Shown one piece after another: positions 1 to 64,000 of a DNA stretch of 64,000 nucleotides (its first letter is position 1; each line of letters starts with the position of its first letter). The position numbers were made by a program, and so were the translations under genes. Source of the stretch: Elusimicrobia bacterium GWD2_63_28 (lineage in GTDB: Bacteria; Elusimicrobiota; Elusimicrobia; Elusimicrobiales; UBA9959). The stretch spans positions 1-64,000 of the forward strand of contig MGUI01000007.1 in the NCBI GenBank assembly GCA_001799895.1, written 5' to 3'. Under the pieces are notes generated by a model. That model did not search any database, was not told the DNA's origin, and worked only from the letters and a program-made list of their open reading frames with translations.

Positions 1-30
1 CAACCCGCTGAAAAGTGGCGTCAGCTCTGG

Positions 31-58
31 AATTAGGAATTAGGAATCAGCGTCCCCT
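31..58. repeat. Partial copy of the TCAGCGTCCCCT repeat
   Basis: A short stretch with two AATTAGGAAT-like units ends in TCAGCGTCCCCT. The same combination, AATTAGGAAT followed by TCAGCGTCCCCT, forms the right arm of the inverted repeat at 6035-6119. It is probably a degraded copy of that intergenic element. No gene was seen in positions 1-117. Confidence 0.5.
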
Positions 59-117
59 CCCGCTTTCACGACGGGGAATAGGCCTTTAGGCCCAGGGGAG
101 GCAGGGTCTTAGGTCGT

Positions 118-146
118 TTGACATTCGTCAACCCGCGTGATACAAC
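118..146 (+). promoter_or_regulatory. Sigma70-type promoter for the C11 peptidase gene
   Basis: A perfect TTGACA -35 box at 118-123 is followed after 17 bases by TACAAC at 141-146. A TG one base upstream of the -10 gives an extended -10. Transcription would start near 153, leaving a leader of about 34 bases before the ATG at 187. The box sequences and spacing are seen directly; activity is inferred. Confidence 0.6.
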
Positions 147-186
147 ATCACAACGCAGCAAACCAGTTTAGCAGAGAGGAGGTCTT

Positions 187-1497
187 ATGAAAACCGCGCT
201 TAAAGCAGTACTCGCACTCTTCATCATCCCCGGTGCAGGGCTTTATGCCCAGGATTTCACGGGACAGGATTTCCGCGAGGCCCTCGATAACGCCCGCCAG
301 GGAACCAGCTCCGTCACGCTCCCTAAGCCCGTGCTGGAAGAGACCCCGGTCGCCTTCCCCGAGGACAACGCCGCCGCCTCCCGCGAGAAAGAGTGGACCA
401 TCATGGTCTTCGTCAACGGCAAGAACAACCTGGAGGGGGACGGCCTCGCCGACATCAACGAGATGGAGAAGATCGGCTCCACCCGCGGCGTCAACATTAT
501 AGTCGAGCTCGGCCAGATGTCCGACAACAGCATGGCCAGGTACTACATCACCAAAGACAGGAAACCCGAAAAGATCACCTCCCGGCGGCTGGGCAGCGCC
601 AGCGGCGTGGACATGGGCGACCCTGCCGCGGTGAAGGATTTCGCCCTGTGGGCCCAGCGCCGCTTCCCGGCCAAGAAATACATGCTGATCCTCTGGGACC
701 ACGGCTCCGGCTGGCTCAAGGGCAACCCCGTGGAAGAGCCCAGCTCCTCCAAGGGCATCTCCGACGACTGGATAACCGGCCATAATATAGATACTCCTCA
801 GCTCGGCCGCCTGGTGCGCGACATAGAGGCCGGCGGCGGCAGGGTGGACCTGCTGGCCATGGACGCCTGCCTGATGCAGATGGTGGAAGTGGCCTACGAG
901 ATGAAGGACACCAAGGTTTCCCACATCGCCGCCTCCGAAGAGATAGAGCCCGGCTCCGGCTACCCCTACGACAAGTGGCTGGCCCCGCTGGCCCTCCGGC
1001 CCTCCATGACCGCGGCCCAGCTCGGCACCATCGTGGCCCAGGAATACCTGAAGGCGAACCCGTACGGCTTCCAGGGCATCGGCCTTACCTATTCCGTGCT
1101 CGAGGTCGCCAAGGTTCCGCAGCTGGCCGTAAAGCTGGACGCCCTGGCGAAGGCCGCCATGGCCGCCAACGACAAGGCCGCCGTGCTGCGCGCCCGGGCC
1201 GAGGCCACCCGCTACTCCCTGGGGGACAACAAGGACCTGCGCCGCTTCGCCCAACTGCTGATGCAGCACAGCGCGAACGCCGAGGTTAAGACCGCCGCGG
1301 CCGAGGTCGAGAGGCTGATGGCCGGCACTGAGGGCCCGGTGATCTTCACCGGCGTCAGCGCCAACAGGCCCACCCTTTCCCACGGCGCCGCGGTCTACCT
1401 GCCCGAGAACGCCGACGACATCAGCGGCTACAGCGAGCTCAAGATGTCGGCCGACACGCAGTGGGACGAGTTCGTGAAATGGATACTGGAGCCTTAA
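187..1497 (+). CDS. Secreted clostripain-family (C11) cysteine peptidase
   Basis: The 436-residue protein starts with a signal peptide (basic MKTALK, hydrophobic core, AYAQ-like cleavage near residue 21), so it is exported. The catalytic motifs of peptidase family C11 are present: LWDHGSGW with the catalytic His at about 172 and MDACLM with the nucleophile Cys at about 228, within an Asp/Gly-rich caspase-like fold. Family members cleave after basic residues (clostripain, Arg); the specificity here is not visible. The start is set by an AGAGGAGG Shine-Dalgarno 5 bases upstream. The gene stands alone, with its own promoter at 118-146 and a terminator at 1515-1545. It is probably a periplasmic or secreted protease; the substrate is unknown. 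Confidence 0.88.
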   Translation: MKTALKAVLALFIIPGAGLYAQDFTGQDFREALDNARQGTSSVTLPKPVLEETPVAFPEDNAAASREKEWTIMVFVNGKNNLEGDGLADINEMEKIGSTRGVNIIVELGQMSDNSMARYYITKDRKPEKITSRRLGSASGVDMGDPAAVKDFALWAQRRFPAKKYMLILWDHGSGWLKGNPVEEPSSSKGISDDWITGHNIDTPQLGRLVRDIEAGGGRVDLLAMDACLMQMVEVAYEMKDTKVSHIAASEEIEPGSGYPYDKWLAPLALRPSMTAAQLGTIVAQEYLKANPYGFQGIGLTYSVLEVAKVPQLAVKLDALAKAAMAANDKAAVLRARAEATRYSLGDNKDLRRFAQLLMQHSANAEVKTAAAEVERLMAGTEGPVIFTGVSANRPTLSHGAAVYLPENADDISGYSELKMSADTQWDEFVKWILEP

Positions 1498-1514
1498 GCC
1501 TCCCGGCAGATCTT

Positions 1515-1545
1515 AAAAGCCCCGGCGGACACCGGGGCTTTTTTG
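1515..1545 (+). terminator. Rho-independent terminator after the C11 peptidase
   Basis: The GC stem AGCCCCGG / CCGGGGCT with loop CGGACA is followed by six T. It lies 18 bases after the stop codon. An almost identical hairpin with the same loop occurs at 7317-7348. Confidence 0.85.
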
Positions 1546-1673
1546 CGCCCCGGCCCCAGGATGTTCTTTTATGGATTGAGAGTATCGACACTGCCGCTCA
1601 CCAGCCCGGCGCCGCGCCGGGCGGAAAGAACCTGCACGGTTTTTTAGTATCATAAATAAAACGGGCTGCGCTT

Positions 1674-1757
1674 ACGCGTAATTTTAAAAAATGCGCCCGG
1701 CGAAGGGGAAAAAGGCGGGAGGAACCGGAGATAACCGCGCTTAGGTTCCCTGCAATT
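1674..1757. repeat. Dispersed intergenic repeat, copy A
   Basis: An 84-base element runs from ACGCGTAATTTT through a run of A, GGGGAAAAAGGCGGGA and GATAACCGCGC to TTAGGTTCCCTGCAATT. Copy B at 3983-4066 has the same order and length; copy C (7271-7314) and fragment D (6128-6144) keep only the right part. It ends 15 bases before the GH4 start codon, so it may also supply leader sequence. The rest of the 1498-1772 gap holds the terminator and nothing else recognisable. Confidence 0.75.
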
Positions 1758-1772
1758 CTCAAGAGGTTTACC

Positions 1773-3068
1773 ATGACAAAGCTGGCTATCGTAGGGGCGG
1801 GGTCGAGTTACACTCCACTCCTTATCGACCACATATTGAATTCCGGGCTGGACCAGGCGGTGTCCGAAGTCTGCCTGATGGACATTGACGCCGGGCGCCT
1901 GAAGGCCGTGCACGGCTTCACGCAACGGCTGGCGGAAAAGTCCAAGTCGAAGCTGGCCATCAAGGCTACGCTAAATCTTAACGATGCGGTGAAGGGCGCC
2001 AAGATAGTGGTGCCGCAGATACGCGTGGGCATGATGGCCGCGCGCCGGCGCGACGAGGAACTGGGCCGCAGGTACGGCATTATCGGCCAGGAGACCACGG
2101 GCGTGGGCGGCTTCTCCAAGGCCTTGCGCACCATCCCCCAGATCCGCAAGATCGCCGACGCCCTGCTGCGCTACGGCGCCAAGGACCCCTGGCTGGTGAA
2201 TTTCACCAACCCGGTGGGCATCGTCACCGAGGCGCTGGTGCGCTTCCACGAGATCAGGGCCGTGGGCATCTGCAACGGCTCGCTTACCATGCACAAGGGC
2301 GTGAGCGACCTGATCGGCGCGCGCATGGAGGACACCGAGATAGATTACGTAGGGCCAAACCATTTCGCCTGGGTTCTCGACGTGCGCCGGAAGGGCCGCT
2401 CCGTTCTCCCCGCGGTCATAAAGAAGATGATAGAGAAGGAAGGCCTGCCGACGGCGCTCAATATCACCAAGGTGAAGATGACGCCGGAGATAATGGCGCG
2501 CGCGAGGATAATCCCGACCGGCTACCACAAGTATTTCTTCCACGCCGGCGCGGTGGTGAAAGAGGACCAGTCAACGCCGTCCCGCGCGGTCAAGGTGGCC
2601 GAGATAGAACGGCGTATCTTCGCGGCCTACCGCTCGCCGTCGGTCTCGGAGATCCCCGAGGCAGTCAAGGAGCGCGGCGGCGCCTTCTACAACGTGGTAG
2701 CCTACGACGTCATCGCCTGCCTGCTGGGCCTGCAGAAGAAGCGCGTCACCGTGGCCGTGCCCAATAACGGCACTTACGACGGCTTCGAAAAAGAGCATGT
2801 GCTTGAAATGCCTTGTATGATAGACAAGAACGGCTATAAGCCGTTGAAGACGGCACAGCTGCCGGTCTTCGCCAAGGGGCTGTCGCAGCGGATAAAGGCC
2901 TACGAAGCGCTTACCGCCGAGGCCGCGTGGAAATGCGACTTCGACCTGGCCTACCAGGCGCTGCTCCTGAACCCGCTAACCCCCGACGCGGACGTGACTT
3001 TCCGCCTGCTCAAAGCCGTCCTCGCCCAGAACTCCGCCTTCCTGCCGCCCTACAGGGGGGGCCGGTGA
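1773..3068 (+). CDS. Glycoside hydrolase family 4 (6-phospho-glycosidase / alpha-galactosidase type)
   Basis: The 431-residue protein has the NAD-binding N terminus of GH4 (VGAGSSYTPLL, residues 6-16), NPVGIVTEA, and the metal-binding pair GICNGS (Cys167) and GPNHF (His197). Family enzymes use NAD+ and a divalent metal to cleave glycosides by oxidation, elimination and re-reduction, often on 6-phosphosugars. The best resemblance is to LicH/CelF-type 6-phospho-beta-glucosidases, but substrate and anomer cannot be read from sequence. It is cytoplasmic, with no signal peptide. The start has an AAGAGGT ribosome site. The 3' end overlaps the sugar kinase start by 4 bases (GTGA), so the two are translationally coupled, which fits glycoside cleavage followed by phosphorylation of a released sugar. 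Confidence 0.85.
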   Translation: MTKLAIVGAGSSYTPLLIDHILNSGLDQAVSEVCLMDIDAGRLKAVHGFTQRLAEKSKSKLAIKATLNLNDAVKGAKIVVPQIRVGMMAARRRDEELGRRYGIIGQETTGVGGFSKALRTIPQIRKIADALLRYGAKDPWLVNFTNPVGIVTEALVRFHEIRAVGICNGSLTMHKGVSDLIGARMEDTEIDYVGPNHFAWVLDVRRKGRSVLPAVIKKMIEKEGLPTALNITKVKMTPEIMARARIIPTGYHKYFFHAGAVVKEDQSTPSRAVKVAEIERRIFAAYRSPSVSEIPEAVKERGGAFYNVVAYDVIACLLGLQKKRVTVAVPNNGTYDGFEKEHVLEMPCMIDKNGYKPLKTAQLPVFAKGLSQRIKAYEALTAEAAWKCDFDLAYQALLLNPLTPDADVTFRLLKAVLAQNSAFLPPYRGGR

Positions 3069-3973
3069 AGTATTTCCTGGGCGTGGACAGCGGCGGCACC
3101 AAGATAGCCGTGGCCCTGAAGACGGATGCCGGGGCGGTGCGCGTGGCCCGGGTGCCGGGCGCGAACCTGGAGGCAAAGGGCGTAAAGGCCGTTTACGCCC
3201 TTATCAAGCGGGGGGTGGATAAACTCGCCCGCGGCAGCAAGATCGAACTGTCCGGCGCCCGCTTCTGCCTTTGCGGCATAGATTTTCCCCGCGACGCAGA
3301 AATGGTGGAGCCCTACTTCAGAGAGCGCCTTAAGCGCGATTTCGGCTATACCGGGCCCCTGGCCTTCGAGAACGACGCCTTCGCGGCGCTGCGCGCCGGC
3401 ACGACGGCGCGGCCCGGCTTCATAATTTCACTCGGCACTGGCTTCACCATAGCCGCCATAGACGCCCGGGGCCACGAGCGGCTGGTCTGCGATTACCAGG
3501 TAAGGAATTTGCTGATTACCATGACCCTCGGCGTCTCGAGCGCGGCCCACGGCCTGCTGCCGGGGAACAAACCCTCGCGCCTGCTCGGCGAGATAATGCG
3601 GCTGGCGCGCTGCAAAACTCCCTATGACCTGCTGGCGCGGCTGTGGGCCTGCGATTTCAGGAAATACGCCAAACCCCTGCCGCAGGAGCTCAAGCACAAG
3701 TTCGTGCCGCTGTTCTACAGGTATTACGCCAAGGGCGACCCGCTGGCCGTCATGATACTCGGCGAATACGTCGAAAGGATAGCCCGCGCCCTCTCCGCCC
3801 TGAAGAAATTCGCCGGGAGCGAAGGCACCGTGGTCTTTTCGGGCAGCTTCTTCACCAAGTATCCCGTGGAAAGCGCGTTCTTCAGGAAGGAAATACTGGG
3901 CCGGGCCGGCTTCCGCCGGGCGCGGCAGGTAACCCTCGACAAAGAACCGGTCTATGGGGCCGTTCTCCCCTAG
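3065..3973 (+). CDS. BadF/BcrA-type ATPase, probable N-acetylhexosamine or related sugar kinase
   Basis: The 302-residue protein is an actin-fold kinase: phosphate-1 loop FLGVDSGGTKIAVAL at the N terminus, END.AFAALRAGT in the middle, phosphate-2 loop ISLGTGFTIA, and a C-terminal adenosine motif TVVFSGSFFTK. This is the BadF/BadG/BcrA ATPase family, which includes N-acetylglucosamine kinases. The reading frame is open further upstream, but the GTG at 3065 is preferred: it overlaps the GH4 stop by 4 bases, has a G-rich ribosome site and places the phosphate loop where the family has it. As GH4's partner it probably phosphorylates the released sugar; an activator ATPase for a radical dehydratase is less likely because the cysteines for an Fe-S cluster are not seen. 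Confidence 0.75.
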   Translation: MKYFLGVDSGGTKIAVALKTDAGAVRVARVPGANLEAKGVKAVYALIKRGVDKLARGSKIELSGARFCLCGIDFPRDAEMVEPYFRERLKRDFGYTGPLAFENDAFAALRAGTTARPGFIISLGTGFTIAAIDARGHERLVCDYQVRNLLITMTLGVSSAAHGLLPGNKPSRLLGEIMRLARCKTPYDLLARLWACDFRKYAKPLPQELKHKFVPLFYRYYAKGDPLAVMILGEYVERIARALSALKKFAGSEGTVVFSGSFFTKYPVESAFFRKEILGRAGFRRARQVTLDKEPVYGAVLP

Positions 3974-3982
3974 CCGGTACGC

Positions 3983-4066
3983 ACGCGTAATTTAAAAAAA
4001 ACGCGTCCGGGGAGGGGGAAAAAGGCGGGAGAACCGACGATAACCGCGCTTAGGTTTCCTGCAGTT
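3983..4066. repeat. Dispersed intergenic repeat, copy B
   Basis: This is the best-preserved copy. It holds ACGCGTAATTT, a run of eight A, ACGCGTCCGG, GGGGGAAAAAGGCGGGA, GAACCGACGATAACCGCGC and TTAGGTTTCCTGCAGTT. It starts ten bases after the sugar kinase stop codon. The 120 bases between it and kefB hold a 36-codon frame (4081-4191) that overlaps the kefB start; it is not called as a gene. Confidence 0.75.
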
Positions 4067-4187
4067 TGCCGTCCGCATCCATGCCAACACCATCAAAGAG
4101 GCGCTCGGGGCTGTCCCGGCGAATCGCGCCGGAGGAAAGGGGAAGAAGCGGCGCGGCGGCGGCCGCGCTCATGGATCCTGAAATAAC

Positions 4188-5996
4188 ATGAAACTCACAA
4201 TAAAAACACCGGTGTTTAGTCTTTTTCTTATATCCCTGCTGCCGTCGGCCGGGTTCTGCTCTGACGGCGGCAGTCATTCGCTGATCGGCAATATAGCCGT
4301 GGCCATTACGGCCGCAGCCGGGATGGGCCTGCTGATGAAGATTCTACGGCAGCCTGTCATTTTCGGCCAACTGCTGGCCGGCCTCCTCATCGGGCCCGTA
4401 GGCCTCGGCCTCATAACCGACCACGCACAGATAGTCACCATAGCCGAAATAGGCCTTATCCTACTGCTGTTCATGATCGGCCTGGAGATAGACCTGCATA
4501 AGATGCTCTCGGCCGGGAAAATGGTGCTGTTGCCGGGGCTTCTGCAGTTCCCGATCTGCGTCGGGCTGGCCTACGCCGCCTTCGGCCTGCTGGAGGGGGC
4601 CGGAATAAGCCTGGGGGGCGGATACGCGCGTCTTTACTTCTCCGTGGCCGTTGCCCTGAGCAGTACGATGATCGTCATCAAGCTGCTCTATGACAAATTC
4701 GAACTCGACACACTGGCCGGCCGCATCACCGTCGGCATACTGATATTCCAGGATATCTGGGCGATAATAGTCCTAGCCATACAGCCCAACCTCGCCGACC
4801 CGCGCCTGATCGGCATGCTTAAAACATTTATGGCCGGAGCGCTGCTTGTCGCCGCGGCGATGGCCGTCAGCAAGTATATGCTGCCGCGGATATTCCGGCT
4901 TGTGGCCAAGGTGCCAGAGCTGATGCTGGTTCTCAGCCTGGGCTGGTGTTTCCTGGTGGCGCTGGTCGCCGCGCGGCCGGAGGTCGGCCTTTCGATGGAG
5001 ATGGGGGCGCTCATAGCCGGCGTCTCGCTGGCCACCTTCCCCTACAACCTTGACGTCATAGCCAAGGTCGTCAGTATCAGGGATTTTTTTATAACGCTGT
5101 TCTTCGTGGCGCTGGGGATGCAGATACCGATGCCCGACAAAGGGATGATTCTGGCCGCCGGGGCAGCCGCTGCGGTGGCGCTGCTGGTGCGCGTGCCCGG
5201 CATCTTCGGGGTGCTTTACCCGCTCAGGGCCGGCCACAGGGTATCGCTGTTGACCACGATAAACCTCTCTCAGGTCAGCGAGTTCTCGCTGGTCATCCTC
5301 ACGCTCGGCGCCGGCTTCGGGCATATCGGGGGGGAGACCGTCACCACCGGCATCTGGGTTTTCTCGATCCTGGCCGTGCTTTCGACGTACCTGGTCAATT
5401 ACAGCCACCAGCTGCAGGCCTCCGGGGCCAGGCTCCTCGCCTCTGCGGGGCTTAAGGACATAGGCAGCCAGGAGGAAAAGGCCCTGCACGGCAGTTTCAA
5501 GCCGGTGGTGCTGCTTGGCTTTTACCGCACCGCCAGCGCGATGGTCGCGGACCTCGCGGCCCGCAGCCCGGAAACGCTCGCTCATCTGAAAGTGGTGGAC
5601 TTCAACCCGGTGGTGAAGAAAAAACTGGACGCGCTGGGAGTGGCCTGCGTCTATGGCGATATAAGCCACCCGGATACGCTCAAGCACGCCCATCTTGAGG
5701 AATCAAAAGTGTTCATCTGCACCCTGCCCGACCACATAATCAAGGGCAGCACCAACCTGCGCCTGCTGAAGTCCCTCAGGTCTATGTTTCCGGGCGCCGC
5801 CTTCGTTATGACGGCCGAGAAACCCGCCGCCGCGGCCGAGCTGTACGGAGCCGGGGCGGATTACGTGCTGCAGCCCTCTGCCCTTTCGGGCGAGGCGGCG
5901 GCCAGGATAGCGGAGCACGCGATGGACGGTTCGCTGACCGCGCGCCGTGAGGAGGCCGTGACCGCGCTCGCGTCGCGGGAAGAGATATTGCAGTAG
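4188..5996 (+). CDS. KefB/CPA2-type monovalent cation:proton antiporter with C-terminal RCK domain
   Basis: The 602-residue protein starts with a signal-like segment ending near residue 25. About twelve membrane segments of the Na+/H+ exchanger fold follow up to about residue 410, including GQLLAGLLIGP and a FQDIWAII segment typical of CPA2 antiporters. A cytoplasmic RCK/TrkA-N domain occupies about 430-570. CPA2 proteins exchange K+ or Na+ for H+ at the inner membrane under control of the RCK ligand. The nucleotide motif is unusual: LLGFYRTAS stands where GxGxxG is expected, so NAD(H) binding may be lost. No strong ribosome site precedes the ATG. It is a single gene; whether it is a channel-like efflux system or a strict antiporter is open. 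Confidence 0.82.
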   Translation: MKLTIKTPVFSLFLISLLPSAGFCSDGGSHSLIGNIAVAITAAAGMGLLMKILRQPVIFGQLLAGLLIGPVGLGLITDHAQIVTIAEIGLILLLFMIGLEIDLHKMLSAGKMVLLPGLLQFPICVGLAYAAFGLLEGAGISLGGGYARLYFSVAVALSSTMIVIKLLYDKFELDTLAGRITVGILIFQDIWAIIVLAIQPNLADPRLIGMLKTFMAGALLVAAAMAVSKYMLPRIFRLVAKVPELMLVLSLGWCFLVALVAARPEVGLSMEMGALIAGVSLATFPYNLDVIAKVVSIRDFFITLFFVALGMQIPMPDKGMILAAGAAAAVALLVRVPGIFGVLYPLRAGHRVSLLTTINLSQVSEFSLVILTLGAGFGHIGGETVTTGIWVFSILAVLSTYLVNYSHQLQASGARLLASAGLKDIGSQEEKALHGSFKPVVLLGFYRTASAMVADLAARSPETLAHLKVVDFNPVVKKKLDALGVACVYGDISHPDTLKHAHLEESKVFICTLPDHIIKGSTNLRLLKSLRSMFPGAAFVMTAEKPAAAAELYGAGADYVLQPSALSGEAAARIAEHAMDGSLTARREEAVTALASREEILQ

Positions 5997-6034
5997 CGGT
6001 TTTGTCAGGAGTCCCGGGTCACCGAGGGGGAGAC

Positions 6035-6119
6035 AGGGGACGCTGATGACTATATGACTATTTTCCCCCATCAAAGATTGAATTATCCGTAATTAGGAAT
6101 ATAGTCATCAGCGTCCCCT
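6035..6119. repeat. Inverted repeat, REP/MITE-like
   Basis: Arms 6035-6053 (AGGGGACGCTGATGACTAT) and 6101-6119 are perfect 19-base inverted repeats around a 47-base AT-rich centre. The right arm with its flank AATTAGGAAT reappears at 31-58. Such GGGGAC...GTCCCC palindromes are typical of REP or MITE elements mobilised by Y1 transposases; no transposase is in the window. A structured RNA is the alternative. Confidence 0.65.
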
Positions 6120-6127
6120 ACCCCACA

Positions 6128-6144
6128 TTAAGTTTCCTGCAGTT
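6128..6144. repeat. Dispersed intergenic repeat, fragment D
   Basis: TTAAGTTTCCTGCAGTT differs by one base from the right end of copy B (TTAGGTTTCCTGCAGTT). The rest of the element is missing. It sits 8 bases after the inverted repeat ending at 6119. Confidence 0.45.
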
Positions 6145-6297
6145 CCGAACGCTGATCTGCGGCGGCTGCTCTGAAGGCCTCCTCGCCGCCGAGGCCTCCG
6201 CGGGCAAGTAGCACGGCGCCCTGCCCTGTCGATACCCGCTTTGATGTTTCATATAATTACACAACTGCGCATTCGCCCCTGACCGGAGGTAGACCAT

Positions 6298-7119
6298 ATG
6301 AAAGGAATAAAGATCGGCTTAGTCCTGGCGTCGGTGTTTTGTATGTCCTTTGCGGCGTGCAAGGAGCGCACGAACGAGGGCGAGGCTGACGTCCGGAGCT
6401 TGAACGATCCCACAGCGTATTACGACAAGGGGAACTTCTACGCCGAGAAGGGCGAATTCGAAAAGGCCGCAAAGAGCTACTCAAAAGCGATAGAACTCAA
6501 CCCGGCGTACGCCATGGCGTACGCCAACCGGGGGGGCGTCTATATCGAGCTTGGCGACACCGCCAGGGGTATAGAGAACCTTTCCAAAGCGATAGAACTC
6601 AACCCGAGGGAGAGTTCGTTCTATTTCAACCTGGGGAACCTTTATACCAGGCGGGGCGAGCACGACAAAGCCCTGCCGTATTATTCCAAGGTTATAGAAT
6701 TAAACCCGAAGGACGCCGAGGCTTTATATTCCCGCGGGCTCACCTACCGGATGAAGGGCGCGTACGATTCGGCGATCGAGGACTACTCCGCGGCTATCGG
6801 CGCCTTTCCTAAATACTACCAGGCGTATTCGGGCCGGGGCCAGGCCTTCGCCAGGATCAACGAGTATGAAAAAGCGATAGAGGATTATACCTCGGCGCTG
6901 GCGATCAAGCCTAAATACTTCGAAGCGTACTATAACCGAGGCAACGCTTACGCAAGGGCCCAGGAGCCGGGAAGGGCCATCGCCGATTATTCCTCCGCGA
7001 TAGAACTTGACCCGAAAAGCGCCAAGGCCTATCACAACCGCGGCCTGATCTACCGGGCGCTAGGCGAGGCCCGTAAGGCCGACGAGGACGAAAAGAAGTT
7101 TCAAAGCCTTTACAAGTAG
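6298..7119 (+). CDS. TPR-repeat lipoprotein
   Basis: The 273-residue protein has a lipoprotein signal (MKGIKIGLVL...) with a SFAAC lipobox and acylated Cys at residue 21. It is then made of about seven consecutive 34-residue tetratricopeptide repeats (YYDKGNFYAEKGEFEKAAK, AYANRGGVYIELGD and so on). TPR arrays are scaffolds for protein-protein contacts; no catalytic motif is present. A strong GGAGG lies 9 bases before the ATG. The following Asp is absent from position +2 (the residue is Lys), so transport to the outer membrane is expected if Lol rules hold. The gene is single, and its role is unknown beyond envelope scaffolding. Confidence 0.85.
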   Translation: MKGIKIGLVLASVFCMSFAACKERTNEGEADVRSLNDPTAYYDKGNFYAEKGEFEKAAKSYSKAIELNPAYAMAYANRGGVYIELGDTARGIENLSKAIELNPRESSFYFNLGNLYTRRGEHDKALPYYSKVIELNPKDAEALYSRGLTYRMKGAYDSAIEDYSAAIGAFPKYYQAYSGRGQAFARINEYEKAIEDYTSALAIKPKYFEAYYNRGNAYARAQEPGRAIADYSSAIELDPKSAKAYHNRGLIYRALGEARKADEDEKKFQSLYK

Positions 7120-7270
7120 CGGCCGGGCACGAAAAGGAGCCTGGTCCCGCTAGCGCGACGTTTCCGCCTTTTCAGTCAGGAACTCCACCAGGCAGCCCCT
7201 TTTATTTACCGCGTCCTTTCTCCCGTGGTTAAGCGGGATATCCCCCTCAACCTGATTTTCTCCCCCTTGG

Positions 7271-7314
7271 AGGCGGGGGAACCGACGATAACCTGGCTTA
7301 TGTTTCCTGCAGTT
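7271..7314. repeat. Dispersed intergenic repeat, copy C
   Basis: The right half of the element: GGCGGGGGAACCGACGATAACC, then CTTATGTTTCCTGCAGTT. The left A-rich half is absent. The copy runs directly into the hairpin at 7317. The stretch 7120-7270 shows no gene. Confidence 0.65.
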
Positions 7315-7316
7315 AG

Positions 7317-7348
7317 AAGGCCCCGGCGGACACCGGGGCTTTTTTTGC
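7317..7348 (+). terminator. Rho-independent terminator hairpin
   Basis: A GGCCCCGG / CCGGGGCT stem, the same CGGACA loop as at 1515-1545, and seven T. It lies about 200 bases after the TPR lipoprotein gene and just before the next operon. The flanking GCGCCCC...TTCTTTTAT is also shared with the first copy, which suggests a duplicated block. Confidence 0.75.
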
Positions 7349-7376
7349 GCCCCGCCGCCGCGCGGCCGTTCTTTTA

Positions 7377-7382
7377 TATAAT
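7377..7382 (+). promoter_or_regulatory. -10 box close to the start codon
   Basis: TATAAT ends six bases before the ATG at 7389. With normal spacing the transcript would begin at or next to the ATG, giving a leaderless mRNA. No -35 match or ribosome site was seen. Confidence 0.4.
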
Positions 7383-7388
7383 TAAGGC

Positions 7389-7652
7389 ATGCATAACCGC
7401 ATAAAGCGCCTGGAGCAGCTCGTGAACGACGCTACAGCGCTTATCGCCCGGCTCAAAGAGGAGAACGGGGTGCTCAAGCAGCAGGTGGAGCTGCTGAGCG
7501 CGGCCCGCAGCAAGTCCGCCTCCAACACTTCCGCCGCGCGCGACCTGGCCGATTTCAAGGCCAAGGTGCGCCGCCGCCTGGAGAAGATCTGTTCCAGGAT
7601 AGAAAAGTTCAACGACCGGCAGCCCGGCCTTTTCGAGGACGACGATGAATAG
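7389..7652 (+). CDS. Small coiled-coil protein, possible ZapB-like partner of ZapA
   Basis: The 87-residue protein is almost entirely predicted heptad coiled coil (RLEQLVNDATALIARLKEEN and onward), ending in an acidic tail. It resembles the small coiled-coil cell division proteins of the ZapB/FtsB type in size and pattern, but no specific motif identifies it. Its stop codon overlaps the next start (the ZapA gene begins at 7645), so the two are co-translated. No Shine-Dalgarno is seen, and the TATAAT box is only six bases from the ATG. Function is inferred from the neighbour. Confidence 0.65.
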   Translation: MHNRIKRLEQLVNDATALIARLKEENGVLKQQVELLSAARSKSASNTSAARDLADFKAKVRRRLEKICSRIEKFNDRQPGLFEDDDE

Positions 7653-7956
7653 CAGGGAATTCGAAGCCAAGGTCCGCAACCGGGTGATAAAATTCCCGGC
7701 GGTGGACGGCCTGACCGAGCTGGAGCTGGGCTCCATCGTCGCCCAGGTGGAAGACAAGATCAACAAGATAGAGGCCAAGATGAACATCGTGGACAGCTCC
7801 AAGCTGGCCATCCTGGCCGCCTTCGACTTCGCCGTCGAACTGAACAACCTCAAGCAGAAGTCTGAGACCAACCGCGAGGCCGATTCCCGGAAGCTGGAGC
7901 AAATGGTTTCCGCGCTGGAAGCCACGCTGGGAGAAGAGGCTGCCCCGGAAAAATAA
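7645..7956 (+). CDS. zapA: ZapA-like cell division protein
   Basis: The 103-residue protein has the ZapA pattern: an N-terminal beta segment (REFEAKVRNRVIKF), a helix, then KLAILAAFDFAVELNNLK, which corresponds to the conserved ZapA segment xLAxLAALNIAxEL, and a C-terminal coiled coil. ZapA bundles FtsZ filaments at the division ring and acts in the cytoplasm. The start overlaps the end of the coiled-coil gene by 8 bases. RarA follows after 16 bases, so cell division and DNA-repair genes probably share one transcript. Confidence 0.75.
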   Translation: MNSREFEAKVRNRVIKFPAVDGLTELELGSIVAQVEDKINKIEAKMNIVDSSKLAILAAFDFAVELNNLKQKSETNREADSRKLEQMVSALEATLGEEAAPEK

Positions 7957-7972
7957 CCCCCGGCGGTTTTCT

Positions 7973-9304
7973 ATGTCCGAATCACTTTTCGAAGAAAAGC
8001 CAGCCGTCCCCGAGCCCGAGGGAGGCCCTGCCTATTCCCCGCTGGCCGCGCGCCTGGCGCCCAAAGAACTCGACGAGTTCGCCGGCCAGGAGGAGATACT
8101 CGGGCCGGGCAAGCTGCTGCGCCGCGCCATCGAGGCCGACAACCTTAAATCAGCCGTGTTCTTCGGCCCGCCCGGCTGCGGCAAGACCGCCCTGGCCCGT
8201 TACATAGCTTCCCGCGCCAACGCCAAAGTCTTCGAGCTGAACGCCGTCATGGCCGGCGTGCCCGACCTCAGGAAGATCATCGAGTATTCGCGAGGCCTGG
8301 GCTCCGGCCTGGCCAGCCGCCAGCGCGTGCTGCTGGTGCTCGACGAGATTCACCATTTCAACCGCACCCAGCAGGACGTGCTGCTGCCCTCCGTGGAGAA
8401 GGGGGAGATAATCCTGGTGGGTATGACCACGGAGAACCCGTTCTTCTACATCAACCAGGCGCTGCTGAGCCGGTTCATCGTGGTGGAGTTCAAGCCGCTG
8501 CAGTTCGCGCACCTCTCCGACATCTTCGACAGGGCGCTGACGCACGCGGACGGGCTCGCCAATCTGAAGCCGGAAGTCACTCCGGAAGCCAAGAAATACC
8601 TGGTTGAAAATTCCTCCGGAGACGCCCGCCGCCTGCTGAACGCCCTGGAGCTGGGCGTGGTAACCACCAAGCCCGGTAAAAGCGGCAAGCGCGTGATAGA
8701 CGAGGCCGTGGCCCGGGAATCAATACAGCGCAGGAGCCTCCGCTACGACCGCAGCTCGGACGAGCATTACGATCATATCTCCGCTTTCATAAAGTCCATG
8801 CGCGGCTCCGACCCCGACGCGGCCGTCTACTGGCTGGCGAAAATGCTGGAGGCGGGCGAGGATCCCCGCTTCGTGGCGCGGCGTATCCTGATCTGCGCCT
8901 CGGAGGATGTGGGCAACGCCAATCCCATGGCGCTCGTTATGGCGCAGAGCGCCTTCAACTCCGCCCAGATGCTTGGCATGCCCGAGGCCCGCATCATACT
9001 GGCCCAGGCGGCCATCTACGTGGCCTGCTCTCCCAAGTCCAACGCCGCCTACCTGGCCGTCAACGAGGCGCAGGAAGAGGTTAAGAACGGCTTAGAGCGC
9101 GCCGTGCCCATGCATTTGCGCGACGGCTCCAAAGACGGGGAAGCCCTGGGGCACGGCAAGGGCTACAAGTACCCGCACGATTTCGAGAACCATTATGTCA
9201 GGCAGGAATACATGCCGGACCCGAAGACCTTCTACCGCCCGACGGAGCAGGGCTTCGAGGCCGAGATAGGCAAGCGCCTGAAGCGGCTGCGGGGGGAGAA
9301 ATGA
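7973..9304 (+). CDS. rarA: Replication-associated recombination protein A (RarA/MgsA), AAA+ ATPase
   Basis: The 443-residue protein has Walker A GPPGCGKTALA (Lys71), Walker B LVLDEIHHFN (Asp124), the sensor segment MTTENPFFYINQALLSR, and the RarA C-terminal tetramerisation region (SDEHYDHISAFIKSMRGSDPDAAVYWLAKML). RarA acts at stalled replication forks with SSB and RecA. Length and order match the family. The ATG follows a weak ribosome site 16 bases after zapA. The stop overlaps xseA by 4 bases (ATGA). Confidence 0.92.
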   Translation: MSESLFEEKPAVPEPEGGPAYSPLAARLAPKELDEFAGQEEILGPGKLLRRAIEADNLKSAVFFGPPGCGKTALARYIASRANAKVFELNAVMAGVPDLRKIIEYSRGLGSGLASRQRVLLVLDEIHHFNRTQQDVLLPSVEKGEIILVGMTTENPFFYINQALLSRFIVVEFKPLQFAHLSDIFDRALTHADGLANLKPEVTPEAKKYLVENSSGDARRLLNALELGVVTTKPGKSGKRVIDEAVARESIQRRSLRYDRSSDEHYDHISAFIKSMRGSDPDAAVYWLAKMLEAGEDPRFVARRILICASEDVGNANPMALVMAQSAFNSAQMLGMPEARIILAQAAIYVACSPKSNAAYLAVNEAQEEVKNGLERAVPMHLRDGSKDGEALGHGKGYKYPHDFENHYVRQEYMPDPKTFYRPTEQGFEAEIGKRLKRLRGEK

Positions 9305-10575
9305 CGGAGCCCAGGATTTACAGCGTCGGCGAGCTGAGCCGGGGCATAAAGAACCTGTTGGAAACCTCCTACCGTGAGATCTGGGTGGAAGGGGAGATCT
9401 CCGGCTACAAGGTCTACCCTTCGGGCCACGCTTATTTCGACCTGAAAGACGAGACTTCAAGCATCGCCTCGGTCCTGTTCAAGGGCTTCGGGGGCGCGCT
9501 GAAATTCGAGCCGCAGAGCGGCCTGCTGGTGCGGGCCAGGGGCAACGTAACCGCCTACGACAAGACCAGCAAGTACCAGCTGATGGTGAAGGAACTGCAG
9601 CCGGCCGGCATAGGCCCCCTGCAGCTGGCCTTCGAACAGCTCAAGAAGAAACTGGCCGGAGAGGGCCTTTTCGACCAGGGCCGCAAGCGTCCCATCCCGG
9701 CGCTTCCGCAGAAGATAGGCGTGGTCACCTCCCCGGCGGGCGCGGCCATCAGGGACATACTTTCCATCCTGAAGCGGCGCTACGCCAACCTCCATATCAT
9801 CATAGCCCCGGTCAAAGTGCAGGGCGAGGGCTCTAAAGAGGAAATCGCGCAGGCCATAAAGGACCTCAACGCCGGCTTCCCGGATATAGACGTCCTGCTC
9901 GTAGGGCGCGGCGGCGGCTCCATAGAGGACCTGTGGGCCTTCAACGAGGAGATAGTGGCCCGAGCGATAGCCGGGTCAAAGATCCCCGTTATTTCCTGCG
10001 TCGGGCACGAAACGGATTTCACCATAGCGGATTTCGTGGCCGACTTGCGCGCCCCTACGCCCTCGGCCGCGGCCGAGCTGGTGGTCAAGAGCAAGGAAGA
10101 GCTGGCGGCCACTATCGCCGGCCTGGAGCGGAGACTGCTGCAGAGCCTGCGCATCTACTACGAGAATCTGCAGGGCAAGTTCCGCCGCCTGGTTTCAAGC
10201 AGGCCGATGGTGAACCCGCTGGTGCTGCTGGAGCGGCCCCTGCAGCGCCTGGACCAGGCGACCGAGGGGCTTTATGACGCTTCCTCGGAGCGGCTGCGCC
10301 GGGCGTCGGAAAAATTGAATCTGCAGACCGCCAAGCTTAACGCACTGAGCCCGCTCTTCCCGCTGCGGAAGGGCTACGCTATCGTCAAGGACGCCAAGGG
10401 CAAAGCCGTGAAGACGGCGGCAACGCTGGCGCCGGGCGACCGCCTCTCGCTGCAGTTCTCCGAGGGCAAGGCGCAGGCCGAAGTGGTGGACAACGGGGGC
10501 GCGGCCGCGGACAAACCCCGCGCGCAGAAAAAGGGAGCCGGCAAGGCCGGCCCGGACCAGGAGACTTTATGGTGA
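9301..10575 (+). CDS. xseA: Exodeoxyribonuclease VII large subunit
   Basis: The 424-residue protein has an N-terminal OB fold (about 1-100: VGELSRGIKNLLE, VWVEGEISGYK), the catalytic segment VGRGGGSIEDLWAFNEE and CVGHETDFTIADFVADLRAPTPS, followed by a long coiled coil and a C-terminal barrel. ExoVII degrades single-stranded DNA in both directions and takes part in mismatch repair and crosslink processing. It overlaps rarA by 4 bases and xseB by 7 bases. Confidence 0.95.
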   Translation: MTEPRIYSVGELSRGIKNLLETSYREIWVEGEISGYKVYPSGHAYFDLKDETSSIASVLFKGFGGALKFEPQSGLLVRARGNVTAYDKTSKYQLMVKELQPAGIGPLQLAFEQLKKKLAGEGLFDQGRKRPIPALPQKIGVVTSPAGAAIRDILSILKRRYANLHIIIAPVKVQGEGSKEEIAQAIKDLNAGFPDIDVLLVGRGGGSIEDLWAFNEEIVARAIAGSKIPVISCVGHETDFTIADFVADLRAPTPSAAAELVVKSKEELAATIAGLERRLLQSLRIYYENLQGKFRRLVSSRPMVNPLVLLERPLQRLDQATEGLYDASSERLRRASEKLNLQTAKLNALSPLFPLRKGYAIVKDAKGKAVKTAATLAPGDRLSLQFSEGKAQAEVVDNGGAAADKPRAQKKGAGKAGPDQETLW

Positions 10576-10817
10576 AAAAAACTGAAGGCGGCGGCTTCGA
10601 AGAGAAACTGGCCAAGCTCGAAGACATAGTCGGCAAGCTGGAAGACGAGAACACCCCGATAGAGGAGTCGCTCACCCTTTTCGAGGAGGGCGTGACCATC
10701 TCCAAGGAGCTTTCCGTGAAGCTCGAGGAAGTGAAGCGCAAGATCGAGGTCCTGAAGAAGGACGCCGAAGGCAAGCTCAAACTCGAGCAGTTCGAAGACG
10801 AAGACCGGGAAAAGTGA
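10569..10817 (+). CDS. xseB: Exodeoxyribonuclease VII small subunit
   Basis: The 82-residue protein has the XseB pattern FEEKLAKLEDIVGKLE...LEESLTLFEEGV..SKELSVKLEE. XseB wraps around the XseA coiled coil to build the active complex. It overlaps xseA by 7 bases and ends the operon. An imperfect hairpin at 10871-10910 follows. Confidence 0.95.
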   Translation: MVKKTEGGGFEEKLAKLEDIVGKLEDENTPIEESLTLFEEGVTISKELSVKLEEVKRKIEVLKKDAEGKLKLEQFEDEDREK

Positions 10818-10870
10818 CGGAAAGCCTGACCGGCTTTACGCTTTGCTTTTGCCGCGCCGTTTCGCCTAAT

Positions 10871-10910
10871 GCGGGGTCTTCCGAGGTCCGGGTTTTTTAC
10901 AAGACCCCGC
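10871..10910. repeat. Perfect 10-base inverted repeat between xseB and the SGNH gene
   Basis: GCGGGGTCTT and AAGACCCCGC flank a 20-base spacer that contains TTTTTT. The stem could end xseB transcription, but no T-run follows the stem, so it is not called a terminator. Confidence 0.45.
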
Positions 10911-10938
10911 CAACACTGGAAATTCCCATTCCCCGCAG

Positions 10939-12018
10939 ATGATGCAAAAAGCCCCAAATAATTTCTTTCTCCGCCTGAAGACTGGCGCGGCGCTGCTGGT
11001 CAGCGCGGCTATCTTCGCGGCCGTATTTGAAGCCGCGGTTTCTTTCCTGATGCTCCGGGGGCTGACCCCGGGCGCTCCGGACGCTCTCCTCGCTTTCTTC
11101 AGGGGCTACTACTGGGCTTCCCCGTACCGCCATTACCTGCAGTTCGACCCGGAGTGCGCCGTCTACGACGCGCGCGTCTTTTACCGGTTGAAGACGGGCG
11201 CCTGCTTCCACAGCGGGGCCAGGTTCCGGAACCATTACTCCATAAACAGCCTGGGCACGCGCGACGACGAACTTTCCCTCGTGGCTCCCGAGATCGTAAC
11301 GCTAGGGGATTCTCACACGATGGGCTGGGGCGTGGCCCAGGAAGATTCGTACCCGCAGCTCCTGGAGCGGCGGACCGGCAGGCGGGTGCTCAACATGGGC
11401 GTCTCTTCGTTCGGGACCGCCCGGGAACTTGAGTTCCTTATGCGCGCCGACCTCCGAGGCCTCCGGTACCTGGTGATACAATATAACGACAACGACCTGG
11501 AGGAGAACCTCGCCTACCTGTCCAGAAAAAGAAGGCCGGGCCTGCGCCCGGAGGAGGACTGGAAATCGCTGTCAGAACAGGTGGGGAGCAGCGGGTATTT
11601 CCCCGGGGCACACCTGGCGAGGATGGCGGTATTTGCGAGGGAGAACTTCAAGGGCCGGAGGAAAACTCCGGAAGCAGGGCCTGTAACTCACGCCTGGGCA
11701 TTCATGTCCGTGCTGGGCAAGTTCCTGGACAGGCCAGAACTGCGGGGGGTGAAGGTGCTGGTTTTTTCCGTCAATAACTCCCACGGCGGCGGGAGCGCAC
11801 CGCGTTTCCGTTTAGACGGGGCGCTGAAGCCTCTTCTTTCAGCGGGTAAGTTCTCCAGGTTTGCGGGGAGGGTGACCGTGCTATCCGCGGGCGCGGAGCT
11901 TGACGAGCCTGCCTGCAGGCACCTGATAGACAACCATATAAACGCGGAAGGCCACCGCCGGGCGGCGGGCGCTCTGCTGCCTTACCTGGCCGGCTCCGGC
12001 GCACAAGGCGGCGGCTAG
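10939..12018 (+). CDS. Membrane-anchored SGNH/GDSL-type hydrolase
   Basis: The 359-residue protein has one N-terminal membrane segment (about 14-37) and an outward hydrolase domain. SGNH features are LGDSHTMGWG with Ser125, a GVSSFGT block (Gly), YNDNDLEEN (Asn) and the C-terminal DNHINAEGH (Asp331, His333). This DxH spacing resembles the O-acetyltransferase/esterase branch of the family (AlgJ/AlgX, DUF1574-like). It could act on polysaccharide acetyl groups; the substrate is unknown. A second ATG is one codon downstream. It converges on argH with a 4-base overlap of the two stop codons (12015-12018), and no terminator was seen between them. Confidence 0.7.
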   Translation: MMQKAPNNFFLRLKTGAALLVSAAIFAAVFEAAVSFLMLRGLTPGAPDALLAFFRGYYWASPYRHYLQFDPECAVYDARVFYRLKTGACFHSGARFRNHYSINSLGTRDDELSLVAPEIVTLGDSHTMGWGVAQEDSYPQLLERRTGRRVLNMGVSSFGTARELEFLMRADLRGLRYLVIQYNDNDLEENLAYLSRKRRPGLRPEEDWKSLSEQVGSSGYFPGAHLARMAVFARENFKGRRKTPEAGPVTHAWAFMSVLGKFLDRPELRGVKVLVFSVNNSHGGGSAPRFRLDGALKPLLSAGKFSRFAGRVTVLSAGAELDEPACRHLIDNHINAEGHRRAAGALLPYLAGSGAQGGG

Positions 12019-13190
12019 CGAAACTTTTCTCCTACCTTGCGGTAGGCGTCCCTAAAAGGCATTCCCGACTTTACCAATCTGTAGGCTTCCTCGGTGGCGA
12101 ACAGTTCCGGGGCCGGCACGCAGCGCTCACTGTCGAACTTTAAACCGGCCGTAACCGTGGCCATGATGTTCAGCGAGGCCAGCGCCGTGTCCAGGCAGGC
12201 GAACAGCGGGCCCTTGGCCAGCTGCGCGTCGCGGTTGTAGCCCGAGATAAGGTTCCCCGCCAGCGACAGCGCCTTGAATTCCTCGCCCAGCACCACGTGG
12301 TACTTGCCGCGCACCAGCTCCAGCACGTCGGGGTTCTTCTTCTGCGGCATGATGGAGCTGCCGGTGCAGAAGGCCCCGGGCAGAGTTACAAAGCCGAACT
12401 CCGGCGTGCTGAACAGCACCAGGTCAGTGGCCAGCTTATTGAGGGTCAGCATGATCTGCGAGCAGAGGTGCATGACGGCCGGCTCGAACTTGCTGCGCGT
12501 GAACTGGGCGTAGATGGGGTTCTCTATGGCCCGGTCGAAGCCCATCAGTTTTGCGCTGTAGGATTTGTCGATGTTCAGCACCGGTACGCCGAAGCCGGCG
12601 GCCGAGCCGAGCGGCGACTGGTCCATTATTTTTATCAGCGCGTCGGCCAGGCGGGCGTCGTCCGCCGCCGCGGCCGCGAAGCATCCTATCCAGGTCCCTA
12701 CCGTAGTGGGCATGGCCCGGCGCGTATGGGTATAGCCGGGCATGGGGAGGCGGCCCTGCTTCTTCGACAGGTCCTGCGCGGCCCCGGCAAGGGCGGCCAG
12801 CCGGGCCTTCAGTTCCGTAAGCGCCTCGCGCTCGTAAAGCCGCAGCGCCGTGAGCACCTGGTCGTTGCGGGAGCGGCCGGTATGCACCTTCTTGCCGGCC
12901 TCGCCGCAGCGCGCCGTCAGCCAGTTCTCTATGGCAGTGTGGCAGTCCTCGTCCTCCCGCTTTATGACGAACTTGCCCTTGGCGTCCAGCGCCGCTATGG
13001 CCTTGAGCCCGGCGCTGATATCAGCCAGCTCTTTGGCGGTCAGCAGCCCGGCCTTGCGCAGGGCCTTAGCGTGCGCCAGAGACGCCGCACAGTCGTGCTT
13101 GACCAGCCGGCGGTCGAGGAGATAATCGTCCCCGACGGTAAAGGACTCTATGTCCTTGTTAAGGCCGCCGCCTTTGTCCCAGAGTTTCAT
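12015..13190 (-). CDS. argH: Argininosuccinate lyase, short form
   Basis: The 391-residue protein catalyses the last step of arginine synthesis, splitting argininosuccinate into arginine and fumarate. Fumarase-superfamily signature [12 protein letters not shown] (active Ser loop), TGRSRNDQ and PGYTH are present. It differs from the usual 460-residue ArgH: the N terminus reads [14 protein letters not shown] where GGRF is normal, the PGYTHLQRAQP block reads [11 protein letters not shown], and the chain ends at RKVGEKFR, about 60 residues short. The key residues remain, so activity is expected. The start overlaps the argG stop by 4 bases, forming an argGH operon under the ARG boxes at 14466-14501. 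Confidence 0.9.
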
Positions 13191-14425
13191 TTCGCGCTCC
13201 GTCTTTTCATGATGGCGCTGTGGGCCATCAGGCGGGTGGCGTGGATCTTTATGAAGCCCTCAGAGTCCTTCTGGTTGAAGCCTCCCTCTATGTCCATGCT
13301 CGAGAGGTTCTTGTCGTAGAGCGAGCTCGGGCTGTGGCGGCCGGTGATGATGATGTTGCCCTTGTAGAGCTTGAGGTTCACGGTGCCGTCTATGGCCTCC
13401 TGGCTCTTGTCCAGCGCGGCGCGCAGGAAATCCATCTCGGGGCTGAACCAGAAGCCGTTATAGATGAGCTCGGCGAACTTGGGCGACAGCATGTCCCGCA
13501 GGCGCATCACCTCGCGGTCCATGGCTATGCCTTCTATATCCTTGTGCGCCGCCAGCAGTATGGCGCCGCCGGGGGTTTCGTACACGCCGCGCGACTTGAT
13601 GCCCACAAAGCGGTTCTCTACCATGTCCAGCCGGCCCACGCCGTTGCGGCTGCCCAGGTCGTTGAGCATCATGAAGAGCTTGAGCGGGTCTTTCTCGCTG
13701 CGGCCGGTGTCGAGGTTGGTCACCTTCACCGGGACGCCGTCCTTGAACTGTATGCTCATCCGGGTGGGCTTGTTCGGGGCCTTCTCGGGCGAGACGGTCT
13801 TGGAGTAAATATCCTCGGCGCATTCGTGCGCGGGATCTTCCAGGATGCCCGCCTCGTGGCTGATATGCAGCAAATTGTCGTCTTCGCTGTAGGGCTTTTT
13901 TATCGTAGAGCTTATCTCTATGCCTTTCTCTTTGGCGTAGTTGATGAGGTCGGTGCGGCCCTTGAACTGGTTGAGGAAAGACTGCATCTTCCACGGGGCC
14001 AGCACTTTGATGGCGGGGTTCAGGGCGTAGTAACCCAGCTCAAAGCGCACCTGGTCGTTGCCTTTGCCCGTGGCGCCGTGCGAGACGAAGGCGGCGCCCT
14101 CTTTGGCGGCTATCTCTATGTGGCGCTTGGCTATCAGCGGCCGCGCGGCGGCGGTGCCCAGCAAATAGCGGCCCTCGTATACGGCGTTGGCCTTGAAGAT
14201 GGGGAAGATGTAATCGGTGACGAGTTCCTTCCTGAGGTCCTCGATGTAAACTTTCTTGGCGCCCACTTTAAGCGCCTTGCGCTTGGCGGCCTGGAAATCC
14301 CCGGCCTGGCCGACGTCGGCGATGTAGGCTATCACCTCGTAGCCCTGTTCGATGAGCCACTTGAGTATCACCGAAGTATCCAGCCCGCCGCTGTAAGCCA
14401 GCACCACTTTCTTGTTCTCTTTCAT
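13187..14425 (-). CDS. argG: Argininosuccinate synthase
   Basis: The 412-residue protein begins [20 protein letters not shown], the PP-loop ATP pyrophosphatase motif. It also has the conserved [15 protein letters not shown] and the [25 protein letters not shown] block. It joins citrulline and aspartate with ATP to make argininosuccinate in the cytoplasm. Length is normal. The start is set by AAGGAGAG upstream of the ATG. It is the first gene of argGH, with its promoter at 14473-14501 lying inside the ArgR operator. Confidence 0.97.
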
Positions 14426-14465
14426 GCTTGTTCTCTCCTTATATATAGCCGGGACTGCCCGCGTC

Positions 14466-14494
14466 TTGTATAACTATACAAAATACTGTATAAT
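14466..14494 (+). promoter_or_regulatory. argR promoter
   Basis: TTGTAT (14466-14471), 17 bases, TATAAT (14489-14494). Both boxes are inside the ARG boxes, so ArgR would repress itself. Confidence 0.7.
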
Positions 14495-14500
14495 TATACA
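14466..14500. promoter_or_regulatory. Double ARG box (ArgR operator)
   Basis: Two AT-rich palindromes, TTGTATAACTATACAA (14466-14481) and TGTATAATTATACA (14487-14500), have centres 20 bases apart, about two helical turns, the spacing expected for an ArgR hexamer. They lie between divergent argG and argR and cover both promoters. Confidence 0.85.
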
Positions 14501-14501
14501 A
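14473..14501 (-). promoter_or_regulatory. argGH promoter
   Basis: Read on the minus strand: TTGTAT (14501-14496), 17 bases, TATAGT (14478-14473). Its boxes mirror the argR promoter through the same palindromes, so one bound ArgR would close both directions. Confidence 0.68.
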
Positions 14502-14525
14502 TAGCGGATCGGGGACAGGACGAAA

Positions 14526-14972
14526 ATGAACAAGACAGAACGCATCTACGCCATACGCAAGATAATAGCCTCGGGCGCGGTAGGCAGTCAGGAAGACCTG
14601 CGCCGGGAACTGGCCAGGGAAGGCTGCCGGGTGACGCAGGCCACGCTCTCGCGCGACCTCAAGGACCTGGGCGCCTCCTGGGTGCCGGGGCCGGGCGGCG
14701 GCCGCTACGCCCTGACGGCGCCGGGCGCCGTGCCCCCGCTGCGCACGCTGCTGGGCGCCAGCGTCACTGATATCGCCGCCAACGAAACCCTGGTCCTCAT
14801 CCGCACCCTGCCGGGCGCGGCCGGCACCGTGGCCGAGTTCCTGGACTCCCAGCGGCTGCCCGAGATCCTGGGCACGGTGGCCGGGGACAATACCGTGCTG
14901 GTGATCCCCGCCAGCGTCCGCAAAGTGGGCGCGCTCCTCTCGCTGCTGAAGACAAAACTTCTGGCCGCCTGA
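14526..14972 (+). CDS. argR: Arginine repressor
   Basis: The 148-residue protein has the ArgR winged-helix domain (residues 1-70: IRKIIASGAVGSQEDLRREL, VTQATLSRDLKDLG) and the C-terminal hexamerisation and arginine-binding domain (about 80-148, including the LPGAAGTVAEFLD and ILGTVAGDNTVLVI segments). It senses arginine and represses the arg genes. It is divergent from argGH and sits on a shared operator. A GGACAGGA ribosome site precedes the ATG, and a terminator follows at 14997-15028. Confidence 0.93.
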   Translation: MNKTERIYAIRKIIASGAVGSQEDLRRELAREGCRVTQATLSRDLKDLGASWVPGPGGGRYALTAPGAVPPLRTLLGASVTDIAANETLVLIRTLPGAAGTVAEFLDSQRLPEILGTVAGDNTVLVIPASVRKVGALLSLLKTKLLAA

Positions 14973-14996
14973 ACCGGGCGCCCATGGCGCATACGG

Positions 14997-15028
14997 AAAA
15001 ACCGCCGGTCTTTGGCCGGCGGTTTTTT
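14997..15028 (+). terminator. Rho-independent terminator after argR
   Basis: AAAACCGCCGG-TCTTTGG-CCGGCGGTTTTTT: perfect stem plus T-run, 25 bases after the argR stop. Confidence 0.9.
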
Positions 15029-15101
15029 GTTATCATAGGTAAATCCGGTGCAATTGTTTCGCCGAAAGTCTCCCGACGGGATGTTTTTCCGCTGAAAAGG
15101 C

Positions 15102-15845
15102 ATGATTAAAAAAAGACTTGATGTGGCCTGCGTCGAACGCGGGCTTTTTGAAAGCCGCGAGAGGGCGCTGCGCGCCATCATGGCGGGGCTGGTCCTGGTC
15201 AACGGCAGGCCCGCGGACAAAGCGGGCCAGGCGGTTAAAGAGGCCGACCTGATAGAGCTGGCGAAGAGCGACTGCCCCTATGTTTCCCGCGGCGGCCTGA
15301 AATTGAAGGGGGCCCTGGACGCTTTCAAGATAGACCCAGCCGGCAAGATCTGTATGGATATCGGCGTGGCCACCGGCGGCTTCACCGACTGTTTCCTGCA
15401 GGCCGGCGCCCCGAAGGTCTACGCCGTGGACGTCGGGGCGGGCCAGATACACGAGCGCATAAAGAACGACCCGCGCGTGATCTTCATGCCGGAGACCAAT
15501 GCCCGCTTTTTAAAGCCCGGCCTCTTTCCGGAGCGGCCGCAGCTCTGCGCCATAGACGTTTCCTTTATCTCCCTGAAGCTGATACTCGGCCCCGTCTTCG
15601 CCTCGATGGCCCCCGGCGGGCAGGTCATAGCTTTAGTAAAACCCCAGTTCGAACTGCAGGCTGCCGACCTCCGCAAGGGCATAGTCAAAGACGAGGAGAC
15701 GCGGCTGGGAGTGATGGACGGCATGCGCGCCTTCCTGAAAGAACAACTGCCGGGGGTAGGGGAGAAAGGCCTTGTCGATTCCCCCATAAAAGGCGCTAAA
15801 GGCAATTTGGAATTCCTCTGGCTGCTCGCCGCCCCGGAAGCTTAA
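15102..15845 (+). CDS. tlyA: TlyA family rRNA (cytidine-2'-O)-methyltransferase
   Basis: The 247-residue protein has an N-terminal S4 RNA-binding domain (1-65: KKRLDVACVERGLFESRERA) and an FtsJ-like SAM methyltransferase domain (DIGVATGGFTDCFLQAGA for SAM, YAVDVGAGQ, IDVSFISLKLIL). Family members methylate 2'-O of cytidines in 16S and/or 23S rRNA; the older name is hemolysin A. No signal peptide. A TATCAT box at 15030-15035 right after the argR terminator may be its -10. The prolyl oligopeptidase gene follows after 13 bases, probably in the same operon. Confidence 0.9.
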   Translation: MIKKRLDVACVERGLFESRERALRAIMAGLVLVNGRPADKAGQAVKEADLIELAKSDCPYVSRGGLKLKGALDAFKIDPAGKICMDIGVATGGFTDCFLQAGAPKVYAVDVGAGQIHERIKNDPRVIFMPETNARFLKPGLFPERPQLCAIDVSFISLKLILGPVFASMAPGGQVIALVKPQFELQAADLRKGIVKDEETRLGVMDGMRAFLKEQLPGVGEKGLVDSPIKGAKGNLEFLWLLAAPEA

Positions 15846-15858
15846 AACGGAGAACACT

Positions 15859-17907
15859 ATGCTTGAAAATTCAACGGAAACAGACCCCCATCTCTGGCTT
15901 GAGGAAGTTAACGGCGAAAAGGCCCTGGCCTGGGCGCGCGAGAGAAACAAAGAAACGCTGGCTGAACTGCAGGCGGACCCGCGCTACCAGGGCTTTTACG
16001 ACACGGCCCTCGGTATCCTGGACGCCAAGGACCGCATCCCCTATGCCGGGATATACGGAGACCTGGTTTATAATTTCTGGCGGGACGCGGAGCACGTGAA
16101 AGGCCTCTGGCGCAGGGCGCCGCTAGCGGAATATCTTAAGCAGGACACTGCTTGGGAGACCGTGCTGGACCTGGACAAGCTTTCCGAAGAAGAAAAAGAG
16201 ACCTGGGTTTTCAGCGGCGCGGTTTTCCTGCAGCCCGGGAACAGGTTCTGCCTGCTGCGCCTCTCGCGCGGCGGCAAGGACGCCGTGCTGATCCGGGAGT
16301 TCGACACGGTCAATAAAACTTTCGTGGAGGACGGCTTTAAACTCGAAGAGAGCAAAAGCGGCGTCTGCTGGCTCGACAAGGACACGCTGCTGCTGTCGGA
16401 CGCCCTCGCGCCCGACTCGCTGACGGACTCCGGCTACTCCCGGGTGGTCCGCGAATGGAAAAGAGGAACCCCTCCCCGCTCGGGACCGGTCCTGTACGAG
16501 GGGCTCAAGGCGGACATGATGGTATACGCCATGTGTTCCTGCAGGCCTGAAGGCACTCATTCCTTCGTGGTGCGGCGCCCGTCGTTCTTTGAGGAAGAGG
16601 TGCGCCTGCTTGACGGAAACACGACCGTGAAAATGCCGCTCCCGCGCGACGCGGACGTGTGCGGCGTTTTTGACGGCAGGATCATCTTAAAATTGCGCAG
16701 CGACTGGAAGCTTCCCGGCAAAACTTTGAGCCAGAGCTCGGTGCTGGCCGTCTCCATTGATAAGGCCGGCCTGACGGAGGCCGAGGCCGCGCCGGAGCTG
16801 ATCTTTGAGCCGGGGCCACGCGTGACCGTGAACGGGGTTTCCACCACCAAGAACTGCGTCCTGCTGTCGCTGCTGGATAACGTGAAGGGCAGGCTGCTTA
16901 AACTTTCGCGCGAGGGCGGCGCCTGGAAGAGCGAAGATGTTCCCGTGCAGGCCAACGGTTCGGCCTCTGTGGTTTCAGCGGACGATTTTAGCGAAGACTT
17001 CCTGTTCAGCTACCAGAGCTTCCTGACCCCGGAGTCTCTGTTTTATTCCGGGGCCCCGGGCGGCGCAATAAAGCAGACGCCTCCCAAGTTCGACGCCTCC
17101 GGCCTGGAGACCGACCAGCGCGAGGCGGTAAGCGCCGACGGGACCAGGATACCGTATTTTATCGTCTATCCCGGGGGAATGAAACCGGACGGGAACAACC
17201 CGGTCCTGCTCTACGGCTACGGCGGTTTCGAGGTTTCCCTGTCCCCGGGATACCCGCCGGTGACGGGCAGGCTCTGGCTCGAGCGGGGAGGGGTTTACGT
17301 GGTCGCCAATATCCGCGGCGGCGGCGAGTTCGGCGCGGCCTGGCACCAGGCGGCCCTGCTGGAGAAGCGGCAGAACGCCTATGACGACTTCATAGCCGTG
17401 GCGGAGGACCTGATAAAGACCGGCGTCACCGCCCCGTCCCGCCTGGCCATAAAGGGCGGCAGCAACGGTGGCCTGCTGATGGGCGTCATGTTGACCCAGC
17501 GCCCGGACCTCTTCAAAGCGGTGCTCTGCGGCGTGCCGCTGCTGGATATGCTGCGCTACACCAAGCTGCCTCCCGGCGCCTCCTGGGCGGCGGAGTACGG
17601 CGACCCGGATTCCCCGGAACTGGGCCCGGTAATAGCGAAGTATTCTCCGTACCAGAACATCCGCGCGGGCGTGAACTATCCCGACATCTTCCTGGAGACC
17701 TCCACCAAGGACGACCGCGTCCACCCCGGGCACGCCCGCAAGACCGCCGCCAAGCTGCTGGCCCTCGGCAAGAAGGTCTACTATTACGAGAACATGGACG
17801 GCGGGCACGGCGGCGCCGCCAACAACAAGGAAGCGGCGCTCAGGTCGGCGCTGGAGTTCGTGCTGCTTTCACAAAAACTGGACGTGCCGGGCGGCCTTAC
17901 CAGGTAG
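15859..17907 (+). CDS. Prolyl oligopeptidase (S9A family)
   Basis: The 682-residue protein has an N-terminal seven-bladed propeller (about 70-420) and a C-terminal alpha/beta hydrolase domain. The catalytic triad is visible: KGGSNGGLLMG (Ser535), STKDDRVHPGHA (Asp near 619) and MDGGHGG (His650). The YGYGGFEVSLSP and NIRGGGEFG blocks are typical of S9A. It cleaves short peptides after proline. No signal peptide is present, so it is cytoplasmic. Length matches the family. It ends in a shared terminator facing oleD. Confidence 0.93.
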   Translation: MLENSTETDPHLWLEEVNGEKALAWARERNKETLAELQADPRYQGFYDTALGILDAKDRIPYAGIYGDLVYNFWRDAEHVKGLWRRAPLAEYLKQDTAWETVLDLDKLSEEEKETWVFSGAVFLQPGNRFCLLRLSRGGKDAVLIREFDTVNKTFVEDGFKLEESKSGVCWLDKDTLLLSDALAPDSLTDSGYSRVVREWKRGTPPRSGPVLYEGLKADMMVYAMCSCRPEGTHSFVVRRPSFFEEEVRLLDGNTTVKMPLPRDADVCGVFDGRIILKLRSDWKLPGKTLSQSSVLAVSIDKAGLTEAEAAPELIFEPGPRVTVNGVSTTKNCVLLSLLDNVKGRLLKLSREGGAWKSEDVPVQANGSASVVSADDFSEDFLFSYQSFLTPESLFYSGAPGGAIKQTPPKFDASGLETDQREAVSADGTRIPYFIVYPGGMKPDGNNPVLLYGYGGFEVSLSPGYPPVTGRLWLERGGVYVVANIRGGGEFGAAWHQAALLEKRQNAYDDFIAVAEDLIKTGVTAPSRLAIKGGSNGGLLMGVMLTQRPDLFKAVLCGVPLLDMLRYTKLPPGASWAAEYGDPDSPELGPVIAKYSPYQNIRAGVNYPDIFLETSTKDDRVHPGHARKTAAKLLALGKKVYYYENMDGGHGGAANNKEAALRSALEFVLLSQKLDVPGGLTR

Positions 17908-17943
17908 GGCGCAAGGCCTGCCGCCCTTTTGCTTACAGAAACA

Positions 17944-17971
17944 AGAGCCCCGGGTTTAAACCCGGGGCTCT
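17944..17971. terminator. Bidirectional terminator between the prolyl oligopeptidase gene and oleD
   Basis: A perfect 28-base palindrome centred on GGGTTTAAACCC with AGAGCC / GGCTCT outer stem and T-rich ends. The genes on either side converge on it, so it ends both the peptidase transcript and the long pfa-ole transcript. Confidence 0.85.
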
Positions 17972-18007
17972 TTCTGTCGGGGACCAGCGTCCCTCTCCGG
18001 GCCGGGC

Positions 18008-19003
18008 CTATTTCCCGCCGGAGCGGAACCAGTCCTTGAGCTTCTCCATGCCCTGCTCGATGGTCACGGAGGGGGCGTAGCCGAGGTCCCGCCGGGCGGC
18101 GGAGATGTCGAACCAGTGGGCGGTGGTGAGCTGCTTGAGCACGAAACGGTTCAGCGGCGGCACGTCCGTGAAGCCGGCCAGGAACCACGAGGCCTCGAGG
18201 GCCAGGGCTACGGCGTAAGCCGTCGGATAAGAGAGGGTTTTCGTCACCGGCTCCGAGCCTGAGGCGGCCAGGATCATATTGATTATGTCCCAGTTGGGCC
18301 GCGGGTCGCCCTGGGAGATGAAATAAACTTTCCCGGCGCAGGGCGCGCCCGGAGCCAGCCTCTCGGCCGCGCACCAGTGCGCCGCGGCCGCGTCGTCTAT
18401 GTAGGTGGAATCGATCAGCTTGTTAGCGCGGCCGATGCGGCGCAGCGTGCCGGCCTTGCCGGTTTCGGCTATCGTCGAGACTATGTGGTTCTGGCCGGGG
18501 CCCCAGATCAGGTGTGGGCGCAGCGAAACCGTGGCGAACCCGGGTGCGTTGGCTTTAAGCACCAGCTGCTCCGCCAGTGCCTTGGTAGCGGAGTAATGCG
18601 AATCAAAGCTCGCGGGGTAAGGCGCGCTTTCGTTCCAGCCCTCTACCTCGGCGCCGTTGAAGACCACGCTGGGAGAGCCCGTGAAGACGAAGCGGTTAAG
18701 GCCCGCCGCCGCGGCCCCGGCCAGCAAATTGGCCGTGCCCTCCACGTTAGCTCTGTAAAAATCCTCGTAGCGGCCCCACATGCCCACCTTGGCGGCCGCG
18801 TGGAAAACTATGTCGCAGCCCCGGCAGGCGGCGGCCGCGGCCTCTTTATCCGCCAGGCTGCCGCGCAGGCATTCTACTCCCTGGCGCTCCAGCTCCGGGT
18901 AGGATCCGCGCGAGAAGCTGCGCACAGAGGCGCCCTTGGCCAGCAGCAGCCTGATTATGGCCCCGCCCAGGAAGCCGCCGCCGCCGGTGACGAGCGCTTT
19001 CAT
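18008..19003 (-). CDS. oleD: OleD, 2-alkyl-3-ketoacid reductase (SDR family)
   Basis: The 331-residue protein is an extended short-chain dehydrogenase: TGGGGFLGGAI nucleotide loop (residues 6-16), FTGSPSVVFNG, and YSATK with Tyr137 and Lys141. The SPSVVF block is characteristic of OleD. It reduces the 2-alkyl-3-oxoalkanoic acid made by OleA to the 2-alkyl-3-hydroxy acid using NADPH. It is the last gene of the cluster; its start overlaps oleC by 4 bases (ATGA). A steroid 3-beta dehydrogenase annotation is possible by similarity, but the oleABC neighbours settle the role. Confidence 0.9.
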   Translation of the reverse strand: MKALVTGGGGFLGGAIIRLLLAKGASVRSFSRGSYPELERQGVECLRGSLADKEAAAAACRGCDIVFHAAAKVGMWGRYEDFYRANVEGTANLLAGAAAAGLNRFVFTGSPSVVFNGAEVEGWNESAPYPASFDSHYSATKALAEQLVLKANAPGFATVSLRPHLIWGPGQNHIVSTIAETGKAGTLRRIGRANKLIDSTYIDDAAAAHWCAAERLAPGAPCAGKVYFISQGDPRPNWDIINMILAASGSEPVTKTLSYPTAYAVALALEASWFLAGFTDVPPLNRFVLKQLTTAHWFDISAARRDLGYAPSVTIEQGMEKLKDWFRSGGK

Positions 19004-20601
19004 GCCGGCACCCCCTCGCCCAGCTTCTCCGCCGCCAGCTCCGCGAGCTTCTCGCGGGAGATCTTGGCGTTGTGGCGTATATCCACCGGGAAGCCGGGGT
19101 GATAGAAAATGTCCTTTATGTTCCTGGTGTGCTCCTGCGCGGCTCCGAGGGCCAGCAGTTCCTGCGTCAGGGCGGGGCCGCCCTGCGCGCCCTTCTCAAG
19201 TTCCACGAACAAGACAGGGGTCTGGCGCCCGGCGGGGCCAGCGCCCGCGAGGGCTGTGCGGCGCACCCTGGGGTGGGCGTTGAAGACGGCCTCGCAGGGA
19301 ATGGTGAAAAGGGTGCCTTCGGCCGTCTCTACCCTGTGGCTCTTGCGGCCGCAGAACCAGAGGCGTCCTTCTGCGTCCTTCCAGCCGCAGTCGCCCATGC
19401 GGTGGTAAATTTCCCCGTTACTCCCGCGGATCTTGGCCAGGGAGGTGCTGGCCTCGCGGCCAAAATACGACGGGGACACGGTAGGGCCTTTGACCGCGAG
19501 CTCCCCTATCTCGCCGTCCGGCAGGAGGAGTTGATCCGACCAGGCGGCTATCGGCTCGTCGGAGATCTTTATAATGGAGGCCTCGACTCCGGGCCAGGGG
19601 GGGCCCACGCAGACGCCGGGTCCGCGCGGCAGGGCGGCGCGCTCGTCGCCGGAGATGCAGGCCACCGGCAGCGCCTCGGTGGCGCCGTAAGGGGTGTAGA
19701 CCTGCGTGCCGGCGGGGATCATTTTCTTTATCCGCGCTATAACGCCGTCTGAAACCGGAGCGCCGCAGGAGATGACGCGCTTGAGGGAGTCCAGGCGCGT
19801 TTTGCTCTGCTCACCGTAGCGGCCCAAAGTGTCCAGCAGGGCGGGAGAGCCGAAAAGCTGCACCGCCCCGTATTTGCTGATGAGGACGGATAGCATTGAA
19901 GGGTCCACGGAGGCAGGCCGGGTGAAATCCATTTCAGGCAGGACTGTCGTGAGGCCGAGGGCCAGGTCGAAGAGGGCGAAGAGGGGGAAGGTGGGAACGG
20001 AAAAAAAGCCGGGCTCTATATGGAAATATTCCTTAAGCATTTCCGCCTGGGCGGAGAACATTGCGTGGGTGTAGACCGCGCCCTTCGGTACGCCGGTGCT
20101 GCCCGAGGTGAAAAGTATGGCGGCGGTGTCTCCGGACCGGGGCAGGGGCTGCGCGCCGGCGAGGCCCCGTACGCGTTCAAGGGTCAGGCCGCCCCAGAAC
20201 AGCCTCGGCCCGACGGTGATTACCGTATGTACCGAGTCTTTTGCCCAGCGCAGCAGTATTCGCGCCGCCTGGGCTTTGGGCACGCCGATGAAGGCCTCCG
20301 GGCGCGCCTCGGCCAGGCAGGTTTTCATGGCGGGGATGCCGATGCCGGGGTCTATCAGCACTACCACCGCGCCGGCGCGGAACAGGGCGAAGGTCAGCGC
20401 GGCGAACTCGACCGAGGGCGGCACCATCAGCGCCACCCGCATGCCCGGCTGAATGCCGGCCGCTGCGAGCCCGGAGGCCAGCAGGGAGATCTCCGCTTCC
20501 AGCTCTTTGAAAGAGACGGTCCTGCCGCCGGCAATGACGGCGGGGCGGTCCGGCATGGCCGCCGCCAACCCCGTCATGAGAGCGGAAATATTTTCAGGCA
20601 T
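19000..20601 (-). CDS. oleC: OleC, beta-lactone synthetase (AMP-ligase fold)
   Basis: The 533-residue protein has the adenylate-forming enzyme motifs FTSGSTGVPKGA (about 167-178) and VYTPYGATEALPV, and the C-terminal hinge DCGWKDAEGRLWFCGRKSHRV. OleC uses ATP to activate the 2-alkyl-3-hydroxy acid and closes it to a beta-lactone. Similarity alone would give an acyl-CoA ligase; the position between oleB and oleD gives the OleC call. It overlaps oleB by 8 bases and oleD by 4. Confidence 0.9.
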   Translation of the reverse strand: MPENISALMTGLAAAMPDRPAVIAGGRTVSFKELEAEISLLASGLAAAGIQPGMRVALMVPPSVEFAALTFALFRAGAVVVLIDPGIGIPAMKTCLAEARPEAFIGVPKAQAARILLRWAKDSVHTVITVGPRLFWGGLTLERVRGLAGAQPLPRSGDTAAILFTSGSTGVPKGAVYTHAMFSAQAEMLKEYFHIEPGFFSVPTFPLFALFDLALGLTTVLPEMDFTRPASVDPSMLSVLISKYGAVQLFGSPALLDTLGRYGEQSKTRLDSLKRVISCGAPVSDGVIARIKKMIPAGTQVYTPYGATEALPVACISGDERAALPRGPGVCVGPPWPGVEASIIKISDEPIAAWSDQLLLPDGEIGELAVKGPTVSPSYFGREASTSLAKIRGSNGEIYHRMGDCGWKDAEGRLWFCGRKSHRVETAEGTLFTIPCEAVFNAHPRVRRTALAGAGPAGRQTPVLFVELEKGAQGGPALTQELLALGAAQEHTRNIKDIFYHPGFPVDIRHNAKISREKLAELAAEKLGEGVPA

Positions 20602-21493
20602 TAGCGATAAACTTTTTCACCAGCGGGATGACGTCCTCGGCCGCGTCCTCCAGTATATAGTGCCCGGCGTCGGCGAAGGTGTGTATCTCCGCCTTGGGCA
20701 GGTAGCGCTTCCAGGTGTCCAGGAAATGCCGGTCGAAGATGAAGTCCTTCAGGCCCCAGCAGAGCAGGGCCGGCTTGTCTGCGAACAGCCCGAGCTTGCG
20801 CTGAGTGATGTCCACCTGCTCGAAGGCTTTGTCGCCGGGGCGCACCGGCACGTCCTGCACGAAGCGCAGCGTGGCGATGCGGTTGGCCCAGCTGTTGTAG
20901 GGGGCGGTGTAGGCGCGGCGCAACTCCGGCGTAAGTTTGCGGCGGGTTACGCAGACATGGGCGGAGACGGCCGAGAAGGCGTTGAAGCCGCGCACCAGCA
21001 GCGTGCCGAGGGCGGTGCGGGCCAGCCACATGGCGGGCGGGAAGGATTTCTCCGGCGGCAGGAAGAAGGCGCCGGTATTGAGCAGCACCAGGCGCACTAC
21101 GCGCTCGGGGTGGCGGGCGGCCCAGGTCATGCCTATCATGCCGCCCCAGTCGTGAAGGACCAGCGTGACGTCCTCTTTAATGCCCAGGCTTTCCAACAGG
21201 CTCTCGATGTCGTCGGCGCGGCTTTTAAGGGTGTAGTCGTATTTGTCGTCGCCGGGCTTGTCGGAGAGGCCGCAGCCGATATGGTCCGGCACTATCACGC
21301 GGTTGGTGCCGCGCAGGGCCGTAACCAGGTTGCGGAAGTAGAAGGACCAGGTGGGATTGCCGTGCAGCATGACTACTGGCCGGCCGGAGCCTTCGTCGAG
21401 GTAATGCAGCCTGGCGCCGCTGGCGGTAGTGTGGTACTTGCCGGTGAAAGGGTAGAGTTCCTTGGTTACGCCTTCGGGGAGGTAATCGTTCAT
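20594..21493 (-). CDS. oleB: OleB, beta-lactone decarboxylase (alpha/beta hydrolase)
   Basis: The 299-residue protein has a haloalkane dehalogenase-like alpha/beta fold: HGNPTWSFYFRNL, the nucleophile loop VLHDWGGMIG with Asp115, and the C-terminal FADAGHYILED with His278. Asp at this place is the OleB nucleophile that opens the beta-lactone and releases CO2 to leave a cis-olefin. The ATG at 21493 is chosen because AAGGA lies nine bases upstream and it puts Asp at the family position; a GTG six codons earlier would overlap oleA by 7 bases. A true dehalogenase is unlikely in this context. Confidence 0.9.
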   Translation of the reverse strand: MNDYLPEGVTKELYPFTGKYHTTASGARLHYLDEGSGRPVVMLHGNPTWSFYFRNLVTALRGTNRVIVPDHIGCGLSDKPGDDKYDYTLKSRADDIESLLESLGIKEDVTLVLHDWGGMIGMTWAARHPERVVRLVLLNTGAFFLPPEKSFPPAMWLARTALGTLLVRGFNAFSAVSAHVCVTRRKLTPELRRAYTAPYNSWANRIATLRFVQDVPVRPGDKAFEQVDITQRKLGLFADKPALLCWGLKDFIFDRHFLDTWKRYLPKAEIHTFADAGHYILEDAAEDVIPLVKKFIANA

Positions 21494-21504
21494 CGTGTCC
21501 TTGT

Positions 21505-22515
21505 TTACCACTTAAGGGCCATCATTATGGTGTTCAGGCCGCTGCCTATGCCCAGCAGGCCGACGGTGTCGCCGGGGGCGAGGAAGTCCCTCTCGCCGGC
21601 TATGGCGGCGGCGGTCGGCAGGGCGGCGGTGCCCATGTTGCCCAGGTATTCGTAGGTGGAGAAATCTTTTGCTTCGGGGACGCCGAGCGCCTCGAGCACT
21701 GTCTTCTTGTGGGCGCCGCCCACCTGGTGGCAGATGACTTTGTCCACCTGCGCGGGGGTGAGGGAGAGGCCGGCCATGAGGTCGGCCCAGGTTTCTTTGC
21801 CGAGGGCGACGCCGTGCTTGAGGACGGCGGTGGCGTCGGTGGACATGTGGTCGCGGTGCCAGATGCAGAGCTTGTGGTGGGCGCAGGCTGAGCGGTAGAC
21901 GCCGCCGAGGAGCTGGTGGCCGGGGCCGGACGAGCCGTCGGTGAGCAGCACGGCCACGGCGCCGGAGCCGCCGGTGAGGGTGGCGAGGGAAAGGCGGAAG
22001 GTCTCGAAATTCCTGTTGGCCAGCATGTGGGCTATCATGGCGTCGTTGATCTCGCGGGAGGATTCGCAGGAGACTACGAGGCCGGCTTTGATCTGGCCGA
22101 GCTCTATGCGGTTGGCTATGTCGAGCATGCCGTTGAGGACGCCGAGGCAGGCGTTGGAGATGTCGTAGACGGCGGTGGCGGGGGAGACGCCCAGCTTGTC
22201 GGCTACGGCGGTGGCGGTGGCGGGTTCGCTGTGTTCGCGGCAGACGCCGGCGTAGATGAGGACGCCGAGGTCGGCGGGGGCGAGGCCGGCCTGCTCGAGG
22301 GCTTTGCGGGCGGCGCGGGCGGCGCCTTCGGAGAGTTCGAAGCCGGGGTCCCACCAGCGGCGCTCGCGGATGCCGGTGAGGGCTTCGAGCTGGCCAAGGG
22401 GGACGTGGAGGGCGGTGAGCATGGGCTCTATGCGCTTCTCGAGCTCGGACGAGGTGACGACATTGGGGCCGAGTTCGTAGCCGATGGCGTTGACGTGTAC
22501 TTTGGTGTATTTCAT
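21505..22515 (-). CDS. oleA: OleA, acyl-thioester head-to-head condensing enzyme (thiolase fold)
   Basis: The 336-residue protein has the FabH-like thiolase fold and the OleA catalytic set: Cys123 (DISNACLGVLNG), His263 (ICHQVGG), Asn293 (LGNMGTAALP) and, decisive against FabH, Glu97 (REHSEPATA) exactly 26 residues before the Cys, as in characterised OleA. It condenses two long acyl thioesters to a 2-alkyl-3-ketoacid. The frame is open 21 codons further upstream, but the ATG at 22515 gives the family length and aligned N terminus. It starts a tight oleABCD run, 167 bases after the PfaC-like gene. Confidence 0.93.
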   Translation of the reverse strand: MKYTKVHVNAIGYELGPNVVTSSELEKRIEPMLTALHVPLGQLEALTGIRERRWWDPGFELSEGAARAARKALEQAGLAPADLGVLIYAGVCREHSEPATATAVADKLGVSPATAVYDISNACLGVLNGMLDIANRIELGQIKAGLVVSCESSREINDAMIAHMLANRNFETFRLSLATLTGGSGAVAVLLTDGSSGPGHQLLGGVYRSACAHHKLCIWHRDHMSTDATAVLKHGVALGKETWADLMAGLSLTPAQVDKVICHQVGGAHKKTVLEALGVPEAKDFSTYEYLGNMGTAALPTAAAIAGERDFLAPGDTVGLLGIGSGLNTIMMALKW

Positions 22516-22682
22516 TCTAAAATTTACTCGCTGAACGGGCTTGCCCGGCCAAGCGGAACGAAAAACACGCTCGGCCACACCGTGGCCTCGCTCGGTGCTC
22601 GCCAGCCGCGCTTATGCAAGCGGCTGGCTCACCGACGGTTTTTCTTATCCGCCCGGCCGGTCAATCCCGAAACACTGAATTC
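22516..22682 (-). other. Hairpin-rich spacer between the PfaC-like gene and oleA
   Basis: This is the only long gap inside the pfa-ole gene train. It contains a strong stem (GCCAGCCGC / GCGGCTGGC, 22601-22628, extended by CGGTG / CACCG to 22594-22634) and a second stem GGCCAC / GTGGCC (about 22573-22587). In the transcribed direction the second stem is followed after a few bases by TTTTT. It could be an attenuator, an RNA processing site or a weak terminator that lowers ole relative to pfa. Confidence 0.5.
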
Positions 22683-25600
22683 CTACGACACTAATCTGAC
22701 TGCGAAATCTTTCATTTGGTAGATGACTAAATTGTCTACTACCAGGAAGCCATCGGCCTTTATAGTCTTGGCCGCATCATCGACCGAGGTTATATACGCC
22801 TCTACCGTTATTGATTTGTTTTTGGGGGCTATCTGGCCGCGGTAGATCCACTGGTGTTTGGCGCCGAGGGCCATGGACTCAAAGCGGGCATCCGCTGGGA
22901 GATCTGGCCAGCGCTTGCGGGCGGCGGCTTTCATTAAATTGACGAAGGACTCGAGGCCGAGGGAGCCGGGGCAGACGGGGTCCTGGTAGAAGTGGGCTTT
23001 GAAGAACCACTCGGCGGGGTCTACCTGCTTGAGGCCGCGGAGGAAGCCGAGCTGTTTGGGGCCGCCGGCGGGGATATAAGTTTCGACGGAATCGAGCATG
23101 ATGAGTTTTTCGTCGGGCAATCCCGCAACGGCTGAAAGGGCCAAAGGCTCCGCCGCCGCGAGCTCCTGCGCTGTGGGGGCGTGGCGGGCGGCGCCGCGGA
23201 CGCCCAGCTGTTCGGCGAGGGACTTCTTGGAGAAGAAGCCGAACTGGGTGACGCCCTTGTAGACGGTGCGTCCGCCGCACAGGACTTCCATGTCGTAGTC
23301 CTGGATGATCATGCCGCCTGACTGGGAGACCTTGGTAATCTTGATTTTAGTGACGAGGATGCCGGCGTCGGGGAACACCTCGGCGTACTGCACGGCGGTG
23401 CCGCCGAGGTTGCGGAAAGAGAGATCGGTTTCGCTGGTGAGGGCGGAGCCCAGATAGGCGGCCAGCCAGCCGCAGGGCTGCAGTGCCACTTCCAGCAGGA
23501 CGGCGAAGGGCATGGACGCCTGGTTGCCGGACTTGAAATACCAAACGCCTGGCGGCACGTCGTATTCGGCTTCTATATAGCCGCCGGCTTTCAGCTCCCA
23601 CTGGGAGCAGTTCTCGATTTTAACTACGCGGTCCAGGAATTTATAGGGGTCGCCGGGCAGGCGGGCGATGACGCGGCCCTCGTCGAAGACTTTGTATTTG
23701 TCGCCGAAGGCCTCGGAGGGTTTGCCCACGGCGAAGGCCGTGATGCTGGCATTGTCGAAGATGGCGGCCCGCGGACCGGCCGGTGCGGGTTCGGCGCCGG
23801 CGTTCCACAGGGTCTCTATGGCCTGTTTCTTAGCTCCGCCCATGCGGATGGACATGTTGTGGATATGGATGATGCGCTTGCCGTCGGCGTACATGAAGGC
23901 GTCGGCTATGGCGTAGGGGGTGCCGTCGGCCTGGTAGCCGATCTCTTTTACGATGATCTCGTACATCGCTTTCTTTGTGGAGGGCAGCACCTGCCCGCGG
24001 CACTCGAGGCGGCTGGTCACGCCGGGCACGGGCTCGTACCAGCAGGAGCCTTCCTCAGCTGTCCAGCCGAGGCGCAGCAGCAGTACGCGGAAGGTATGCA
24101 GGCAGCACTCGTACATCAGCGTGCCTGGCATCACGTGGTCGTCGGAGAAGTGGCAGACCAGGTGCCAGTCGTCGGGGTGTATGTCCATTTCGCCCTGCAC
24201 GGAGCCCAGGCCGTAGCGGCCCCCGCGCGGGGAAAGTTCTGGTATCCTGTCCACAAGGCGCATTTTGCCGGACGGCAGACCGACCGGCCTGGCCAGCGGC
24301 AGGTTCGCGAAAGCGGGGCCGAAAGCTTCGGCGTAGCGGCCGGCCCGCAGGGCGTCCAGCTGCGCTTCCGTGTAAGATTCTTTTTCGGCGGCGAAAGGCG
24401 CGGGGGGCTTCCAGCCTTCGGGCGCCTTGCCCGGGGCTGAAGCCTGCTCTTCGGCGGTCAGCACCACGCCCTTGCCCTTGGCCAGCTCCTCCTGCGTAAA
24501 GAAGCCGGCGCAGCCTTTCTTCATGCTGAGCAGGGGCTGCCCGTCCACGGTGCTTTCATAATTGAAGAAGAAGAGCCAGATGTCGCCGTTCTGGGCGAAG
24601 CGCTCTATGTTGATGTCGTAGTGTATGACCTGGCCCGGCAGCGGCAGGCCGCGGTGGAAGGTGACCTCGGCGTCGAGCAGGCGGTACATCGCCTTGCCTT
24701 TGGTCCTGTCGTCTATGCCGAGGTAGCCGCAAAGGAAGAGGTCGGCCTGGCCGGCCTCCACCGCTATGCAGGTGGGAATGCGGCCGCAGTCCAGGTACCA
24801 GGCGCCGGGGTGTATGTCGTGCTCGGTCACCACGTTGCCCGAGGTCATGGAGCCTGGCTCGCCGCGCACGCTGTTGATCCTGTCCACCAGCATCAGCGGC
24901 GTATCCGGCAGGCGCACGCGGGTGGGATAGGTATCGGCCGCGGCGAACTTTTCACCGAGGACTTTGGCGATGGAGCCGACGGCGAATTCCATGCACTGTT
25001 CGCGGGTCATGAAAACCGCGGGCGCAGAGGCGTTCTGCTTCAGGGGGAGCGGCGCCGGGGCGGGAGGCTGAAGCGGGACCGCCGGCGGGGCGGCCGGTGC
25101 GCGGCCGCCGAGGGCCTGCACCAGCGTTCCCTGGAAAGCTATGTTCTTCGTCTGCAGTTCATTGAAGTTGCGGGACAGGCGCAGGAAAATTTCATGCGCC
25201 TTCGCCTTGGCCTCATTGGCCGCGGCGAAATTCTGCAGGTAGGCCGGGCCGCCGCCAGTGACGGCCGGCTGCGGGGGCAGGGCTGTGGGCGCGGGCGGCA
25301 TAGCCGGCGGGAGAGTGAAAGCCGCCTTGGCGGGAACGGCCGGCGCGGGAACTATGGCCGGCGCCTGGACCTCGGGAAAGGAAATTTTGCCGGGTTGCCA
25401 GTTTAAGGGTTTGGGGGCGGGCGTTGAGAGCTGGGCCTTTATCGCCGTCTTTCCGGAGTCGGCGTCCTGGTGGGCGGCGGCGCGGGATTCCTGGCCGTAG
25501 AGGGCCGCCAGGTCCACGGGGGCGCGTTCGGCCAGCAGCCGCGCCAGCAGCCGCAGTACGGTGCCGGGCTCGTCCTGGTTTTTCACGCAGGCCGGCCTGG

Positions 25601-28600
25601 CGGCGTGGGGCTGCGCGCCCAGAATCTTGTCTATCATCCGGGTGCAGGAGGCCTGCGGCCCCAGCTCCACGAAGATCCTGGCGCCGTCGTCGTAGGCGCG
25701 CTTTACCAGCGACGGGAAGTCCAGGCTGTGCACGGCCTGCGCCACTATGGAGTCGGCGGCGCTCTCGCGCGTGACCTCGTAAGCTTTCTTCCAGGCGCCG
25801 CTGTAGAATTTAACGCCTGCGGGCGGGTTGGTGGGGAACAGGTGCAGCTCGCGGTACTGCTTCTCCACCAGCTTGGCGGCGGCGAAATGCACCGTCGAGA
25901 CGCCCTGCAGCGGCAGGAAGACGCAGCCCATGCCCTCTACCAGCGAATCCACCGCCTTGCGGTAGCCGCCCACCACGCACTCCAGCGGCGCGTTGACGAT
26001 GAGCAGCGCCGCGCGCTCGGCGCCTTTGAGCGCCAGTCGCACCGTCTCGGCGGGGCGGTCTATCACGCCCAGCACCCAGTCGGCCTTCTCGTCCTTCGGC
26101 AGATTCCAGAAGCGGCGGGCCGCGTCGCAGGGTCCGGCCAAATCGCTGACGAACAGGCTGGACTCGTTGATGCGGCGCAGCATCTCGTCGCGCGCGGTCC
26201 AGGTGCGGGTGGCGAACAGCCCGGCGGTCTCGCCGAGGCTGTAGCCGATGACGGCGGCGGGCTCCACGCCGAGGGCGCGCACCAGGTCGCTGACGGCGGT
26301 GCCATGGGCTACGGAGCCGAAGATCATGGATTTGTAATCGTCCACTATGCGCAGCTCGGCCTGCTCGCGCCAGCCGTCCTCCCAGGTGAGGCGCCACGGG
26401 GCGAACAGCTCCGGCACCATCTGGTTGCGCAGGTAGCCGTTCTCGGCGTCGAGGCGGCGTATTATTTCCGGCCACTGGGTCCAGAGGCCGCGGCCCATGC
26501 CCAGGTACTGGTTGCCCGAGCCGGGGAAGACGAAAGCGATATTGTCCCGGCGGGCCAGCGGCGCGGGGGAATAGTAGAGGCGGTCGCGCAGCAGCGCTTT
26601 TTCCGGATCTTTTTTCAGCGCGGCGGCGGCTTCGGCGCAGAGCGCCTTCAACTCGGCGGCGTTGCGGGCCAGCAGCACGCAGGCGCGCTGCTTGGCCGGC
26701 CTGGAGCCGGCGCGGGCGAACCAGCCCCGGGCCAGCTTCTCAATGTTAGAGTCCTGCCGCTGGCGGGCGAGCCAGGCGGCCAGGTCTTCAAGTCCGGCGC
26801 CCAGGCTCCGCGCGTCGTCGTCTTCCAGGACGAACAGCGCCTCGCTCCGGGCGCCCAGCGGCTGGCGGCGCTCTGTGACAGGGCGGTCGCCGGCGGCCTG
26901 CTCGAGGCCCTCCAGCACGACGTGCCCGCAGTTGCCGTCGAGGCCCAGGGCGCTGACGCCGGCCCGGCGCGGGCCCTCGGCCCGGTTGCGCAGCCAGTAC
27001 TGCGGCTCCGCGGGGATGTGAAATCTTTTTTTAGCCCTGGCCAGCCGGGCCAGCGGTGAAATCTTCGCCAGCGGCGGCAGGATCTCCTGGTAAAGGGCCA
27101 GGGCCGTCTTGACCACGCCGGCCAGGCCGCAAGCCGGCCCGGTATGGCCTATCACCGGCTTTACCGAGCCCAGGGCGCAGGGCAGCGGGGCTGCGGAGAC
27201 GCCGTAAAAATCAGTAAGGGCTTCGGCTTCGGCCGCGTCCTCGTCGGGGATGCCGCTGCCGTGGGTCTCCAGGTAGCCTATAGTGGACGGGTCCACCTGC
27301 GCCTCGGCGTAGGCTTCGCGCAGCGCGGAGGTATAAGCCTGGGGAGAGGGAGCGGGCTGGTCCACGCCGCCGCCCGAGGCGAAGCCCAGGCCTTTAATGA
27401 CGGCGTAAACTCGGTCGCCGTCGCGCACCGCGTCTTCCAGGCGTTTGAGTACCAGCGCGGCCGCGCCTTCGCCCTGGAGCGTGCCGGCGGCGGAGGAATC
27501 GAAAGGTTTGGCCTGGGGCGCGAAAGGCCGCAGGGCATCCGCGGCGTTCAGCGCGCGGGGGTCGCCGTCTATGGAGACCGCGCCGACCAGGGCGGTATCC
27601 AGTTCGCCGGCGCGCAGGGCGCGCACCGCGGCCTCCAGGGCCCGCAGGCCCGAGGTCTCGCCGCTGGAGATGGTGAAGCTGGGTCCGCCGACGTGGAATT
27701 CACGCGCTATGCGGCTGGCCACAATGCCGCCGAGGGCGCCCATGGTGCGGTTGGCCGACAAGGCCGGCCCGGCCGCTTCGCGCAGGGCGGAGAGGAGTTC
27801 CTTCTCTTCCTTGCCGGAAAGACGCCAGCCTTTGTCGGCGGCGAATTTGCGGGCGGTGTCGGCCAGCGCCCAGCGGAAATGGAAATTGGTGGTGTTCAGG
27901 TCGAGCCCGAGGCCTATGAAGACCCCGGCGTTCTCAAGACCCTTCCCGCCGGCGTCGGCGATGGCGCGCGCGGCGGTGTCGAGCATCAACAGCTGCTGGG
28001 GCAGCATCTCCTCGAGCTCTTTGGGGGGAATGCGGTAGGCGTCGGCGGGCACGCCGACCTCGCGCAGGTAGAAACCTTTTTTGGCGGGGGGCAGGCCGCG
28101 CAGGCGCTCTACGGGCAGGTCTTCAGGCGTAGACGACGCGGCGCCAAGGGCCGCTTCCTGGAACTGCCGCAGCCCGCCTAGGGAGCCGAAGCGGGCCTCC
28201 ATGCCGACGATGGCCACCGCCGCCGGCGGGGCGGGCTGGGCCTGGGTGACGGCCGGGGCGAAAGAGCTGGAGTATTCCTCTACCAGCACGTGGGCGTTGA
28301 TGCCGCCGAAGCCGAAGGCGCTGACGGCGGCGCGGCGCGGCGTGCGCCCGTCGCGCTGCACCCAGTCCGCCGCCTCGCCGGGCACGCGGAAAGGCGAGCC
28401 GGCCAGCTTTATCCTGGGGCCGGGCTTGACGAAATTGGCGGTGGGCGGCAAAGTCTTGTGCTTGAAAGCCAGCAGCACCTTCATCAGTCCCGCCGAGCCG
28501 GCCGCGGTGAGCAGGTGGCCGATATTGGATTTTACGGAGCCGAGGGCGCACTGGCCTTCGCTCCAGCCGCGCTCGCCCCAGAGGGTCTTGAGGCTTTCCA

Positions 28601-29609
28601 CTTCCACCGGGTCGCCGGTCGGCGTACCGGTGGCGTGGCATTCGATATAGTCTACCTGAGACGGGGAAAGGCCGGACTGGCGGTAGGCGGCGCGCATGGC
28701 GTAGAGCTGGCCGGCGGTGTTGGGCGCCAGCAGGCTGCCGCCGATGTCGTTGGAGAGGCCGATGCCGGTTATCAGACCATAGACCTTGTCGCCGGCGCGC
28801 ACCGCGTCGGCCAGACGCTTGAGCACGAACATGCCCGCGCCCTCGCCCACCACCAGGCCGTCGGCCGCGGCGTCGAAAGGCGAGGGGCGCCCCGAAGGGG
28901 AAAGGGCCCGCAGCTGCGAGAAACCCATCTGCGTGTAGAGCGAGGCCGGCCGGGAGACGCCGCCGGTGAGCATGGCGTCGGCGCGGCCGGAGCGCAGGGC
29001 GTCGACCGCCAGCTTTATGGCGTAAAGGGAGGAGGCGCAGGCCGCGTCCAGGGTGAAGCTGCCGCCGGAAAGGCCCAGCGCGCGGGCTATGGCCGCGCCG
29101 GGCAGGCCGGCCGGGTAGCGGTTCAGCGGGTCGGTGGGAGATTTGAAAGCGGTGAGGCTTTTGCCGAGGGCCGCGGCCTCGAAGGAGGGCAGCAGGGTCT
29201 CGAGGGCCAGCGCCGAGACGGAGTCGGTGGGCAGTACGATGTTGCCGATGATCACGCCGGTGCGGGCGCGGTTTATCTTTTTGAGGCCGGCGTCATGCAG
29301 GGCCTGCCTGGCGGCGTGCAGGGCCAGGTGGAAAACGGGGTCCAGCCGCTCGAGGAAGGTCTCGCGCAAATCCAGGCCGGCCGGGTCCAGGCGGAAATTC
29401 TCGACGAAGCAGGCCTTGAGGGAATAGACCTTGTCCGGGGCGCCTTTCTGCGGGTCGAAGGCTTCGCCCCCGGGCAGGATCCAGCGGCCCTTCGGCGCCT
29501 CTTTGGCCGAGCAGGTGCCGCCGGAGATATTATCCCAGAAGGCAGGCAGGTCGGGCGCGCCGGGGAAAATGCCGCCGGCGCCGACTATCGCTATGGGCTG
29601 CTCTTTCAT
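22683..29609 (-). CDS. pfaC: PfaC/Pfa3-like polyunsaturated fatty acid synthase: KS-CLF-AT-DH-DH
   Basis: The 2308-residue multidomain enzyme reads: KS (1-430, DAACASSL Cys191, ECHATGTPTGD, KSNIGH); KS-like chain length factor (about 463-890) in which Glu651 replaces the Cys; an acyltransferase (about 1020-1330, GYSLGE Ser1124, without the Arg that marks malonyl-specific enzymes); a Pro/Ala-rich linker (about 1370-1510); and two FabA-like double-hotdog dehydratase regions (His1600 in HDIHPGAWY, His1825 in DDHVMPGTL, a degenerate-looking segment near 2026, His2206 in FKAHFYQDPVCPG). The order is that of myxobacterial Pfa3, but the terminal AGPAT is absent: the chain ends after the last DH. The ATG at 29609 shares one base with the pfaA stop (TGATG). 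Confidence 0.92.
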   Translation of the reverse strand: MKEQPIAIVGAGGIFPGAPDLPAFWDNISGGTCSAKEAPKGRWILPGGEAFDPQKGAPDKVYSLKACFVENFRLDPAGLDLRETFLERLDPVFHLALHAARQALHDAGLKKINRARTGVIIGNIVLPTDSVSALALETLLPSFEAAALGKSLTAFKSPTDPLNRYPAGLPGAAIARALGLSGGSFTLDAACASSLYAIKLAVDALRSGRADAMLTGGVSRPASLYTQMGFSQLRALSPSGRPSPFDAAADGLVVGEGAGMFVLKRLADAVRAGDKVYGLITGIGLSNDIGGSLLAPNTAGQLYAMRAAYRQSGLSPSQVDYIECHATGTPTGDPVEVESLKTLWGERGWSEGQCALGSVKSNIGHLLTAAGSAGLMKVLLAFKHKTLPPTANFVKPGPRIKLAGSPFRVPGEAADWVQRDGRTPRRAAVSAFGFGGINAHVLVEEYSSSFAPAVTQAQPAPPAAVAIVGMEARFGSLGGLRQFQEAALGAASSTPEDLPVERLRGLPPAKKGFYLREVGVPADAYRIPPKELEEMLPQQLLMLDTAARAIADAGGKGLENAGVFIGLGLDLNTTNFHFRWALADTARKFAADKGWRLSGKEEKELLSALREAAGPALSANRTMGALGGIVASRIAREFHVGGPSFTISSGETSGLRALEAAVRALRAGELDTALVGAVSIDGDPRALNAADALRPFAPQAKPFDSSAAGTLQGEGAAALVLKRLEDAVRDGDRVYAVIKGLGFASGGGVDQPAPSPQAYTSALREAYAEAQVDPSTIGYLETHGSGIPDEDAAEAEALTDFYGVSAAPLPCALGSVKPVIGHTGPACGLAGVVKTALALYQEILPPLAKISPLARLARAKKRFHIPAEPQYWLRNRAEGPRRAGVSALGLDGNCGHVVLEGLEQAAGDRPVTERRQPLGARSEALFVLEDDDARSLGAGLEDLAAWLARQRQDSNIEKLARGWFARAGSRPAKQRACVLLARNAAELKALCAEAAAALKKDPEKALLRDRLYYSPAPLARRDNIAFVFPGSGNQYLGMGRGLWTQWPEIIRRLDAENGYLRNQMVPELFAPWRLTWEDGWREQAELRIVDDYKSMIFGSVAHGTAVSDLVRALGVEPAAVIGYSLGETAGLFATRTWTARDEMLRRINESSLFVSDLAGPCDAARRFWNLPKDEKADWVLGVIDRPAETVRLALKGAERAALLIVNAPLECVVGGYRKAVDSLVEGMGCVFLPLQGVSTVHFAAAKLVEKQYRELHLFPTNPPAGVKFYSGAWKKAYEVTRESAADSIVAQAVHSLDFPSLVKRAYDDGARIFVELGPQASCTRMIDKILGAQPHAARPACVKNQDEPGTVLRLLARLLAERAPVDLAALYGQESRAAAHQDADSGKTAIKAQLSTPAPKPLNWQPGKISFPEVQAPAIVPAPAVPAKAAFTLPPAMPPAPTALPPQPAVTGGGPAYLQNFAAANEAKAKAHEIFLRLSRNFNELQTKNIAFQGTLVQALGGRAPAAPPAVPLQPPAPAPLPLKQNASAPAVFMTREQCMEFAVGSIAKVLGEKFAAADTYPTRVRLPDTPLMLVDRINSVRGEPGSMTSGNVVTEHDIHPGAWYLDCGRIPTCIAVEAGQADLFLCGYLGIDDRTKGKAMYRLLDAEVTFHRGLPLPGQVIHYDINIERFAQNGDIWLFFFNYESTVDGQPLLSMKKGCAGFFTQEELAKGKGVVLTAEEQASAPGKAPEGWKPPAPFAAEKESYTEAQLDALRAGRYAEAFGPAFANLPLARPVGLPSGKMRLVDRIPELSPRGGRYGLGSVQGEMDIHPDDWHLVCHFSDDHVMPGTLMYECCLHTFRVLLLRLGWTAEEGSCWYEPVPGVTSRLECRGQVLPSTKKAMYEIIVKEIGYQADGTPYAIADAFMYADGKRIIHIHNMSIRMGGAKKQAIETLWNAGAEPAPAGPRAAIFDNASITAFAVGKPSEAFGDKYKVFDEGRVIARLPGDPYKFLDRVVKIENCSQWELKAGGYIEAEYDVPPGVWYFKSGNQASMPFAVLLEVALQPCGWLAAYLGSALTSETDLSFRNLGGTAVQYAEVFPDAGILVTKIKITKVSQSGGMIIQDYDMEVLCGGRTVYKGVTQFGFFSKKSLAEQLGVRGAARHAPTAQELAAAEPLALSAVAGLPDEKLIMLDSVETYIPAGGPKQLGFLRGLKQVDPAEWFFKAHFYQDPVCPGSLGLESFVNLMKAAARKRWPDLPADARFESMALGAKHQWIYRGQIAPKNKSITVEAYITSVDDAAKTIKADGFLVVDNLVIYQMKDFAVRLVS

Positions 29610-32600
29610 CAAACGGCGCTGAGCTCCTTTTTGCGGAAAGCGGCGTTAAGGGACTTGTCCACGGTGGAGTCGTAGCCTTCCAGCCTGGCCACCAGGTGCC
29701 CCTTGTCGTCGGTAAAATCTATGTCGGCCGTGCAGGCGTGTTCGGCGCTGCGGGTCACGCGCGCCGAAACGCGCACGCCGCCCTTCGGGAACTGCGCGAA
29801 CTGCCGGTAGGAAACGGCCGAGTTCGGCAGCGAGCAGGCGCCGGAGTTCTCGAAGGTCCAGAGTATCATGCCCTGGAAGGCGGCGTCGAGGGCGGCCGGG
29901 TCGGCCAGCCAGCGGTCGCGCAGCGGGCTGCGCATCCACGAGGCCGGCGGCAGGGAGGCGGCGGCGTCGAGCACAATGCCCTTGTCGGAAACGCCGGCCA
30001 CCGAGCGGATGAAGCGCATGTCCTCTCCGTGGAAAAGCACCTCGCCGTAGGCCTTGGCGGTCTGGCCCGGGTAGGGTTTGAGGGGGAACTCGGGCGCCGG
30101 GGCTGCGGCCTGAGGAAGCGCGGCGGCCAGGATTATCTGCGCCCCCGCGTGCAACTCTCCGCCGGGGCCGCGCAACTCGGCGGGCACGGAGAAGAAACCG
30201 GCCGACTTGACGGCCTTGCCCGCCAGGGCGGAAACCCTGTAGGTCCCGCCGGAGAGCAGGATGCCCTTGTAGATCTTTAGATCGTTGAAGCCGTGGAAGA
30301 GCAGGCCGGGATTGCCGTGCAGGGCCGCGTGGGCCAGCCATTCGGTGATGACGGCCGTGGGCACTACCGCCCTGGAGTTAATGACGTGCGAGCGCAGGAA
30401 AGGGCAGTCGGCCACGGAGACCGGGAATTCGAAAGCTTTTGCCAGGGGCTGCGCCGGGCCGCTCCCGCCCCCGGGGGCGGCGGTTATGGGGCGGGCCACC
30501 ACCACCACTTCCGCGGGGCCGCCTTCGCAGGACAGCTCGTTCACCAGGAACTTGCCGCCCTCTTCCAGGCCTATCACGCCGACGCCTTCCTTCGCGAACA
30601 GGGCTTTCAGCCCGTCGTTGACCATGCCGCCGTCCCACGGGCCCCAGTTGAAGGAGGCCACGCGGCAGGCGGGCAGGCGGCGCGCCAGCAGGCGGGCGGT
30701 TTTATTCAGCACTTCATTGGCCATGGAATAGTCGCATTGGCCGGTGCGGCCGAAGCGCGCGGTGGAGGAGGAATAAAGGGCCAGTACTTTCAGTTTGGAA
30801 AGGTCCAGTTCCTCCAGAATATTGCGCAGGCCGGTCACCTTGGTGTCGAACACCGAGCTGAACTGCTCGTCGGTCTTGTCCAGGATCAGCTTGTCGGCCA
30901 GCACGCCGGCGCCGTGCACCAGGCCGCGCACGGGGCCCAGTTCCTTTTGAATTCTTTTCAGGGTTTCAGCCACGGCCCTGGCGTCGCGGATGTCGGCGGA
31001 ATAATAGACGGCGCGGGAGCCGGCCGCTTCGAAGCGGTTGAGCTGCGCGCGGATCTCGCGGGCCGCCAGGATGCCGCGGCAAGTTTCGCCCGCGGCCTTC
31101 GGGGCCAGGCCGGGAGTGCGCGAGATCAGGGCTTTCTTGATGTCGGCTTCCGAGGCGCAGGCCTGCAGCCAGGCTTCTTCGGGAGCGGGCAGCGGGCTGC
31201 GGCCCAGTACGGCCAGCGTGGCGCCGCAGGCCGAGGCCAGCGCGGCCGCGGCTTCGGCCGTGACGCCGCGCGCGCCGCCGGTGATCAGCGCCACGTCGCC
31301 TTTGGCGAGCGGGAACTTTTCTCCCTTGACCTGCTCCGAGCGGCTCAGCAGCACCAACTTGCCGCCGGTCTCGGAAAGGCCGAGCTCCGCCGGGCCTGCG
31401 CAGAAAAGTTCGTCGGTAACGGCCTGGGCCACGGAAACCGTGTGGTTCCACTCAGAGGCGGCGTCCAGCGCGCGGCAGGAGACTTCGGGCCACTCGCGCG
31501 CGGCGGTCTTGGCCAGGCCGGCCAGCCCGCCGAAAACGGGGTCCTGCTCTGACTTGAGCCCGGAGACGCCGAAGGCGCCGTCCAGGCGCGAGACGGTCAT
31601 CAGGCAGGCGCCGGACTTGCCGCCGGCGGCTTTCAGGGCGGGGCCGGCGGCGCGGGCCAGGCGGAAAGCCTTCTTGAGGAAGGCCTCGGAAGAGTCGCTC
31701 CAGAAATCCTTCTTGCCCAGTTTCGTTACGGGGGCCAGGATTATCAGGCCCGAGAGGCCGGTGTCGGCGGGGGCCGCGCCGTCGAGCGAAACTTTTTTGG
31801 CGGTATAGCCGCGCTCTTCCAGGTTCTTGATTATGGCCCCGGAGAGGGGGGAGGCGTCGTCGGTGACCCAGACGGGGAAATTCTTATCCAGGGAAACCTT
31901 TTCCCTGGCGGCCGAGGGGTCCAGCTCCGCCGTCTTCAGCACCTCTCTGACTATTTCGCTTTCCAGGGGTTTAACTGCGGGGGCTGCAAAGACCGGCGCG
32001 GGAACAGGCGCTCCGCCGGCGTTGAGATAGGCGGTAACCTGGCGCAGGGTGCGGATAGAGCCGAGCTGTTCGGGCGTGATGCGCGGGGCGGAGGGCAGCT
32101 TCTCCTGAAGCTCGGAGAGAATGGCCACGCGCTTGATGGAGTCTATGCCGAGGTCGGACTCCATGTCCATGTCGGGGTTCAGCGACTCGGCGGGGTAGCC
32201 GGTCTGTACCGAGACTATGGAGAGCAGCACCGCGGAAACATCCTGGCCTCCGGCGGGGGCGGCGGCAGGGGCGGCAGGCGGCATGCCGGCCGACAGATAG
32301 GCCGTGACCTGGCGCAGGGTGCGGATAGAGCCGAGCTGTTCAGGGGTGATGCGGGGTGCGGAAGGCAGCTTCTCCTGAAGTTCGGAGAGTATGGCCACGC
32401 GCTTGATGGAATCGATGCCGAGGTCGGACTCCATGTCCATGTCGGGGTTCAGCGATTCTGCGGGATAGCCGGTCTGCGCTGAAACTATGGAGAGCAGGAC
32501 CGCGGAAACATCCTGGCCGGGAACGGCAGTAACTGTGGCTGGAGCCGTGGCGGGCATGCCGGCCGACAGGTAAGCCGTGACCTGGCGCAGGGTGCGGATG

Positions 32601-35600
32601 GACCCCAGCTGTTCGGGCGTGATGCGCGGGGCGGAGGGCAGCTTCTCCTGAAGTTCGGAGAGTATGGCCACGCGCTTGATGGAGTCTATACCGAGGTCGG
32701 ATTCCATGTCCATGTCGGGATTAAGCGACTCGGCGGGATAGCCGGTCTGCGAAGAGACTATGGACAGCAGGATGCCGGAAACGTCCGGGCCGGCGGCGGT
32801 GGCGGCGGGCGCCTGCGCCACGCCGGCCGAGAGATAGGCGGCTACCTGCCGCAGCGTGCGGATGGAGCCCAACTGCTCGGGGGTGATACGCGGTGCGGAG
32901 GGCAGCTTCTCCTGCAGTTCGGAGAGAATAGCCACGCGCTTGATGGAGTCTATGCCGAGGTCGGACTCCATGTCCATGTCGGTGTTGAGGGATTCGGCGG
33001 GGTAGCCGGTCTGGGCTGAAACTATGCCGAGCAGGACCTTCTCAATATTGGTCCCGGCGGGCTGCGCGGCTGGGGCCGGGGCGGCCGGCCGCGGCGCGGG
33101 CGCGTACACCGGCGCGGGCCGGGCGGCCAGCGGGGCCGCAGGAGCGCCGGTGAAGATCTGCTGCTGCTGTTCCACCAAAGACTGGAAGGAGCGCTGGGCT
33201 GCTTCCTGTCCTTCCAGGAAACGGGCGTGCAGCAGGGCGGTCTGCTCCTGCAGCTTCTGCAGGGCGGCCATGCTCTGCTGCGTCACGAACAGCGCCTCGG
33301 AGGCGTAGCCCTGCGCCGCCGGGGCGGCGGGAGCGTAAGGCGCCTGCGCGGCGGCCGGGGCCAGCGTGAGCTGCCGTTTCGGCGCCGGGGCGGCCGGGCG
33401 CGGCGAGCGGTAGCCCGCCCCCGTCAGCTTCACGGCCAGTTTGGAAACTTTCTTATCCGCGTCCTTCGCGCCGTCGGCGCCGCCTTCCCAGGAGGTAAGG
33501 TCGAGGGCGCAGCCGAGGGCGGCCAGGCGCGCCAGCGCGCGGGCCAGGTCGGCCACGCCGTTCTTTTTACCGGCCGAGGCGTCCAGGGCGAAGGCCGTAT
33601 GTTCCTTGCCGGCCAGGATGGCCGAGGCCATGCCGGTCAGGCGGGCGCCGGGGCCCACTTCCAGGAAGATCCTGACGCCGTCGGCGTGCATCTTCTCTAT
33701 CATCGCGGTGAATTCCACCGGCGAGGCCAGCTGCGAGGCCAGGATCTCCCGGGCCTTGTCGGAGGCCTCGGGGTAGGGAGCGGCGGTCTTATTGGCGTAG
33801 ACGCAGGTCTGCGGCTTATTGAACTTCACCTTGCCGAGGGCGGCGGAGAATTCCTTCTGGGCGCCAGCCACGAGGGGGCTGTGGAAAGCGGCTGAAACCT
33901 GCAGCGGGGTATTCTTCAGGCCGCGGGCCGTGAGGCGTTCGGCAGCGCGCTTGATCTCTTCGGTGCGGCCGGACAGCACGAATTGCGCGGGAGTGTTTTT
34001 ATTGGCGATGACCAGGTCCAGTTTCTCTTCCTTCACGGCTTTTTCCACTTCGGCCAGCGGGGCCTGCACGGCCAGCATGCTCCCGCGGTCGCCTCCGCCG
34101 GCGGCCATCAGGGCGCCGCGCAGCTTGGACAGCGCGAAAAGTTCAGAGTCGCCGTAAACCCCGGCGGCGCAGAGGGCCGGCAGCTCGCCGTAGCTGTGGC
34201 CGGCGAAGGCCGCGGGCTTCAGGCCAAAGCCGGCCAGCGCGCGCCAGGCGCCGAGCGCGGCGGCACCGAGCGCGGGCTGGGCCACGGAGGTGTCCTTCAG
34301 GTCTTCGGCCTGGCGCTGTTTCGCCTCGGGCGTGAAAGCCGTGCGCGGGTAGAGGTAATCGGAGAGCGGTTTGCCCCCGCCGAATTCCTTGTCGGCGGCG
34401 GTCAGGACTTCTAGGGCCGCGGGAAAGCGGCAGGAGAGGTCCCGCTGCATGCCCGGGTACTGCGCGCCCTGGCCGGGGAACAGCACGGCCACTTTTTCCG
34501 GGGCGGCGGTCGAGAAAGAGATCCCGTCCGGGGTGGTCCAGGTTGCGGCTTTCTGGGAGTCGAGGTTCGACAGGGCGGAATCTATGAGCTTCTTCCAGTC
34601 CATGCCGCGCTCCAGGGCGAAAGCGAGGCGGGCGGGGGCGGAGGGCTGGAAGGCCGCGCGGGCGCGCATGGCCGCCAGGCGCAGCCCGTCCCAGTCCTGG
34701 TTTTTCCACGCGGAGAGCGCCGATCTTATTTCAGAGGCGTCTTTGCCGGAGAAGACGGCCAGCTGGGCGTCGCCGTCCCAGTCGGGCTGCTTCTTTTCGG
34801 GGGAATATTCCTCGAGGATGGCGTGGAAGTTGGAGCCGCCGAAGCCCAGCGCGGAGACGGCGGCGCGGCGCGGGTGGTCCTTCTTTATCCAGGGGCGGGG
34901 CTCGGCGTTCAGGTAGAAAGGCGTAGTGCCTTCGGCCAGGGCCTTCAGCGGCGTGGTGACCTTTATCGACGGGGGCAGGGTTTTGTTGTAGAGGGCGAGG
35001 GAGGCCTTTATCAGCCCGGCGGAGCCGGCGGCGGCCTTGGTGTGGCCGATCATCGATTTGACCGAGCCGAGGGCGCACCAGGAGCCCTCCTTTTTATTAT
35101 CGCGGTAGACCTCGGTGAGGGCGTCCAGCTCCACGCCGTCGCCGACGGTGGTGCCGGTGCCGTGCGCTTCGGCCAGCTCTACGGTGGAGGGCTCGATGCC
35201 CGTCACTTTGTAGGCGTTGCGCAGCGCGCGCGCCTGGCCCTCGGAGCTGGGGGCGTAGATGGCCTTGCCCTTGCCGTCGGAGGAGGAGCCCACGCCCTTG
35301 AGCACGGAGTAGATCCGGTCGCCGTCCTTCACGGCGTCTTCGAGGCGCTTCATCACCAGCATGCCCAGGCCTTCGCCCAGCGCGGTGCCGTCGGCGGAGG
35401 CGTCGAAAGGCTTGGCGTCGCCCGAGGGGGAAAGCGCCGGGGTCTTGCTGAAGCACATGTACATGAAAATGTCGTTAAAGCAGTCCACGCCGCCGGTGAC
35501 CACCATGGACGAGCGCCCGGTGGCCAGTTCCAGCGAGGCCATGTGCGTAGCGCCCAGCGAGCTGCCGCAGGCGGCGTCCACCACGCAGTTGGTGCCGCCG

Positions 35601-36199
35601 AGGTTGAAGCGGTTGGCGATGCGGCCGGAGACCACGTTGCCGAGCAGGCCCGGGAACGAGCTCTCCTGCCACGGGACGTAGTCCTCCTGCATGCGGGAAA
35701 TTATGGCTTCGGCGTCGGCGCCGGTAATGCCGAACTCGGAGAGGGCCTTGCGCCACTTGGGGTGGCCCAGGCGGGCGCCGAGCGGGATGACCAGCTCCAG
35801 CGCGCCGGTCACGCCGAGGATCACGCTGACGCGGCTGCGGTCGAACTCGCGGCCGGGGCCGTAGCCCGCGTCCTCGAGGGCCATCTTGGCGGCCAGCAGG
35901 CCCAGCAGCTGGGCGCTGTCGGTGGCCTCCAGCGCGTTGGGCGCTAGGCCGAACTCCGACGGGTCGAAATCCACGGGGAGCAGGAAACCGCCGCGGCGGG
36001 CGTAGGTCATGTCCGGGCGCTTGGGGTTCTTGTCGTAATGTTCTTCCGGCAGCCAGTGGGAGGCGGGCACATCGCCGATGGCGTCCACGCCGTTCTTTAT
36101 GTTGGCCCAGAAGCGCCGCGCGTTCTCCGCTTTCGGAAAAAGGCAGCCTATGCCCACTATGGCTATGGGGGATTGTGAGTTTTCGTTTTTAGCGCTCAT
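29609..36199 (-). CDS. pfaA: PfaA/Pfa2-like polyunsaturated fatty acid synthase: KS-AT-ACPx4-KR-DH
   Basis: The 2196-residue enzyme reads: KS (1-455, DAACGSSL Cys211, EAHGTGTTVGD, KSMIGHTKAAAG); malonyl-type AT (about 565-870, GHSYGE Ser669 and LRGALM with the malonyl Arg); an Ala/Pro and Gln-rich linker; four tandem ACPs (LGIDSIKRV, phosphopantetheine Ser at 1085, 1173, 1264, 1354); KR (about 1600-1880, ITGGARGV, Tyr1824 in YSMANE); and a C-terminal PS-DH hotdog (about 1900-2170, SHVINSRAVVPT His1938). It extends and processes the chain iteratively. The ribosome site is GAGGA before the ATG. The ACPs need a PfaE-type phosphopantetheinyl transferase, which is not in this window. Confidence 0.94.
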   Translation of the reverse strand: MSAKNENSQSPIAIVGIGCLFPKAENARRFWANIKNGVDAIGDVPASHWLPEEHYDKNPKRPDMTYARRGGFLLPVDFDPSEFGLAPNALEATDSAQLLGLLAAKMALEDAGYGPGREFDRSRVSVILGVTGALELVIPLGARLGHPKWRKALSEFGITGADAEAIISRMQEDYVPWQESSFPGLLGNVVSGRIANRFNLGGTNCVVDAACGSSLGATHMASLELATGRSSMVVTGGVDCFNDIFMYMCFSKTPALSPSGDAKPFDASADGTALGEGLGMLVMKRLEDAVKDGDRIYSVLKGVGSSSDGKGKAIYAPSSEGQARALRNAYKVTGIEPSTVELAEAHGTGTTVGDGVELDALTEVYRDNKKEGSWCALGSVKSMIGHTKAAAGSAGLIKASLALYNKTLPPSIKVTTPLKALAEGTTPFYLNAEPRPWIKKDHPRRAAVSALGFGGSNFHAILEEYSPEKKQPDWDGDAQLAVFSGKDASEIRSALSAWKNQDWDGLRLAAMRARAAFQPSAPARLAFALERGMDWKKLIDSALSNLDSQKAATWTTPDGISFSTAAPEKVAVLFPGQGAQYPGMQRDLSCRFPAALEVLTAADKEFGGGKPLSDYLYPRTAFTPEAKQRQAEDLKDTSVAQPALGAAALGAWRALAGFGLKPAAFAGHSYGELPALCAAGVYGDSELFALSKLRGALMAAGGGDRGSMLAVQAPLAEVEKAVKEEKLDLVIANKNTPAQFVLSGRTEEIKRAAERLTARGLKNTPLQVSAAFHSPLVAGAQKEFSAALGKVKFNKPQTCVYANKTAAPYPEASDKAREILASQLASPVEFTAMIEKMHADGVRIFLEVGPGARLTGMASAILAGKEHTAFALDASAGKKNGVADLARALARLAALGCALDLTSWEGGADGAKDADKKVSKLAVKLTGAGYRSPRPAAPAPKRQLTLAPAAAQAPYAPAAPAAQGYASEALFVTQQSMAALQKLQEQTALLHARFLEGQEAAQRSFQSLVEQQQQIFTGAPAAPLAARPAPVYAPAPRPAAPAPAAQPAGTNIEKVLLGIVSAQTGYPAESLNTDMDMESDLGIDSIKRVAILSELQEKLPSAPRITPEQLGSIRTLRQVAAYLSAGVAQAPAATAAGPDVSGILLSIVSSQTGYPAESLNPDMDMESDLGIDSIKRVAILSELQEKLPSAPRITPEQLGSIRTLRQVTAYLSAGMPATAPATVTAVPGQDVSAVLLSIVSAQTGYPAESLNPDMDMESDLGIDSIKRVAILSELQEKLPSAPRITPEQLGSIRTLRQVTAYLSAGMPPAAPAAAPAGGQDVSAVLLSIVSVQTGYPAESLNPDMDMESDLGIDSIKRVAILSELQEKLPSAPRITPEQLGSIRTLRQVTAYLNAGGAPVPAPVFAAPAVKPLESEIVREVLKTAELDPSAAREKVSLDKNFPVWVTDDASPLSGAIIKNLEERGYTAKKVSLDGAAPADTGLSGLIILAPVTKLGKKDFWSDSSEAFLKKAFRLARAAGPALKAAGGKSGACLMTVSRLDGAFGVSGLKSEQDPVFGGLAGLAKTAAREWPEVSCRALDAASEWNHTVSVAQAVTDELFCAGPAELGLSETGGKLVLLSRSEQVKGEKFPLAKGDVALITGGARGVTAEAAAALASACGATLAVLGRSPLPAPEEAWLQACASEADIKKALISRTPGLAPKAAGETCRGILAAREIRAQLNRFEAAGSRAVYYSADIRDARAVAETLKRIQKELGPVRGLVHGAGVLADKLILDKTDEQFSSVFDTKVTGLRNILEELDLSKLKVLALYSSSTARFGRTGQCDYSMANEVLNKTARLLARRLPACRVASFNWGPWDGGMVNDGLKALFAKEGVGVIGLEEGGKFLVNELSCEGGPAEVVVVARPITAAPGGGSGPAQPLAKAFEFPVSVADCPFLRSHVINSRAVVPTAVITEWLAHAALHGNPGLLFHGFNDLKIYKGILLSGGTYRVSALAGKAVKSAGFFSVPAELRGPGGELHAGAQIILAAALPQAAAPAPEFPLKPYPGQTAKAYGEVLFHGEDMRFIRSVAGVSDKGIVLDAAASLPPASWMRSPLRDRWLADPAALDAAFQGMILWTFENSGACSLPNSAVSYRQFAQFPKGGVRVSARVTRSAEHACTADIDFTDDKGHLVARLEGYDSTVDKSLNAAFRKKELSAV
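32030..33025 (-). repeat. Four tandem ACP-coding repeats
   Basis: Four in-frame units of about 264-273 bases each encode one ACP plus an Ala/Pro linker. The DNA of the ACP cores is nearly identical, for example the stretch around GACTCCATCAAGCGCGT. This points to recent duplication or ongoing gene conversion; unit number can vary between relatives. Confidence 0.9.
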
Positions 36200-36203
36200 T
36201 GTG

Positions 36204-36250
36204 TCCTCGTCGGGTCCCGCCGCTCGGCGGGCCCCGGGTTTAACCCGTTA
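36204..36250 (-). other. Paired palindromes between pfaD and pfaA
   Basis: CCCGCC-GCTC-GGCGGG (36216-36231) and CGGGT-TTA-ACCCG (36235-36247) lie just upstream of the pfaA ribosome site. There is no T-run, so they are probably an mRNA stability or processing feature rather than a terminator. Confidence 0.4.
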
Positions 36251-36282
36251 CGGAGTATATACTTCTGCTTCCTGCGGCCGGT

Positions 36283-37857
36283 TTAAAAAAAGCGTGACAG
36301 TTCGCCCCTGGTCTTCGGCTCCCGCCTGGCCAGCCGCGGATCGGCGGCTACGCCCTGGCAGCGCAGCGCGTGCAGGCGGCTGAGCGCCGCCGCGCCGGCC
36401 AGCAAATTATAGGCGACGGTGACGGCGTCCCGGTTTTCAGGGCTCTCCAGGAAAGATCCTTTGGCCCATTCGTTGAAGGCGCCCATGGAGGGGCCGCACC
36501 AGATCTGGTAGTCCAGCTTACGGCTCTCGTCTCCGGCCAGCGGCCAGCGCGAGCTCTGGCTGAGGTACCAGCGGAAGACCAGCGCCAGCTTGTGCTTCGG
36601 GTCGCGCTCGGCGCGCTCGGCCTGGGCCGGGTCCCGGCGCAGGAAAAATTCCCGGGTACCGGTCCAGACCTCGGCGAAAGTTTTGCGGAAGTAGTCGCGC
36701 TCCAGCGTGGCGCGGATATCGGCGGGGATCTCTTCGAAGCTGTTGTAGGCGCGGTAGTAGTCGTAAAGCTTGTTGGCGCGCATGGCGAACATGGTGCCGC
36801 GCTTGAGGATCTGCACCTTCACGCCCATCTCGAACATGTCGGCGGCCGCGGCCATGGCCACGTCGGCCTGGCCCGCGCCGGCGAGCAGCTTGCGCACCAG
36901 GGCGGTGGTGCCGGACTCTGCGCAGGCCTGGTTCACCGTGCCGGTGACCACGTAGGCCGCGCCCATCATGAAGGCCGCCGCCGCCGCCTCGGGCGTGGCT
37001 ATGCCGCCGCCCGCGCCGACGCGCAAGACTTCGGCGTAGGCGCGCTGAGCCTGTATCCGGTCGCGCAGGGCTATGATCGTGGGCAGCAGGTTCACCAGCG
37101 GCCTGTTGTCTGTGTGGCCGCCGGAATCGCCCTCGGCCGTTACGTCCCCGGCCACGGGGACCAGGGCCGCCAGCTCCGCCTGTTCGGGGGTAAGTTCGCC
37201 GCGGGCGACCAGCTCTTTGAGGAATTTTTCTTCCGGCGGGGAGAAGAAGCGCTCGGCCACTTCCACGCGGGAGATCTTGCCTATCACCCGGTTCGGGGTC
37301 TCTATGCCGCCGCCGGAGTTGCGGCGGATCCCGGCGGTGCGGTAGCGGATCAGCGGCAGGGTGAGGCCGATGAAGGCCGAGGCCTCGATGAGGCGCACGC
37401 CGCGGCGCAGGTAAAGGTCTATGAGCGCGGCTTCCAGCGCCGGGTCCGAAGGGCTGTGTATTAAATTGAAGCCGTAGGGGAAAGACTCACCGGCCTGCAG
37501 CCGGTCAATGGCTTTTTCTACTTCTTCCAGGGGCTGGCCCGCCGCGCCGTAGAAACCGAGCATCCCGGCCCGGCCCAGCGCCTCGGCCAACTGCGTGGAA
37601 CTGATGCCGTTGGCCATGGAGCCGCCGACATAGGCGTATTTCAGGCCGTGGGCGGCCAGGAAAGCCGGGTCGCCGAGATTGGACGGGAGGCAGGGGGGGA
37701 CGACAGGGGCCCCGGCTGAAAAACCGGGTGTAAAGACAAGCGCCCCGTCCCTGTCCTGCAGGGAATACGGCTGCCCGAGGTTCCCCAGGCAGGAGGCTGT
37801 TTCTTCTGAATAGGGCAGAAAAAGGGTCGTTTCCGTGCGCGGCGCGGTTGAAGTCAA
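36283..37857 (-). CDS. pfaD: PfaD enoyl reductase of the polyunsaturated fatty acid synthase
   Basis: The 524-residue protein has the TIM-barrel nitronate monooxygenase/FMN enoyl reductase fold and PfaD-specific blocks: GMLGFYGAAGQPLEEVEKAI, YGFNLIHSPSDPALE, GGHTDNRPLVNLLP, VGAGGGIATPEAAAAAFMMGA, GTVNQACAESGTT, and the C-terminal DYQIWCGPSMGAFNEWAKGS. It reduces enoyl intermediates during PUFA synthesis. The start is TTG at 37855-37857, supported by GGAGAAAAG nine bases upstream and no nearby ATG. It is the first gene of the cluster, with a promoter at 37916-37945. Confidence 0.95.
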   Translation of the reverse strand: MTSTAPRTETTLFLPYSEETASCLGNLGQPYSLQDRDGALVFTPGFSAGAPVVPPCLPSNLGDPAFLAAHGLKYAYVGGSMANGISSTQLAEALGRAGMLGFYGAAGQPLEEVEKAIDRLQAGESFPYGFNLIHSPSDPALEAALIDLYLRRGVRLIEASAFIGLTLPLIRYRTAGIRRNSGGGIETPNRVIGKISRVEVAERFFSPPEEKFLKELVARGELTPEQAELAALVPVAGDVTAEGDSGGHTDNRPLVNLLPTIIALRDRIQAQRAYAEVLRVGAGGGIATPEAAAAAFMMGAAYVVTGTVNQACAESGTTALVRKLLAGAGQADVAMAAAADMFEMGVKVQILKRGTMFAMRANKLYDYYRAYNSFEEIPADIRATLERDYFRKTFAEVWTGTREFFLRRDPAQAERAERDPKHKLALVFRWYLSQSSRWPLAGDESRKLDYQIWCGPSMGAFNEWAKGSFLESPENRDAVTVAYNLLAGAAALSRLHALRCQGVAADPRLARREPKTRGELSRFF

Positions 37858-37915
37858 GCTTTTCTCCGGTTACTATGAATTGTAGAGGCTGTCTTTGGAT
37901 AAGCAGCCAAGTGTA

Positions 37916-37945
37916 ATTATAACTGTTTTCCTTATAGGCGGTCTA
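37916..37945 (-). promoter_or_regulatory. Candidate promoter of the pfa-ole gene train
   Basis: On the minus strand: TAGACC (37945-37940, four of six matches to TTGACA), 18 bases, perfect TATAAT (37921-37916). Transcription would start near 37909, about 50 bases before the TTG start of pfaD. No other convincing promoter lies inside the gene train. Confidence 0.45.
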
Positions 37946-37979
37946 GGGGTTGGCGCGCCAGTAAAGGAGGGGGGCGCTG

Positions 37980-38816
37980 TCAGAGGAAAGGGCTGTAAAC
38001 CAGGCGGTTTATGCGCCGCTTGAGCAGGGTGGCGGGGTCGCTATAGAACTTTTCCGGAAATTTGAGGAAAACGGTGTTGCCCCTGACCAGCAGTTTTTCG
38101 TTCACCAGCGGGTGGCCGGCCTCGAAAGAGCAGGCCTGGCATTCCCGGCGGCAGGCCACTCCCCTCACCGAGTCTTCGGGGCCTATGTCCGGCAAGCCGA
38201 CGGCGCAGGCGCGCGCGGTGGTCAGGTTCAGGTAGGGATAATGCAGCGTCAAGGCTATGTCAGAAGGCTTGAAGCCGTATTTGGCGGCTTCCGAAAAATT
38301 GTTGGAGAGCAGCCGGCCGGTGGTGGAAAACTCGAAGCGGGAGACGCCGAGGCTCCGGAACAGGCGCACGGCCTCGCCGTTTATAACCGCCATCTTGGTC
38401 CGGTCGGCGAAGAACATGTTCTCGTAGAGCAGGCGGCCGGCGCTGAGCGGCAGCTTCAGGCCGGTCTCGGCCGCCAGTTCCAGCGCGCCGAAATCGTTGA
38501 CCGTCACCTCCACCCTGCCGGCGGCGCGGGGATCCCGGCCGAAAACCGAGGCCAGCCGCTTGAAAACCGGGCGCAGCCGCTTCAGCCCTTTTTCGCCGAG
38601 CGGCGGGGTCAGCACGCAGACCGAGGCCCCTTTTTCCAGGAAGAAGGAGACCTCCCGCTCGTGCCAGGCGGCGTCAGGCAGCAAATTCTCGCAAAATTCG
38701 GCTCCGGCGTAAAACCACCTGAAGCGGCGGAGCGCCTTCTCCAGCGTACCGGCGCCGTCCAGCGCCGCCCGCCCGCGCTCGGCCAGGCGCAGCCCGGTTT
38801 CCAGGGCGCCGCTCAC
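37980..38816 (-). CDS. Short peptidase U32-family protein, UbiV-like
   Basis: The 278-residue protein has no protease motif but a UbiV-like layout: FYAGAEFCENL with Cys42 matches the position of the first UbiV cysteine (YLGEAVC), and ACAVGLP...ACRRECQAC gives Cys204, Cys222, Cys226 and Cys229, like the three remaining [4Fe-4S] ligands of UbiV. UbiV and UbiU form a complex that hydroxylates ubiquinone precursors without O2. Here no ubi genes are near. It overlaps the U32 gene upstream by 4 bases and ends 122 bases before pfaD on the same strand. Substrate is unknown. Confidence 0.65.
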   Translation of the reverse strand: MSGALETGLRLAERGRAALDGAGTLEKALRRFRWFYAGAEFCENLLPDAAWHEREVSFFLEKGASVCVLTPPLGEKGLKRLRPVFKRLASVFGRDPRAAGRVEVTVNDFGALELAAETGLKLPLSAGRLLYENMFFADRTKMAVINGEAVRLFRSLGVSRFEFSTTGRLLSNNFSEAAKYGFKPSDIALTLHYPYLNLTTARACAVGLPDIGPEDSVRGVACRRECQACSFEAGHPLVNEKLLVRGNTVFLKFPEKFYSDPATLLKRRINRLVYSPFL

Positions 38817-39754
38817 GCTCCCCTCCAGGCGGTCATGCGCTCTATGAACAGGGGGCGGGCCGCCCGCTGGCCGCGCTCTTTGATGAGGGCGCCGGCCAGG
38901 TCGGCCATCGCGCGCAGCTGCCCGACCTTGCGCGCTTTCACCGCCGGGGGATCGGCGCGCACGCCGTATTTAAGCCAGCCCACGCCCAGGGTGAAAAAAT
39001 CGAAGAAGGACGCCGCGTTGTAGAAGCGCGGCGCGCCGCCGCCGCCCATGCGCAGGGCCAGGCGCCGGGCGATGGCGGGCACTTCGCCCGCCCGCTCCGG
39101 GTTTACGCCGAGGGGCTTCACCGGCAGGGCCTGGCGCGGCCCGCCGCAGCGGCACAGGGCGCCGCCCTTCGCGCCCTTCTTGAAGGTGTGAAAACGCGGC
39201 AGGTGGATGTTGCACCGGCCGTTTACGTAGTTGCAGCCGAAAAAGCGGTAGTCGAAGATCTCCGTTTCCACGCCTTCCCGCCGGCAGAACTTTAAAACCT
39301 CCGCGGCCTCCAGCGCCGGGAGCTGCGTGGGCAGGATGAGCCGCCTGATCCCGAAGCGCAGGAAAAAACGCAGCGCCGCGGTATTGAAGCAGGGCTGGAC
39401 GGAACTCAGGTGCAGGTCGGCCCGGAGCCGGCGCGGGGAGGAGCGCAGCAGGCTCAGCAGCGACGGGCTGGAGATTATAAAGGCGTCGGCCCCGGCGGCG
39501 TCGAGCGCTCGCAGCCTGTCCGCGAGTTTCTTCAGGCCGCGCGTATCCAGCACTATCTGGGAGGAATTTGCCGCCACCAGCGCCTTTTTCCCGAGGGCGT
39601 GGATCTTTTTGAAAGCGTTCTCTATGGTTATGCCGCGCAAATAGGTCTCGTCGAAAGAGGGCAGGCCGGGCACGGAGGTATAAAGCTCGTCGGCGCCGGC
39701 CTCTATGAGCGGCGCTATTTCTTTCTCTTCCATGAAACAGGAAACGATTTTCAT
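38813..39754 (-). CDS. Short peptidase U32-family protein, UbiU-like
   Basis: The 313-residue protein starts MKIVSCFMEEKEIAPLIEAGADELYTSVPG, the U32 opening. The cysteine set FGCNYVNGRC (Cys174, Cys181; spacing 7, the same as Cys169/Cys176 in UbiU) and ALCRCGGPR (Cys201, Cys203) would bind an iron-sulfur cluster. Family relatives are RNA or quinone hydroxylases (RlhA, TrhP, UbiU), not proteases. The 4-base overlap with the UbiV-like gene suggests a heterodimer. An extended -10 lies 34 bases upstream (39788-39796). Confidence 0.68.
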   Translation of the reverse strand: MKIVSCFMEEKEIAPLIEAGADELYTSVPGLPSFDETYLRGITIENAFKKIHALGKKALVAANSSQIVLDTRGLKKLADRLRALDAAGADAFIISSPSLLSLLRSSPRRLRADLHLSSVQPCFNTAALRFFLRFGIRRLILPTQLPALEAAEVLKFCRREGVETEIFDYRFFGCNYVNGRCNIHLPRFHTFKKGAKGGALCRCGGPRQALPVKPLGVNPERAGEVPAIARRLALRMGGGGAPRFYNAASFFDFFTLGVGWLKYGVRADPPAVKARKVGQLRAMADLAGALIKERGQRAARPLFIERMTAWRGA

Positions 39755-39787
39755 CGGCTTTGTCCGGGTCTGCCCGCCCGGGTAAAT

Positions 39788-39796
39788 ATTGTATCA
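39788..39796 (-). promoter_or_regulatory. Extended -10 for the U32 pair
   Basis: TGATACAAT read on the minus strand, almost the same as the extended -10 at 138-146 (TGATACAAC). A weak TTATGC lies 18 bases upstream. The start codon is about 34 bases downstream. Confidence 0.45.
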
Positions 39797-39836
39797 TTAG
39801 AAACTCTTCCGGCATAACTAAATAAGGCCCAGAAAA

Positions 39837-39842
39837 TATAAT
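39837..39842 (+). promoter_or_regulatory. -10 box for the 39947 envelope gene
   Basis: TATAAT in an AT-rich island between divergent genes. No clear -35. A leader of about 100 bases would precede the ATG at 39947. Confidence 0.35.
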
Positions 39843-39946
39843 AAAATTAAGTGCGGCCCCCGCTGGCGCCGCTTTGCCGGAGTTCTGTGATCTGGCCGCT
39901 GAAGGCGGTACAAACCGCGGTGTTTTTTGCCGGGAGGACTGGACGA

Positions 39947-40894
39947 ATGAAAAATATCTTATTGGCCGCGCTGCTGCTGTTGCTGCCAGTTTCCGCTTTC
40001 TCCGAATGCCCGCAGAAGGGCTCGCAGGAGAAGGCCGAGGACTGCCCGTGGGCCGGCGCCGCGCGCCTGATGGCCGCCGCGGCCGACACCGGCGGAGACC
40101 TTGAAGCCGTCCTAACCTCCCAGGCGCCCGGGCTGCTAGGGCAGATGGACGCCGACCGCGCTAACCCCGCGCTGCTGAAGTTGTGGGGGGAGAGCATAAA
40201 TTACGACGAGCTGGCCAACGGCGAGATAGTGCACCCCGGCATACTTTCCGCCATCGCCGCCCGGCTGGGCGCGCCGCAGCCCCGCGGCAGGCTGATGCAC
40301 GCCGGCGCCGAGCATACTTACGGCTACCTTTTCAGCCTGCTGCCCACCAAGTTCGGCTTCAAGCGGGCCCGCTGGGTAAAGCCGGACATAGAGGACGGCC
40401 TGGGCCTGCCGCGCGGTTCGGCCGGGCCCAACCCGGCGGAAGGCACGCTGCTGGCCAACATAACCTGCCTGGCCGGCGGCATCGCCCTGCGGGATGACAA
40501 GGCCGCCGCCGCCCTGCTCGCCGGCGCCGCCTCCTCCTGCTCTCCGGCGGTCAAAAGCTACGCCTTCGCCGGGGTGAAGCGCACGCGGCTTACCGAGGAG
40601 GTCCTCTTGGCCGGCGGCCGCAAGGTCGTCCTGCGCACCGATTTCGTCCCTTTCTTGAAGAGCGCCGGCGGCAATACCCACCTGCTGATCTACTCCGTGT
40701 ACGACTCCGCCCTCAGGCAGGCTTACCTCATAAGCGCCTTCCCGGTGAATTCCGGCTTCGTGCAGAACGCCTCCTCCCCGGCGGGGCTCGGCAAGGATAA
40801 GCCGGTACAGACCCGCTACAACGCCCATGTCGGAGGGCTGACGGGCGCCGGCAAGTTTAAGGGAACCCGCGCCGTTTCGTGGCTGGAAAAATGA
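39947..40894 (+). CDS. Secreted protein of unknown function
   Basis: The 315-residue protein starts with a clear signal peptide (MKNILLAALLLLLPVSAFS, cleavage near residue 20). I do not recognise the mature part. It has paired Cys near both ends of the first 25 mature residues, a segment AGAEHTYGYLFSLLPTKFGFKRARWVKPDIEDGLGL and no known catalytic motif. The frame is open 32 codons further upstream, but the ATG at 39947 has GGGAGGA upstream and begins the signal peptide. The stop overlaps the next lipoprotein start by 4 bases (ATGA), so they are co-translated and probably act together in the periplasm. Confidence 0.75.
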   Translation: MKNILLAALLLLLPVSAFSECPQKGSQEKAEDCPWAGAARLMAAAADTGGDLEAVLTSQAPGLLGQMDADRANPALLKLWGESINYDELANGEIVHPGILSAIAARLGAPQPRGRLMHAGAEHTYGYLFSLLPTKFGFKRARWVKPDIEDGLGLPRGSAGPNPAEGTLLANITCLAGGIALRDDKAAAALLAGAASSCSPAVKSYAFAGVKRTRLTEEVLLAGGRKVVLRTDFVPFLKSAGGNTHLLIYSVYDSALRQAYLISAFPVNSGFVQNASSPAGLGKDKPVQTRYNAHVGGLTGAGKFKGTRAVSWLEK

Positions 40895-42384
40895 GAAAAT
40901 TATTGCTGCTGCCGCTGGCCGCCCTGGCCGGCTGCGGCGGTTATTTGTCCGTCAGGGTGCCGCACCAGCTGCCGGACAGCCCTAACGCGGCGGCGGCGCG
41001 GCCCTATCTGGGCGCGCTTTACCTCGTCGTAAAAACTCCTGAAAAGCCGGGAGAGGATAACCTTTCCGGCCTGGCCGGGGCCCTGCTGGGCAAGGCCGGC
41101 CCGGAGATGAATTTTCAGGCGCTGGGCCGGAGTGCGGCCCGCGCCCTGAAGCAGCCCGGGTCCAGAGTCTGCGCGTGGCGCGTGGAAAAAGGCGGCGGCC
41201 CGCCGTCCGCCTTCGCCGCCAGGCTTAACCCGTCGGGGATCCTTGTCATTACGCTCGGCCGGCCCTCCGTCTCGGCGAAAAAAGAAGAGCGTTCCGCCGT
41301 GCAGTACGATAAAAAAAGGCAGAAGCAGACCGTCAAGAACAAGGTCTGGGTCTACGGCGCCTCGCTGCCGGCGCAGTTCCACCTGCTGGCCTGGCCCGGC
41401 GAGGCCGTGCTGGATTCCTGGGCGGATGTTTTCACCGTGGCCGAAGACCGCTTCGACAAGACGAAGGACGAGGCTGACTGGTACGCGGAGAACGAGCGCA
41501 AACTGCTGGGCGCCCTTTCTGAGAAACTGGCCGCGCGCTACGCCGGCCGCAGGGTGGACAGGTTCCGCCCGGTGTTCAGCGCGGAGGATGATACGGAGGC
41601 GGAGCACGCCGTGGATCTGGCCGGTGCCGGCCGCTGGGACGAAGCCGCGGAGATCTGGCAGGCGCGCGCCGGGGAAGGGGGCGGCTGGCGCGACCACCTG
41701 GGCCTGGCCGTGGCCGCCGAACTGCGGAAGAATTACGAAGAAGCTGAAGGGCATTACAGGCGGGCGCAGGAGCTGGCCGCCGGTGACAAGGCGGCCAAAC
41801 CCGTGCGCTGGGGACAGATCTACCGGGACCTGGAGACGGCGCGCTCCCTGCCGGGGGCCCGCGGCTGCGATAAGGGCTGGTTCGGGGTCAAGACCGCCGT
41901 GCTGCCTTTTTCCGACGAGACTACCAGCGTGGACGGCCCCCAGCTGGCCAGGCAGCTGCTGTTCGCCCAGCTGAAGGAGGCCGGCTACAGCCTGCTGCCG
42001 CTGGAGAAGACGGAGGAAATCCTCCGGCAGCGGGGCTACAGCGACGGCGGCCAGCTGCGGGCGGCCAGGCCGGAGCAGCTGGCCGAATGGCTCGGCGCCG
42101 GCCGCCTGATTTACGGGGACATTACCGATTACGGAGAGATCATGGCCGGGGTTTACAACCGCCGCATGGTGAAAGGCTCTGCCCGCGTCTGGGAGGCCGG
42201 AGAGCCGGAGATAAGTTTCGAGGAGAGCGTGGTCAGGGTCAAGACGCCGAAAAGCCTGCTGGGAGGGCTGGCCGGTCAACTGGCCAAGGGCCTGACCGAG
42301 CGCCTGAAGAACAAGCCGCTGGCTTACGAAGCGGGGATCTTTTCCCGCCAGGCGGCCGAGAACCTCCCGGCCGCCGTCAAGTAG
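40891..42384 (+). CDS. Lipoprotein with TPR-like middle and DUF799 (GNA1162)-like C-terminal domain
   Basis: The 497-residue protein has a lipobox LAALAGC (Cys15). The N-terminal half is unassigned, a TPR-like helical pair lies near 250-310, and the C-terminal 150 residues match the DUF799 pattern: VKTAVLPFSDETTSVDG, LKEAGYSLLPLEKTEEIL, LGAGRLIYGDITDYGE. DUF799 lipoproteins bind at the outer membrane next to CsgG/LpoB-like partners; the domain here is fused to extra N-terminal sequence. The start is the ATG at 40891 overlapping the previous stop; the frame is open four codons upstream. Confidence 0.7.
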   Translation: MRKLLLLPLAALAGCGGYLSVRVPHQLPDSPNAAAARPYLGALYLVVKTPEKPGEDNLSGLAGALLGKAGPEMNFQALGRSAARALKQPGSRVCAWRVEKGGGPPSAFAARLNPSGILVITLGRPSVSAKKEERSAVQYDKKRQKQTVKNKVWVYGASLPAQFHLLAWPGEAVLDSWADVFTVAEDRFDKTKDEADWYAENERKLLGALSEKLAARYAGRRVDRFRPVFSAEDDTEAEHAVDLAGAGRWDEAAEIWQARAGEGGGWRDHLGLAVAAELRKNYEEAEGHYRRAQELAAGDKAAKPVRWGQIYRDLETARSLPGARGCDKGWFGVKTAVLPFSDETTSVDGPQLARQLLFAQLKEAGYSLLPLEKTEEILRQRGYSDGGQLRAARPEQLAEWLGAGRLIYGDITDYGEIMAGVYNRRMVKGSARVWEAGEPEISFEESVVRVKTPKSLLGGLAGQLAKGLTERLKNKPLAYEAGIFSRQAAENLPAAVK

Positions 42385-42431
42385 CAGCGGTAAGTATCTC
42401 TTGGCACATTCTTGTATATTTTCGCGATTAA

Positions 42432-42437
42432 TATAAT
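42432..42437 (+). promoter_or_regulatory. -10 box upstream of the surface protein operon
   Basis: Perfect TATAAT in an AT-rich stretch, 39 bases before the ATG at 42477. No good -35 at 16-18 bases; TTGGCA at 42401 is too far. Confidence 0.35.
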
Positions 42438-42476
42438 ACAATTACGAAAACCGGGCAGGCCGCCCGGTTGCCACGC

Positions 42477-43817
42477 ATGACCAAACGCGCCCTTGCCGCC
42501 TCGTTTTTATTCTGCGCCGCCGCGGCCCTGCTGCCGGCCCCGGGCTCCTGCGCCTGGGAAAAGATCCGCTCTTCGGAAGCCCCGCTGGCCGTGACCTACT
42601 CTTCTTCCGGCGTCTACGAGATCTCCTACACCGTGGGGGACAACTGCGCCAGCCCCGGCGAGCTGTCGGCGGCGCCCTCCTCGGTCTGGTCCGGCTACCT
42701 GTCGCTGGTGCCCGCCGACGTGGTCAACCAGGGCCTGGCCGGTTTCGCCTCCACCTCCTCGCTGGCGCTGGACGGGGCGCTGGTGGGCCTGACGCCGGGG
42801 GAAAGCGTGGACCTGGTTTTCGGCGCGGAACTCTCGCAGGACTTTTCAAGCCCCGGCGTGAACGTGACCCAGGTTTACGACAATACCGCCAGCGAGGTGA
42901 ACTCGACCTGGACGGTAACGGTCGCTTATTCCGGCCAGAAGCTCGTGATAACCCCGTCGGACTCCTGGCGCAAAGGTAGCGTCTTTTCCGTGTATTTCTC
43001 CTCCTCTATCGTCGATATAAACGGGTCGCCGGTCTCTTCGGCGGCCACTGTCTATTTCTCCGTGATGATGGACTACGCGGCCGACAACACGGCCGCGTCC
43101 TTTTCCGACCGCCGCGTGAGGGTCACGATCCCCGCCAACGCCTACGCCCAGGACTTTTACGTCACGCTTTCCACCGACGCCACGCGCAGCGCGGTAACCG
43201 AAGCCAACGGGCGGCTGGCCTCCCTGCCGGGCTCCCCGGAGTTCCTTAACACCGTAAGCGTGCGCCCTTACGATTCCGCCGGGAATCTGGTGCAGCCCAA
43301 CGCCGCCTGCGTGGTGACGCTGCCCTACACCGACGCCGACGGCGACGGCCTGGTGGACGGCACGCTCAGCCGGATGAAGGTCTCCAACCTCTCCGTCTGG
43401 CACCTGGACGAGACCCGCGGCCTCTGGACCAGGCAGGCCGGGGCCACGCTGGACGCGGCGGCGCGGCAGGTCTCGCAGCCGGTCACCCATTTTTCCAATT
43501 ACGCCCTGATGGCCCTGGGCGATACCGACGTGGGCCCGGTCTACGCCTACCCGGTGCCCTTCAGGCCCGGCGCCGGGGACGCCGCCAGGTACGGCAGCTG
43601 GGCGGACCTGATCACCTTCACCAACCTGCCGGCCTACGGCAAGATCCGCATCTATACCGTCAGCGGCGCGCTGGTGCGCGAGCTGGCCGTAGCCCCTCCC
43701 TCGATGAAGTGGGACCTTAAGAACTCCGGCGGGCAGACCGTGGCCAGCGGGGTATACCTTTGGGAAGTCACCTCGGGCAAGAACCGCAAGACAGGCAAGC
43801 TCGTGGTGATAAAATAA
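42477..43817 (+). CDS. Secreted Ig-like protein with C-terminal sorting-like (FlgD/T9SS type A-like) domain
   Basis: The 446-residue protein has a signal peptide (AASFLFCAAAALLPAPGSCA). The middle holds Ig-like beta domains, including a Big_5-like stretch (residues about 130-190). The C-terminal 90 residues (VYAYPVPFRPG, KIRIYTVSGALVREL, WDLKNSGGQTVASGVYLWEV, GKLVVIK) have the order of the FlgD-Ig/type A sorting domain of type IX substrates. It is therefore a likely exported and surface-attached cargo. A TTG three codons upstream is an alternative start. The PorV-like gene begins immediately after its stop. Confidence 0.72.
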   Translation: MTKRALAASFLFCAAAALLPAPGSCAWEKIRSSEAPLAVTYSSSGVYEISYTVGDNCASPGELSAAPSSVWSGYLSLVPADVVNQGLAGFASTSSLALDGALVGLTPGESVDLVFGAELSQDFSSPGVNVTQVYDNTASEVNSTWTVTVAYSGQKLVITPSDSWRKGSVFSVYFSSSIVDINGSPVSSAATVYFSVMMDYAADNTAASFSDRRVRVTIPANAYAQDFYVTLSTDATRSAVTEANGRLASLPGSPEFLNTVSVRPYDSAGNLVQPNAACVVTLPYTDADGDGLVDGTLSRMKVSNLSVWHLDETRGLWTRQAGATLDAAARQVSQPVTHFSNYALMALGDTDVGPVYAYPVPFRPGAGDAARYGSWADLITFTNLPAYGKIRIYTVSGALVRELAVAPPSMKWDLKNSGGQTVASGVYLWEVTSGKNRKTGKLVVIK

Positions 43818-44945
43818 ATGAAGAAAGTCCTCCTCCTCCTTCTTCTTTTCGCCTGCAGCGCGCCGGCGTTCGCCGGGGCCGGCAAGGCCGGCGGGGAATT
43901 CCTGCGCATAGTGCAGAGCCCGAGGGCGGTGGGCATGGGCGAAGCCGGGGCCGGCTCCTATGGCGACCTGCTGGGCGCGCTGGCGCTGAACCCGGCGGCT
44001 CTGGCCCGCACGGCCTACAAGGAAGCTGCCTTCACCTACAATTCCTGGCTGGAGGGGATAACCTCCCAGCAGCTGGCCTACGCGCACCCCCTGGCGGGGG
44101 GCGGAGTGCTGGCCGGCTCGGTGCTGATGCTGGGCGTGCCGTCCATAGACGGCTATAACAACGCGGGCCTCCCCGCCGGACAGGTGGATGCCGGAGACCT
44201 GGCTGTGGGCGTAAGCTACGCCGCCAGGCTCGGCGGCCCCTGGCAGGACCGGCGCTCGGGCCTCTTCGCCGGCGCCACGCTGAAGTACGCCCGCGAGAAG
44301 CTGGATTCTGTGACGGCGGGCGCCCCGCTGCTCGACGCCGGGGCCCTGTGGATAACCAGGGCAAGGGGCGGCGCGCTGGCGCTGGGCGTCTCCGCGCAAT
44401 CCCTGGGCGGCGGTTTTAAGTTCGACTCCGAGACCGACCCTGCCCCGTCGGTCTTCCGGGCGGGGGCTTCCTACGTGCTGCTGGCGGCCGGCGACCCCGT
44501 GACCTTTTCGCTGGACCTCAAGAAGCCCTCCTATTCCGACGCCGCCTTCTGCGCCGGGGCCGAGTACCAGGCCTGGCGCATGCTGGCGCTGCGCGCCGGT
44601 TATATCTCCGGCGAGGACCTCGGCGGCGGCCTGCGCTTCGGAGGCGGCGTCACCATAAAGCTGCTGCAGTTCGACTATTCCCTTTCCACCTACGGCAAGT
44701 TCGGGCCGGCCCACAGGTTCAGCCTCTCCTACAAGTTCGACAAGCCCGTCGAGGTCACGCGCCACTATTCGCTGGAGCAGGAGCAGGCCAGGCAGAAAAC
44801 GGAAACGGCCCGCTCAATGATAAAAGAAAACCGCTTCTACGACGCGGTGCTGGAACTGAACGCCGCGCTGACGCTGGACCCGGGCCATAAAGAGGCGCTG
44901 GAACTTATGCGCAAGGCGCGGGCGCTGATGGAGGAGGCCAGGTAA
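43818..44945 (+). CDS. PorV/UPF0164-like outer-membrane beta-barrel protein with C-terminal TPR
   Basis: The 375-residue protein has a signal peptide (MKKVLLLLLLFACSAPAFA). The PorV family hallmark follows: FLRIVQSPRAVGMGEAGAGSYGDLLGALALNPAALAR. Repeating aromatic beta strands up to about 310 form the barrel, and a TPR unit (ENRFYDAVLELNAALTLDPGHKEAL) ends it. In type IX systems PorV shuttles cargo from the SprA pore to the attachment complex. Its neighbour carries the cargo-type CTD. The ATG directly follows the previous stop; its own stop overlaps the next gene by one base (TAATG). Confidence 0.8.
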   Translation: MKKVLLLLLLFACSAPAFAGAGKAGGEFLRIVQSPRAVGMGEAGAGSYGDLLGALALNPAALARTAYKEAAFTYNSWLEGITSQQLAYAHPLAGGGVLAGSVLMLGVPSIDGYNNAGLPAGQVDAGDLAVGVSYAARLGGPWQDRRSGLFAGATLKYAREKLDSVTAGAPLLDAGALWITRARGGALALGVSAQSLGGGFKFDSETDPAPSVFRAGASYVLLAAGDPVTFSLDLKKPSYSDAAFCAGAEYQAWRMLALRAGYISGEDLGGGLRFGGGVTIKLLQFDYSLSTYGKFGPAHRFSLSYKFDKPVEVTRHYSLEQEQARQKTETARSMIKENRFYDAVLELNAALTLDPGHKEALELMRKARALMEEAR

Positions 44946-45805
44946 TGCCGGCCCGGGCCGTCCTCGCCGCCGCGCTGCTGCTGCCTTCGGGAGCCGCCGC
45001 GGCCGAGCCCGCCAGGAAGGCGCCCGCCGCCGGGGCCGCGCAGGCGGCCAGGCCGCCGGCAGAAGGGCAGCGCGCCGAGGTGCTGCGGCTGATGGACGGC
45101 GTGCTGGCCGCTCCCGCCGACGAGGGGGCCAGGACCAGGCTCAGGCTCTCGGCCGGCAAGGCTGCAGCGGCCGAAAAGAGCGCCATAGACGCCGAGCGCG
45201 CCCGCCTGCTGGCCGCCGCCAGGCGCGACAAGGCGGAAACGGACGCCATGCTGGCGGCCAAAGCCGCGCGCACCGAGGCCTGGAAGAAGGATTTTTCAAA
45301 GGCCTGCGCGCTGGCGGAAAGAGCGGAGACGGCGCGGGAGGCTGTGGCCGCCTACGAGCGGGCGCTGGAAACCTTCCCGGTTTATTCAGACAACAAGGCC
45401 CTGCTGGCCGATTCAGGCCGGGATATCCGGGCGATCTTTTTCAAGACCATACAGAAGGCCTACCCTTATTTAGCCGAAGGCAGGGCCACGGCCGATATAA
45501 AGATGCTGGCCGCGCTGCAGTTCGCCCGGGCTTCCGACCTGACCGGGGAGTACGGCGGCAGGCAGGACCAGGGCGCGGCCGAAGCCGCCCTGAAGAAGAC
45601 GGAGAAGTTCCGGCTCCTCGAGCAGGCGCTGGCGCGGCGGTTCGAGAGCCTGGAGCAGGGGCTGGTCCTGTACGGCAGGAAGCACTGGGCCGGGGCCCTC
45701 AAGCGTTTTAACGAAGTGCTGGCCTTCGACAAGGCCAACGAGGAAGCGCTGTATTACCGGACCCTGGCCAAAGCCAGGGCCGCGGCGGCGCGCGAGAAGA
45801 GGTGA
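44945..45805 (+). CDS. Secreted helical TPR-like protein, function unknown
   Basis: The 286-residue protein has a short Ala-rich signal peptide (VLAAALLLPSGAAAAE). The mature part is Ala/Glu/Lys/Arg-rich helices with TPR-like units (AREAVAAYERALETFPVYSDNKALL, HWAGALKRFNEVLAFDKANEEALYYRTLAKA). It may act as a periplasmic scaffold. It is co-translated with the PorV-like gene (TAATG) and precedes the giant repeat gene by 4 bases, which indicates one operon for this surface assembly. Confidence 0.7.
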   Translation: MPARAVLAAALLLPSGAAAAEPARKAPAAGAAQAARPPAEGQRAEVLRLMDGVLAAPADEGARTRLRLSAGKAAAAEKSAIDAERARLLAAARRDKAETDAMLAAKAARTEAWKKDFSKACALAERAETAREAVAAYERALETFPVYSDNKALLADSGRDIRAIFFKTIQKAYPYLAEGRATADIKMLAALQFARASDLTGEYGGRQDQGAAEAALKKTEKFRLLEQALARRFESLEQGLVLYGRKHWAGALKRFNEVLAFDKANEEALYYRTLAKARAAAAREKR

Positions 45806-45809
45806 GCCT

Positions 45810-48800
45810 GTGAAACGAAGATATTTATGCGCGGCCTCGGCCGCCCTGGCCCTGCTGGCCGCGGCGGCGGGCATGGTTTCAGCCGCCTCTCCCGGCAGGC
45901 TCAGCTACCAGGGCACGCTCAGGAAGGACGGCAGGCTTTTCAGCGGCACCGTGGCGATGGAGTTCCAGATAACCGGCGCCGACGGGACGGCCGACTACTG
46001 GCATTCCAATTCCACCGACGTGGCGGTTTCCACCGGCCTGTTCCGCTACCCTCTCGGCACGCCCAACGAGGCCGCTTTCGCGGCCATCGCGTGGAAAGAT
46101 ATCACGCCGTACGTTAAGATGAAATTGGACGGGGCCTGGCTGCCCCCGGAGCCGCTCTACGCCTCCGCCTACGCGCTGCATTCCGGCACCGCCGAAGCTT
46201 CTACCGGCACTTTCACCGTGAACGGAGGAGACCTGCTCCTCTCCGGCTCCGCCGGCACCCACGGCATAATCTTCCCCGACGGCAGCGCGCAGTACCGGGC
46301 GCCCGGCTGGACGGTGTCGGCCAACGGTCTCTATACCTCCTTCTCCGGCGGCGCGGGCGTGGGCCTGCTAACCCCCGAAACGCGCCTGGACGTGCAGGCC
46401 GCGGGCGGGGACCCCTACATACAGTTCTGGCGCGATTCCTCCGGGGTCATACGCTCCTCGCTGACGGCCGCCGGGCTGCTTTACGCCGACGGCTCGCGCC
46501 TGCGCAACCTGCCCGCCGGGGCCGACAGCCTGGGCAGCCACATCGCTACCGCCACGCTGCAGATGGGAGGCTTCCCGGTAACCGGCGCGGGCGCCATAAC
46601 CTCTTCGGGGCAGTTCACCACCTACTCGAGCGCCACCGTGGCTTCGGCCGCCGGCCTGGGCGCCGCCGGCCTGGACCTGGCTCCGGAAGTCAGGCTTTCC
46701 TCTTCGGCACCGGCTTTTAACGGCGGCGTTTACATCAGCAGCAATATTTACGCCGTGGGCATAGCTTCCGCCGCGCGGTATTACGGCGACGGCTCGCCGC
46801 TGGCCGGCGTGATAACGTCTACGGCGGCGATAATCGCCTCTATCAGCGGCAATGACGCGCTGGCCGCGCACCTGGCGGGGGCGGAGACTTTTACCGGCGC
46901 CAAGACTTTCGGCAATGCGGCGCTGACCCTGACGGGCCCGAACGGCAATATCGTGAGCGGGTCTTCCATAACGACCAGCGGCGGTTTTTTCGGGAACGGC
47001 TCCGCTCTTTCCGGCGTGATAACTTCCACGGCGGCGATAGTCGCTTCGCTCGGCGGCAAAGCGGACGACACGCTGGCCGCGCACCTGGCGGGGGCGGAGA
47101 CCATAACCGGCGCCAAGACTTTCAGCGATGTGGCGCTGACCCTGACCGGCGCGAACGGCAACATCGTGAGCGGTTCTTCCATAACTACCAGCGGCGGTTT
47201 CTTCGGGGACGGCTCCGGGCTGGCCGGAGTTATAACTTCCACGGCCGCGATAGTGACTTCGCTTAACGGCAAAGCCGAGGATACGCTGGCCGCGCATTTG
47301 GCCGGGGCGGAGACTTTCACCGGCGCCAAGATCATAGACAACGTGGCTTTCACGCTGACCGGCCCGAACGGCAATATCGTCAGCAATTCCTCCATTACGA
47401 CCACGGGCGGTTTTTTCGGCGACGGTTCCGGGCTTACCGGCCTGCCCGCCGGGAATGTTGTGGATACACTGGCGGATACGCTGGCGGTAAGCGGCGACGC
47501 CGGGAACCGCTATATCAACAACCTGAGCAGCGCCGCCATCGGCCGCGCTGAAGGCGCCGCCGCGCTGGACTTGCAGGCCGCGGCCCTCGACGAGCAGGCG
47601 CAGCTCTGGCGCGCCTCGGACGGTACGATAGTGGCTTCCATGAGCGCGGCGGGGTATTTCCAAGCCGCTAAATTTATCGGCGACGGCTCGGGCCTTGCGG
47701 CCCTGGACGCCGCCGGTATTTCAGTCGGGACGCTGGCGGACGAGAGGCTTTCTGCGAATGTCGGGCTGCTCGCTTCCAGCCAGGTCTTCAGCGGCGCTAA
47801 CATCTTTACCTCCACTGCGGCTTTCACCGCGGCGGACCCCGTCCTGCCCGGACTTTACGTTTCCTCCGGGCTGGTGGTGGCCGCCGGCGGCGTCGGCATA
47901 GGCGTCTCCGCGCCGCAGCAGAAGCTGGAGGTCCTCGGCGGCATAAAGCTGGCCGATACTCTCATAGATTCTCCCGGCACCCTGAAGTACGACGGAGCTT
48001 TTCAGGGTTATAACGGGACCGCCTGGGTGACGCTGAACGGCAGTTATTCTTTGGACACTTCCACGGCGCTTTGGGGAATCAATGAAGCCGTTACCCCGAA
48101 CACGGTCTATACGGTGGGCGCTTCTTCTAACGTGGCCATAGGCACCATGAACGCCGGGGCCAGCAAGCTGCGCGTGACAGGCAACGGCAGCGGCTCCGGG
48201 ACTAACGCCTTCCTGGCCGAAAGCCTTGCCGGCACTCTGTTTACCATCCGCGACGATGGCAATGTAGGCGTGGGGCCGCTCGATCCGGCAACGCGGCTGG
48301 ACTTGCAGGCCGCGGGCGGGGACGCGCACGCGCAGATCTGGCGCGACTCCGGCGGCACGGTAGTGGCCTCTATGAGCGCCGCGGGCTATTTCCAGGCCGC
48401 CGCCTTCATCGGCGACGGCTCTCAGCTTTCGGGGCTGCCTTCCGGCAACACCATAGATACGCTGGCCGCCACGCTGGGCGCCGGCAGCGACGCCGGCGGA
48501 ACGGGGATAGTTAACGCCGGGGCCGTGGCCATCGGTGTCATAAACGCCGGCGACAATAAACTGCTGGTAAGGGGGATAGGCAACACCTCGGCCACTAACG
48601 CTTTAAGGGCGGAGGACATCGGTTCGCTGCCGCTGCTGGTAGTGCAGAACGGGGGTAATATCGGGCTCGGTGTGGACAGTCCGGCTACCAGGCTGGAACT
48701 GAAGGCCGTCGCGGACGACGCGCACTCGCAGATCTGGCGTAACTCCGGAGACGTGGTGGTCGCCTCGATGAGCGCGGCCGGCTACCTGCAGGCTGTAAAA

Positions 48801-50876
48801 TTCATCGGCGACGGCTCCGAATTGTCAGGAATTTCAGGCGGCAATGTGGTGGATACGCTGGCCGATACTCTGGCTTTGAGCGGGGACGCGGGTAACCGCT
48901 ACATTAACAATCTCAGCAGCGCGGCCATCGGCCGCGCGGCGGGTGAGGCGGCGCTGGACTTGCAGGCCGCGGCGCTCGACGAGCAGGCGCAGCTCTGGCG
49001 CGCTTCTGGCGGCACTATCGTAGCGTCCATGAGCGCGGCCGGCTACCTGCAGGCTGTAAAATTCATCGGCGACGGCTCCCAGCTTTCGGGCATCTCGGGC
49101 GGGGGCGCTGGGGACAGCCTGGGCGTCCATATCGCCACGCAGACCCTGAACCTGGCCGGCAACGCCATAGTGGGCGTCTCCAGCATCACGGTCAGCACCA
49201 TCTCGAGCGAAGGCGACAGCGTGTTCTTTAGCGCTTCCGTGGCTGTCGACGGCGGCCTGGCTGCTTCCGGAGACCTGACGGCCGGCAGCGGGGTCCAGAC
49301 ATCCACGATCAGCGCCTCCGGCTTCATCAGCCTGGCCAACCTGGCGTCCGCGCCGGCGGGCGCTGGTTACGGCGCCATTTATTATAACCCGGCGGCTTTT
49401 GACAATCAGGGCGCCCTCTATCTGAACCTTAACGGGGCCTTCGTTCCCATAGCCACCGGCACAGTAGCCGGGGGCGCGGGCATGACTGGCGTAATTTCCG
49501 ACGCCGACCAGTTCAGCGGCGACGGCGCCGGAGTGCCGACCACGCTTACGCTGAAGGCCTCCAGCGTGACGCTGCAGGGCAACGCCTTCAACGGGGCAGG
49601 GCAATTGGTGCTGCTCGGGACCGACGGGAAACTGCCCGCCGTGGACGGCTCGCTGCTTACCGGCATCTCGGGCGGGGGCGCGGGAGACAGCCTGGGCGTC
49701 CATATCGCCACGCAGACCCTGAACCTGGCCGGCAACTGGCTGCTGAACGCCTCGACCATAACCGTGCTGCCGGGCGAGCCTGGCATAGCGTTCTCGACCT
49801 CGCTTTATGTGGGCGGCAATGTGCTGGCCACAGGCGGGGCGCTGTTCGGGGCCGGGCCGGTGGTGATAGGTAATACTATGCCGTTGGCCAGCCTGCATAT
49901 TTCTTCCGTAGCTGGCTACGCGGGGGACCTGGTGGCGGTTTCCACCGGCATGTCGCTGCCCGTCATACGCATGACCGGCGCCGGGGAGATCTACGCCAAT
50001 TACTTCTACGGCGACGGCTCGGGTCTGACAGGAGTTTCCGCGGGAGGCTTTCCCAGCCCCGTCAACGAAGACCTGAATATGAACGGTAAGAGCGTCTACG
50101 GCGCCAACGAGGTGGAGGTGAGCTCGCGTCTGTCGGTGGGCAACAGCGCCAGCATCGCTTCGCCTGTGGCCGCGCTGGTTATGGAAATGTTCGCGGACGC
50201 GGATATCAGCGAGGACCCGATGTACCCTAACGAAGGGCTGGGGGTTATGGCGCTGCTGGACCTTGCGGCGCCAAGGGCGGGGGCGCAGAAGATAATTGGC
50301 GGAGATTTTATGGCGGGGACCGGAATGGACGGCGGCAATACCAACAACTTCCCCTTCGCCGCCGGCCTCCGCGCCGGCGCCCTGGCCCAGTCCGGCGGAA
50401 CTATCGGCGCCGCTTACGGCTTGTTCGCGCAGAACAACCATTCCGCCGGGAGCGTGACGCGCAATTACGGCGTCTACGTACAGAACAAGCAGTCCGCCGG
50501 GACCGCGAACCAGTACAACTACGGGCTTTTCCTGGACGTGCCTGATTCCAGCGGGACCATAACGGAGAATTACGGCCTGTACATAAAAGACCAGTCCACC
50601 TTCGGCCTGATGGCGCACAATATCTGGTCGGCGGGTCCGGCGTCGATCAACTATTTCGAAGGAACCGTGCAGGCGGAGAATGTCTGGGCGACAAACGCCC
50701 AGGTGACTTCGAAGTTCATCCTGCCGTCCAAGACCCTGGCGGCTCTCCAGGCCCTTGTTCCCGCGTCTAAAGGGGAAACCTATTTCTGCGAAACCTGCGT
50801 TCCGCCGAAGATAGTGGTCTCTACGGGCACGGCGGCCGGCAATTTCGCCGACGCGGTCGGCGGGACTTTCGAGTAG
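45810..50876 (+). CDS. Giant repetitive surface protein, tail-fibre-like GDGSGL repeats
   Basis: The 1688-residue protein starts at GTG with AGAGGTGAG upstream and a signal peptide (KRRYLCAASAALALLAAAAGMVSA). Its first 150 residues look like a beta domain (GRLSYQGTLRKDGRLFSG). The body repeats the tail-fibre-like turn F-x-G-D-G-S-x-L-x-G at least ten times, with DSLGxHIATxTL and LWRxSxGTIVASMSAAGY units. Three exact 71-residue units occur at 46860-47498 and a longer block is duplicated. The C terminus holds tandem NYGxYxxN turns and a Cys pair (YFCETC). It looks like an adhesive fibre or filament; no catalytic motif. It is the last gene of the surface operon. Confidence 0.78.
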   Translation: MKRRYLCAASAALALLAAAAGMVSAASPGRLSYQGTLRKDGRLFSGTVAMEFQITGADGTADYWHSNSTDVAVSTGLFRYPLGTPNEAAFAAIAWKDITPYVKMKLDGAWLPPEPLYASAYALHSGTAEASTGTFTVNGGDLLLSGSAGTHGIIFPDGSAQYRAPGWTVSANGLYTSFSGGAGVGLLTPETRLDVQAAGGDPYIQFWRDSSGVIRSSLTAAGLLYADGSRLRNLPAGADSLGSHIATATLQMGGFPVTGAGAITSSGQFTTYSSATVASAAGLGAAGLDLAPEVRLSSSAPAFNGGVYISSNIYAVGIASAARYYGDGSPLAGVITSTAAIIASISGNDALAAHLAGAETFTGAKTFGNAALTLTGPNGNIVSGSSITTSGGFFGNGSALSGVITSTAAIVASLGGKADDTLAAHLAGAETITGAKTFSDVALTLTGANGNIVSGSSITTSGGFFGDGSGLAGVITSTAAIVTSLNGKAEDTLAAHLAGAETFTGAKIIDNVAFTLTGPNGNIVSNSSITTTGGFFGDGSGLTGLPAGNVVDTLADTLAVSGDAGNRYINNLSSAAIGRAEGAAALDLQAAALDEQAQLWRASDGTIVASMSAAGYFQAAKFIGDGSGLAALDAAGISVGTLADERLSANVGLLASSQVFSGANIFTSTAAFTAADPVLPGLYVSSGLVVAAGGVGIGVSAPQQKLEVLGGIKLADTLIDSPGTLKYDGAFQGYNGTAWVTLNGSYSLDTSTALWGINEAVTPNTVYTVGASSNVAIGTMNAGASKLRVTGNGSGSGTNAFLAESLAGTLFTIRDDGNVGVGPLDPATRLDLQAAGGDAHAQIWRDSGGTVVASMSAAGYFQAAAFIGDGSQLSGLPSGNTIDTLAATLGAGSDAGGTGIVNAGAVAIGVINAGDNKLLVRGIGNTSATNALRAEDIGSLPLLVVQNGGNIGLGVDSPATRLELKAVADDAHSQIWRNSGDVVVASMSAAGYLQAVKFIGDGSELSGISGGNVVDTLADTLALSGDAGNRYINNLSSAAIGRAAGEAALDLQAAALDEQAQLWRASGGTIVASMSAAGYLQAVKFIGDGSQLSGISGGGAGDSLGVHIATQTLNLAGNAIVGVSSITVSTISSEGDSVFFSASVAVDGGLAASGDLTAGSGVQTSTISASGFISLANLASAPAGAGYGAIYYNPAAFDNQGALYLNLNGAFVPIATGTVAGGAGMTGVISDADQFSGDGAGVPTTLTLKASSVTLQGNAFNGAGQLVLLGTDGKLPAVDGSLLTGISGGGAGDSLGVHIATQTLNLAGNWLLNASTITVLPGEPGIAFSTSLYVGGNVLATGGALFGAGPVVIGNTMPLASLHISSVAGYAGDLVAVSTGMSLPVIRMTGAGEIYANYFYGDGSGLTGVSAGGFPSPVNEDLNMNGKSVYGANEVEVSSRLSVGNSASIASPVAALVMEMFADADISEDPMYPNEGLGVMALLDLAAPRAGAQKIIGGDFMAGTGMDGGNTNNFPFAAGLRAGALAQSGGTIGAAYGLFAQNNHSAGSVTRNYGVYVQNKQSAGTANQYNYGLFLDVPDSSGTITENYGLYIKDQSTFGLMAHNIWSAGPASINYFEGTVQAENVWATNAQVTSKFILPSKTLAALQALVPASKGETYFCETCVPPKIVVSTGTAAGNFADAVGGTFE
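46860..47498 (+). repeat. Three tandem 213-base repeats inside the giant repeat gene
   Basis: Units begin at 46860, 47073 and 47286 (CTGGCCGCGCA...), exactly 213 bases (71 codons) apart. The units are very similar and in frame. They encode LAAHLAGAETFTGAK ... NIVSGSSITTSGGFFGDGSGL. Confidence 0.85.
47450..47690 (+). repeat. Long direct repeat, first copy
   Basis: Encodes NVVDTLADTLAVSGDAGNRYINN ... LWRASDGTIVASMSAAGY. A near-identical second copy is at 48840-49080, 1.4 kb downstream in the same gene. Confidence 0.7.
48840..49080 (+). repeat. Long direct repeat, second copy
   Basis: Second copy of the 47450-47690 block with few changes (LALSGDAGNRYINN, AAGEAALDLQ). Recombination between the copies would delete about 1.4 kb in frame. 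Confidence 0.7.
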
Positions 50877-50891
50877 GCGGCCGGGGGCGAT

Positions 50892-50926
50892 AAAAAAGGC
50901 CGCGGGCAGCCGCGGCCTTTTTGTTT
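50892..50926. terminator. Bidirectional terminator
   Basis: AAAAAAGGCCGCGG-GCAG-CCGCGGCCTTTTTG between the convergent giant repeat gene and the RNA methyltransferase gene. Confidence 0.85.
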
Positions 50927-50936
50927 TACCGCGGGC

Positions 50937-52217
50937 CTATTCGCGCTCGAAGACCAGCAGGGTCTCGGCGTGGGGGGTATTGGGGTAGAAGTCGAAGCCG
51001 ACGGCGCGGACGATCTTGTACTTCTCCATGAAGAACGCGGCGTCGCGCCCCTGCGTGATGGGGTTGCAGGACAAATAGATTATCCGCTTGGGCAGGATCT
51101 CCATTATCCGCTTTATGACTTTGTTGTGCAGGCCCGCCCTCGGCGGGTCCAGCACCAGGATGTCGGTGCCTTCGAACAGATCTCCCGAGGTCTTTTCCGA
51201 AAGCGAACAGGCGATCTGGAAGTTCCGGGCCCCGTTGGCCTCGGCGTTGAGCGCCGCGTACTTGACCGAGCTCTCCGACGATTCCACCGCGTAGACCTTG
51301 TCCGCCAGGTCCCTCAGGGTCAGGCCTATCACGCCCACGCCCGAATAGAGGTCCACCAGTTTGCCGCACTTGAAGGCCGCGGCGCGGATCTCTTTGAGCG
51401 CTTCGGCGAAGAGTTCCATGTTGTTCTGGAAGAAGCAGTCGAAGCCGTAGGAGAACTTCCCGCCCAGGATCTCCTCGGTCACGAAGTCGTTGCCCCAGGA
51501 CTTTATGATGCCGTCCACCTGGCTGACCGAGCTTATGGGGTCGGAGTAGATAGCGAGGAAGCCGTCGAGGCCGTCCACCTTCATGTCGGGCAGTTCGATG
51601 TCCTGGCGCTTCATGAACAGGGCCGCCACGCGCGCCCCGGGATTCTTGGCTTCGCGTATGATCAGCGTCTTGAGGTCCGCGGTGGAAAGCTTCAGTTCGT
51701 TGAGCTTGGCCAGTATCGCCACGGCGGCGGCGTTGGCCGCCGGGCTGATGAGCGCGCAACCCTGCGGCAGCAGGTACTTCTCGCGGTAGTTGCCGCGCTT
51801 GTGAAAAGCGAAGGAGAGGGCGCCCGGCTCACCGGTGAAGCTGTACTCTATCTTGGTGCGGTAGCCGAAGATCTCGGACGCGCCGTAGAACTTATCCAGG
51901 CGGATGGTTTCCTTGGTGGTCTGGTAGAGCAGGTCCTCTATGATGCCCTTCTTCGTCTCGCACTGGAAGCCGTACTCCATGACCTGCCAGGGCGAGCAGC
52001 TGAGATAATGGTCCTCTTTGGCCTCGACGCGCTTGGGCGAGGGGGTAATTATCTCCAGCAGCTCCGCCTCGGCGAAGTTCTTCTTCTCAAAAGTGATCCT
52101 GACCCGGGCGGTTTCTTCAGGCAGCACGCCGTAGCAGAAGACCACCTTGCCCTCGCTGCGGCCGAGCGCCTTGCCCTCGCCGACTATCTTTTTAAATTCC
52201 AGGGTGATTTCTCTCAT
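50937..52217 (-). CDS. RlmD/TrmA-family RNA (uracil-C5)-methyltransferase
   Basis: The 426-residue protein has an N-terminal TRAM-like domain (EGKALGRSEGKVVFC), SAM motif LVDLYSGVGVIGLTL, the DPPRAGLHNKVI block and the catalytic YLSCNP with Cys384. It methylates C5 of a uridine in rRNA or tRNA. The CxxxxxCxxC iron-sulfur ligand pattern of RlmD is only partly present (CSPWQ...GFQC), so Fe-S binding is doubtful and the exact position methylated is open. It is single, facing the surface operon. Confidence 0.85.
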   Translation of the reverse strand: MREITLEFKKIVGEGKALGRSEGKVVFCYGVLPEETARVRITFEKKNFAEAELLEIITPSPKRVEAKEDHYLSCSPWQVMEYGFQCETKKGIIEDLLYQTTKETIRLDKFYGASEIFGYRTKIEYSFTGEPGALSFAFHKRGNYREKYLLPQGCALISPAANAAAVAILAKLNELKLSTADLKTLIIREAKNPGARVAALFMKRQDIELPDMKVDGLDGFLAIYSDPISSVSQVDGIIKSWGNDFVTEEILGGKFSYGFDCFFQNNMELFAEALKEIRAAAFKCGKLVDLYSGVGVIGLTLRDLADKVYAVESSESSVKYAALNAEANGARNFQIACSLSEKTSGDLFEGTDILVLDPPRAGLHNKVIKRIMEILPKRIIYLSCNPITQGRDAAFFMEKYKIVRAVGFDFYPNTPHAETLLVFERE

Positions 52218-52250
52218 AATAAAAGCCTTATTCCGGACGCAGATTTTTAA

Positions 52251-52261
52251 TATACTACAAT
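52251..52261 (+). promoter_or_regulatory. -10 region for the GT-C-like gene
   Basis: Overlapping TATACT and TACAAT boxes end 4-9 bases before the ATG at 52265, so transcription probably starts at or just past it; the ATG at 52280 could then be the true start. Confidence 0.35.
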
Positions 52262-52264
52262 CTT

Positions 52265-53461
52265 ATGGACCGGCCCACAATGACGGACATCTACAACGCC
52301 TTCGCCAGGGCGGACATGCAGCGCAACTTCCGCTGGCTTACCCTGGCGCTGGCCGTGACGGCCCTCTCTTTAAATTTGACCGTTTCCTGGAAGGTCTTCG
52401 CCGCGGAGCCGCTGCGCGAGGCCGCCTCCCGCTCGCTGATGGCGGCCAATTCCTCTTTCTTCTTCGACTCAGGCCTCGTCGAGCCGGTGCCGGTGGCAGC
52501 GCTCAAAGCGGCCATGCTTACCGGGCTTAACCCGGAAAAACTGCTGCGGGCTGAAGGGCTGGGCGTCTATGTCCTGCTCTTCGCGCTGACGCTCTTCGTG
52601 CTGCGCCGCCGCTTCGGCGAGATAACGGCTTCCATGGCGGCCCTGTTCCTGGCGGCCAACCCCAACATGGGTTTTTACGCCATGCAGGGCTCTTCGCACC
52701 TTTACGCCCTGGTTTTCCTCCTGCTGTTCTGGCATTATTTCGACGACCCCGCCGGCGGCCGCCGGGGGGCGCTGCTGGCCGGTCTTTCCGGCGGGCTCGC
52801 CTGCCTGAGCCGGCTGGATTCGGCCTGGGCGCTGCTGGCGATAGCCGGCCTCTCCTGGGCCGTGCGGCGCAGGGAGTTCGCCCTGAAAGAGGCGGCGTTG
52901 GCACTCGGCCTGGCCGCCATGCTCACCCTGCCCTACCTGGTTTGGCAGAAGGCGCAGTACGGCGCTGTCTTCTACGCGCAGGAACTGAGCCTGCGCCGCT
53001 GGGCCAACGTGGACCGCTACGGCTACGGGCCGCAGGCAGAGGCGCCGCGTGGTCCGCTTGCCCCGGCGGCTTTCCTGCTGCGCAACGGGGCCGCCGGCGC
53101 GGTGAAGGACGGCTTCAGCGGGCTCGGCCGCGCGCTGGGCTTCGAACTGCCGCGCGTCCTCTACTATAAAGCCCTGGCCGTACTGGTTTTCCTGGGCGTT
53201 TACGCGGCCTTCCTTTTCAAGAAGGACCGCCTTCTTTTTTTCGTGGCGGCGGGCCTGCTGCCGGCGCTGCCCCTGGCCGCTATCACCCAGGTGCCGGCCT
53301 CCGGCGGCATAGAGCTGCGCTACTACCTCTGGCCGCTCTGGGGGCTCTGCGCCCTGGCGGGGCTGGGCTTCCAGGAAACGCTGGTCTGGGTGGAGGCGGG
53401 CGTGGATAAATGGGCCGCCAGGAAGGCGGAGCAGCTGAAACGGCTGGCCGGCAGAAAATAA
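52265..53461 (+). CDS. Polytopic membrane protein, GT-C/PMT-like glycosyltransferase
   Basis: The 398-residue protein has about nine to ten membrane segments. A first loop follows TM1, with the block NPNMGFYAMQGSSHLYALVFLLLFWHYFDDPAGGRRGALLAGLSGGLACLSRLDSAWAL, typical of GT-C (dolichyl-phosphate mannosyltransferase/ArnT-like) families. The usual catalytic Asp-Glu pair of the first loop is not clear, so the activity is uncertain. It is short for the family. The ATG at 52280 is an alternative start. It is followed after 17 bases by the Cache gene. Confidence 0.6.
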   Translation: MDRPTMTDIYNAFARADMQRNFRWLTLALAVTALSLNLTVSWKVFAAEPLREAASRSLMAANSSFFFDSGLVEPVPVAALKAAMLTGLNPEKLLRAEGLGVYVLLFALTLFVLRRRFGEITASMAALFLAANPNMGFYAMQGSSHLYALVFLLLFWHYFDDPAGGRRGALLAGLSGGLACLSRLDSAWALLAIAGLSWAVRRREFALKEAALALGLAAMLTLPYLVWQKAQYGAVFYAQELSLRRWANVDRYGYGPQAEAPRGPLAPAAFLLRNGAAGAVKDGFSGLGRALGFELPRVLYYKALAVLVFLGVYAAFLFKKDRLLFFVAAGLLPALPLAAITQVPASGGIELRYYLWPLWGLCALAGLGFQETLVWVEAGVDKWAARKAEQLKRLAGRK

Positions 53462-53478
53462 AAGGAAGGTTTGGAACT

Positions 53479-54420
53479 ATGAACGGCAACAATAAATATA
53501 AGTTCGTGGCGGCGGTAGCGGGGCTTTTCCTCCTGCCCTTCCTGATACTGAGCAGGCACTTCATCTACGGAGAGGGGGAACTGCTCAAGAAGGATACGCT
53601 GCGCTACCTGGAACTGCGCACCATGACCGGGTCCGGCATCATTTCCGACGTGCTGAACCTAAATTACAACCTGGGCCGCGTGGCCGGGGCCAGGGTTTCC
53701 TCCGGCGCCGCCGCGCTCAAGCAGGACCTGGCCGCGAGGGTGCAGGAGAATCCCTTCATCTATTCCGAGCTGGCGCTCCTGAGTTCCTCCGGCGCCGAGC
53801 TGGCGCGCTACCCCGCCGACAAGAGCGTGCAGTCCCGCCTCAACTATGCCAAGATCCCCGCTTTCGCCGAGGCGAAGGAGTCGCTGTCCCCGGCCGGCGC
53901 GGTAGAGTACGGCGAGTATACGCCGCCGGCCCTGGTGCTGGCGGAGCCGCTCCTGAAGGGGGGCTCCCCGGCCTATTACCTGGCCGGGCGGCTGAGCCTG
54001 GCCTACCTGGGCGAGGTGGTGCGGATGATGGGCCGCAACTCGTACGGCAATTTCGGCCTGGTCGACATGGGCGGGCAGGTCATCGCGGATTCTATGAGCA
54101 TGTCCATCGTTAAGCCGGGCCTGAAGGCCCCGGCCGAAGTGGTAAAGGTGCTTTCCCTGGCGGCGGAGCGCGAGACCCCCAATTTCGCCACCGAGGTTTA
54201 TTTCCGCGGCCGCGTCTATTTGGTTTCTGTTTCCAATGTGGCCGGCTCCAAGTGGTGGATCTACGAGATACTGGATTCCGCCGACATCCCCGCGCGCAGG
54301 GTTTCTTCCTGGGCCTGGAGGGTGGTGATCTCCGGCGTGCTGCTGATACTCATCTTCGGCGTGATAACCTACAGGCTGGCCCTGTACTGGCTGAAGAGAG
54401 AGGAAGAGACAGGGGCTTAA
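53479..54420 (+). CDS. Orphan Cache-type membrane sensor without output domain
   Basis: The 313-residue protein has one membrane segment at 9-26, a periplasmic region to about 280 with the dCache-like order (LKKDTLRYLELRTMTGSG..., FIYSELALLSSSGAELARYP, YYLAGRLSLAYLGEVVRMMG, NFGLVDMGGQVIADSM, YLVSVSNVAGSKWWIYEI) and a second membrane segment near 285-305, followed by only 10 residues. Chemoreceptors and sensor kinases of this type continue with HAMP and an output domain; here nothing follows. Start: GGAAGG before the ATG at 53479; the frame is open earlier. Next is a GH13 gene. Confidence 0.7.
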   Translation: MNGNNKYKFVAAVAGLFLLPFLILSRHFIYGEGELLKKDTLRYLELRTMTGSGIISDVLNLNYNLGRVAGARVSSGAAALKQDLAARVQENPFIYSELALLSSSGAELARYPADKSVQSRLNYAKIPAFAEAKESLSPAGAVEYGEYTPPALVLAEPLLKGGSPAYYLAGRLSLAYLGEVVRMMGRNSYGNFGLVDMGGQVIADSMSMSIVKPGLKAPAEVVKVLSLAAERETPNFATEVYFRGRVYLVSVSNVAGSKWWIYEILDSADIPARRVSSWAWRVVISGVLLILIFGVITYRLALYWLKREEETGA

Positions 54421-54468
54421 CCGGCCCCAGGCGGGCGGCAGGCCTGCGCTGGAACTGAGGCGGAGGGT

Positions 54469-54503
54469 TGCGGCGGGGTGTAACTCCGCCGCGGCCCTTT
54501 TTG
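54469..54503 (+). terminator. Rho-independent terminator after the Cache gene
   Basis: GCGGCGGGG-TGTAA-CTCCGCCGC followed by GGCCC and five T; 48 bases after the stop codon. Confidence 0.75.
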
Positions 54504-54510
54504 CTATAAT
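54502..54510 (+). promoter_or_regulatory. Extended -10 for the GH13 gene
   Basis: TGCTATAAT directly after the terminator; extended -10 with a consensus TATAAT, no -35 needed. Leader of about 50 bases to the GTG at 54567. Confidence 0.5.
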
Positions 54511-54566
54511 TAGGACTGCGGTTCCGGGGGTTTCCTTAAATATTTATCGCAAGGCAGGGAGGGAAA

Positions 54567-56063
54567 GTGCTTCGTTCGAATCCTCATTTGATAGAAATCA
54601 ATGCCAGGCTGTGGCTTAAGCAGCTGCGGGCCAAGTATTCCCTGCCCGAGATGACGCTTTCCTCGGTTCCGGACGAGGAGTGGCAGGAGCTGCGCCACCT
54701 CGGCTTCGACATCATCTGGCTGGTCGGCGTCTGGGAACCCAGCCCGGAATCCGAGCGCATAGCCCGCGAGGACAAAGCCCTGGTCGAGGAGCTGAGAAAT
54801 CTTCCCCCGGGCTTCGGTCCCGAGGCCGTGGGCTCTTCCCCCTATTCAGTGCACTGGTACAGGCTGAACTCCGACCTGGGTTTTGAGTGGGAGCTGAAGG
54901 CCCTGAAGGAAAAGCTGAACTCGATGGGCATGAAGCTGATGGTGGACCTGGTCTCCAATCACACGGCCAAGGACAACCCGTACATCAAAGAGGCCCCGGA
55001 TTGCTTTATCAACGGCTCGGAAGAGGATTTCAAGGCCCACCCCGACTGGTTCTTCGAGCTGCCCGACGGCGAGAAGAAGCGCTACATCGCCTACGGGCGG
55101 GACCCGAATTTCCCGGCGTGGACTGACAGCGCCCAGCTGAACTATTTCAACCCCGCCACGCGCGACCGGATGCTCTCGGTACTGCTGCGCATAGCGGACA
55201 TGGCCGACGGCGTGCGCTGCGACATGGTGATGCTCACGCTCAACGAGATCCACGAGGGCACCTGGGGCTGGCTGCTGAACCGCGGCGGCTACAAGCGCCC
55301 CCAGGAAGAGTTCTGGGAAAGCGCCATAAAGACCATCAAAGAGAAGCACCCGCAGTTCACCTTCCTGGCCGAAGTTTACTGGGGCCTGGAATGGCGCGTG
55401 CAGCAGATAGGCTTCGACTATACCTACGACAAGGGCACCTACGACCGGCTCCGCTTCCAGGGGGCGCAGGAGGTGCGCGGCCACCTGCGCGCGGAGAAGC
55501 TTTACCAGAAGCGCTCCGCGCGCTTCATCGACAACCACGACGAGCAGCCTTCACTGGCCGCCTTCGGCCGCCAGAAGGCCCTGGCCGCCGGCGTGGTGGT
55601 TTCCACGATCAAGGGCCTGCGCTTCTACAACGACAACCAGGTGGACGGCGTGAAGGTGCGCCCGCCGCTGCAGCTCAAGGAGCTCTACGAGCGGGTCCCG
55701 GACCTGGAGATCAAGAAGTTTTACGCGAAGCTGCTCAAGATCACCGACCATCCCGCCTTCCACGGGGGGGAATGGGCGCTGCTCGACGTGAAGCAGTGCG
55801 ACGAGGAGAACCGGACCAACAGCAATATCCTGGCCTGGTCCTGGGCCCAGCGCCGCACGCTCAAGGTGGTGGTGGTGAACTACTCCGCGGAAACTTCCTG
55901 CGGCGTGGTGAACGTCTCCATCAAGAGCGAGGGCGAAACCACGGCCATCTTCGAGGAGCTGTCCGACCGCTTCTTCTCGTTCAAGGCCGGCGAACTGGCC
56001 GGCGGCCTGCGCCTGCAGGAGATGCCCCCCTACTCCTCCTACATCTTCGACGTGGAATTCTAA
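54567..56063 (+). CDS. Cytoplasmic GH13 alpha-amylase-family glycosidase
   Basis: The 498-residue protein has the four GH13 regions: I DLVSNHT (His132), II GVRCDMVML (nucleophile Asp219), III FLAEVYW (acid/base Glu269) and IV FIDNHDEQ (Asp325). The Arg before the nucleophile is present. No signal peptide, so it acts on internal alpha-glucans or maltodextrins (glycogen-like). Start GTG with GGGAGGGA upstream. The region II reads GVRCDMVM rather than GxRxDxAKH, seen in several less-studied subfamilies, so hydrolase versus transferase cannot be decided. It ends in a terminator at 56079-56112. Confidence 0.85.
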   Translation: MLRSNPHLIEINARLWLKQLRAKYSLPEMTLSSVPDEEWQELRHLGFDIIWLVGVWEPSPESERIAREDKALVEELRNLPPGFGPEAVGSSPYSVHWYRLNSDLGFEWELKALKEKLNSMGMKLMVDLVSNHTAKDNPYIKEAPDCFINGSEEDFKAHPDWFFELPDGEKKRYIAYGRDPNFPAWTDSAQLNYFNPATRDRMLSVLLRIADMADGVRCDMVMLTLNEIHEGTWGWLLNRGGYKRPQEEFWESAIKTIKEKHPQFTFLAEVYWGLEWRVQQIGFDYTYDKGTYDRLRFQGAQEVRGHLRAEKLYQKRSARFIDNHDEQPSLAAFGRQKALAAGVVVSTIKGLRFYNDNQVDGVKVRPPLQLKELYERVPDLEIKKFYAKLLKITDHPAFHGGEWALLDVKQCDEENRTNSNILAWSWAQRRTLKVVVVNYSAETSCGVVNVSIKSEGETTAIFEELSDRFFSFKAGELAGGLRLQEMPPYSSYIFDVEF

Positions 56064-56078
56064 CCTCCCCTGTCGAAC

Positions 56079-56112
56079 CAAAAGGCCGGCGCTCCCGCCG
56101 GCCTTTTTCTTT
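56079..56112. terminator. Bidirectional terminator
   Basis: AAAAGGCCGGCG-CTCC-CGCCGGCCTTTTT between the convergent GH13 and comF genes. Confidence 0.85.
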
Positions 56113-56176
56113 AATTCGTTTGCCCCCAGGCGGCCCTCCGCCTTAGCTTCTCGAGGATCTTTAGTGCGGTTGATCG

Positions 56177-56902
56177 TTAAGGTTCGCGGGCGAGGGTGTA
56201 GGCGGATACGGACTTGGCGCCGGCGCGCTTGAGTTCGGAGGCCAGCTCGTCGAGGGTGGCGAGCGTGGTGGCCACGTCGTCGATGAGCAGGATCTTCCTG
56301 CCCTTCACCAGCTCGGGCCGGGCCGCGCGGAAGGCGCCGGCCATGTTGGTCCGGCGGTCGGCCTTGGAGAGAGTGGTCTGGCTGGGCGTGTCCCGCACGC
56401 GCTCGGCCGCGCCCTCCAGGTGGAACAGGTTGCGCCGCGCCGCCACGGCGGCGGCCAGCAGCTCGGCCTGGTTGAAGCCGCGCTCCCGGCGCTTGGCGGG
56501 GTGCAACGGCACGGCCACCGCGAAATTGTAGGCGGCCAGCTCGGGGTAGCGGTCCAGCGCGGCGGCCATCTGCGCGGCAAGCGGGAGCGCCAGGTCGTCG
56601 CGTCCCCTGTACTTGAAGGCGTGTACCACAGAGCGCAGTTCGGGGTTGAAGACGAAAGCCGAGCGCGCCAGGTCCAGCGCCGCCGGCCCCGCCCCGCGGC
56701 AGTCGTAGCAGGCCGCCCCGCCGTCCAGCGGCAGGCCGCAGAGTTTGCAGTGCAGCTCGGGGAGCGGCTCCAGGCGCGCGCTGCAGCCCGGGCAGAGCGG
56801 GCGCTCCTCCTGGTAATGCAGGTCCAGGCCGCAATGCGCGCAGGTGCGCGGCAGCAGCGCGTTCAGCAGCCATTTTCCGGCCTTTATAAGCGCAGGTTTC
56901 AC
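56177..56902 (-). CDS. comF: ComF-family phosphoribosyltransferase-like protein
   Basis: The 241-residue protein has two zinc-finger CxxC pairs (CAHCG...CPGC, CKLCG...CYDC) near the N terminus and a type I PRT domain with the PRPP loop ILLIDDVATTLATLDEL. ComF proteins work in DNA uptake and transformation in competent bacteria. No other com gene is in view, so natural competence is only suggested. It sits 27 bases downstream of the SprA-like stop on the same strand; both may share a transcript. Confidence 0.9.
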   Translation of the reverse strand: MKPALIKAGKWLLNALLPRTCAHCGLDLHYQEERPLCPGCSARLEPLPELHCKLCGLPLDGGAACYDCRGAGPAALDLARSAFVFNPELRSVVHAFKYRGRDDLALPLAAQMAAALDRYPELAAYNFAVAVPLHPAKRRERGFNQAELLAAAVAARRNLFHLEGAAERVRDTPSQTTLSKADRRTNMAGAFRAARPELVKGRKILLIDDVATTLATLDELASELKRAGAKSVSAYTLAREP

Positions 56903-56929
56903 TAGCCCCCTCCGAAAAACAAACTCCCC

Positions 56930-59900
56930 TTAGAACTGGAACGTCAGCGTGCTGCCCGCCTGGTAGGACACGTATTCCTCCTGTTTGAGGTACTTGTGCC
57001 AGAAGCGCTGCAGCCCGGCGTTGAAGGTGAGGCGCAGGTTCTTGGCCGCCTCGTAGTCCGCGCTGGAGTTCAGCGAGAACAGCCGGTTGTTGTCGGCTAT
57101 CGTGATCGGCGAAGACTTTATGGCGTAGCTGAGCGTCGTGGTCCAGACTATGCGGTTGGTGAAGACTATGGCCTGCTTCATGAACGGCAGCTTGAGGCCC
57201 TTCGGCAGCTGGAAGTCCGACTTGATGAGCAGGCTGGGCGTTATGGTCCTGGTGTTGGCCGTGACGATGCCCAGCGCGCCCTTGGTCTTGTCCGCCGAGA
57301 AATCGGCCTTGGGGGTAAAGCGGAACTTGCGGAAGTCAAAGGTGCCCTGCAGCGTGGCGTCGTCGTGGCGCGTCTCCTGCGTGATCTGGTCCACGCGCAG
57401 GTCCTTCTTGTCGGAGAGGCGCAGGTTGTAGCTGAAGGCCGTGTCGATGAGGCTCAGCAGCTTGAAGCGGAGGTCCATGCCGTAGGTGCCGGAGGTGTCC
57501 AGCGAGATGTCCTTGGCCTCGTTGGTGTTTCGCGAATACTTCAGGTTTACCGTGGCCCCCTGGGCCCAGCGGCGCGCGCGCAGCAGCGTCTCCAGCTGCG
57601 ACATCGAAAGGATCATGTCCGGGAAGGTGCGGTTCACGCTCCTGGAGATCGTGCCGGTGACCTCGGAGCGCTGCACCGAGTTGGTGAAGTTGTTGGTGAG
57701 CGACAGCGTGCCCAGCGGCGCCGAGCGGCCCTTGAAGCCGAAGCCTTCGAACGGCTGCCAGCGCTGGGTCGAACTCACGGTGTCGCGCAGAGTCACGGAG
57801 TTGCGCTGGGCGAAGGGGCTGGCGGGCTTGAGCGAGTCCCGCAGCCAGAGGCGCGAGCGGGTGTTGTATTCCTTCTCTACGTTGGCCCACGCGTCGCCGT
57901 CCTGGATCTGGTAGTTGGAAGAAAGCACCAGCGAGCGCAGCAGGCGGTTGCGCGGCACCAGGTCGTTCATGTTCAGCGTCAGGCTGACGCCGCCCTGGGC
58001 CGTGCGGTTGACGGTCTTGATCTGGCCGGCGGTGAAGACCTGCGAGGACTGGGCCACCGTGACAGTGGCGGTATTGAGGTTGTTGCTCTCGATGGTGGTC
58101 ACGTTATAATTGATCGAGGGGTTCAGCCAGCGGGCGAAGAGCAGGTTGGAATTGAGGTCCACCGTCTGCTGCAGGGACTTGTTGTAGCGCTCGGAACGCA
58201 GCGGGTCCGAGATGGGCGCCCGCTCCTCCCTGGCGGTCTGCAGCGAGTAGCCCGGGTTGAACGAGGAGCCGTTCCACGGCACGAAGGTGAGCTTGGCCGC
58301 GTAGGCGTCGGTGCGCTCTTCGGTGTCATAAAGCCCGGCGAGGCTGAGCAGGCGGCTGGAATCGTAGCTGACCTTGCTGCGCCCCTGCGAGTAGTTAAGG
58401 TTCATCGAGCGCGGGACCACCGGCAGGGTGCCGGGCACGGAGTAGGTGAGGTTCGCGGCGTAGAGGTCCCTGTCGTCCCTGCGGCTGAGCATGCTGTAAT
58501 CGATAATGCCCTTCGTGTAGTTCAGGCCCACCTTGGGCAGCGCCGAGATGTTGAGGCTGCCGGAGGCCGTGCCGTCGAATTTCTTGACGCGGCCCTGCTG
58601 CAGCGAATTGACCAGGTTGTTGGCGCCGGTGACCAGCGTGTTGGGCGTGACGGTTATCTGGCGCGCCGCGGTGACGTTCACCGGGAAGAAAGAGATGCGC
58701 GTCAGGTTGAAGTAGCCGCTCTGGGATTCGTTGTCCTGGTTGGCGATAGCCGTCACGGGCGTCTGGAAGCTGCGGTCCACGAAGCGGTGCTTGCCGCCGA
58801 AGCTGAACCAGCCGGGCACCTCGAAGGCGCCTTCCACCTTGCGCGCGTTGCCGACGCGCATCAGCGGCTCGGACAGGTGGAGTTCGTTGAAGTAGACGGT
58901 GCCGCTGTGGGCGCTGCCGTCGGTGGCTTCCACGCCGATCACGAACTGCGGCACCTGCTGCAGGCTGGGGGTGCCGCGGGAAGAGATCTCCACGCCGGAG
59001 GTCTCGGGCGACCAGACGTCGGGGATCTTGTCTCCCGTGATGTCGACCTGCCGCAGGGATATGAGCCGCCACCCGGTGAAGTCGAGCGGGACCTTTACCT
59101 TGAAGTAGTTGTTCGCGTCGCCGGCCTTCAGGTAGAAGGCGGCGCCCGCGTCCGCGCCGCTTTCGCTCTTCACCAGGAAGCGCACCTTCTCGTGCTGCGA
59201 GATATCCAGCGCCGTGGTGAATTTTCTGTAGACGTAGACGGTGGAGGTGGAATAGATATTGTCGTAGTCCAGGGCCAGGGTCTGCTCCGTTATCGAGTTG
59301 GAGTTGCTCTTCTGCTTCTGCTCCGAGACGGAGCCGTAGAGGTTGTTGAAGACGATGGTCGCGTCGCCGCCGGCCTCGTAAATGGGCTGGTAGCCCGGGT
59401 TGTCCTGGTTGTTGACGCCCATGGCCTGGATGGCGCCGGCCGTGGAAGACTGGACGGACCAGGTATTGCCTACCGCCGAGATGCGGGCGAACATCAGCGT
59501 GCCGGCAGTCGCCCCGCCGGTCCTCTTGCGCAGGGAGATGCGCACCTGCTTGACCGCGTTCCACTTGTAGGTATCGGTGGAGGCGATGGCCAGCGGCAGG
59601 TAGAGGGTGTGCCAGCCGTCGAAGTTTATGTGGTTCTTCTCGTTGCCCGGAGACAGGGTGCTGTCGTTGTTGTCGATGAACTTGGAGCCGGTGACGTAGC
59701 CGAAGCTGCCGCCGGTGAAGTCCTGCGCGTCCAGGCGGCCGTTCTTGTTGAGGTCTTCGGAGTCCAGCCTGCCGTTGTCCCCGCCGTAGCGCCGGGTATT
59801 GCCGGTGCCCGGATCGTAGAGCCAGCCTATGTCTTCCGCGCTGGAGACCTGCTCGTCGCAGTTGAGGTCTTCGCTCTTGGGCGCGCCGTTGAGCACCAGG

Positions 59901-62299
59901 CCCGAGGCGCAGGAGAAGCTCTGGCCTCCGGAGTTGTCGGCGTCTTCGCTGACCTGGCCCAGGTGGATGTTGAACTCGGGGCCGTCCAGGCCGCCCGGCT
60001 TCTGGCCGTATACCACCAGCTCCAGCACGTTCTTCTGCGAGAAGTCCAGGCCGGTGGTGGAGAGGGGGTAGACGATGGAAATTTCCTGGGAGGTCGTGAA
60101 ATCGTACCTTACCGCCAGCACCTGCTGCGTCCCTTCAGAGGAGGCGGCCGGGTTTATGTCGCGGGTCTTGACGTTCTCGTTGTACCAGTCCAGCGCCAGC
60201 GGGTCCGCCGGCCCCTGCAGCGGGTTGGCGGCGATGAACCAGTAATTCTTGTCCATCGAAGGGGAATCGTCCTGCTTCACGCCCTCCATGTTGTCTATCA
60301 GGGCGTAATCGTTCAGGTTGGGGTTCAGCCGGCTCTGGGCCGCCTCGGCCCCGAGGCTGGCCTTCAGGCCGAAGAGGTTCAGGCCCTTAAGCTGCGCGTC
60401 GCCCTCGTAGACCAGCATGCTGTTGGTGAGGTCGGTCACGTTGGGGACGGTGTTGGACTTGATGCCGCCCTGGTAGAGCAGCGTGGAGCCCAGCGTGAAC
60501 TTGTTGCCGAAATCGTAGGAGACGCGGCCGCCCACCAGCGACTGGTTGCCCAGGCCGCCGAACGGCGAAACCTCGTAGGTGATCTCTATCTTAGACTCCT
60601 GGCTGACGCGCTCCGGGTAGTAGAACGTGATGAAGCCGGAGTCGTAGTCTATGAAGTATTCCTCGTTGCGGCCGAGCTTTTTTCCGTCGACGCGCACCAC
60701 TTCCGACTGCAGCACGATGTTCGGCTCCAGCATGAAGGTCTTGAAGCGGAAAGAATATTCCACGCGGATTATGCGCTTGGAGACCGGGGCGGCCGAATAG
60801 ATCTGGGGATCCTCCACGCTGTTGTTGTCCGGCGAGGCGAACGGGTTCTTAAGGTGCAGGATGCCCTGCTCGAAGTCCACCTCTATGGTGTCCGGGTACT
60901 TAACCAGGGGGTTGCCGTCCGTCGGGTTGGCCCCGGGGATGCTTACCTGGGTGCGGTTAAGGTCCTGCACCTTGAGGATGAAGTTGCCGCTGCCGTTGTC
61001 GCGCACGATGTTGCTCTGGCCGATGGAATAATAGGTCTTGAGCTCCCGCCGGTGGGAAACCTGCAGGTCGGATACCGCGGAGACGGAGGAGAGAGCGATG
61101 TCGCTGGGCGTCTTGATTATCGCCGGTACGACCAGCGCCGCCGCGGTGTCCAGGGTGGAGGCGGAGCTGTTCTGCGAAAGGCTGGTCCCTCCGATGTTCT
61201 GGAAATCCACTATCACCACGTCCTGCGGGTTGAGCGTGCGGTTAAAGGTTACGAGGCCCTTGGCGTAGTCCATCACGTAGTCTATGCCGGGGCTCATCAG
61301 CTGGAAACGGCCGGTATACGAGGAAGACTGGACCTCCAGGTCCTTGCCGGTCATGTCGAAAATGGTGACGTTGTCCACCTGCGCCTGGGTCTGCTGGTCG
61401 ATGTAGATGCGCTCGCTGCCCGACTTTATGGGCAGGCGGTTGCAGGCCGCGGTGTTGCAGCCGAAGGTCAGGTCGTAATACTTGCGGCGCAGGTAGTTGG
61501 TGTCCATGATGTCCGCGCCCTGGAACTGCGTGTTGCCGGTGAACTGCCGGGTCTTGGTCTGGCCCTTCGTGCGGGAGCCGACGAAGGTGAACTTCAGCCG
61601 CTGGGTCTTGAGGTCGGCCCTGATGCCGAAGAGCTGCTTATTGTAGGAGACGAACTCGGTGGCGGGCAGGGACAGGTCTATGTCGCCGAACGAGACGTTC
61701 TGCACCACTTCGTTCGGGTCGCCGGTGTAGATCACGGAGATGTCCTGCTTGTCCTGCTTGGTGTCGTCGTAGTCGACGTTGACGGTGATCTTCTCGCCTA
61801 CCTTGCCCTGCATGCGCACCTGCATCTGCTGGGTGATCTCGAACAGGCCCAGGGAGCGCGCGCGCGTGACGTTGGTCTGCTCGTTTATGAATTTCTTGCC
61901 GCTGTAGTTGAGGGCTATCACCTTGCGGCCGGTGACGGAGAGGGCTGTGCCGGATTCGCGGAATTCCACCTGGGGCTCGAGGGCCGCCGGGGCCTCGGTG
62001 GACGCCTGGACGGCCGGCAGCGGGACCAGTTCCTCGCGCCTGAAGCGCCCCGTCTCCACCGCTTCGCGCGCGGAATTCCAGGAGTCTTCGCTGTAGGAGA
62101 AGGGCATGTCGCCGGAGAGGCCGGGGCTGTCGGCGGCGGTGGAGATTTCGGCGCCCGACAGCACCTTGGAGGGGTCCTGCCGGTCCAGCAGCAGGAAGCG
62201 GCCCCCGGCGGGCGAGGGGGCGGCGAAATCGTCGGCGCGCGCGCCGGCGGCGCAGGCCAGGAGCAGCAGCAGGTAGAGTGGTGTCGCCTTTAAATTCAT
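56930..62299 (-). CDS. SprA-like giant outer-membrane protein (type IX translocon pore-like)
   Basis: The 1789-residue protein has a signal peptide (MNLKATPLYLLLLLACAAGARA). Several SprA blocks are visible: KITVNVDYDDTKQDKQDISVIYTGDPNEVVQNVSFGDIDLSLP, YNKQLFGIRADLKTQRLKFTF, a segment with NMEGVKQDDSPSMDKNYW that corresponds to the DDFEGS region, many jelly-roll and beta-strand stretches, and a final Phe (TLTFQF) as in outer-membrane proteins. SprA of Bacteroidota (about 2400 residues) is the 36-strand pore through which CTD proteins leave the cell; this one is shorter. The start at 62299 is chosen for the signal peptide (an open frame runs 38 codons further). Divergent to lptF. Confidence 0.78.
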   Translation of the reverse strand: MNLKATPLYLLLLLACAAGARADDFAAPSPAGGRFLLLDRQDPSKVLSGAEISTAADSPGLSGDMPFSYSEDSWNSAREAVETGRFRREELVPLPAVQASTEAPAALEPQVEFRESGTALSVTGRKVIALNYSGKKFINEQTNVTRARSLGLFEITQQMQVRMQGKVGEKITVNVDYDDTKQDKQDISVIYTGDPNEVVQNVSFGDIDLSLPATEFVSYNKQLFGIRADLKTQRLKFTFVGSRTKGQTKTRQFTGNTQFQGADIMDTNYLRRKYYDLTFGCNTAACNRLPIKSGSERIYIDQQTQAQVDNVTIFDMTGKDLEVQSSSYTGRFQLMSPGIDYVMDYAKGLVTFNRTLNPQDVVIVDFQNIGGTSLSQNSSASTLDTAAALVVPAIIKTPSDIALSSVSAVSDLQVSHRRELKTYYSIGQSNIVRDNGSGNFILKVQDLNRTQVSIPGANPTDGNPLVKYPDTIEVDFEQGILHLKNPFASPDNNSVEDPQIYSAAPVSKRIIRVEYSFRFKTFMLEPNIVLQSEVVRVDGKKLGRNEEYFIDYDSGFITFYYPERVSQESKIEITYEVSPFGGLGNQSLVGGRVSYDFGNKFTLGSTLLYQGGIKSNTVPNVTDLTNSMLVYEGDAQLKGLNLFGLKASLGAEAAQSRLNPNLNDYALIDNMEGVKQDDSPSMDKNYWFIAANPLQGPADPLALDWYNENVKTRDINPAASSEGTQQVLAVRYDFTTSQEISIVYPLSTTGLDFSQKNVLELVVYGQKPGGLDGPEFNIHLGQVSEDADNSGGQSFSCASGLVLNGAPKSEDLNCDEQVSSAEDIGWLYDPGTGNTRRYGGDNGRLDSEDLNKNGRLDAQDFTGGSFGYVTGSKFIDNNDSTLSPGNEKNHINFDGWHTLYLPLAIASTDTYKWNAVKQVRISLRKRTGGATAGTLMFARISAVGNTWSVQSSTAGAIQAMGVNNQDNPGYQPIYEAGGDATIVFNNLYGSVSEQKQKSNSNSITEQTLALDYDNIYSTSTVYVYRKFTTALDISQHEKVRFLVKSESGADAGAAFYLKAGDANNYFKVKVPLDFTGWRLISLRQVDITGDKIPDVWSPETSGVEISSRGTPSLQQVPQFVIGVEATDGSAHSGTVYFNELHLSEPLMRVGNARKVEGAFEVPGWFSFGGKHRFVDRSFQTPVTAIANQDNESQSGYFNLTRISFFPVNVTAARQITVTPNTLVTGANNLVNSLQQGRVKKFDGTASGSLNISALPKVGLNYTKGIIDYSMLSRRDDRDLYAANLTYSVPGTLPVVPRSMNLNYSQGRSKVSYDSSRLLSLAGLYDTEERTDAYAAKLTFVPWNGSSFNPGYSLQTAREERAPISDPLRSERYNKSLQQTVDLNSNLLFARWLNPSINYNVTTIESNNLNTATVTVAQSSQVFTAGQIKTVNRTAQGGVSLTLNMNDLVPRNRLLRSLVLSSNYQIQDGDAWANVEKEYNTRSRLWLRDSLKPASPFAQRNSVTLRDTVSSTQRWQPFEGFGFKGRSAPLGTLSLTNNFTNSVQRSEVTGTISRSVNRTFPDMILSMSQLETLLRARRWAQGATVNLKYSRNTNEAKDISLDTSGTYGMDLRFKLLSLIDTAFSYNLRLSDKKDLRVDQITQETRHDDATLQGTFDFRKFRFTPKADFSADKTKGALGIVTANTRTITPSLLIKSDFQLPKGLKLPFMKQAIVFTNRIVWTTTLSYAIKSSPITIADNNRLFSLNSSADYEAAKNLRLTFNAGLQRFWHKYLKQEEYVSYQAGSTLTFQF

Positions 62300-62463
62300 C
62301 TTGTCGCGGCCCCGGCCGGGATCTTCCCGCCGGGCCGCAGCCATTTTGCCGAACAAAAAAACAGCCGCCCCGCCTTGGCCGGGCAAGCAAAAACTGCCCG
62401 ACTTCGCCTGCAATTACCGGCGATTCGGGCTATGCCCCCTCCTCGTTACACGGGGCCGCAATA

Positions 62464-62469
62464 TATAAT
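62464..62469 (+). promoter_or_regulatory. -10 box close to the lptF start
   Basis: TATAAT ends 11 bases before the ATG at 62481; no ribosome site in the AATAAATAA that follows, so a very short leader or leaderless mRNA is likely. No -35 found. Confidence 0.35.
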
Positions 62470-62480
62470 AGAATAAATAA

Positions 62481-63593
62481 ATGGCCCTGCCTATAGCCCG
62501 CCTTTATATCCTGAAGATCTTCGCGAAATTCCTGGGGCTTTCGCTTTTCGTCTTCGCCGCGCTGCTGATAATGCTGAACCTGGTGCAGGCCGTGCACCAG
62601 GGCGCGCTGGCGGGCTTCTCCTTTTATTTCCTGGCCAAGAGCATGGTCTACCTGCTGCCCAACATCCTGGCCACGTCGCTGCCGCTGGCCTTCCTGCTGG
62701 CGATGCTGCTCAGCCTCGGGCAGATGTCGCAGGACGGCGAGATCATCGCCCTGCGCGCCGGCGGCTTCTCTTTCTACGAGATACTTTCCTGCGTGTTCTA
62801 CGCCGCGCTGCTGTCCTCGCTGCTGCTGCTGCTCGTTAACAACTGGCTCGGCCCCAAGTCCCTGAAGCGCTCCACCGATTACATGATCTCGATGATCAAC
62901 CGGGTCACCAAGATAGAGCTGAAGCCGCGCACCTTCCAGCAGATCTCGGAATGGACGCTGTACGCCGACGGGGTGAACGCCCTTTCCGGCGAGATGCGGG
63001 GCGTGAAGCTGCTGCGCAGGATAAACAAGGGCGGGGCGCCGGCTTTCGTCAACAAGATCAGCGCCTCGGCGGGCCGTTACCGGAAGGCCGGCGAAAGCGG
63101 CCTGGAGCTGGAACTCGACGACGGCCAGCTCAGCCAGACCGACGCCAAAGATCCCGAGAAGATACTTTACGGGCGCTTCACCTCTTACAAGACGCTGCTG
63201 CCCTTTTTCAGCGAAAGCTCGGCCGGCCGCAAGCTGAACCAGCGGGAGATCTCCACTTCCGGCCTGCTGGCCCGGCTGAAGGCGGGCGTGCCGGACCCGC
63301 AGACCGCGGCGAAGTACCGCATCGAAGCCGCCTCGCGGTTCGCGCTGGCGCTGGCCCCGCTGGTGTTCTTCCTCGTCGGCGCCCCGCTGGGCGTGGCGCT
63401 GGACAAGCGCGGGCGCTCGGCCGGGTTCGGCCTGAGCCTGCTGATAATCTTCTTTTATTACGGCCTCACGGTGAGCGGCATGGTGCTTTCGCGGAAATAT
63501 CCCGGGCTTTTCCCGTGGGCCATTTTCGCGCCGGCCCTGCTGGCCGGGGGGACCGGGGCGTGGCTGTGGAAACGCAATCTTTACGCTAAATAA
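62481..63593 (+). CDS. lptF: LPS export permease LptF (YjgP/YjgQ family)
   Basis: The 370-residue protein has the LptF/LptG layout: three N-terminal membrane segments (LGLSLFVFAALLIMLNLVQAVHQG; YLLPNILATSLPLAFLLAMLLSLGQMSQDGEIIALRAGG), a periplasmic beta-jellyroll (about 130-265) and three C-terminal segments. With LptG and the ATPase LptB it extracts LPS from the inner membrane. The adjacent second YjgP/YjgQ gene supports the pair. This shows an LPS-bearing or at least Lpt-using outer membrane. F versus G cannot be fixed by eye. Confidence 0.85.
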   Translation: MALPIARLYILKIFAKFLGLSLFVFAALLIMLNLVQAVHQGALAGFSFYFLAKSMVYLLPNILATSLPLAFLLAMLLSLGQMSQDGEIIALRAGGFSFYEILSCVFYAALLSSLLLLLVNNWLGPKSLKRSTDYMISMINRVTKIELKPRTFQQISEWTLYADGVNALSGEMRGVKLLRRINKGGAPAFVNKISASAGRYRKAGESGLELELDDGQLSQTDAKDPEKILYGRFTSYKTLLPFFSESSAGRKLNQREISTSGLLARLKAGVPDPQTAAKYRIEAASRFALALAPLVFFLVGAPLGVALDKRGRSAGFGLSLLIIFFYYGLTVSGMVLSRKYPGLFPWAIFAPALLAGGTGAWLWKRNLYAK

Positions 63594-63599
63594 CGGCTG

Positions 63600-64000
63600 A
63601 TGAACAAGACTTTCTACCGGTATATCGCTCGCAGTTTCTGGGCCCCTTTCGGCTTCGGGCTGGGGGTTTTCTGCCTGCTGCTGATCTTCGGCAGCCTTTT
63701 TGACAAGCTGAATTTCTTCATGAAGAGCGGGGCCGGCGCCGGGCTCTTTATAAAGTATATCCTCTACCAGGCGCCCTATTTCATCGTCAAGATGACGCCC
63801 ATCGCCACGCTGCTGGCGGTGCTGTTCACGCTGGGCGGCATGATGTCCAGGGGGGAGTGGAAGGCCGGCCTGGCCGGCGGCTGGCGCCCCTTCGACATGA
63901 TCAAGCCGCTGCTGGCCTGCGCGCTGCTGGCCGGGGCGGGGCAGTTCCTGCTGCAGGAAACCGCGGCGCCGGAGCTGTACATGCGTTCGGAGTACCTGTT
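63600..64000 (+). CDS. lptG: LPS export permease LptG (YjgP/YjgQ family), partial
   Basis: The frame is open to the window end, so only the first 133 residues are visible. MNKTFYRYIARSFWAPFGFGLGVFCLLLIFG is membrane segment 1, followed by the LptF/LptG-type loop YQAPYFIVKMTPIATLLAVLFTLGGMMSRGEWKA. The ATG at 63600 lies 6 bases after the lptF stop. The C-terminal part lies outside the window. Confidence 0.85.
   Translation, partial: MNKTFYRYIARSFWAPFGFGLGVFCLLLIFGSLFDKLNFFMKSGAGAGLFIKYILYQAPYFIVKMTPIATLLAVLFTLGGMMSRGEWKAGLAGGWRPFDMIKPLLACALLAGAGQFLLQETAAPELYMRSEYL

Follow-up and report, generated by a model that had tools for sequence, protein, structure and literature searches.

The known substrates of U32 enzymes are ubiquinone precursors and RNA, and TrhP and RlhA are single-chain enzymes. 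UbiU and UbiV form a heterodimer in which each subunit carries one [4Fe-4S] cluster, with the cysteine motifs CX6CX16CX38C in UbiU and CXnCX12CX3C in UbiV (PMC6747719). Prephenate serves as the oxygen source in the UbiU–UbiV pathway, and the mechanisms of U32 enzymes are described as unresolved (PMC11574389). In E. coli the two proteins are encoded by adjacent U32-type genes, U then V, the same order as in the pair described here. A literature search, judged mainly from listings and light on subscription papers, turned up no paper connecting U32 proteins with peptide loci of the radical SAM type, and to our knowledge a U32 pair is no part of the His-Xaa-Ser (Hxs) peptide-maturation system (HxsA, HxsB, HxsC and HxsD).

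We analysed a 64,000-nucleotide stretch of the genome of Elusimicrobia bacterium GWD2_63_28 (the window; contig C7). An earlier note, made from the sequence alone, had placed a UbiU/UbiV-like pair of overlapping genes 122 bases upstream of pfaD on the same strand. The open reading frames lie exactly so (Table 1): A and B overlap by 4 nt (38813–38816), and 122 nt separate the end of B (37980) from the start of pfaD (37857).

Table 1. Coordinates of the U32 pair and its surroundings in the window
Feature	Position	Strand	Basis
Gene A, UbiU-like U32 protein, 313 aa, ATG start	38813..39754	-	PF01136, HHalign, invariant cysteines and fold match
Gene B, UbiV-like partner, 278 aa, GTG start	37980..38816	-	Profile match to UbiV and invariant cysteines
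PfaD, first gene of the pfa-ole run	36283..37857	-	TIGR02814, 621.6 bits (cut-off 449.25)
Promoter-like site of pfaD (TAGACC, 18 nt, TATAAT), in the B–pfaD gap	37916..37945	-	10 of 12 consensus matches
Conserved secreted-type gene, far boundary of the slot	39851..40894	+	Orthologs of 66-80% identity (blastp) mark the slot in relatives; no Pfam match

Gene A clears the gathering cut-off of PF01136 in Pfam (45.8 bits against 22.4), and a 28-row A profile matches E. coli UbiU with 97.4% probability (HHalign). As a single sequence, gene B gave no family match in Pfam (E 0.1) or NCBIfam; its U32 kinship follows from the profile of 28 B orthologs, which matches E. coli UbiV with 83.5% probability and E. 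coli UbiU with 0.1%. Sequence searches of the PDB with A and B returned no match. Gene A scores far under the curated NCBIfam cut-offs for UbiU (NF047963; 44.5 of 440 bits) and TrhP (NF011996; 41.1 of 534 bits), and the UbiV family NF047965 does not match gene B. A and B are UbiU/UbiV-like U32 proteins, neither being UbiU or UbiV proper. Their pairing is not a matter of chance: of the 32 A places in relatives, 31 have B next in order, and the remaining one lies at a contig end.

The cysteine layout described in the earlier note is borne out by conservation. The 7-residue spacing in the UbiU-like protein corresponds to C174 and C181, which together with C157 and C201 are invariant in a 28-row alignment of A that leaves out L066 (truncated where its contig ends), L061, L070 (which has an internal stop), L071 and L072. 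The CX6C element is common to A and UbiU, but the full motif is not: the third cysteine of A follows after 19 residues, there is no CX16CX38C continuation, and UbiU C232 has no counterpart position in A, whose fourth invariant cysteine, C157, lies upstream and may stand in for C232 as a ligand. In the UbiV-like protein, Cys42 and three clustered cysteines (C204, C222 and C226) are invariant across 28 rows and resemble the UbiV-type layout of a distant first cysteine followed by a cluster, with a longer loop (C204-X17-C222-X3-C226, that is CX17CX3C, against CX12CX3C). AlphaFold models have mean pLDDT values of 80.8 (A) and 81.9 (B), the cysteine loops of both being poorly predicted. In fold searches A matched the U32 structure 5d88 best; B drew unspecific TIM-barrel matches, among which 5d88 ranked 45th (E 0.045). 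The note's assignment to the O2-independent hydroxylase pair survives as a likeness to UbiU/UbiV with plausible [4Fe-4S] cysteines, but does not extend to membership by the NCBIfam cut-offs.

The conserved partner of A–B is rSAM306, an HxsC-like radical SAM protein of about 306 residues encoded directly 5' of A on the same strand at 27 of the 28 A places (out of 32) where adjacency was scored. Its absence upstream was noted at two kind-I places, L046 and L071, no ortholog being listed at the latter. The nearest family to rSAM306 is HxsC, at 62.5 of 267.9 bits, and its orthologs are well set apart, scoring about 300 bits or more with the next matches at 172 bits or less. Among 59 genomes of the family, in sets compiled by hand and with G031 counted as A-positive on the strength of a 57-residue match where a contig ends, 30 have both genes, none has A alone, one has rSAM306 alone and 28 have neither. 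Presence and absence agree in 58 of 59 genomes, the exception being the 60%-complete genome G037. The associated p value (5e-16) is inflated by kinship among the genomes; the triad nonetheless recurs in several differing surroundings.

In many relatives the rSAM306-A-B cassette sits between phoH (a label read from a protein cluster, without a family search) and an Hxs peptide-maturation locus comprising HxsB, two HxsD-like proteins, HxsC-like proteins, an RNase and a barstar. HxsB beside the pair at L042 scores 471.5 bits (cut-off 370), and HxsB is found at many other cassette loci; HxsA is seldom immediately beside the cassette. Among 16 loci fetched, the A-minus Hxs loci with phoH in view lack the entire cassette and keep the Hxs genes. 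Nearly every genome of the family has HxsB (29 genomes with both A and HxsB, 1 with A only, 25 with HxsB only, 4 with neither; p = 0.19), and therefore A does not track HxsB. We rejected a tie of the cassette to a secreted YYPAPYGGY protein or to the RNase and barstar genes, all of which are present in A-minus loci too.

A secreted-type RNase (L089:3723-4705) and its orthologs (PF00545 in that of L044) lie within the Hxs loci, as does a barstar (PF01337 in the ortholog at L049). Peptides with long SHGSHG repeats are encoded at L090:2442-2750, L091:5166-5474 and L091:6056-6367, the first two scoring above the HxsA4 cut-off. The genome that contains the window (G000; 3.3 Mb) has 89 radical SAM matches, with long tandem arrays on contigs C14 and C2 accounting for many of them, and a second kind of U32 pair with a third U32 gene lies inside an Hxs/radical SAM array at L007:6109-8636.

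The position of rSAM306 upstream of A, its co-occurrence with A, the adjacency to Hxs genes and the loss of the cassette as a whole argue for a role of A–B in peptide tailoring. With about even confidence, we propose that A–B is an O2-independent, two-cluster U32 oxidase or hydroxylase in an rSAM306 tailoring system with a peptide or surface protein as its substrate. By homology, A and B would form a UbiU/UbiV-like heterodimer with one Fe–S cluster per subunit. They would make up the U32 half of the three-gene cassette, a putative radical-SAM tailoring system usually found beside an Hxs locus, and rSAM306 and A–B would share one substrate. They would oxidize a ribosomal peptide or surface protein of the Hxs-associated system without O2, hydroxylation of the UbiU/UbiV kind being the likeliest form of this chemistry. 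Because U32 enzymes are known to act on aromatic rings, tyrosine or histidine side chains would by analogy be the likeliest targets. A search of the window's own genome, which is 89.7% complete, detected no prephenate dehydratase. This absence speaks against the proposal, as do the two places without rSAM306 upstream, the displaced fourth cysteine of A, the failure of A to track HxsB, the scarcity of HxsA next to the cassette, and the U32 pairs without a radical SAM neighbour described below. The likeness to the Hxs system lies in the HxsB, HxsC-like and HxsD-like genes that flank the cassette in relatives and in HxsA-type peptides in the window's own genome, of which there are three; the two that were scored reached 85.0 and 80.4 bits against an HxsA4 cut-off of 55. 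The difference is that rSAM306 is just HxsC-like.

U32 pairs extend beyond this family. In a set of 150 genomes, made up of 149 relatives plus the genome of the window itself, 47 contain A at E 0.001 with distant paralogs counted; of 340 Elusimicrobiota genomes, 52 have a match to the B profile. Scanning named genomes yielded 30 loci: one is a weak alphaproteobacterial match, and the other 29 belong to Elusimicrobiota or to bacterial bins without assignment, among them several genomes already present in the relative set. In three distant families U32 pairs are often, not always, near radical SAM, B12-radical SAM, NodU-like or FkbM-like genes; no radical SAM gene adjoins the pairs in L185 and L178, or a pair on contig C36 of the window's own genome. 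Loci L184, L186, L187, L177 and L179, from other Elusimicrobiota families, place U32 pairs near NodU-like, FkbM-like and B12-radical SAM genes (families named for L184 and L177 only). At L060, L052 and L062, nitrogenase-like NifH and NifDK-type genes lie close to the rSAM306-U32 triad; the best matches of the NifH-type protein are CfbC and NifH, below cut-offs.

These surroundings bear on a reading that we consider unlikely, though it carries some weight, in which A–B and rSAM306 are part of a pathway for a small-molecule cofactor or a lipid and the Hxs genes are mere neighbours. The triads of G008 stand among NifH/NifDK-type genes, which are also near in G041 and G042; such a pathway would likewise agree with the B12-radical SAM, NodU-like and FkbM-like genes near distant pairs and with the lack of co-variation between HxsB and A. 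However, the family nearest to rSAM306, albeit at a fraction of the cut-off, is a peptide maturase, and the cassette recurs between phoH and Hxs genes.

In the window the pair stands outside any Hxs locus: A–B is on contig C7, whereas the Hxs loci are on C14 and C2. The C14 locus contains phoH, a 660-aa gene, rSAM306, RNase, barstar, HxsD-like and HxsB genes and neither A nor B. Its rSAM306 is 69% identical to that of G016 and groups with the rSAM306 of G005, G016 and G029 (support 88/91); window A groups with the A of the same three genomes (100/99). Because the C14 locus lacks A and B and the two trees are concordant, we conclude that A–B moved beside pfaD and that rSAM306 was left at the Hxs locus. 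The same split is seen in G012, where rSAM306 stands at an Hxs locus without A or B and an A/B pair lies elsewhere, a second complete triad also being present. The moved pair remains under constraint: substitutions relative to G016 are mostly synonymous, and a simple Nei–Gojobori count puts dN/dS at roughly 0.30 (A) and 0.36 (B).

The pfa-ole setting of A–B is a local outcome of this relocation, and pfaD is a neighbour of the pair, not a conserved partner. With 30 window genes as queries against the 31 loci fetched around the best A matches, only A and B found matches, pfaD and the ole genes being present in none of these loci with an orthologous A/B pair. Conversely, pfaD occurs in 27 of 150 genomes, and among the 26 pfaD loci compared (window included) A/B lies beside it in the window only. 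The earlier note had suggested that the pair might tune the hydrocarbon pathway, and it is very unlikely, in our view, that A–B tailors a pfa-ole hydrocarbon product or intermediate, perhaps as a recent recruit in this lineage. Such a role would fit the shared strand and short gap, in which no terminator-like site was found, and the presence in G006 and G021 of U32 pairs, though of a different kind, next to pfaD. Co-occurrence, too, lends it something: across the 59-genome family the association of A with pfaD is modest (19 genomes with both, 11 with A only, 7 with pfaD only, 22 with neither; p = 0.004). Within the genus, however, it is not significant (16/5/5/6 in the same order; p = 0.12), and the link is far weaker than that to rSAM306 and its adjacency is repeated in no other genome examined. 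Moreover, pfaD keeps its own promoter-like site, as the note had thought plausible. The site is the sole promoter-like match in 37700–40100 (one found against 0.5 expected), and an exact TATAAT lies 28–93 nt 5' of the pfaD start in 26 of 26 loci compared. A block of a GAC-containing box, about 18 nt and TATAAT is kept upstream of pfaD in the window and in L104–L128, one genome of another family included.

The place into which A–B moved is a shared slot. In G001, G012, G025 and G030, which are without pfa, the interval between an FtsJ-type gene and the ortholog of the secreted-type gene at 39851 is occupied by two U32 pairs that differ in kind from A–B, with a radical SAM protein also present in three of the four. 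Hence the slot is a common site for such pairs and is no sign of a tie to pfa. The window's A–B differ in kind from the pairs that hold the slot in relatives, and no orthologs of the slot's radical SAM gene or of its 100-aa protein were found in the window's own genome. At L111:5440-11390 and at L132, L133, L135 and L136, in parts that vary by locus, we observed a radical SAM/SPASM protein, two tandem U32 pairs, a methyltransferase-like protein, a lipoprotein-like small peptide and the 100-aa protein ending CGPYPGYPCGTRYYTVS; this gene set looks like an undescribed peptide-modification cluster. We considered the 100-aa protein as a substrate of the slot's U32 pairs but claim no such role for it, since the window's own genome lacks it and, in the 23 of 61 genomes that encode it, it is also seen with no U32 pair adjacent.

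That A–B is a quinone hydroxylase pair like UbiU–UbiV, its nearest characterised relatives by profile, is highly improbable. A reaches only about a tenth of the UbiU cut-off, B has no match, and in the annotated loci it is a radical SAM gene, not quinone genes, that is linked to the pair; this partner, as well as the scores, sets A–B apart from UbiU–UbiV. Hydroxylation of tRNA or rRNA in the manner of TrhP and RlhA, with which A–B share the superfamily, the U32 domain and Fe–S-type cysteines, is very unlikely given the patchy spread of A (30 of 59 genomes), its cassette behaviour, and a TrhP score of 41.1 bits against 155.9 for the genome's single-chain 614-aa U32 protein (contig C36), which on these scores is the better TrhP-like candidate.

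The reading we prefer, in which A–B act with rSAM306 on a peptide or surface protein, would place U32 enzymes in a new setting relative to ubiquinone precursors and RNA. Extended to the Elusimicrobiota, it would make their U32 heterodimers agents of O2-independent tailoring of ribosomal peptides or surface proteins, obligately with a radical SAM enzyme and for example by hydroxylation of tyrosine or histidine rings, a generalization that is tentative and on the doubtful side. The tie of a conserved U32 pair to a radical SAM enzyme, next to genes for peptide maturation, suggests a new substrate class and offers a three-gene unit. If the reading is true, these would be the first peptide-directed U32 oxidases, and they would provide an anaerobic route to C–O bonds in peptides.

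What the first reader, a model, noticed from the sequence alone, without database searches (positions are those of the whole stretch)
42477..62299. Type IX-like secretion parts: SprA-like pore, PorV-like shuttle and a CTD cargo
A SprA-like protein (56930-62299), a PorV-like protein (43818-44945) and a directly preceding cargo with a type A-like C-terminal domain (42477-43817) occur in one 20 kb stretch. T9SS is known mainly from Bacteroidota and some relatives. The missing motor genes (PorL, PorM, PorN, PorK) are not visible here. If confirmed it extends a T9SS-like route to this lineage; the shorter SprA may be a minimal form.
Basis: partly seen in the sequence, partly recalled or inferred. 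Interest (0 to 1): 0.75.

Follow-up and report, generated by a model that had tools for sequence, protein, structure and literature searches.

The report
Motorless type 9-like secretion in Elusimicrobiota
A whole bacterial phylum outside the known range of the type 9 protein-secretion system carries its giant outer-membrane pore together with dozens of surface proteins, most encoded right beside a dedicated shuttle protein, but none of the known motor genes that drive the machine elsewhere.

Summary
The three genes are real and correctly placed. The genome is Elusimicrobiota. The large protein (56930-62299, minus) is a true SprA/Sov homologue: NCBIfam SprA E=1e-39, and AlphaFold models of both overlapping halves have the four solved SprA structures as their top four PDB hits (E 1e-32 to 1e-46). 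It is single-copy in almost all genomes, found in 231 of 245 from 25 families. The PorV-like and CTD genes are one example of a genome-wide pattern. The genome holds about 23 PorV/PorQ-family genes and about 25 CTD proteins. In six congeneric genomes 76 of 114 CTD genes lie directly 5' of a PorV-family gene (about 0.3 expected by chance), and 29 of 40 PorVs from other families show the same. Paired CTD and PorV sequences co-vary. No GldK/L/M/N and no PorU peptidase were detected in 10 genomes. I read this as a type 9-like translocon whose uncleaved type A-like CTD cargoes each use their own PorV-family partner as shuttle and anchor. That is type B/SprF gene logic built from type A/PorV parts. 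The energy source is unknown. It should not be filed as a complete T9SS: motor, ring and PorU were tested and not found. Secretion itself is inferred, not shown.

The parts
56930..62299 (-). SprA/Sov-like outer-membrane translocon, 1789 aa (ORF opens at 62413 with TTG)
   Evidence: TIGR04189 E=1.2e-39, 11/11 orthologues match; AlphaFold halves (pLDDT 85.6 and 77.6) match SprA 8gl8/8gl6/6h3i/6h3j as ranks 1-4, E 1e-32 to 4e-46, next hit about 1e-5; 231/245 Elusimicrobiota genomes
43818..44945 (+). PorV/PorQ-family shuttle of this cargo, with C-terminal TPR-like extension (375 aa)
   Evidence: NF033709 128.6 bits, cut-off 90; PDB 6h3i_F PorV E=8.4e-8; C-terminal extension read
42468..43817 (+). 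cargo protein with signal peptide, Big_5-like domain and type A-like CTD; ATG start at 42477; stop abuts the PorV start (gap 0)
43530..43814 (+). C-terminal domain (CTD) of the cargo
   Evidence: TIGR04183 match at 43611-43808 (25.8 bits); family profile of 57 CTDs hits PorZ 5m11 E=7e-11, PorU 6za2 E=8e-11
44945..45805 (+). same-strand neighbour with TPR repeats (286 aa), probable operon mate; membership in the system uncertain
   Evidence: Pfam TPR_11 E=8e-4; overlaps the PorV stop; sequence read
45810..50876 (+). long repetitive predicted secreted protein (1688 aa) without a CTD, probable operon mate; membership uncertain
   Evidence: Chlorovi_GP_rpt E=2e-9; N- and C-terminus read

Best explanation
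This is a type 9-like outer-membrane export pathway of Elusimicrobiota. Cargo proteins with a signal peptide cross the inner membrane by Sec (inferred). In the outer membrane one SprA-type barrel receives the cargo's C-terminal Ig-like domain (CTD), which docks on the loops of that cargo's own PorV/PorQ-family barrel, encoded by the next gene (inferred by homology to the solved SprA-PorV-CTD complex). The cargo-PorV pair leaves sideways from SprA. With no PorU sortase detectable, the CTD is probably not cleaved, so PorV serves as a stoichiometric, single-use shuttle and then as the surface anchor, in a few cases tied to peptidoglycan by a fused OmpA or LysM domain. It is thus a mix not described so far: type A-like CTDs and PorV-type barrels, but the one-cargo-one-shuttle gene pairing known from type B CTDs and SprF. 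The known GldLM motor and GldKN ring are absent by sequence. A general TolQRA/ExbBD-type motor, or no dedicated motor, is left open. Shown: homology, fold, gene pairing, covariation, phylum-wide distribution, absence of detectable motor genes. Inferred: secretion, docking, anchoring.
For: SprA homology by profile and by fold. SprA in 231/245 genomes and 25 families. 23/23 PorV-like proteins of this genome match NF033709 and 21/23 match PorQ. 76/114 whole-genome CTD hits in six genomes have a PorV-family gene directly 3' on the same strand, expected about 0.3. A CTD profile trained almost wholly on one genus finds a CTD just upstream in 29/40 PorV genes of other families, E 1e-13 to 1e-24. CTD and PorV distances correlate within genomes (r=0.65, 0.56, 0.87; p=2e-4, the permutation floor), still r=0.53, 0.35, 0.38 (p<=0.009) without close paralogues; orthologous pairs keep their partner in 12/12, 15/16 and 12/12 cases. 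The CTD family's nearest solved structures are the uncleaved CTDs of PorZ and PorU, then FlgD, then the RemZ CTD bound in SprA. PorV fused to OmpA or LysM and, in another family, to a CTD. In one reduced genus (g50), 8/8 genomes without any SprA match have no PorV, while 6/6 with SprA have 1-5. In Bacteroidota PorU and PorZ keep their CTD and stay bound to PorV/PorQ (PMC10202324), and type B CTD-SprF pairs are made in stoichiometric amounts (PMC12618676).
Against: No experiment. SprA scores below the equivalog cut-off of TIGR04189, no window SprA region matches PF14349, and sequence search finds no PDB relative. Nothing shows that SprA and the PorVs touch: they are not in one operon and the window's pair is 12 kb away from sprA. 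FlgD-type Ig domains are close enough to the CTD family (E=3e-7) that some CTDs may be structural. In Bacteroidota type 9 export needs the proton-driven motor, which is not found here. Six SprA-negative genomes outside genus g50 (G046, G118, G133, G143, G149, G212) still have 1-25 PorVs; several are fragmented, but this weakens the co-loss argument. The small f2 genomes keep SprA with only 0-2 recognised CTDs.
Confidence: 0.7

Rival explanations
1. A complete T9SS is present, with motor and ring proteins diverged beyond profile detection, or replaced by the resident TolQ/TolR/TolA (ExbBD-TonB) motor acting through the PorV pairs.
For: Five genus genomes and the own genome have 4-6 MotA/ExbB-family genes, and three of four small genomes have exactly one, in a TolQ-TolR-TolA-like operon. 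The only weak GldL hits in G000, G018 and G010 sit immediately upstream of that operon. GldLM and ExbBD share a motor architecture (established knowledge).
Against: The weak GldL hits (at most 18.9 bits, cut-off 68.3) lie in a coiled-coil soluble protein, not a two-helix membrane protein. No GldM or GldN above background, and GldK hits are only FGE-type sulfatase-domain proteins. G030 (98% complete) has SprA and PorV but no ExbB-family match. TolQR has a housekeeping role of its own.
Confidence: 0.2
2. The parts do not form a secretion system: PorV-family barrels are FadL-like small-molecule transporters, the CTDs are ordinary FlgD-type Ig domains, and SprA has an unrelated envelope role (it sits divergently next to an LptF/LptG gene).
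For: FlgD_ig and Toluene_X/FadL are among the weak matches. The sprA-comF and lptF/G neighbourhood is conserved across families. SprA is retained in reduced genomes with few CTDs.
Against: Strict order, tight spacing and covariation of CTD and PorV genes; best structural relatives of the CTDs are T9SS PorZ and PorU, not FlgD; SprA fold match is specific; joint absence of SprA and PorV in genus g50.
Confidence: 0.08
3. Contamination or recent horizontal transfer from Bacteroidota.
For: T9SS is textbook Bacteroidota; this is a MAG-based phylum.
Against: SprA in 231/245 genomes, single copy, with conserved neighbours; the best 80 relatives in 84,980 species genomes all come from Elusimicrobiota contigs or unnamed bacterial bins among them; only 12-14% identity to Bacteroidota SprA in structural alignment.
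Confidence: 0.01

Closest known systems
Bacteroidota T9SS translocon (SprA/Sov + PorV + type A CTD; PDB 6h3i, 8gl6, 8gl8)
   Same: SprA fold, PorV-family barrel, Ig-like type A-like CTD at the extreme C-terminus of predicted secreted proteins
   Different: No detectable GldK/L/M/N or PorU; SprA shorter (1789 aa); about 23 PorV-family genes instead of essentially one PorV serving all type A cargo; found in another phylum
Type B CTD / PorP-SprF cognate pairs with PorE (F. johnsoniae, P. gingivalis)
   Same: Shuttle gene directly downstream of its cargo gene; one shuttle per cargo; link to peptidoglycan through an OmpA-type domain
   Different: Shuttles are PorV/PorQ family (TIGR03519 PorP/SprF only a weak second match in 2 of 23); most CTDs are type A/FlgD-like; the OmpA or LysM domain is fused to the shuttle itself
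PorU-PorV and PorZ-PorQ attachment complex of P. gingivalis
   Same: Uncleaved CTDs closest in sequence to those studied here (PorZ E=7e-11, PorU E=8e-11) held by PorV/PorQ barrels, the shuttle family best matched here
   Different: There only two such pairs, serving the sortase; here about 20 pairs, no PorU peptidase and varied cargo (propellers, Kelch/Fn3, thermolysin-like)
Orphan TIGR04183 CTD proteins without T9SS genes (e.g. Poribacteria, PMC3909097)
   Same: Many CTD proteins in a phylum outside Bacteroidota, no motor found
   Different: Here the SprA translocon and paired PorVs are present

Membership tests
Type IX secretion system | SprA/Sov translocon | tested here: met
   Homology E=1e-39 and specific fold match; but below the equivalog cut-off (135.5 against 200 bits) and PF14349 not matched
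Type IX secretion system | PorV-family shuttle | tested here: met
   NF033709 above cut-off in the window and in many of 23 genomic copies; the narrower PorV and PorQ equivalogs not reached
Type IX secretion system | Cargo with type A or type B CTD at the C-terminus | tested here: met
   TIGR04183 at or over cut-off in this and most CTD genes listed for the genome; profile hits PorZ, PorU and RemZ CTDs in PDB
Type IX secretion system | Proton-driven motor GldL/PorL + GldM/PorM | tested here: not met
   10 genomes, best GldL 18.9 bits (cut-off 68.3), best GldM 13.1 bits (cut-off 180); no genome known to hold them was available as a positive control
Type IX secretion system | Periplasmic ring GldK/PorK + GldN/PorN | tested here: not met
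   GldN no match; GldK only FGE-type hits of at most 67 bits against cut-off 350; same caveat on controls
Type IX secretion system | PorU sortase (C25 peptidase) | tested here: not met
   NF033707 matches only its CTD or nearby C-terminal Ig region, none in the peptidase part
Type IX secretion system | SprE/PorW, Plug, PPI, SkpA, PorT, PorX/PorY | not tested
Type IX secretion system | Export of CTD proteins depends on SprA and PorV | not testable with these tools
   Needs genetics or proteomics
Type B CTD / SprF pairing | Shuttle gene immediately downstream of cargo | tested here: met
   76/114, 29/40 in other families
Type B CTD / SprF pairing | Shuttle belongs to PorP/SprF family, CTD to TIGR04131 | tested here: not met
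   23/23 shuttles are PorV_fam, only 2/23 weakly PorP. At the more permissive Pfam level CHU_C does match 40/57 CTDs alongside FlgD_ig 35 and Por_Secre_tail 30; the one cargo with a TIGR04131 hit is below its cut-off

The most novel reading that the evidence does not exclude
A motor-free type 9 translocon: export and surface display are driven not by a proton-powered rotary motor but by making one single-use PorV partner per cargo, so that insertion and lateral release of a fresh PorV-cargo pair carries the protein out; this could represent the ancestral form from which the Bacteroidota machine arose by adding the motor, ring and sortase.
Probability: 0.25. Interest if true: 0.92.

Novelty: new variant of a known kind. 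Interest (0 to 1): 0.74.

Why it matters
Reviews state that T9SS genes are confined to Bacteroidota and a few FCB relatives (PMC11285876) and that type A cargo all use a single PorV (PMC12618676). Here a phylum outside that range has the translocon in nearly every genome, dozens of cognate CTD-PorV pairs and no detectable motor. This makes two open questions testable: what the motor is needed for, and how the T9SS evolved. It also offers a predicted surface proteome for an almost uncultured phylum, including very long proteins.

Tried and rejected
Pfam SprA_N (PF14349) in the genome: nothing. phmmer and profile search of SprA against PDB sequences: nothing; only NCBIfam and fold comparison show the relation. 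The weak GldL hit in C23 was followed: it is a coiled-coil protein in front of a TolQ-TolR-TolA-like operon, so rejected as a motor. GldK hits are generic FGE-domain proteins. The conserved gene directly downstream of sprA (56177-56902) was examined as a possible T9SS partner: by its sequence it looks like a ComF-type phosphoribosyltransferase, so rejected. A loose regular expression for CTDs took in 10 false cases, which I removed by eye before the covariation test. A home-made signal-peptide test was too permissive to count as evidence (40/46 paired cargos, but 368/777 of all long ORFs). PorU: hits only to its CTD or nearby Ig region. Literature searches for T9SS in Elusimicrobiota found no report in the open-access library.

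Full report
Observation. The window holds an SprA-like gene at 56930-62299 (minus), a PorV-like gene at 43818-44945 (plus) and, abutting it upstream with no gap, a protein whose C-terminus is a type A-like CTD at 42468/42477-43817. NCBIfam: SprA TIGR04189 E=1.2e-39 (135.5 bits, cut-off 200); PorV/PorQ family NF033709 128.6 bits (cut-off 90); type A CTD TIGR04183 23.6 bits (cut-off 23), plus a match to the CTD end of PorZ, E=6e-12. Pfam gives only weak hints.

Which organism. The window lies on contig 7 of a 3.29 Mb, 74-contig assembly. The best 80 relatives of its SprA among 84,980 species genomes are on Elusimicrobia/Elusimicrobiota contigs or on unnamed bacterial bins among them.

SprA is real. 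Eleven diverse orthologues all match TIGR04189. Fold prediction with an alignment of 46-47 relatives gave confident models of residues 600-1789 (pLDDT 85.6) and 22-1180 (77.6). Each model's four best PDB matches are the four SprA entries (8gl8, 8gl6, 6h3j, 6h3i; E 1e-32 to 4e-46), and the next match is at about 1e-5. By my manual count of long strands in the two overlapping models there are about 36 candidate membrane strands, in line with SprA; this is a count from two fragments, not a measured barrel. The gene is single-copy in nearly all genomes, in 231 of 245 genomes of at least 85% completeness and 25 families; 13 of the 14 negatives are in family f13, mostly small genomes. Its neighbours, a ComF-like gene and an LptF/LptG gene, are conserved across families.

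Whole-genome picture. PorV-family matches: 27 in this genome, 25-38 in congeners, 3-5 in small relatives. CTD matches: 19 here, 14-23 in congeners, 0-2 in small relatives. Reading the surroundings showed that most PorV genes are directly preceded by a gene ending in ...W-[DN]-G...ASGVY...K..VI[KR], usually with a gap of -4 to +30 bases. In an unbiased count from whole-genome hits of both curated families, 76 of 114 CTDs have a PorV family member within 750 bases 3' on the same strand, against about 0.33 expected, and almost none lie in another arrangement. A conserved locus has the reverse order (PorV then CTD protein), for example C40 here. A CTD profile built almost wholly from one genus finds a CTD immediately upstream in 29 of 40 PorV genes from families f13, f17, f19, f24 and f25.

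Pairs travel and vary together. Within each of three genomes, CTD distances correlate with PorV distances (Mantel r 0.65, 0.56, 0.87; p=2e-4 each). The correlation remains without close paralogues (r 0.53, 0.35, 0.38; p<=0.009). Orthologous PorVs keep their partner in 12/12, 15/16 and 12/12 cases. This shows inheritance as a unit and is compatible with specific recognition; it does not prove binding.

What the CTD is. A profile of 57 CTDs matches PDB chains PorZ (E=7e-11) and PorU (E=8e-11) first, then FlgD (3e-7), the RemZ CTD trapped in SprA (5e-4) and gingipain CTDs. PorZ and PorU are T9SS substrates whose CTDs are not cleaved and stay bound to PorQ and PorV (PMC10202324). The window PorV itself is closer to PorQ than to PorV. 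Pfam sees a mixture of CHU_C, FlgD_ig and Por_Secre_tail among the CTDs.

What the shuttles and cargoes are. 23 of 23 PorV-like proteins of the genome match NF033709. Some carry C-terminal TPR, OmpA (also matching the PorE profile, E=6e-20), LysM, HEAT or CsgG parts, and in another family a PorV is fused to a CTD. Cargoes include Kelch/Fn3 proteins, PQQ- and SBBP-type propellers and a thermolysin-like protein, and open frames of up to 16,135 aa.

What is missing. In 10 genomes, several nearly complete, there is no convincing GldL, GldM, GldN, GldK or PorU peptidase. Resident MotA/ExbB-family proteins exist; the ones inspected are TolQ-TolR-TolA-like or MotA-like sets, and one 98%-complete SprA-positive genome (G030) has no match. 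None of the 14 control genomes rang for a T9SS core part above its cut-off, so the sensitivity of these negative searches could not be measured directly.

Co-occurrence. In reduced genus g50 of family f13, 8 of 8 genomes without any SprA match have no PorV, two remnant-SprA genomes (G052, G126) have none and a third (G157) has one weak match, while 6 of 6 with SprA have 1-5. Related genomes are not independent, and six SprA-negative genomes outside that genus keep PorVs, so this is supportive only.

Mechanism. Most likely the cargo CTD docks in SprA on the loops of its own PorV, leaves sideways with it, and stays on the surface held by that PorV. This combines the solved type A geometry (PMC10994853) with the cognate, stoichiometric pairing logic shown for type B CTDs and SprF (PMC12618676). 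The energy source is unknown. Secretion is inferred throughout.

Comparison and novelty. The literature limits T9SS to Bacteroidota and some FCB relatives (PMC11285876); no paper in the library reports it in Elusimicrobiota. Many CTDs without a system were noted in Poribacteria (PMC3909097). I rate this a new variant of a known kind: T9SS-like by translocon, shuttle and signal, not a member by motor, ring and sortase.

Noticed in passing
window 19000-37857 (-): Two giant multidomain genes (2309 and 2196 aa: ketoacyl synthases, 4 ACPs, KR, four FabA-like dehydratase stretches, acyltransferases) with a FabD-insert/NMO protein, AMP-ligase, ACP-synthase III: looks like a polyunsaturated fatty acid (Pfa-type) synthase cluster.
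   Followed up: partly
window 187-1497; L142:3597-4844; L187: Clostripain-family (C11, clan CD) peptidases; one sits directly upstream of an orphan PorV without CTD (L142), and a similar protein precedes a PorV in G022 (L187). PorU is also a clan CD peptidase, so a role in cargo processing is conceivable.
   Followed up: partly
G000:C10 (L135), G000:C52 (L127), also G018:C35, G022:C1, G009:C41: CTD-bearing open frames of 8,490 to 16,135 aa, some followed by a PorV with TPRs: very long predicted surface proteins.
   Followed up: no
L249:557-1852 (-); L246:2-1795 (-): PorV fused to a CTD (L249), and PorV fused to two CTD/FlgD-like domains plus what looks like an OmpA domain (L246) in other families.
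   Followed up: partly
L111/L208 (G000:C23), L112 (G018:C29): TolQ-TolR-TolA-like operon preceded by a coiled-coil protein (weak GldL hit) and a gene resembling methylthioribose-1-phosphate isomerase.
   Followed up: partly
window 56177-56902 (-) and 62481-63593 (+): ComF-like gene downstream of sprA and divergent LptF/LptG gene, conserved next to sprA across many families.
   Followed up: yes
L138, L168, L197: A PorV with a C-terminal CsgG/TolB-like part preceded by a 174-230 aa protein (membrane-anchored in L138) without CTD in three genomes.
   Followed up: no
window 45810-50876; L124, L127, L141: Repetitive predicted secreted proteins without CTD lie beside several CTD-PorV pairs.
   Followed up: no
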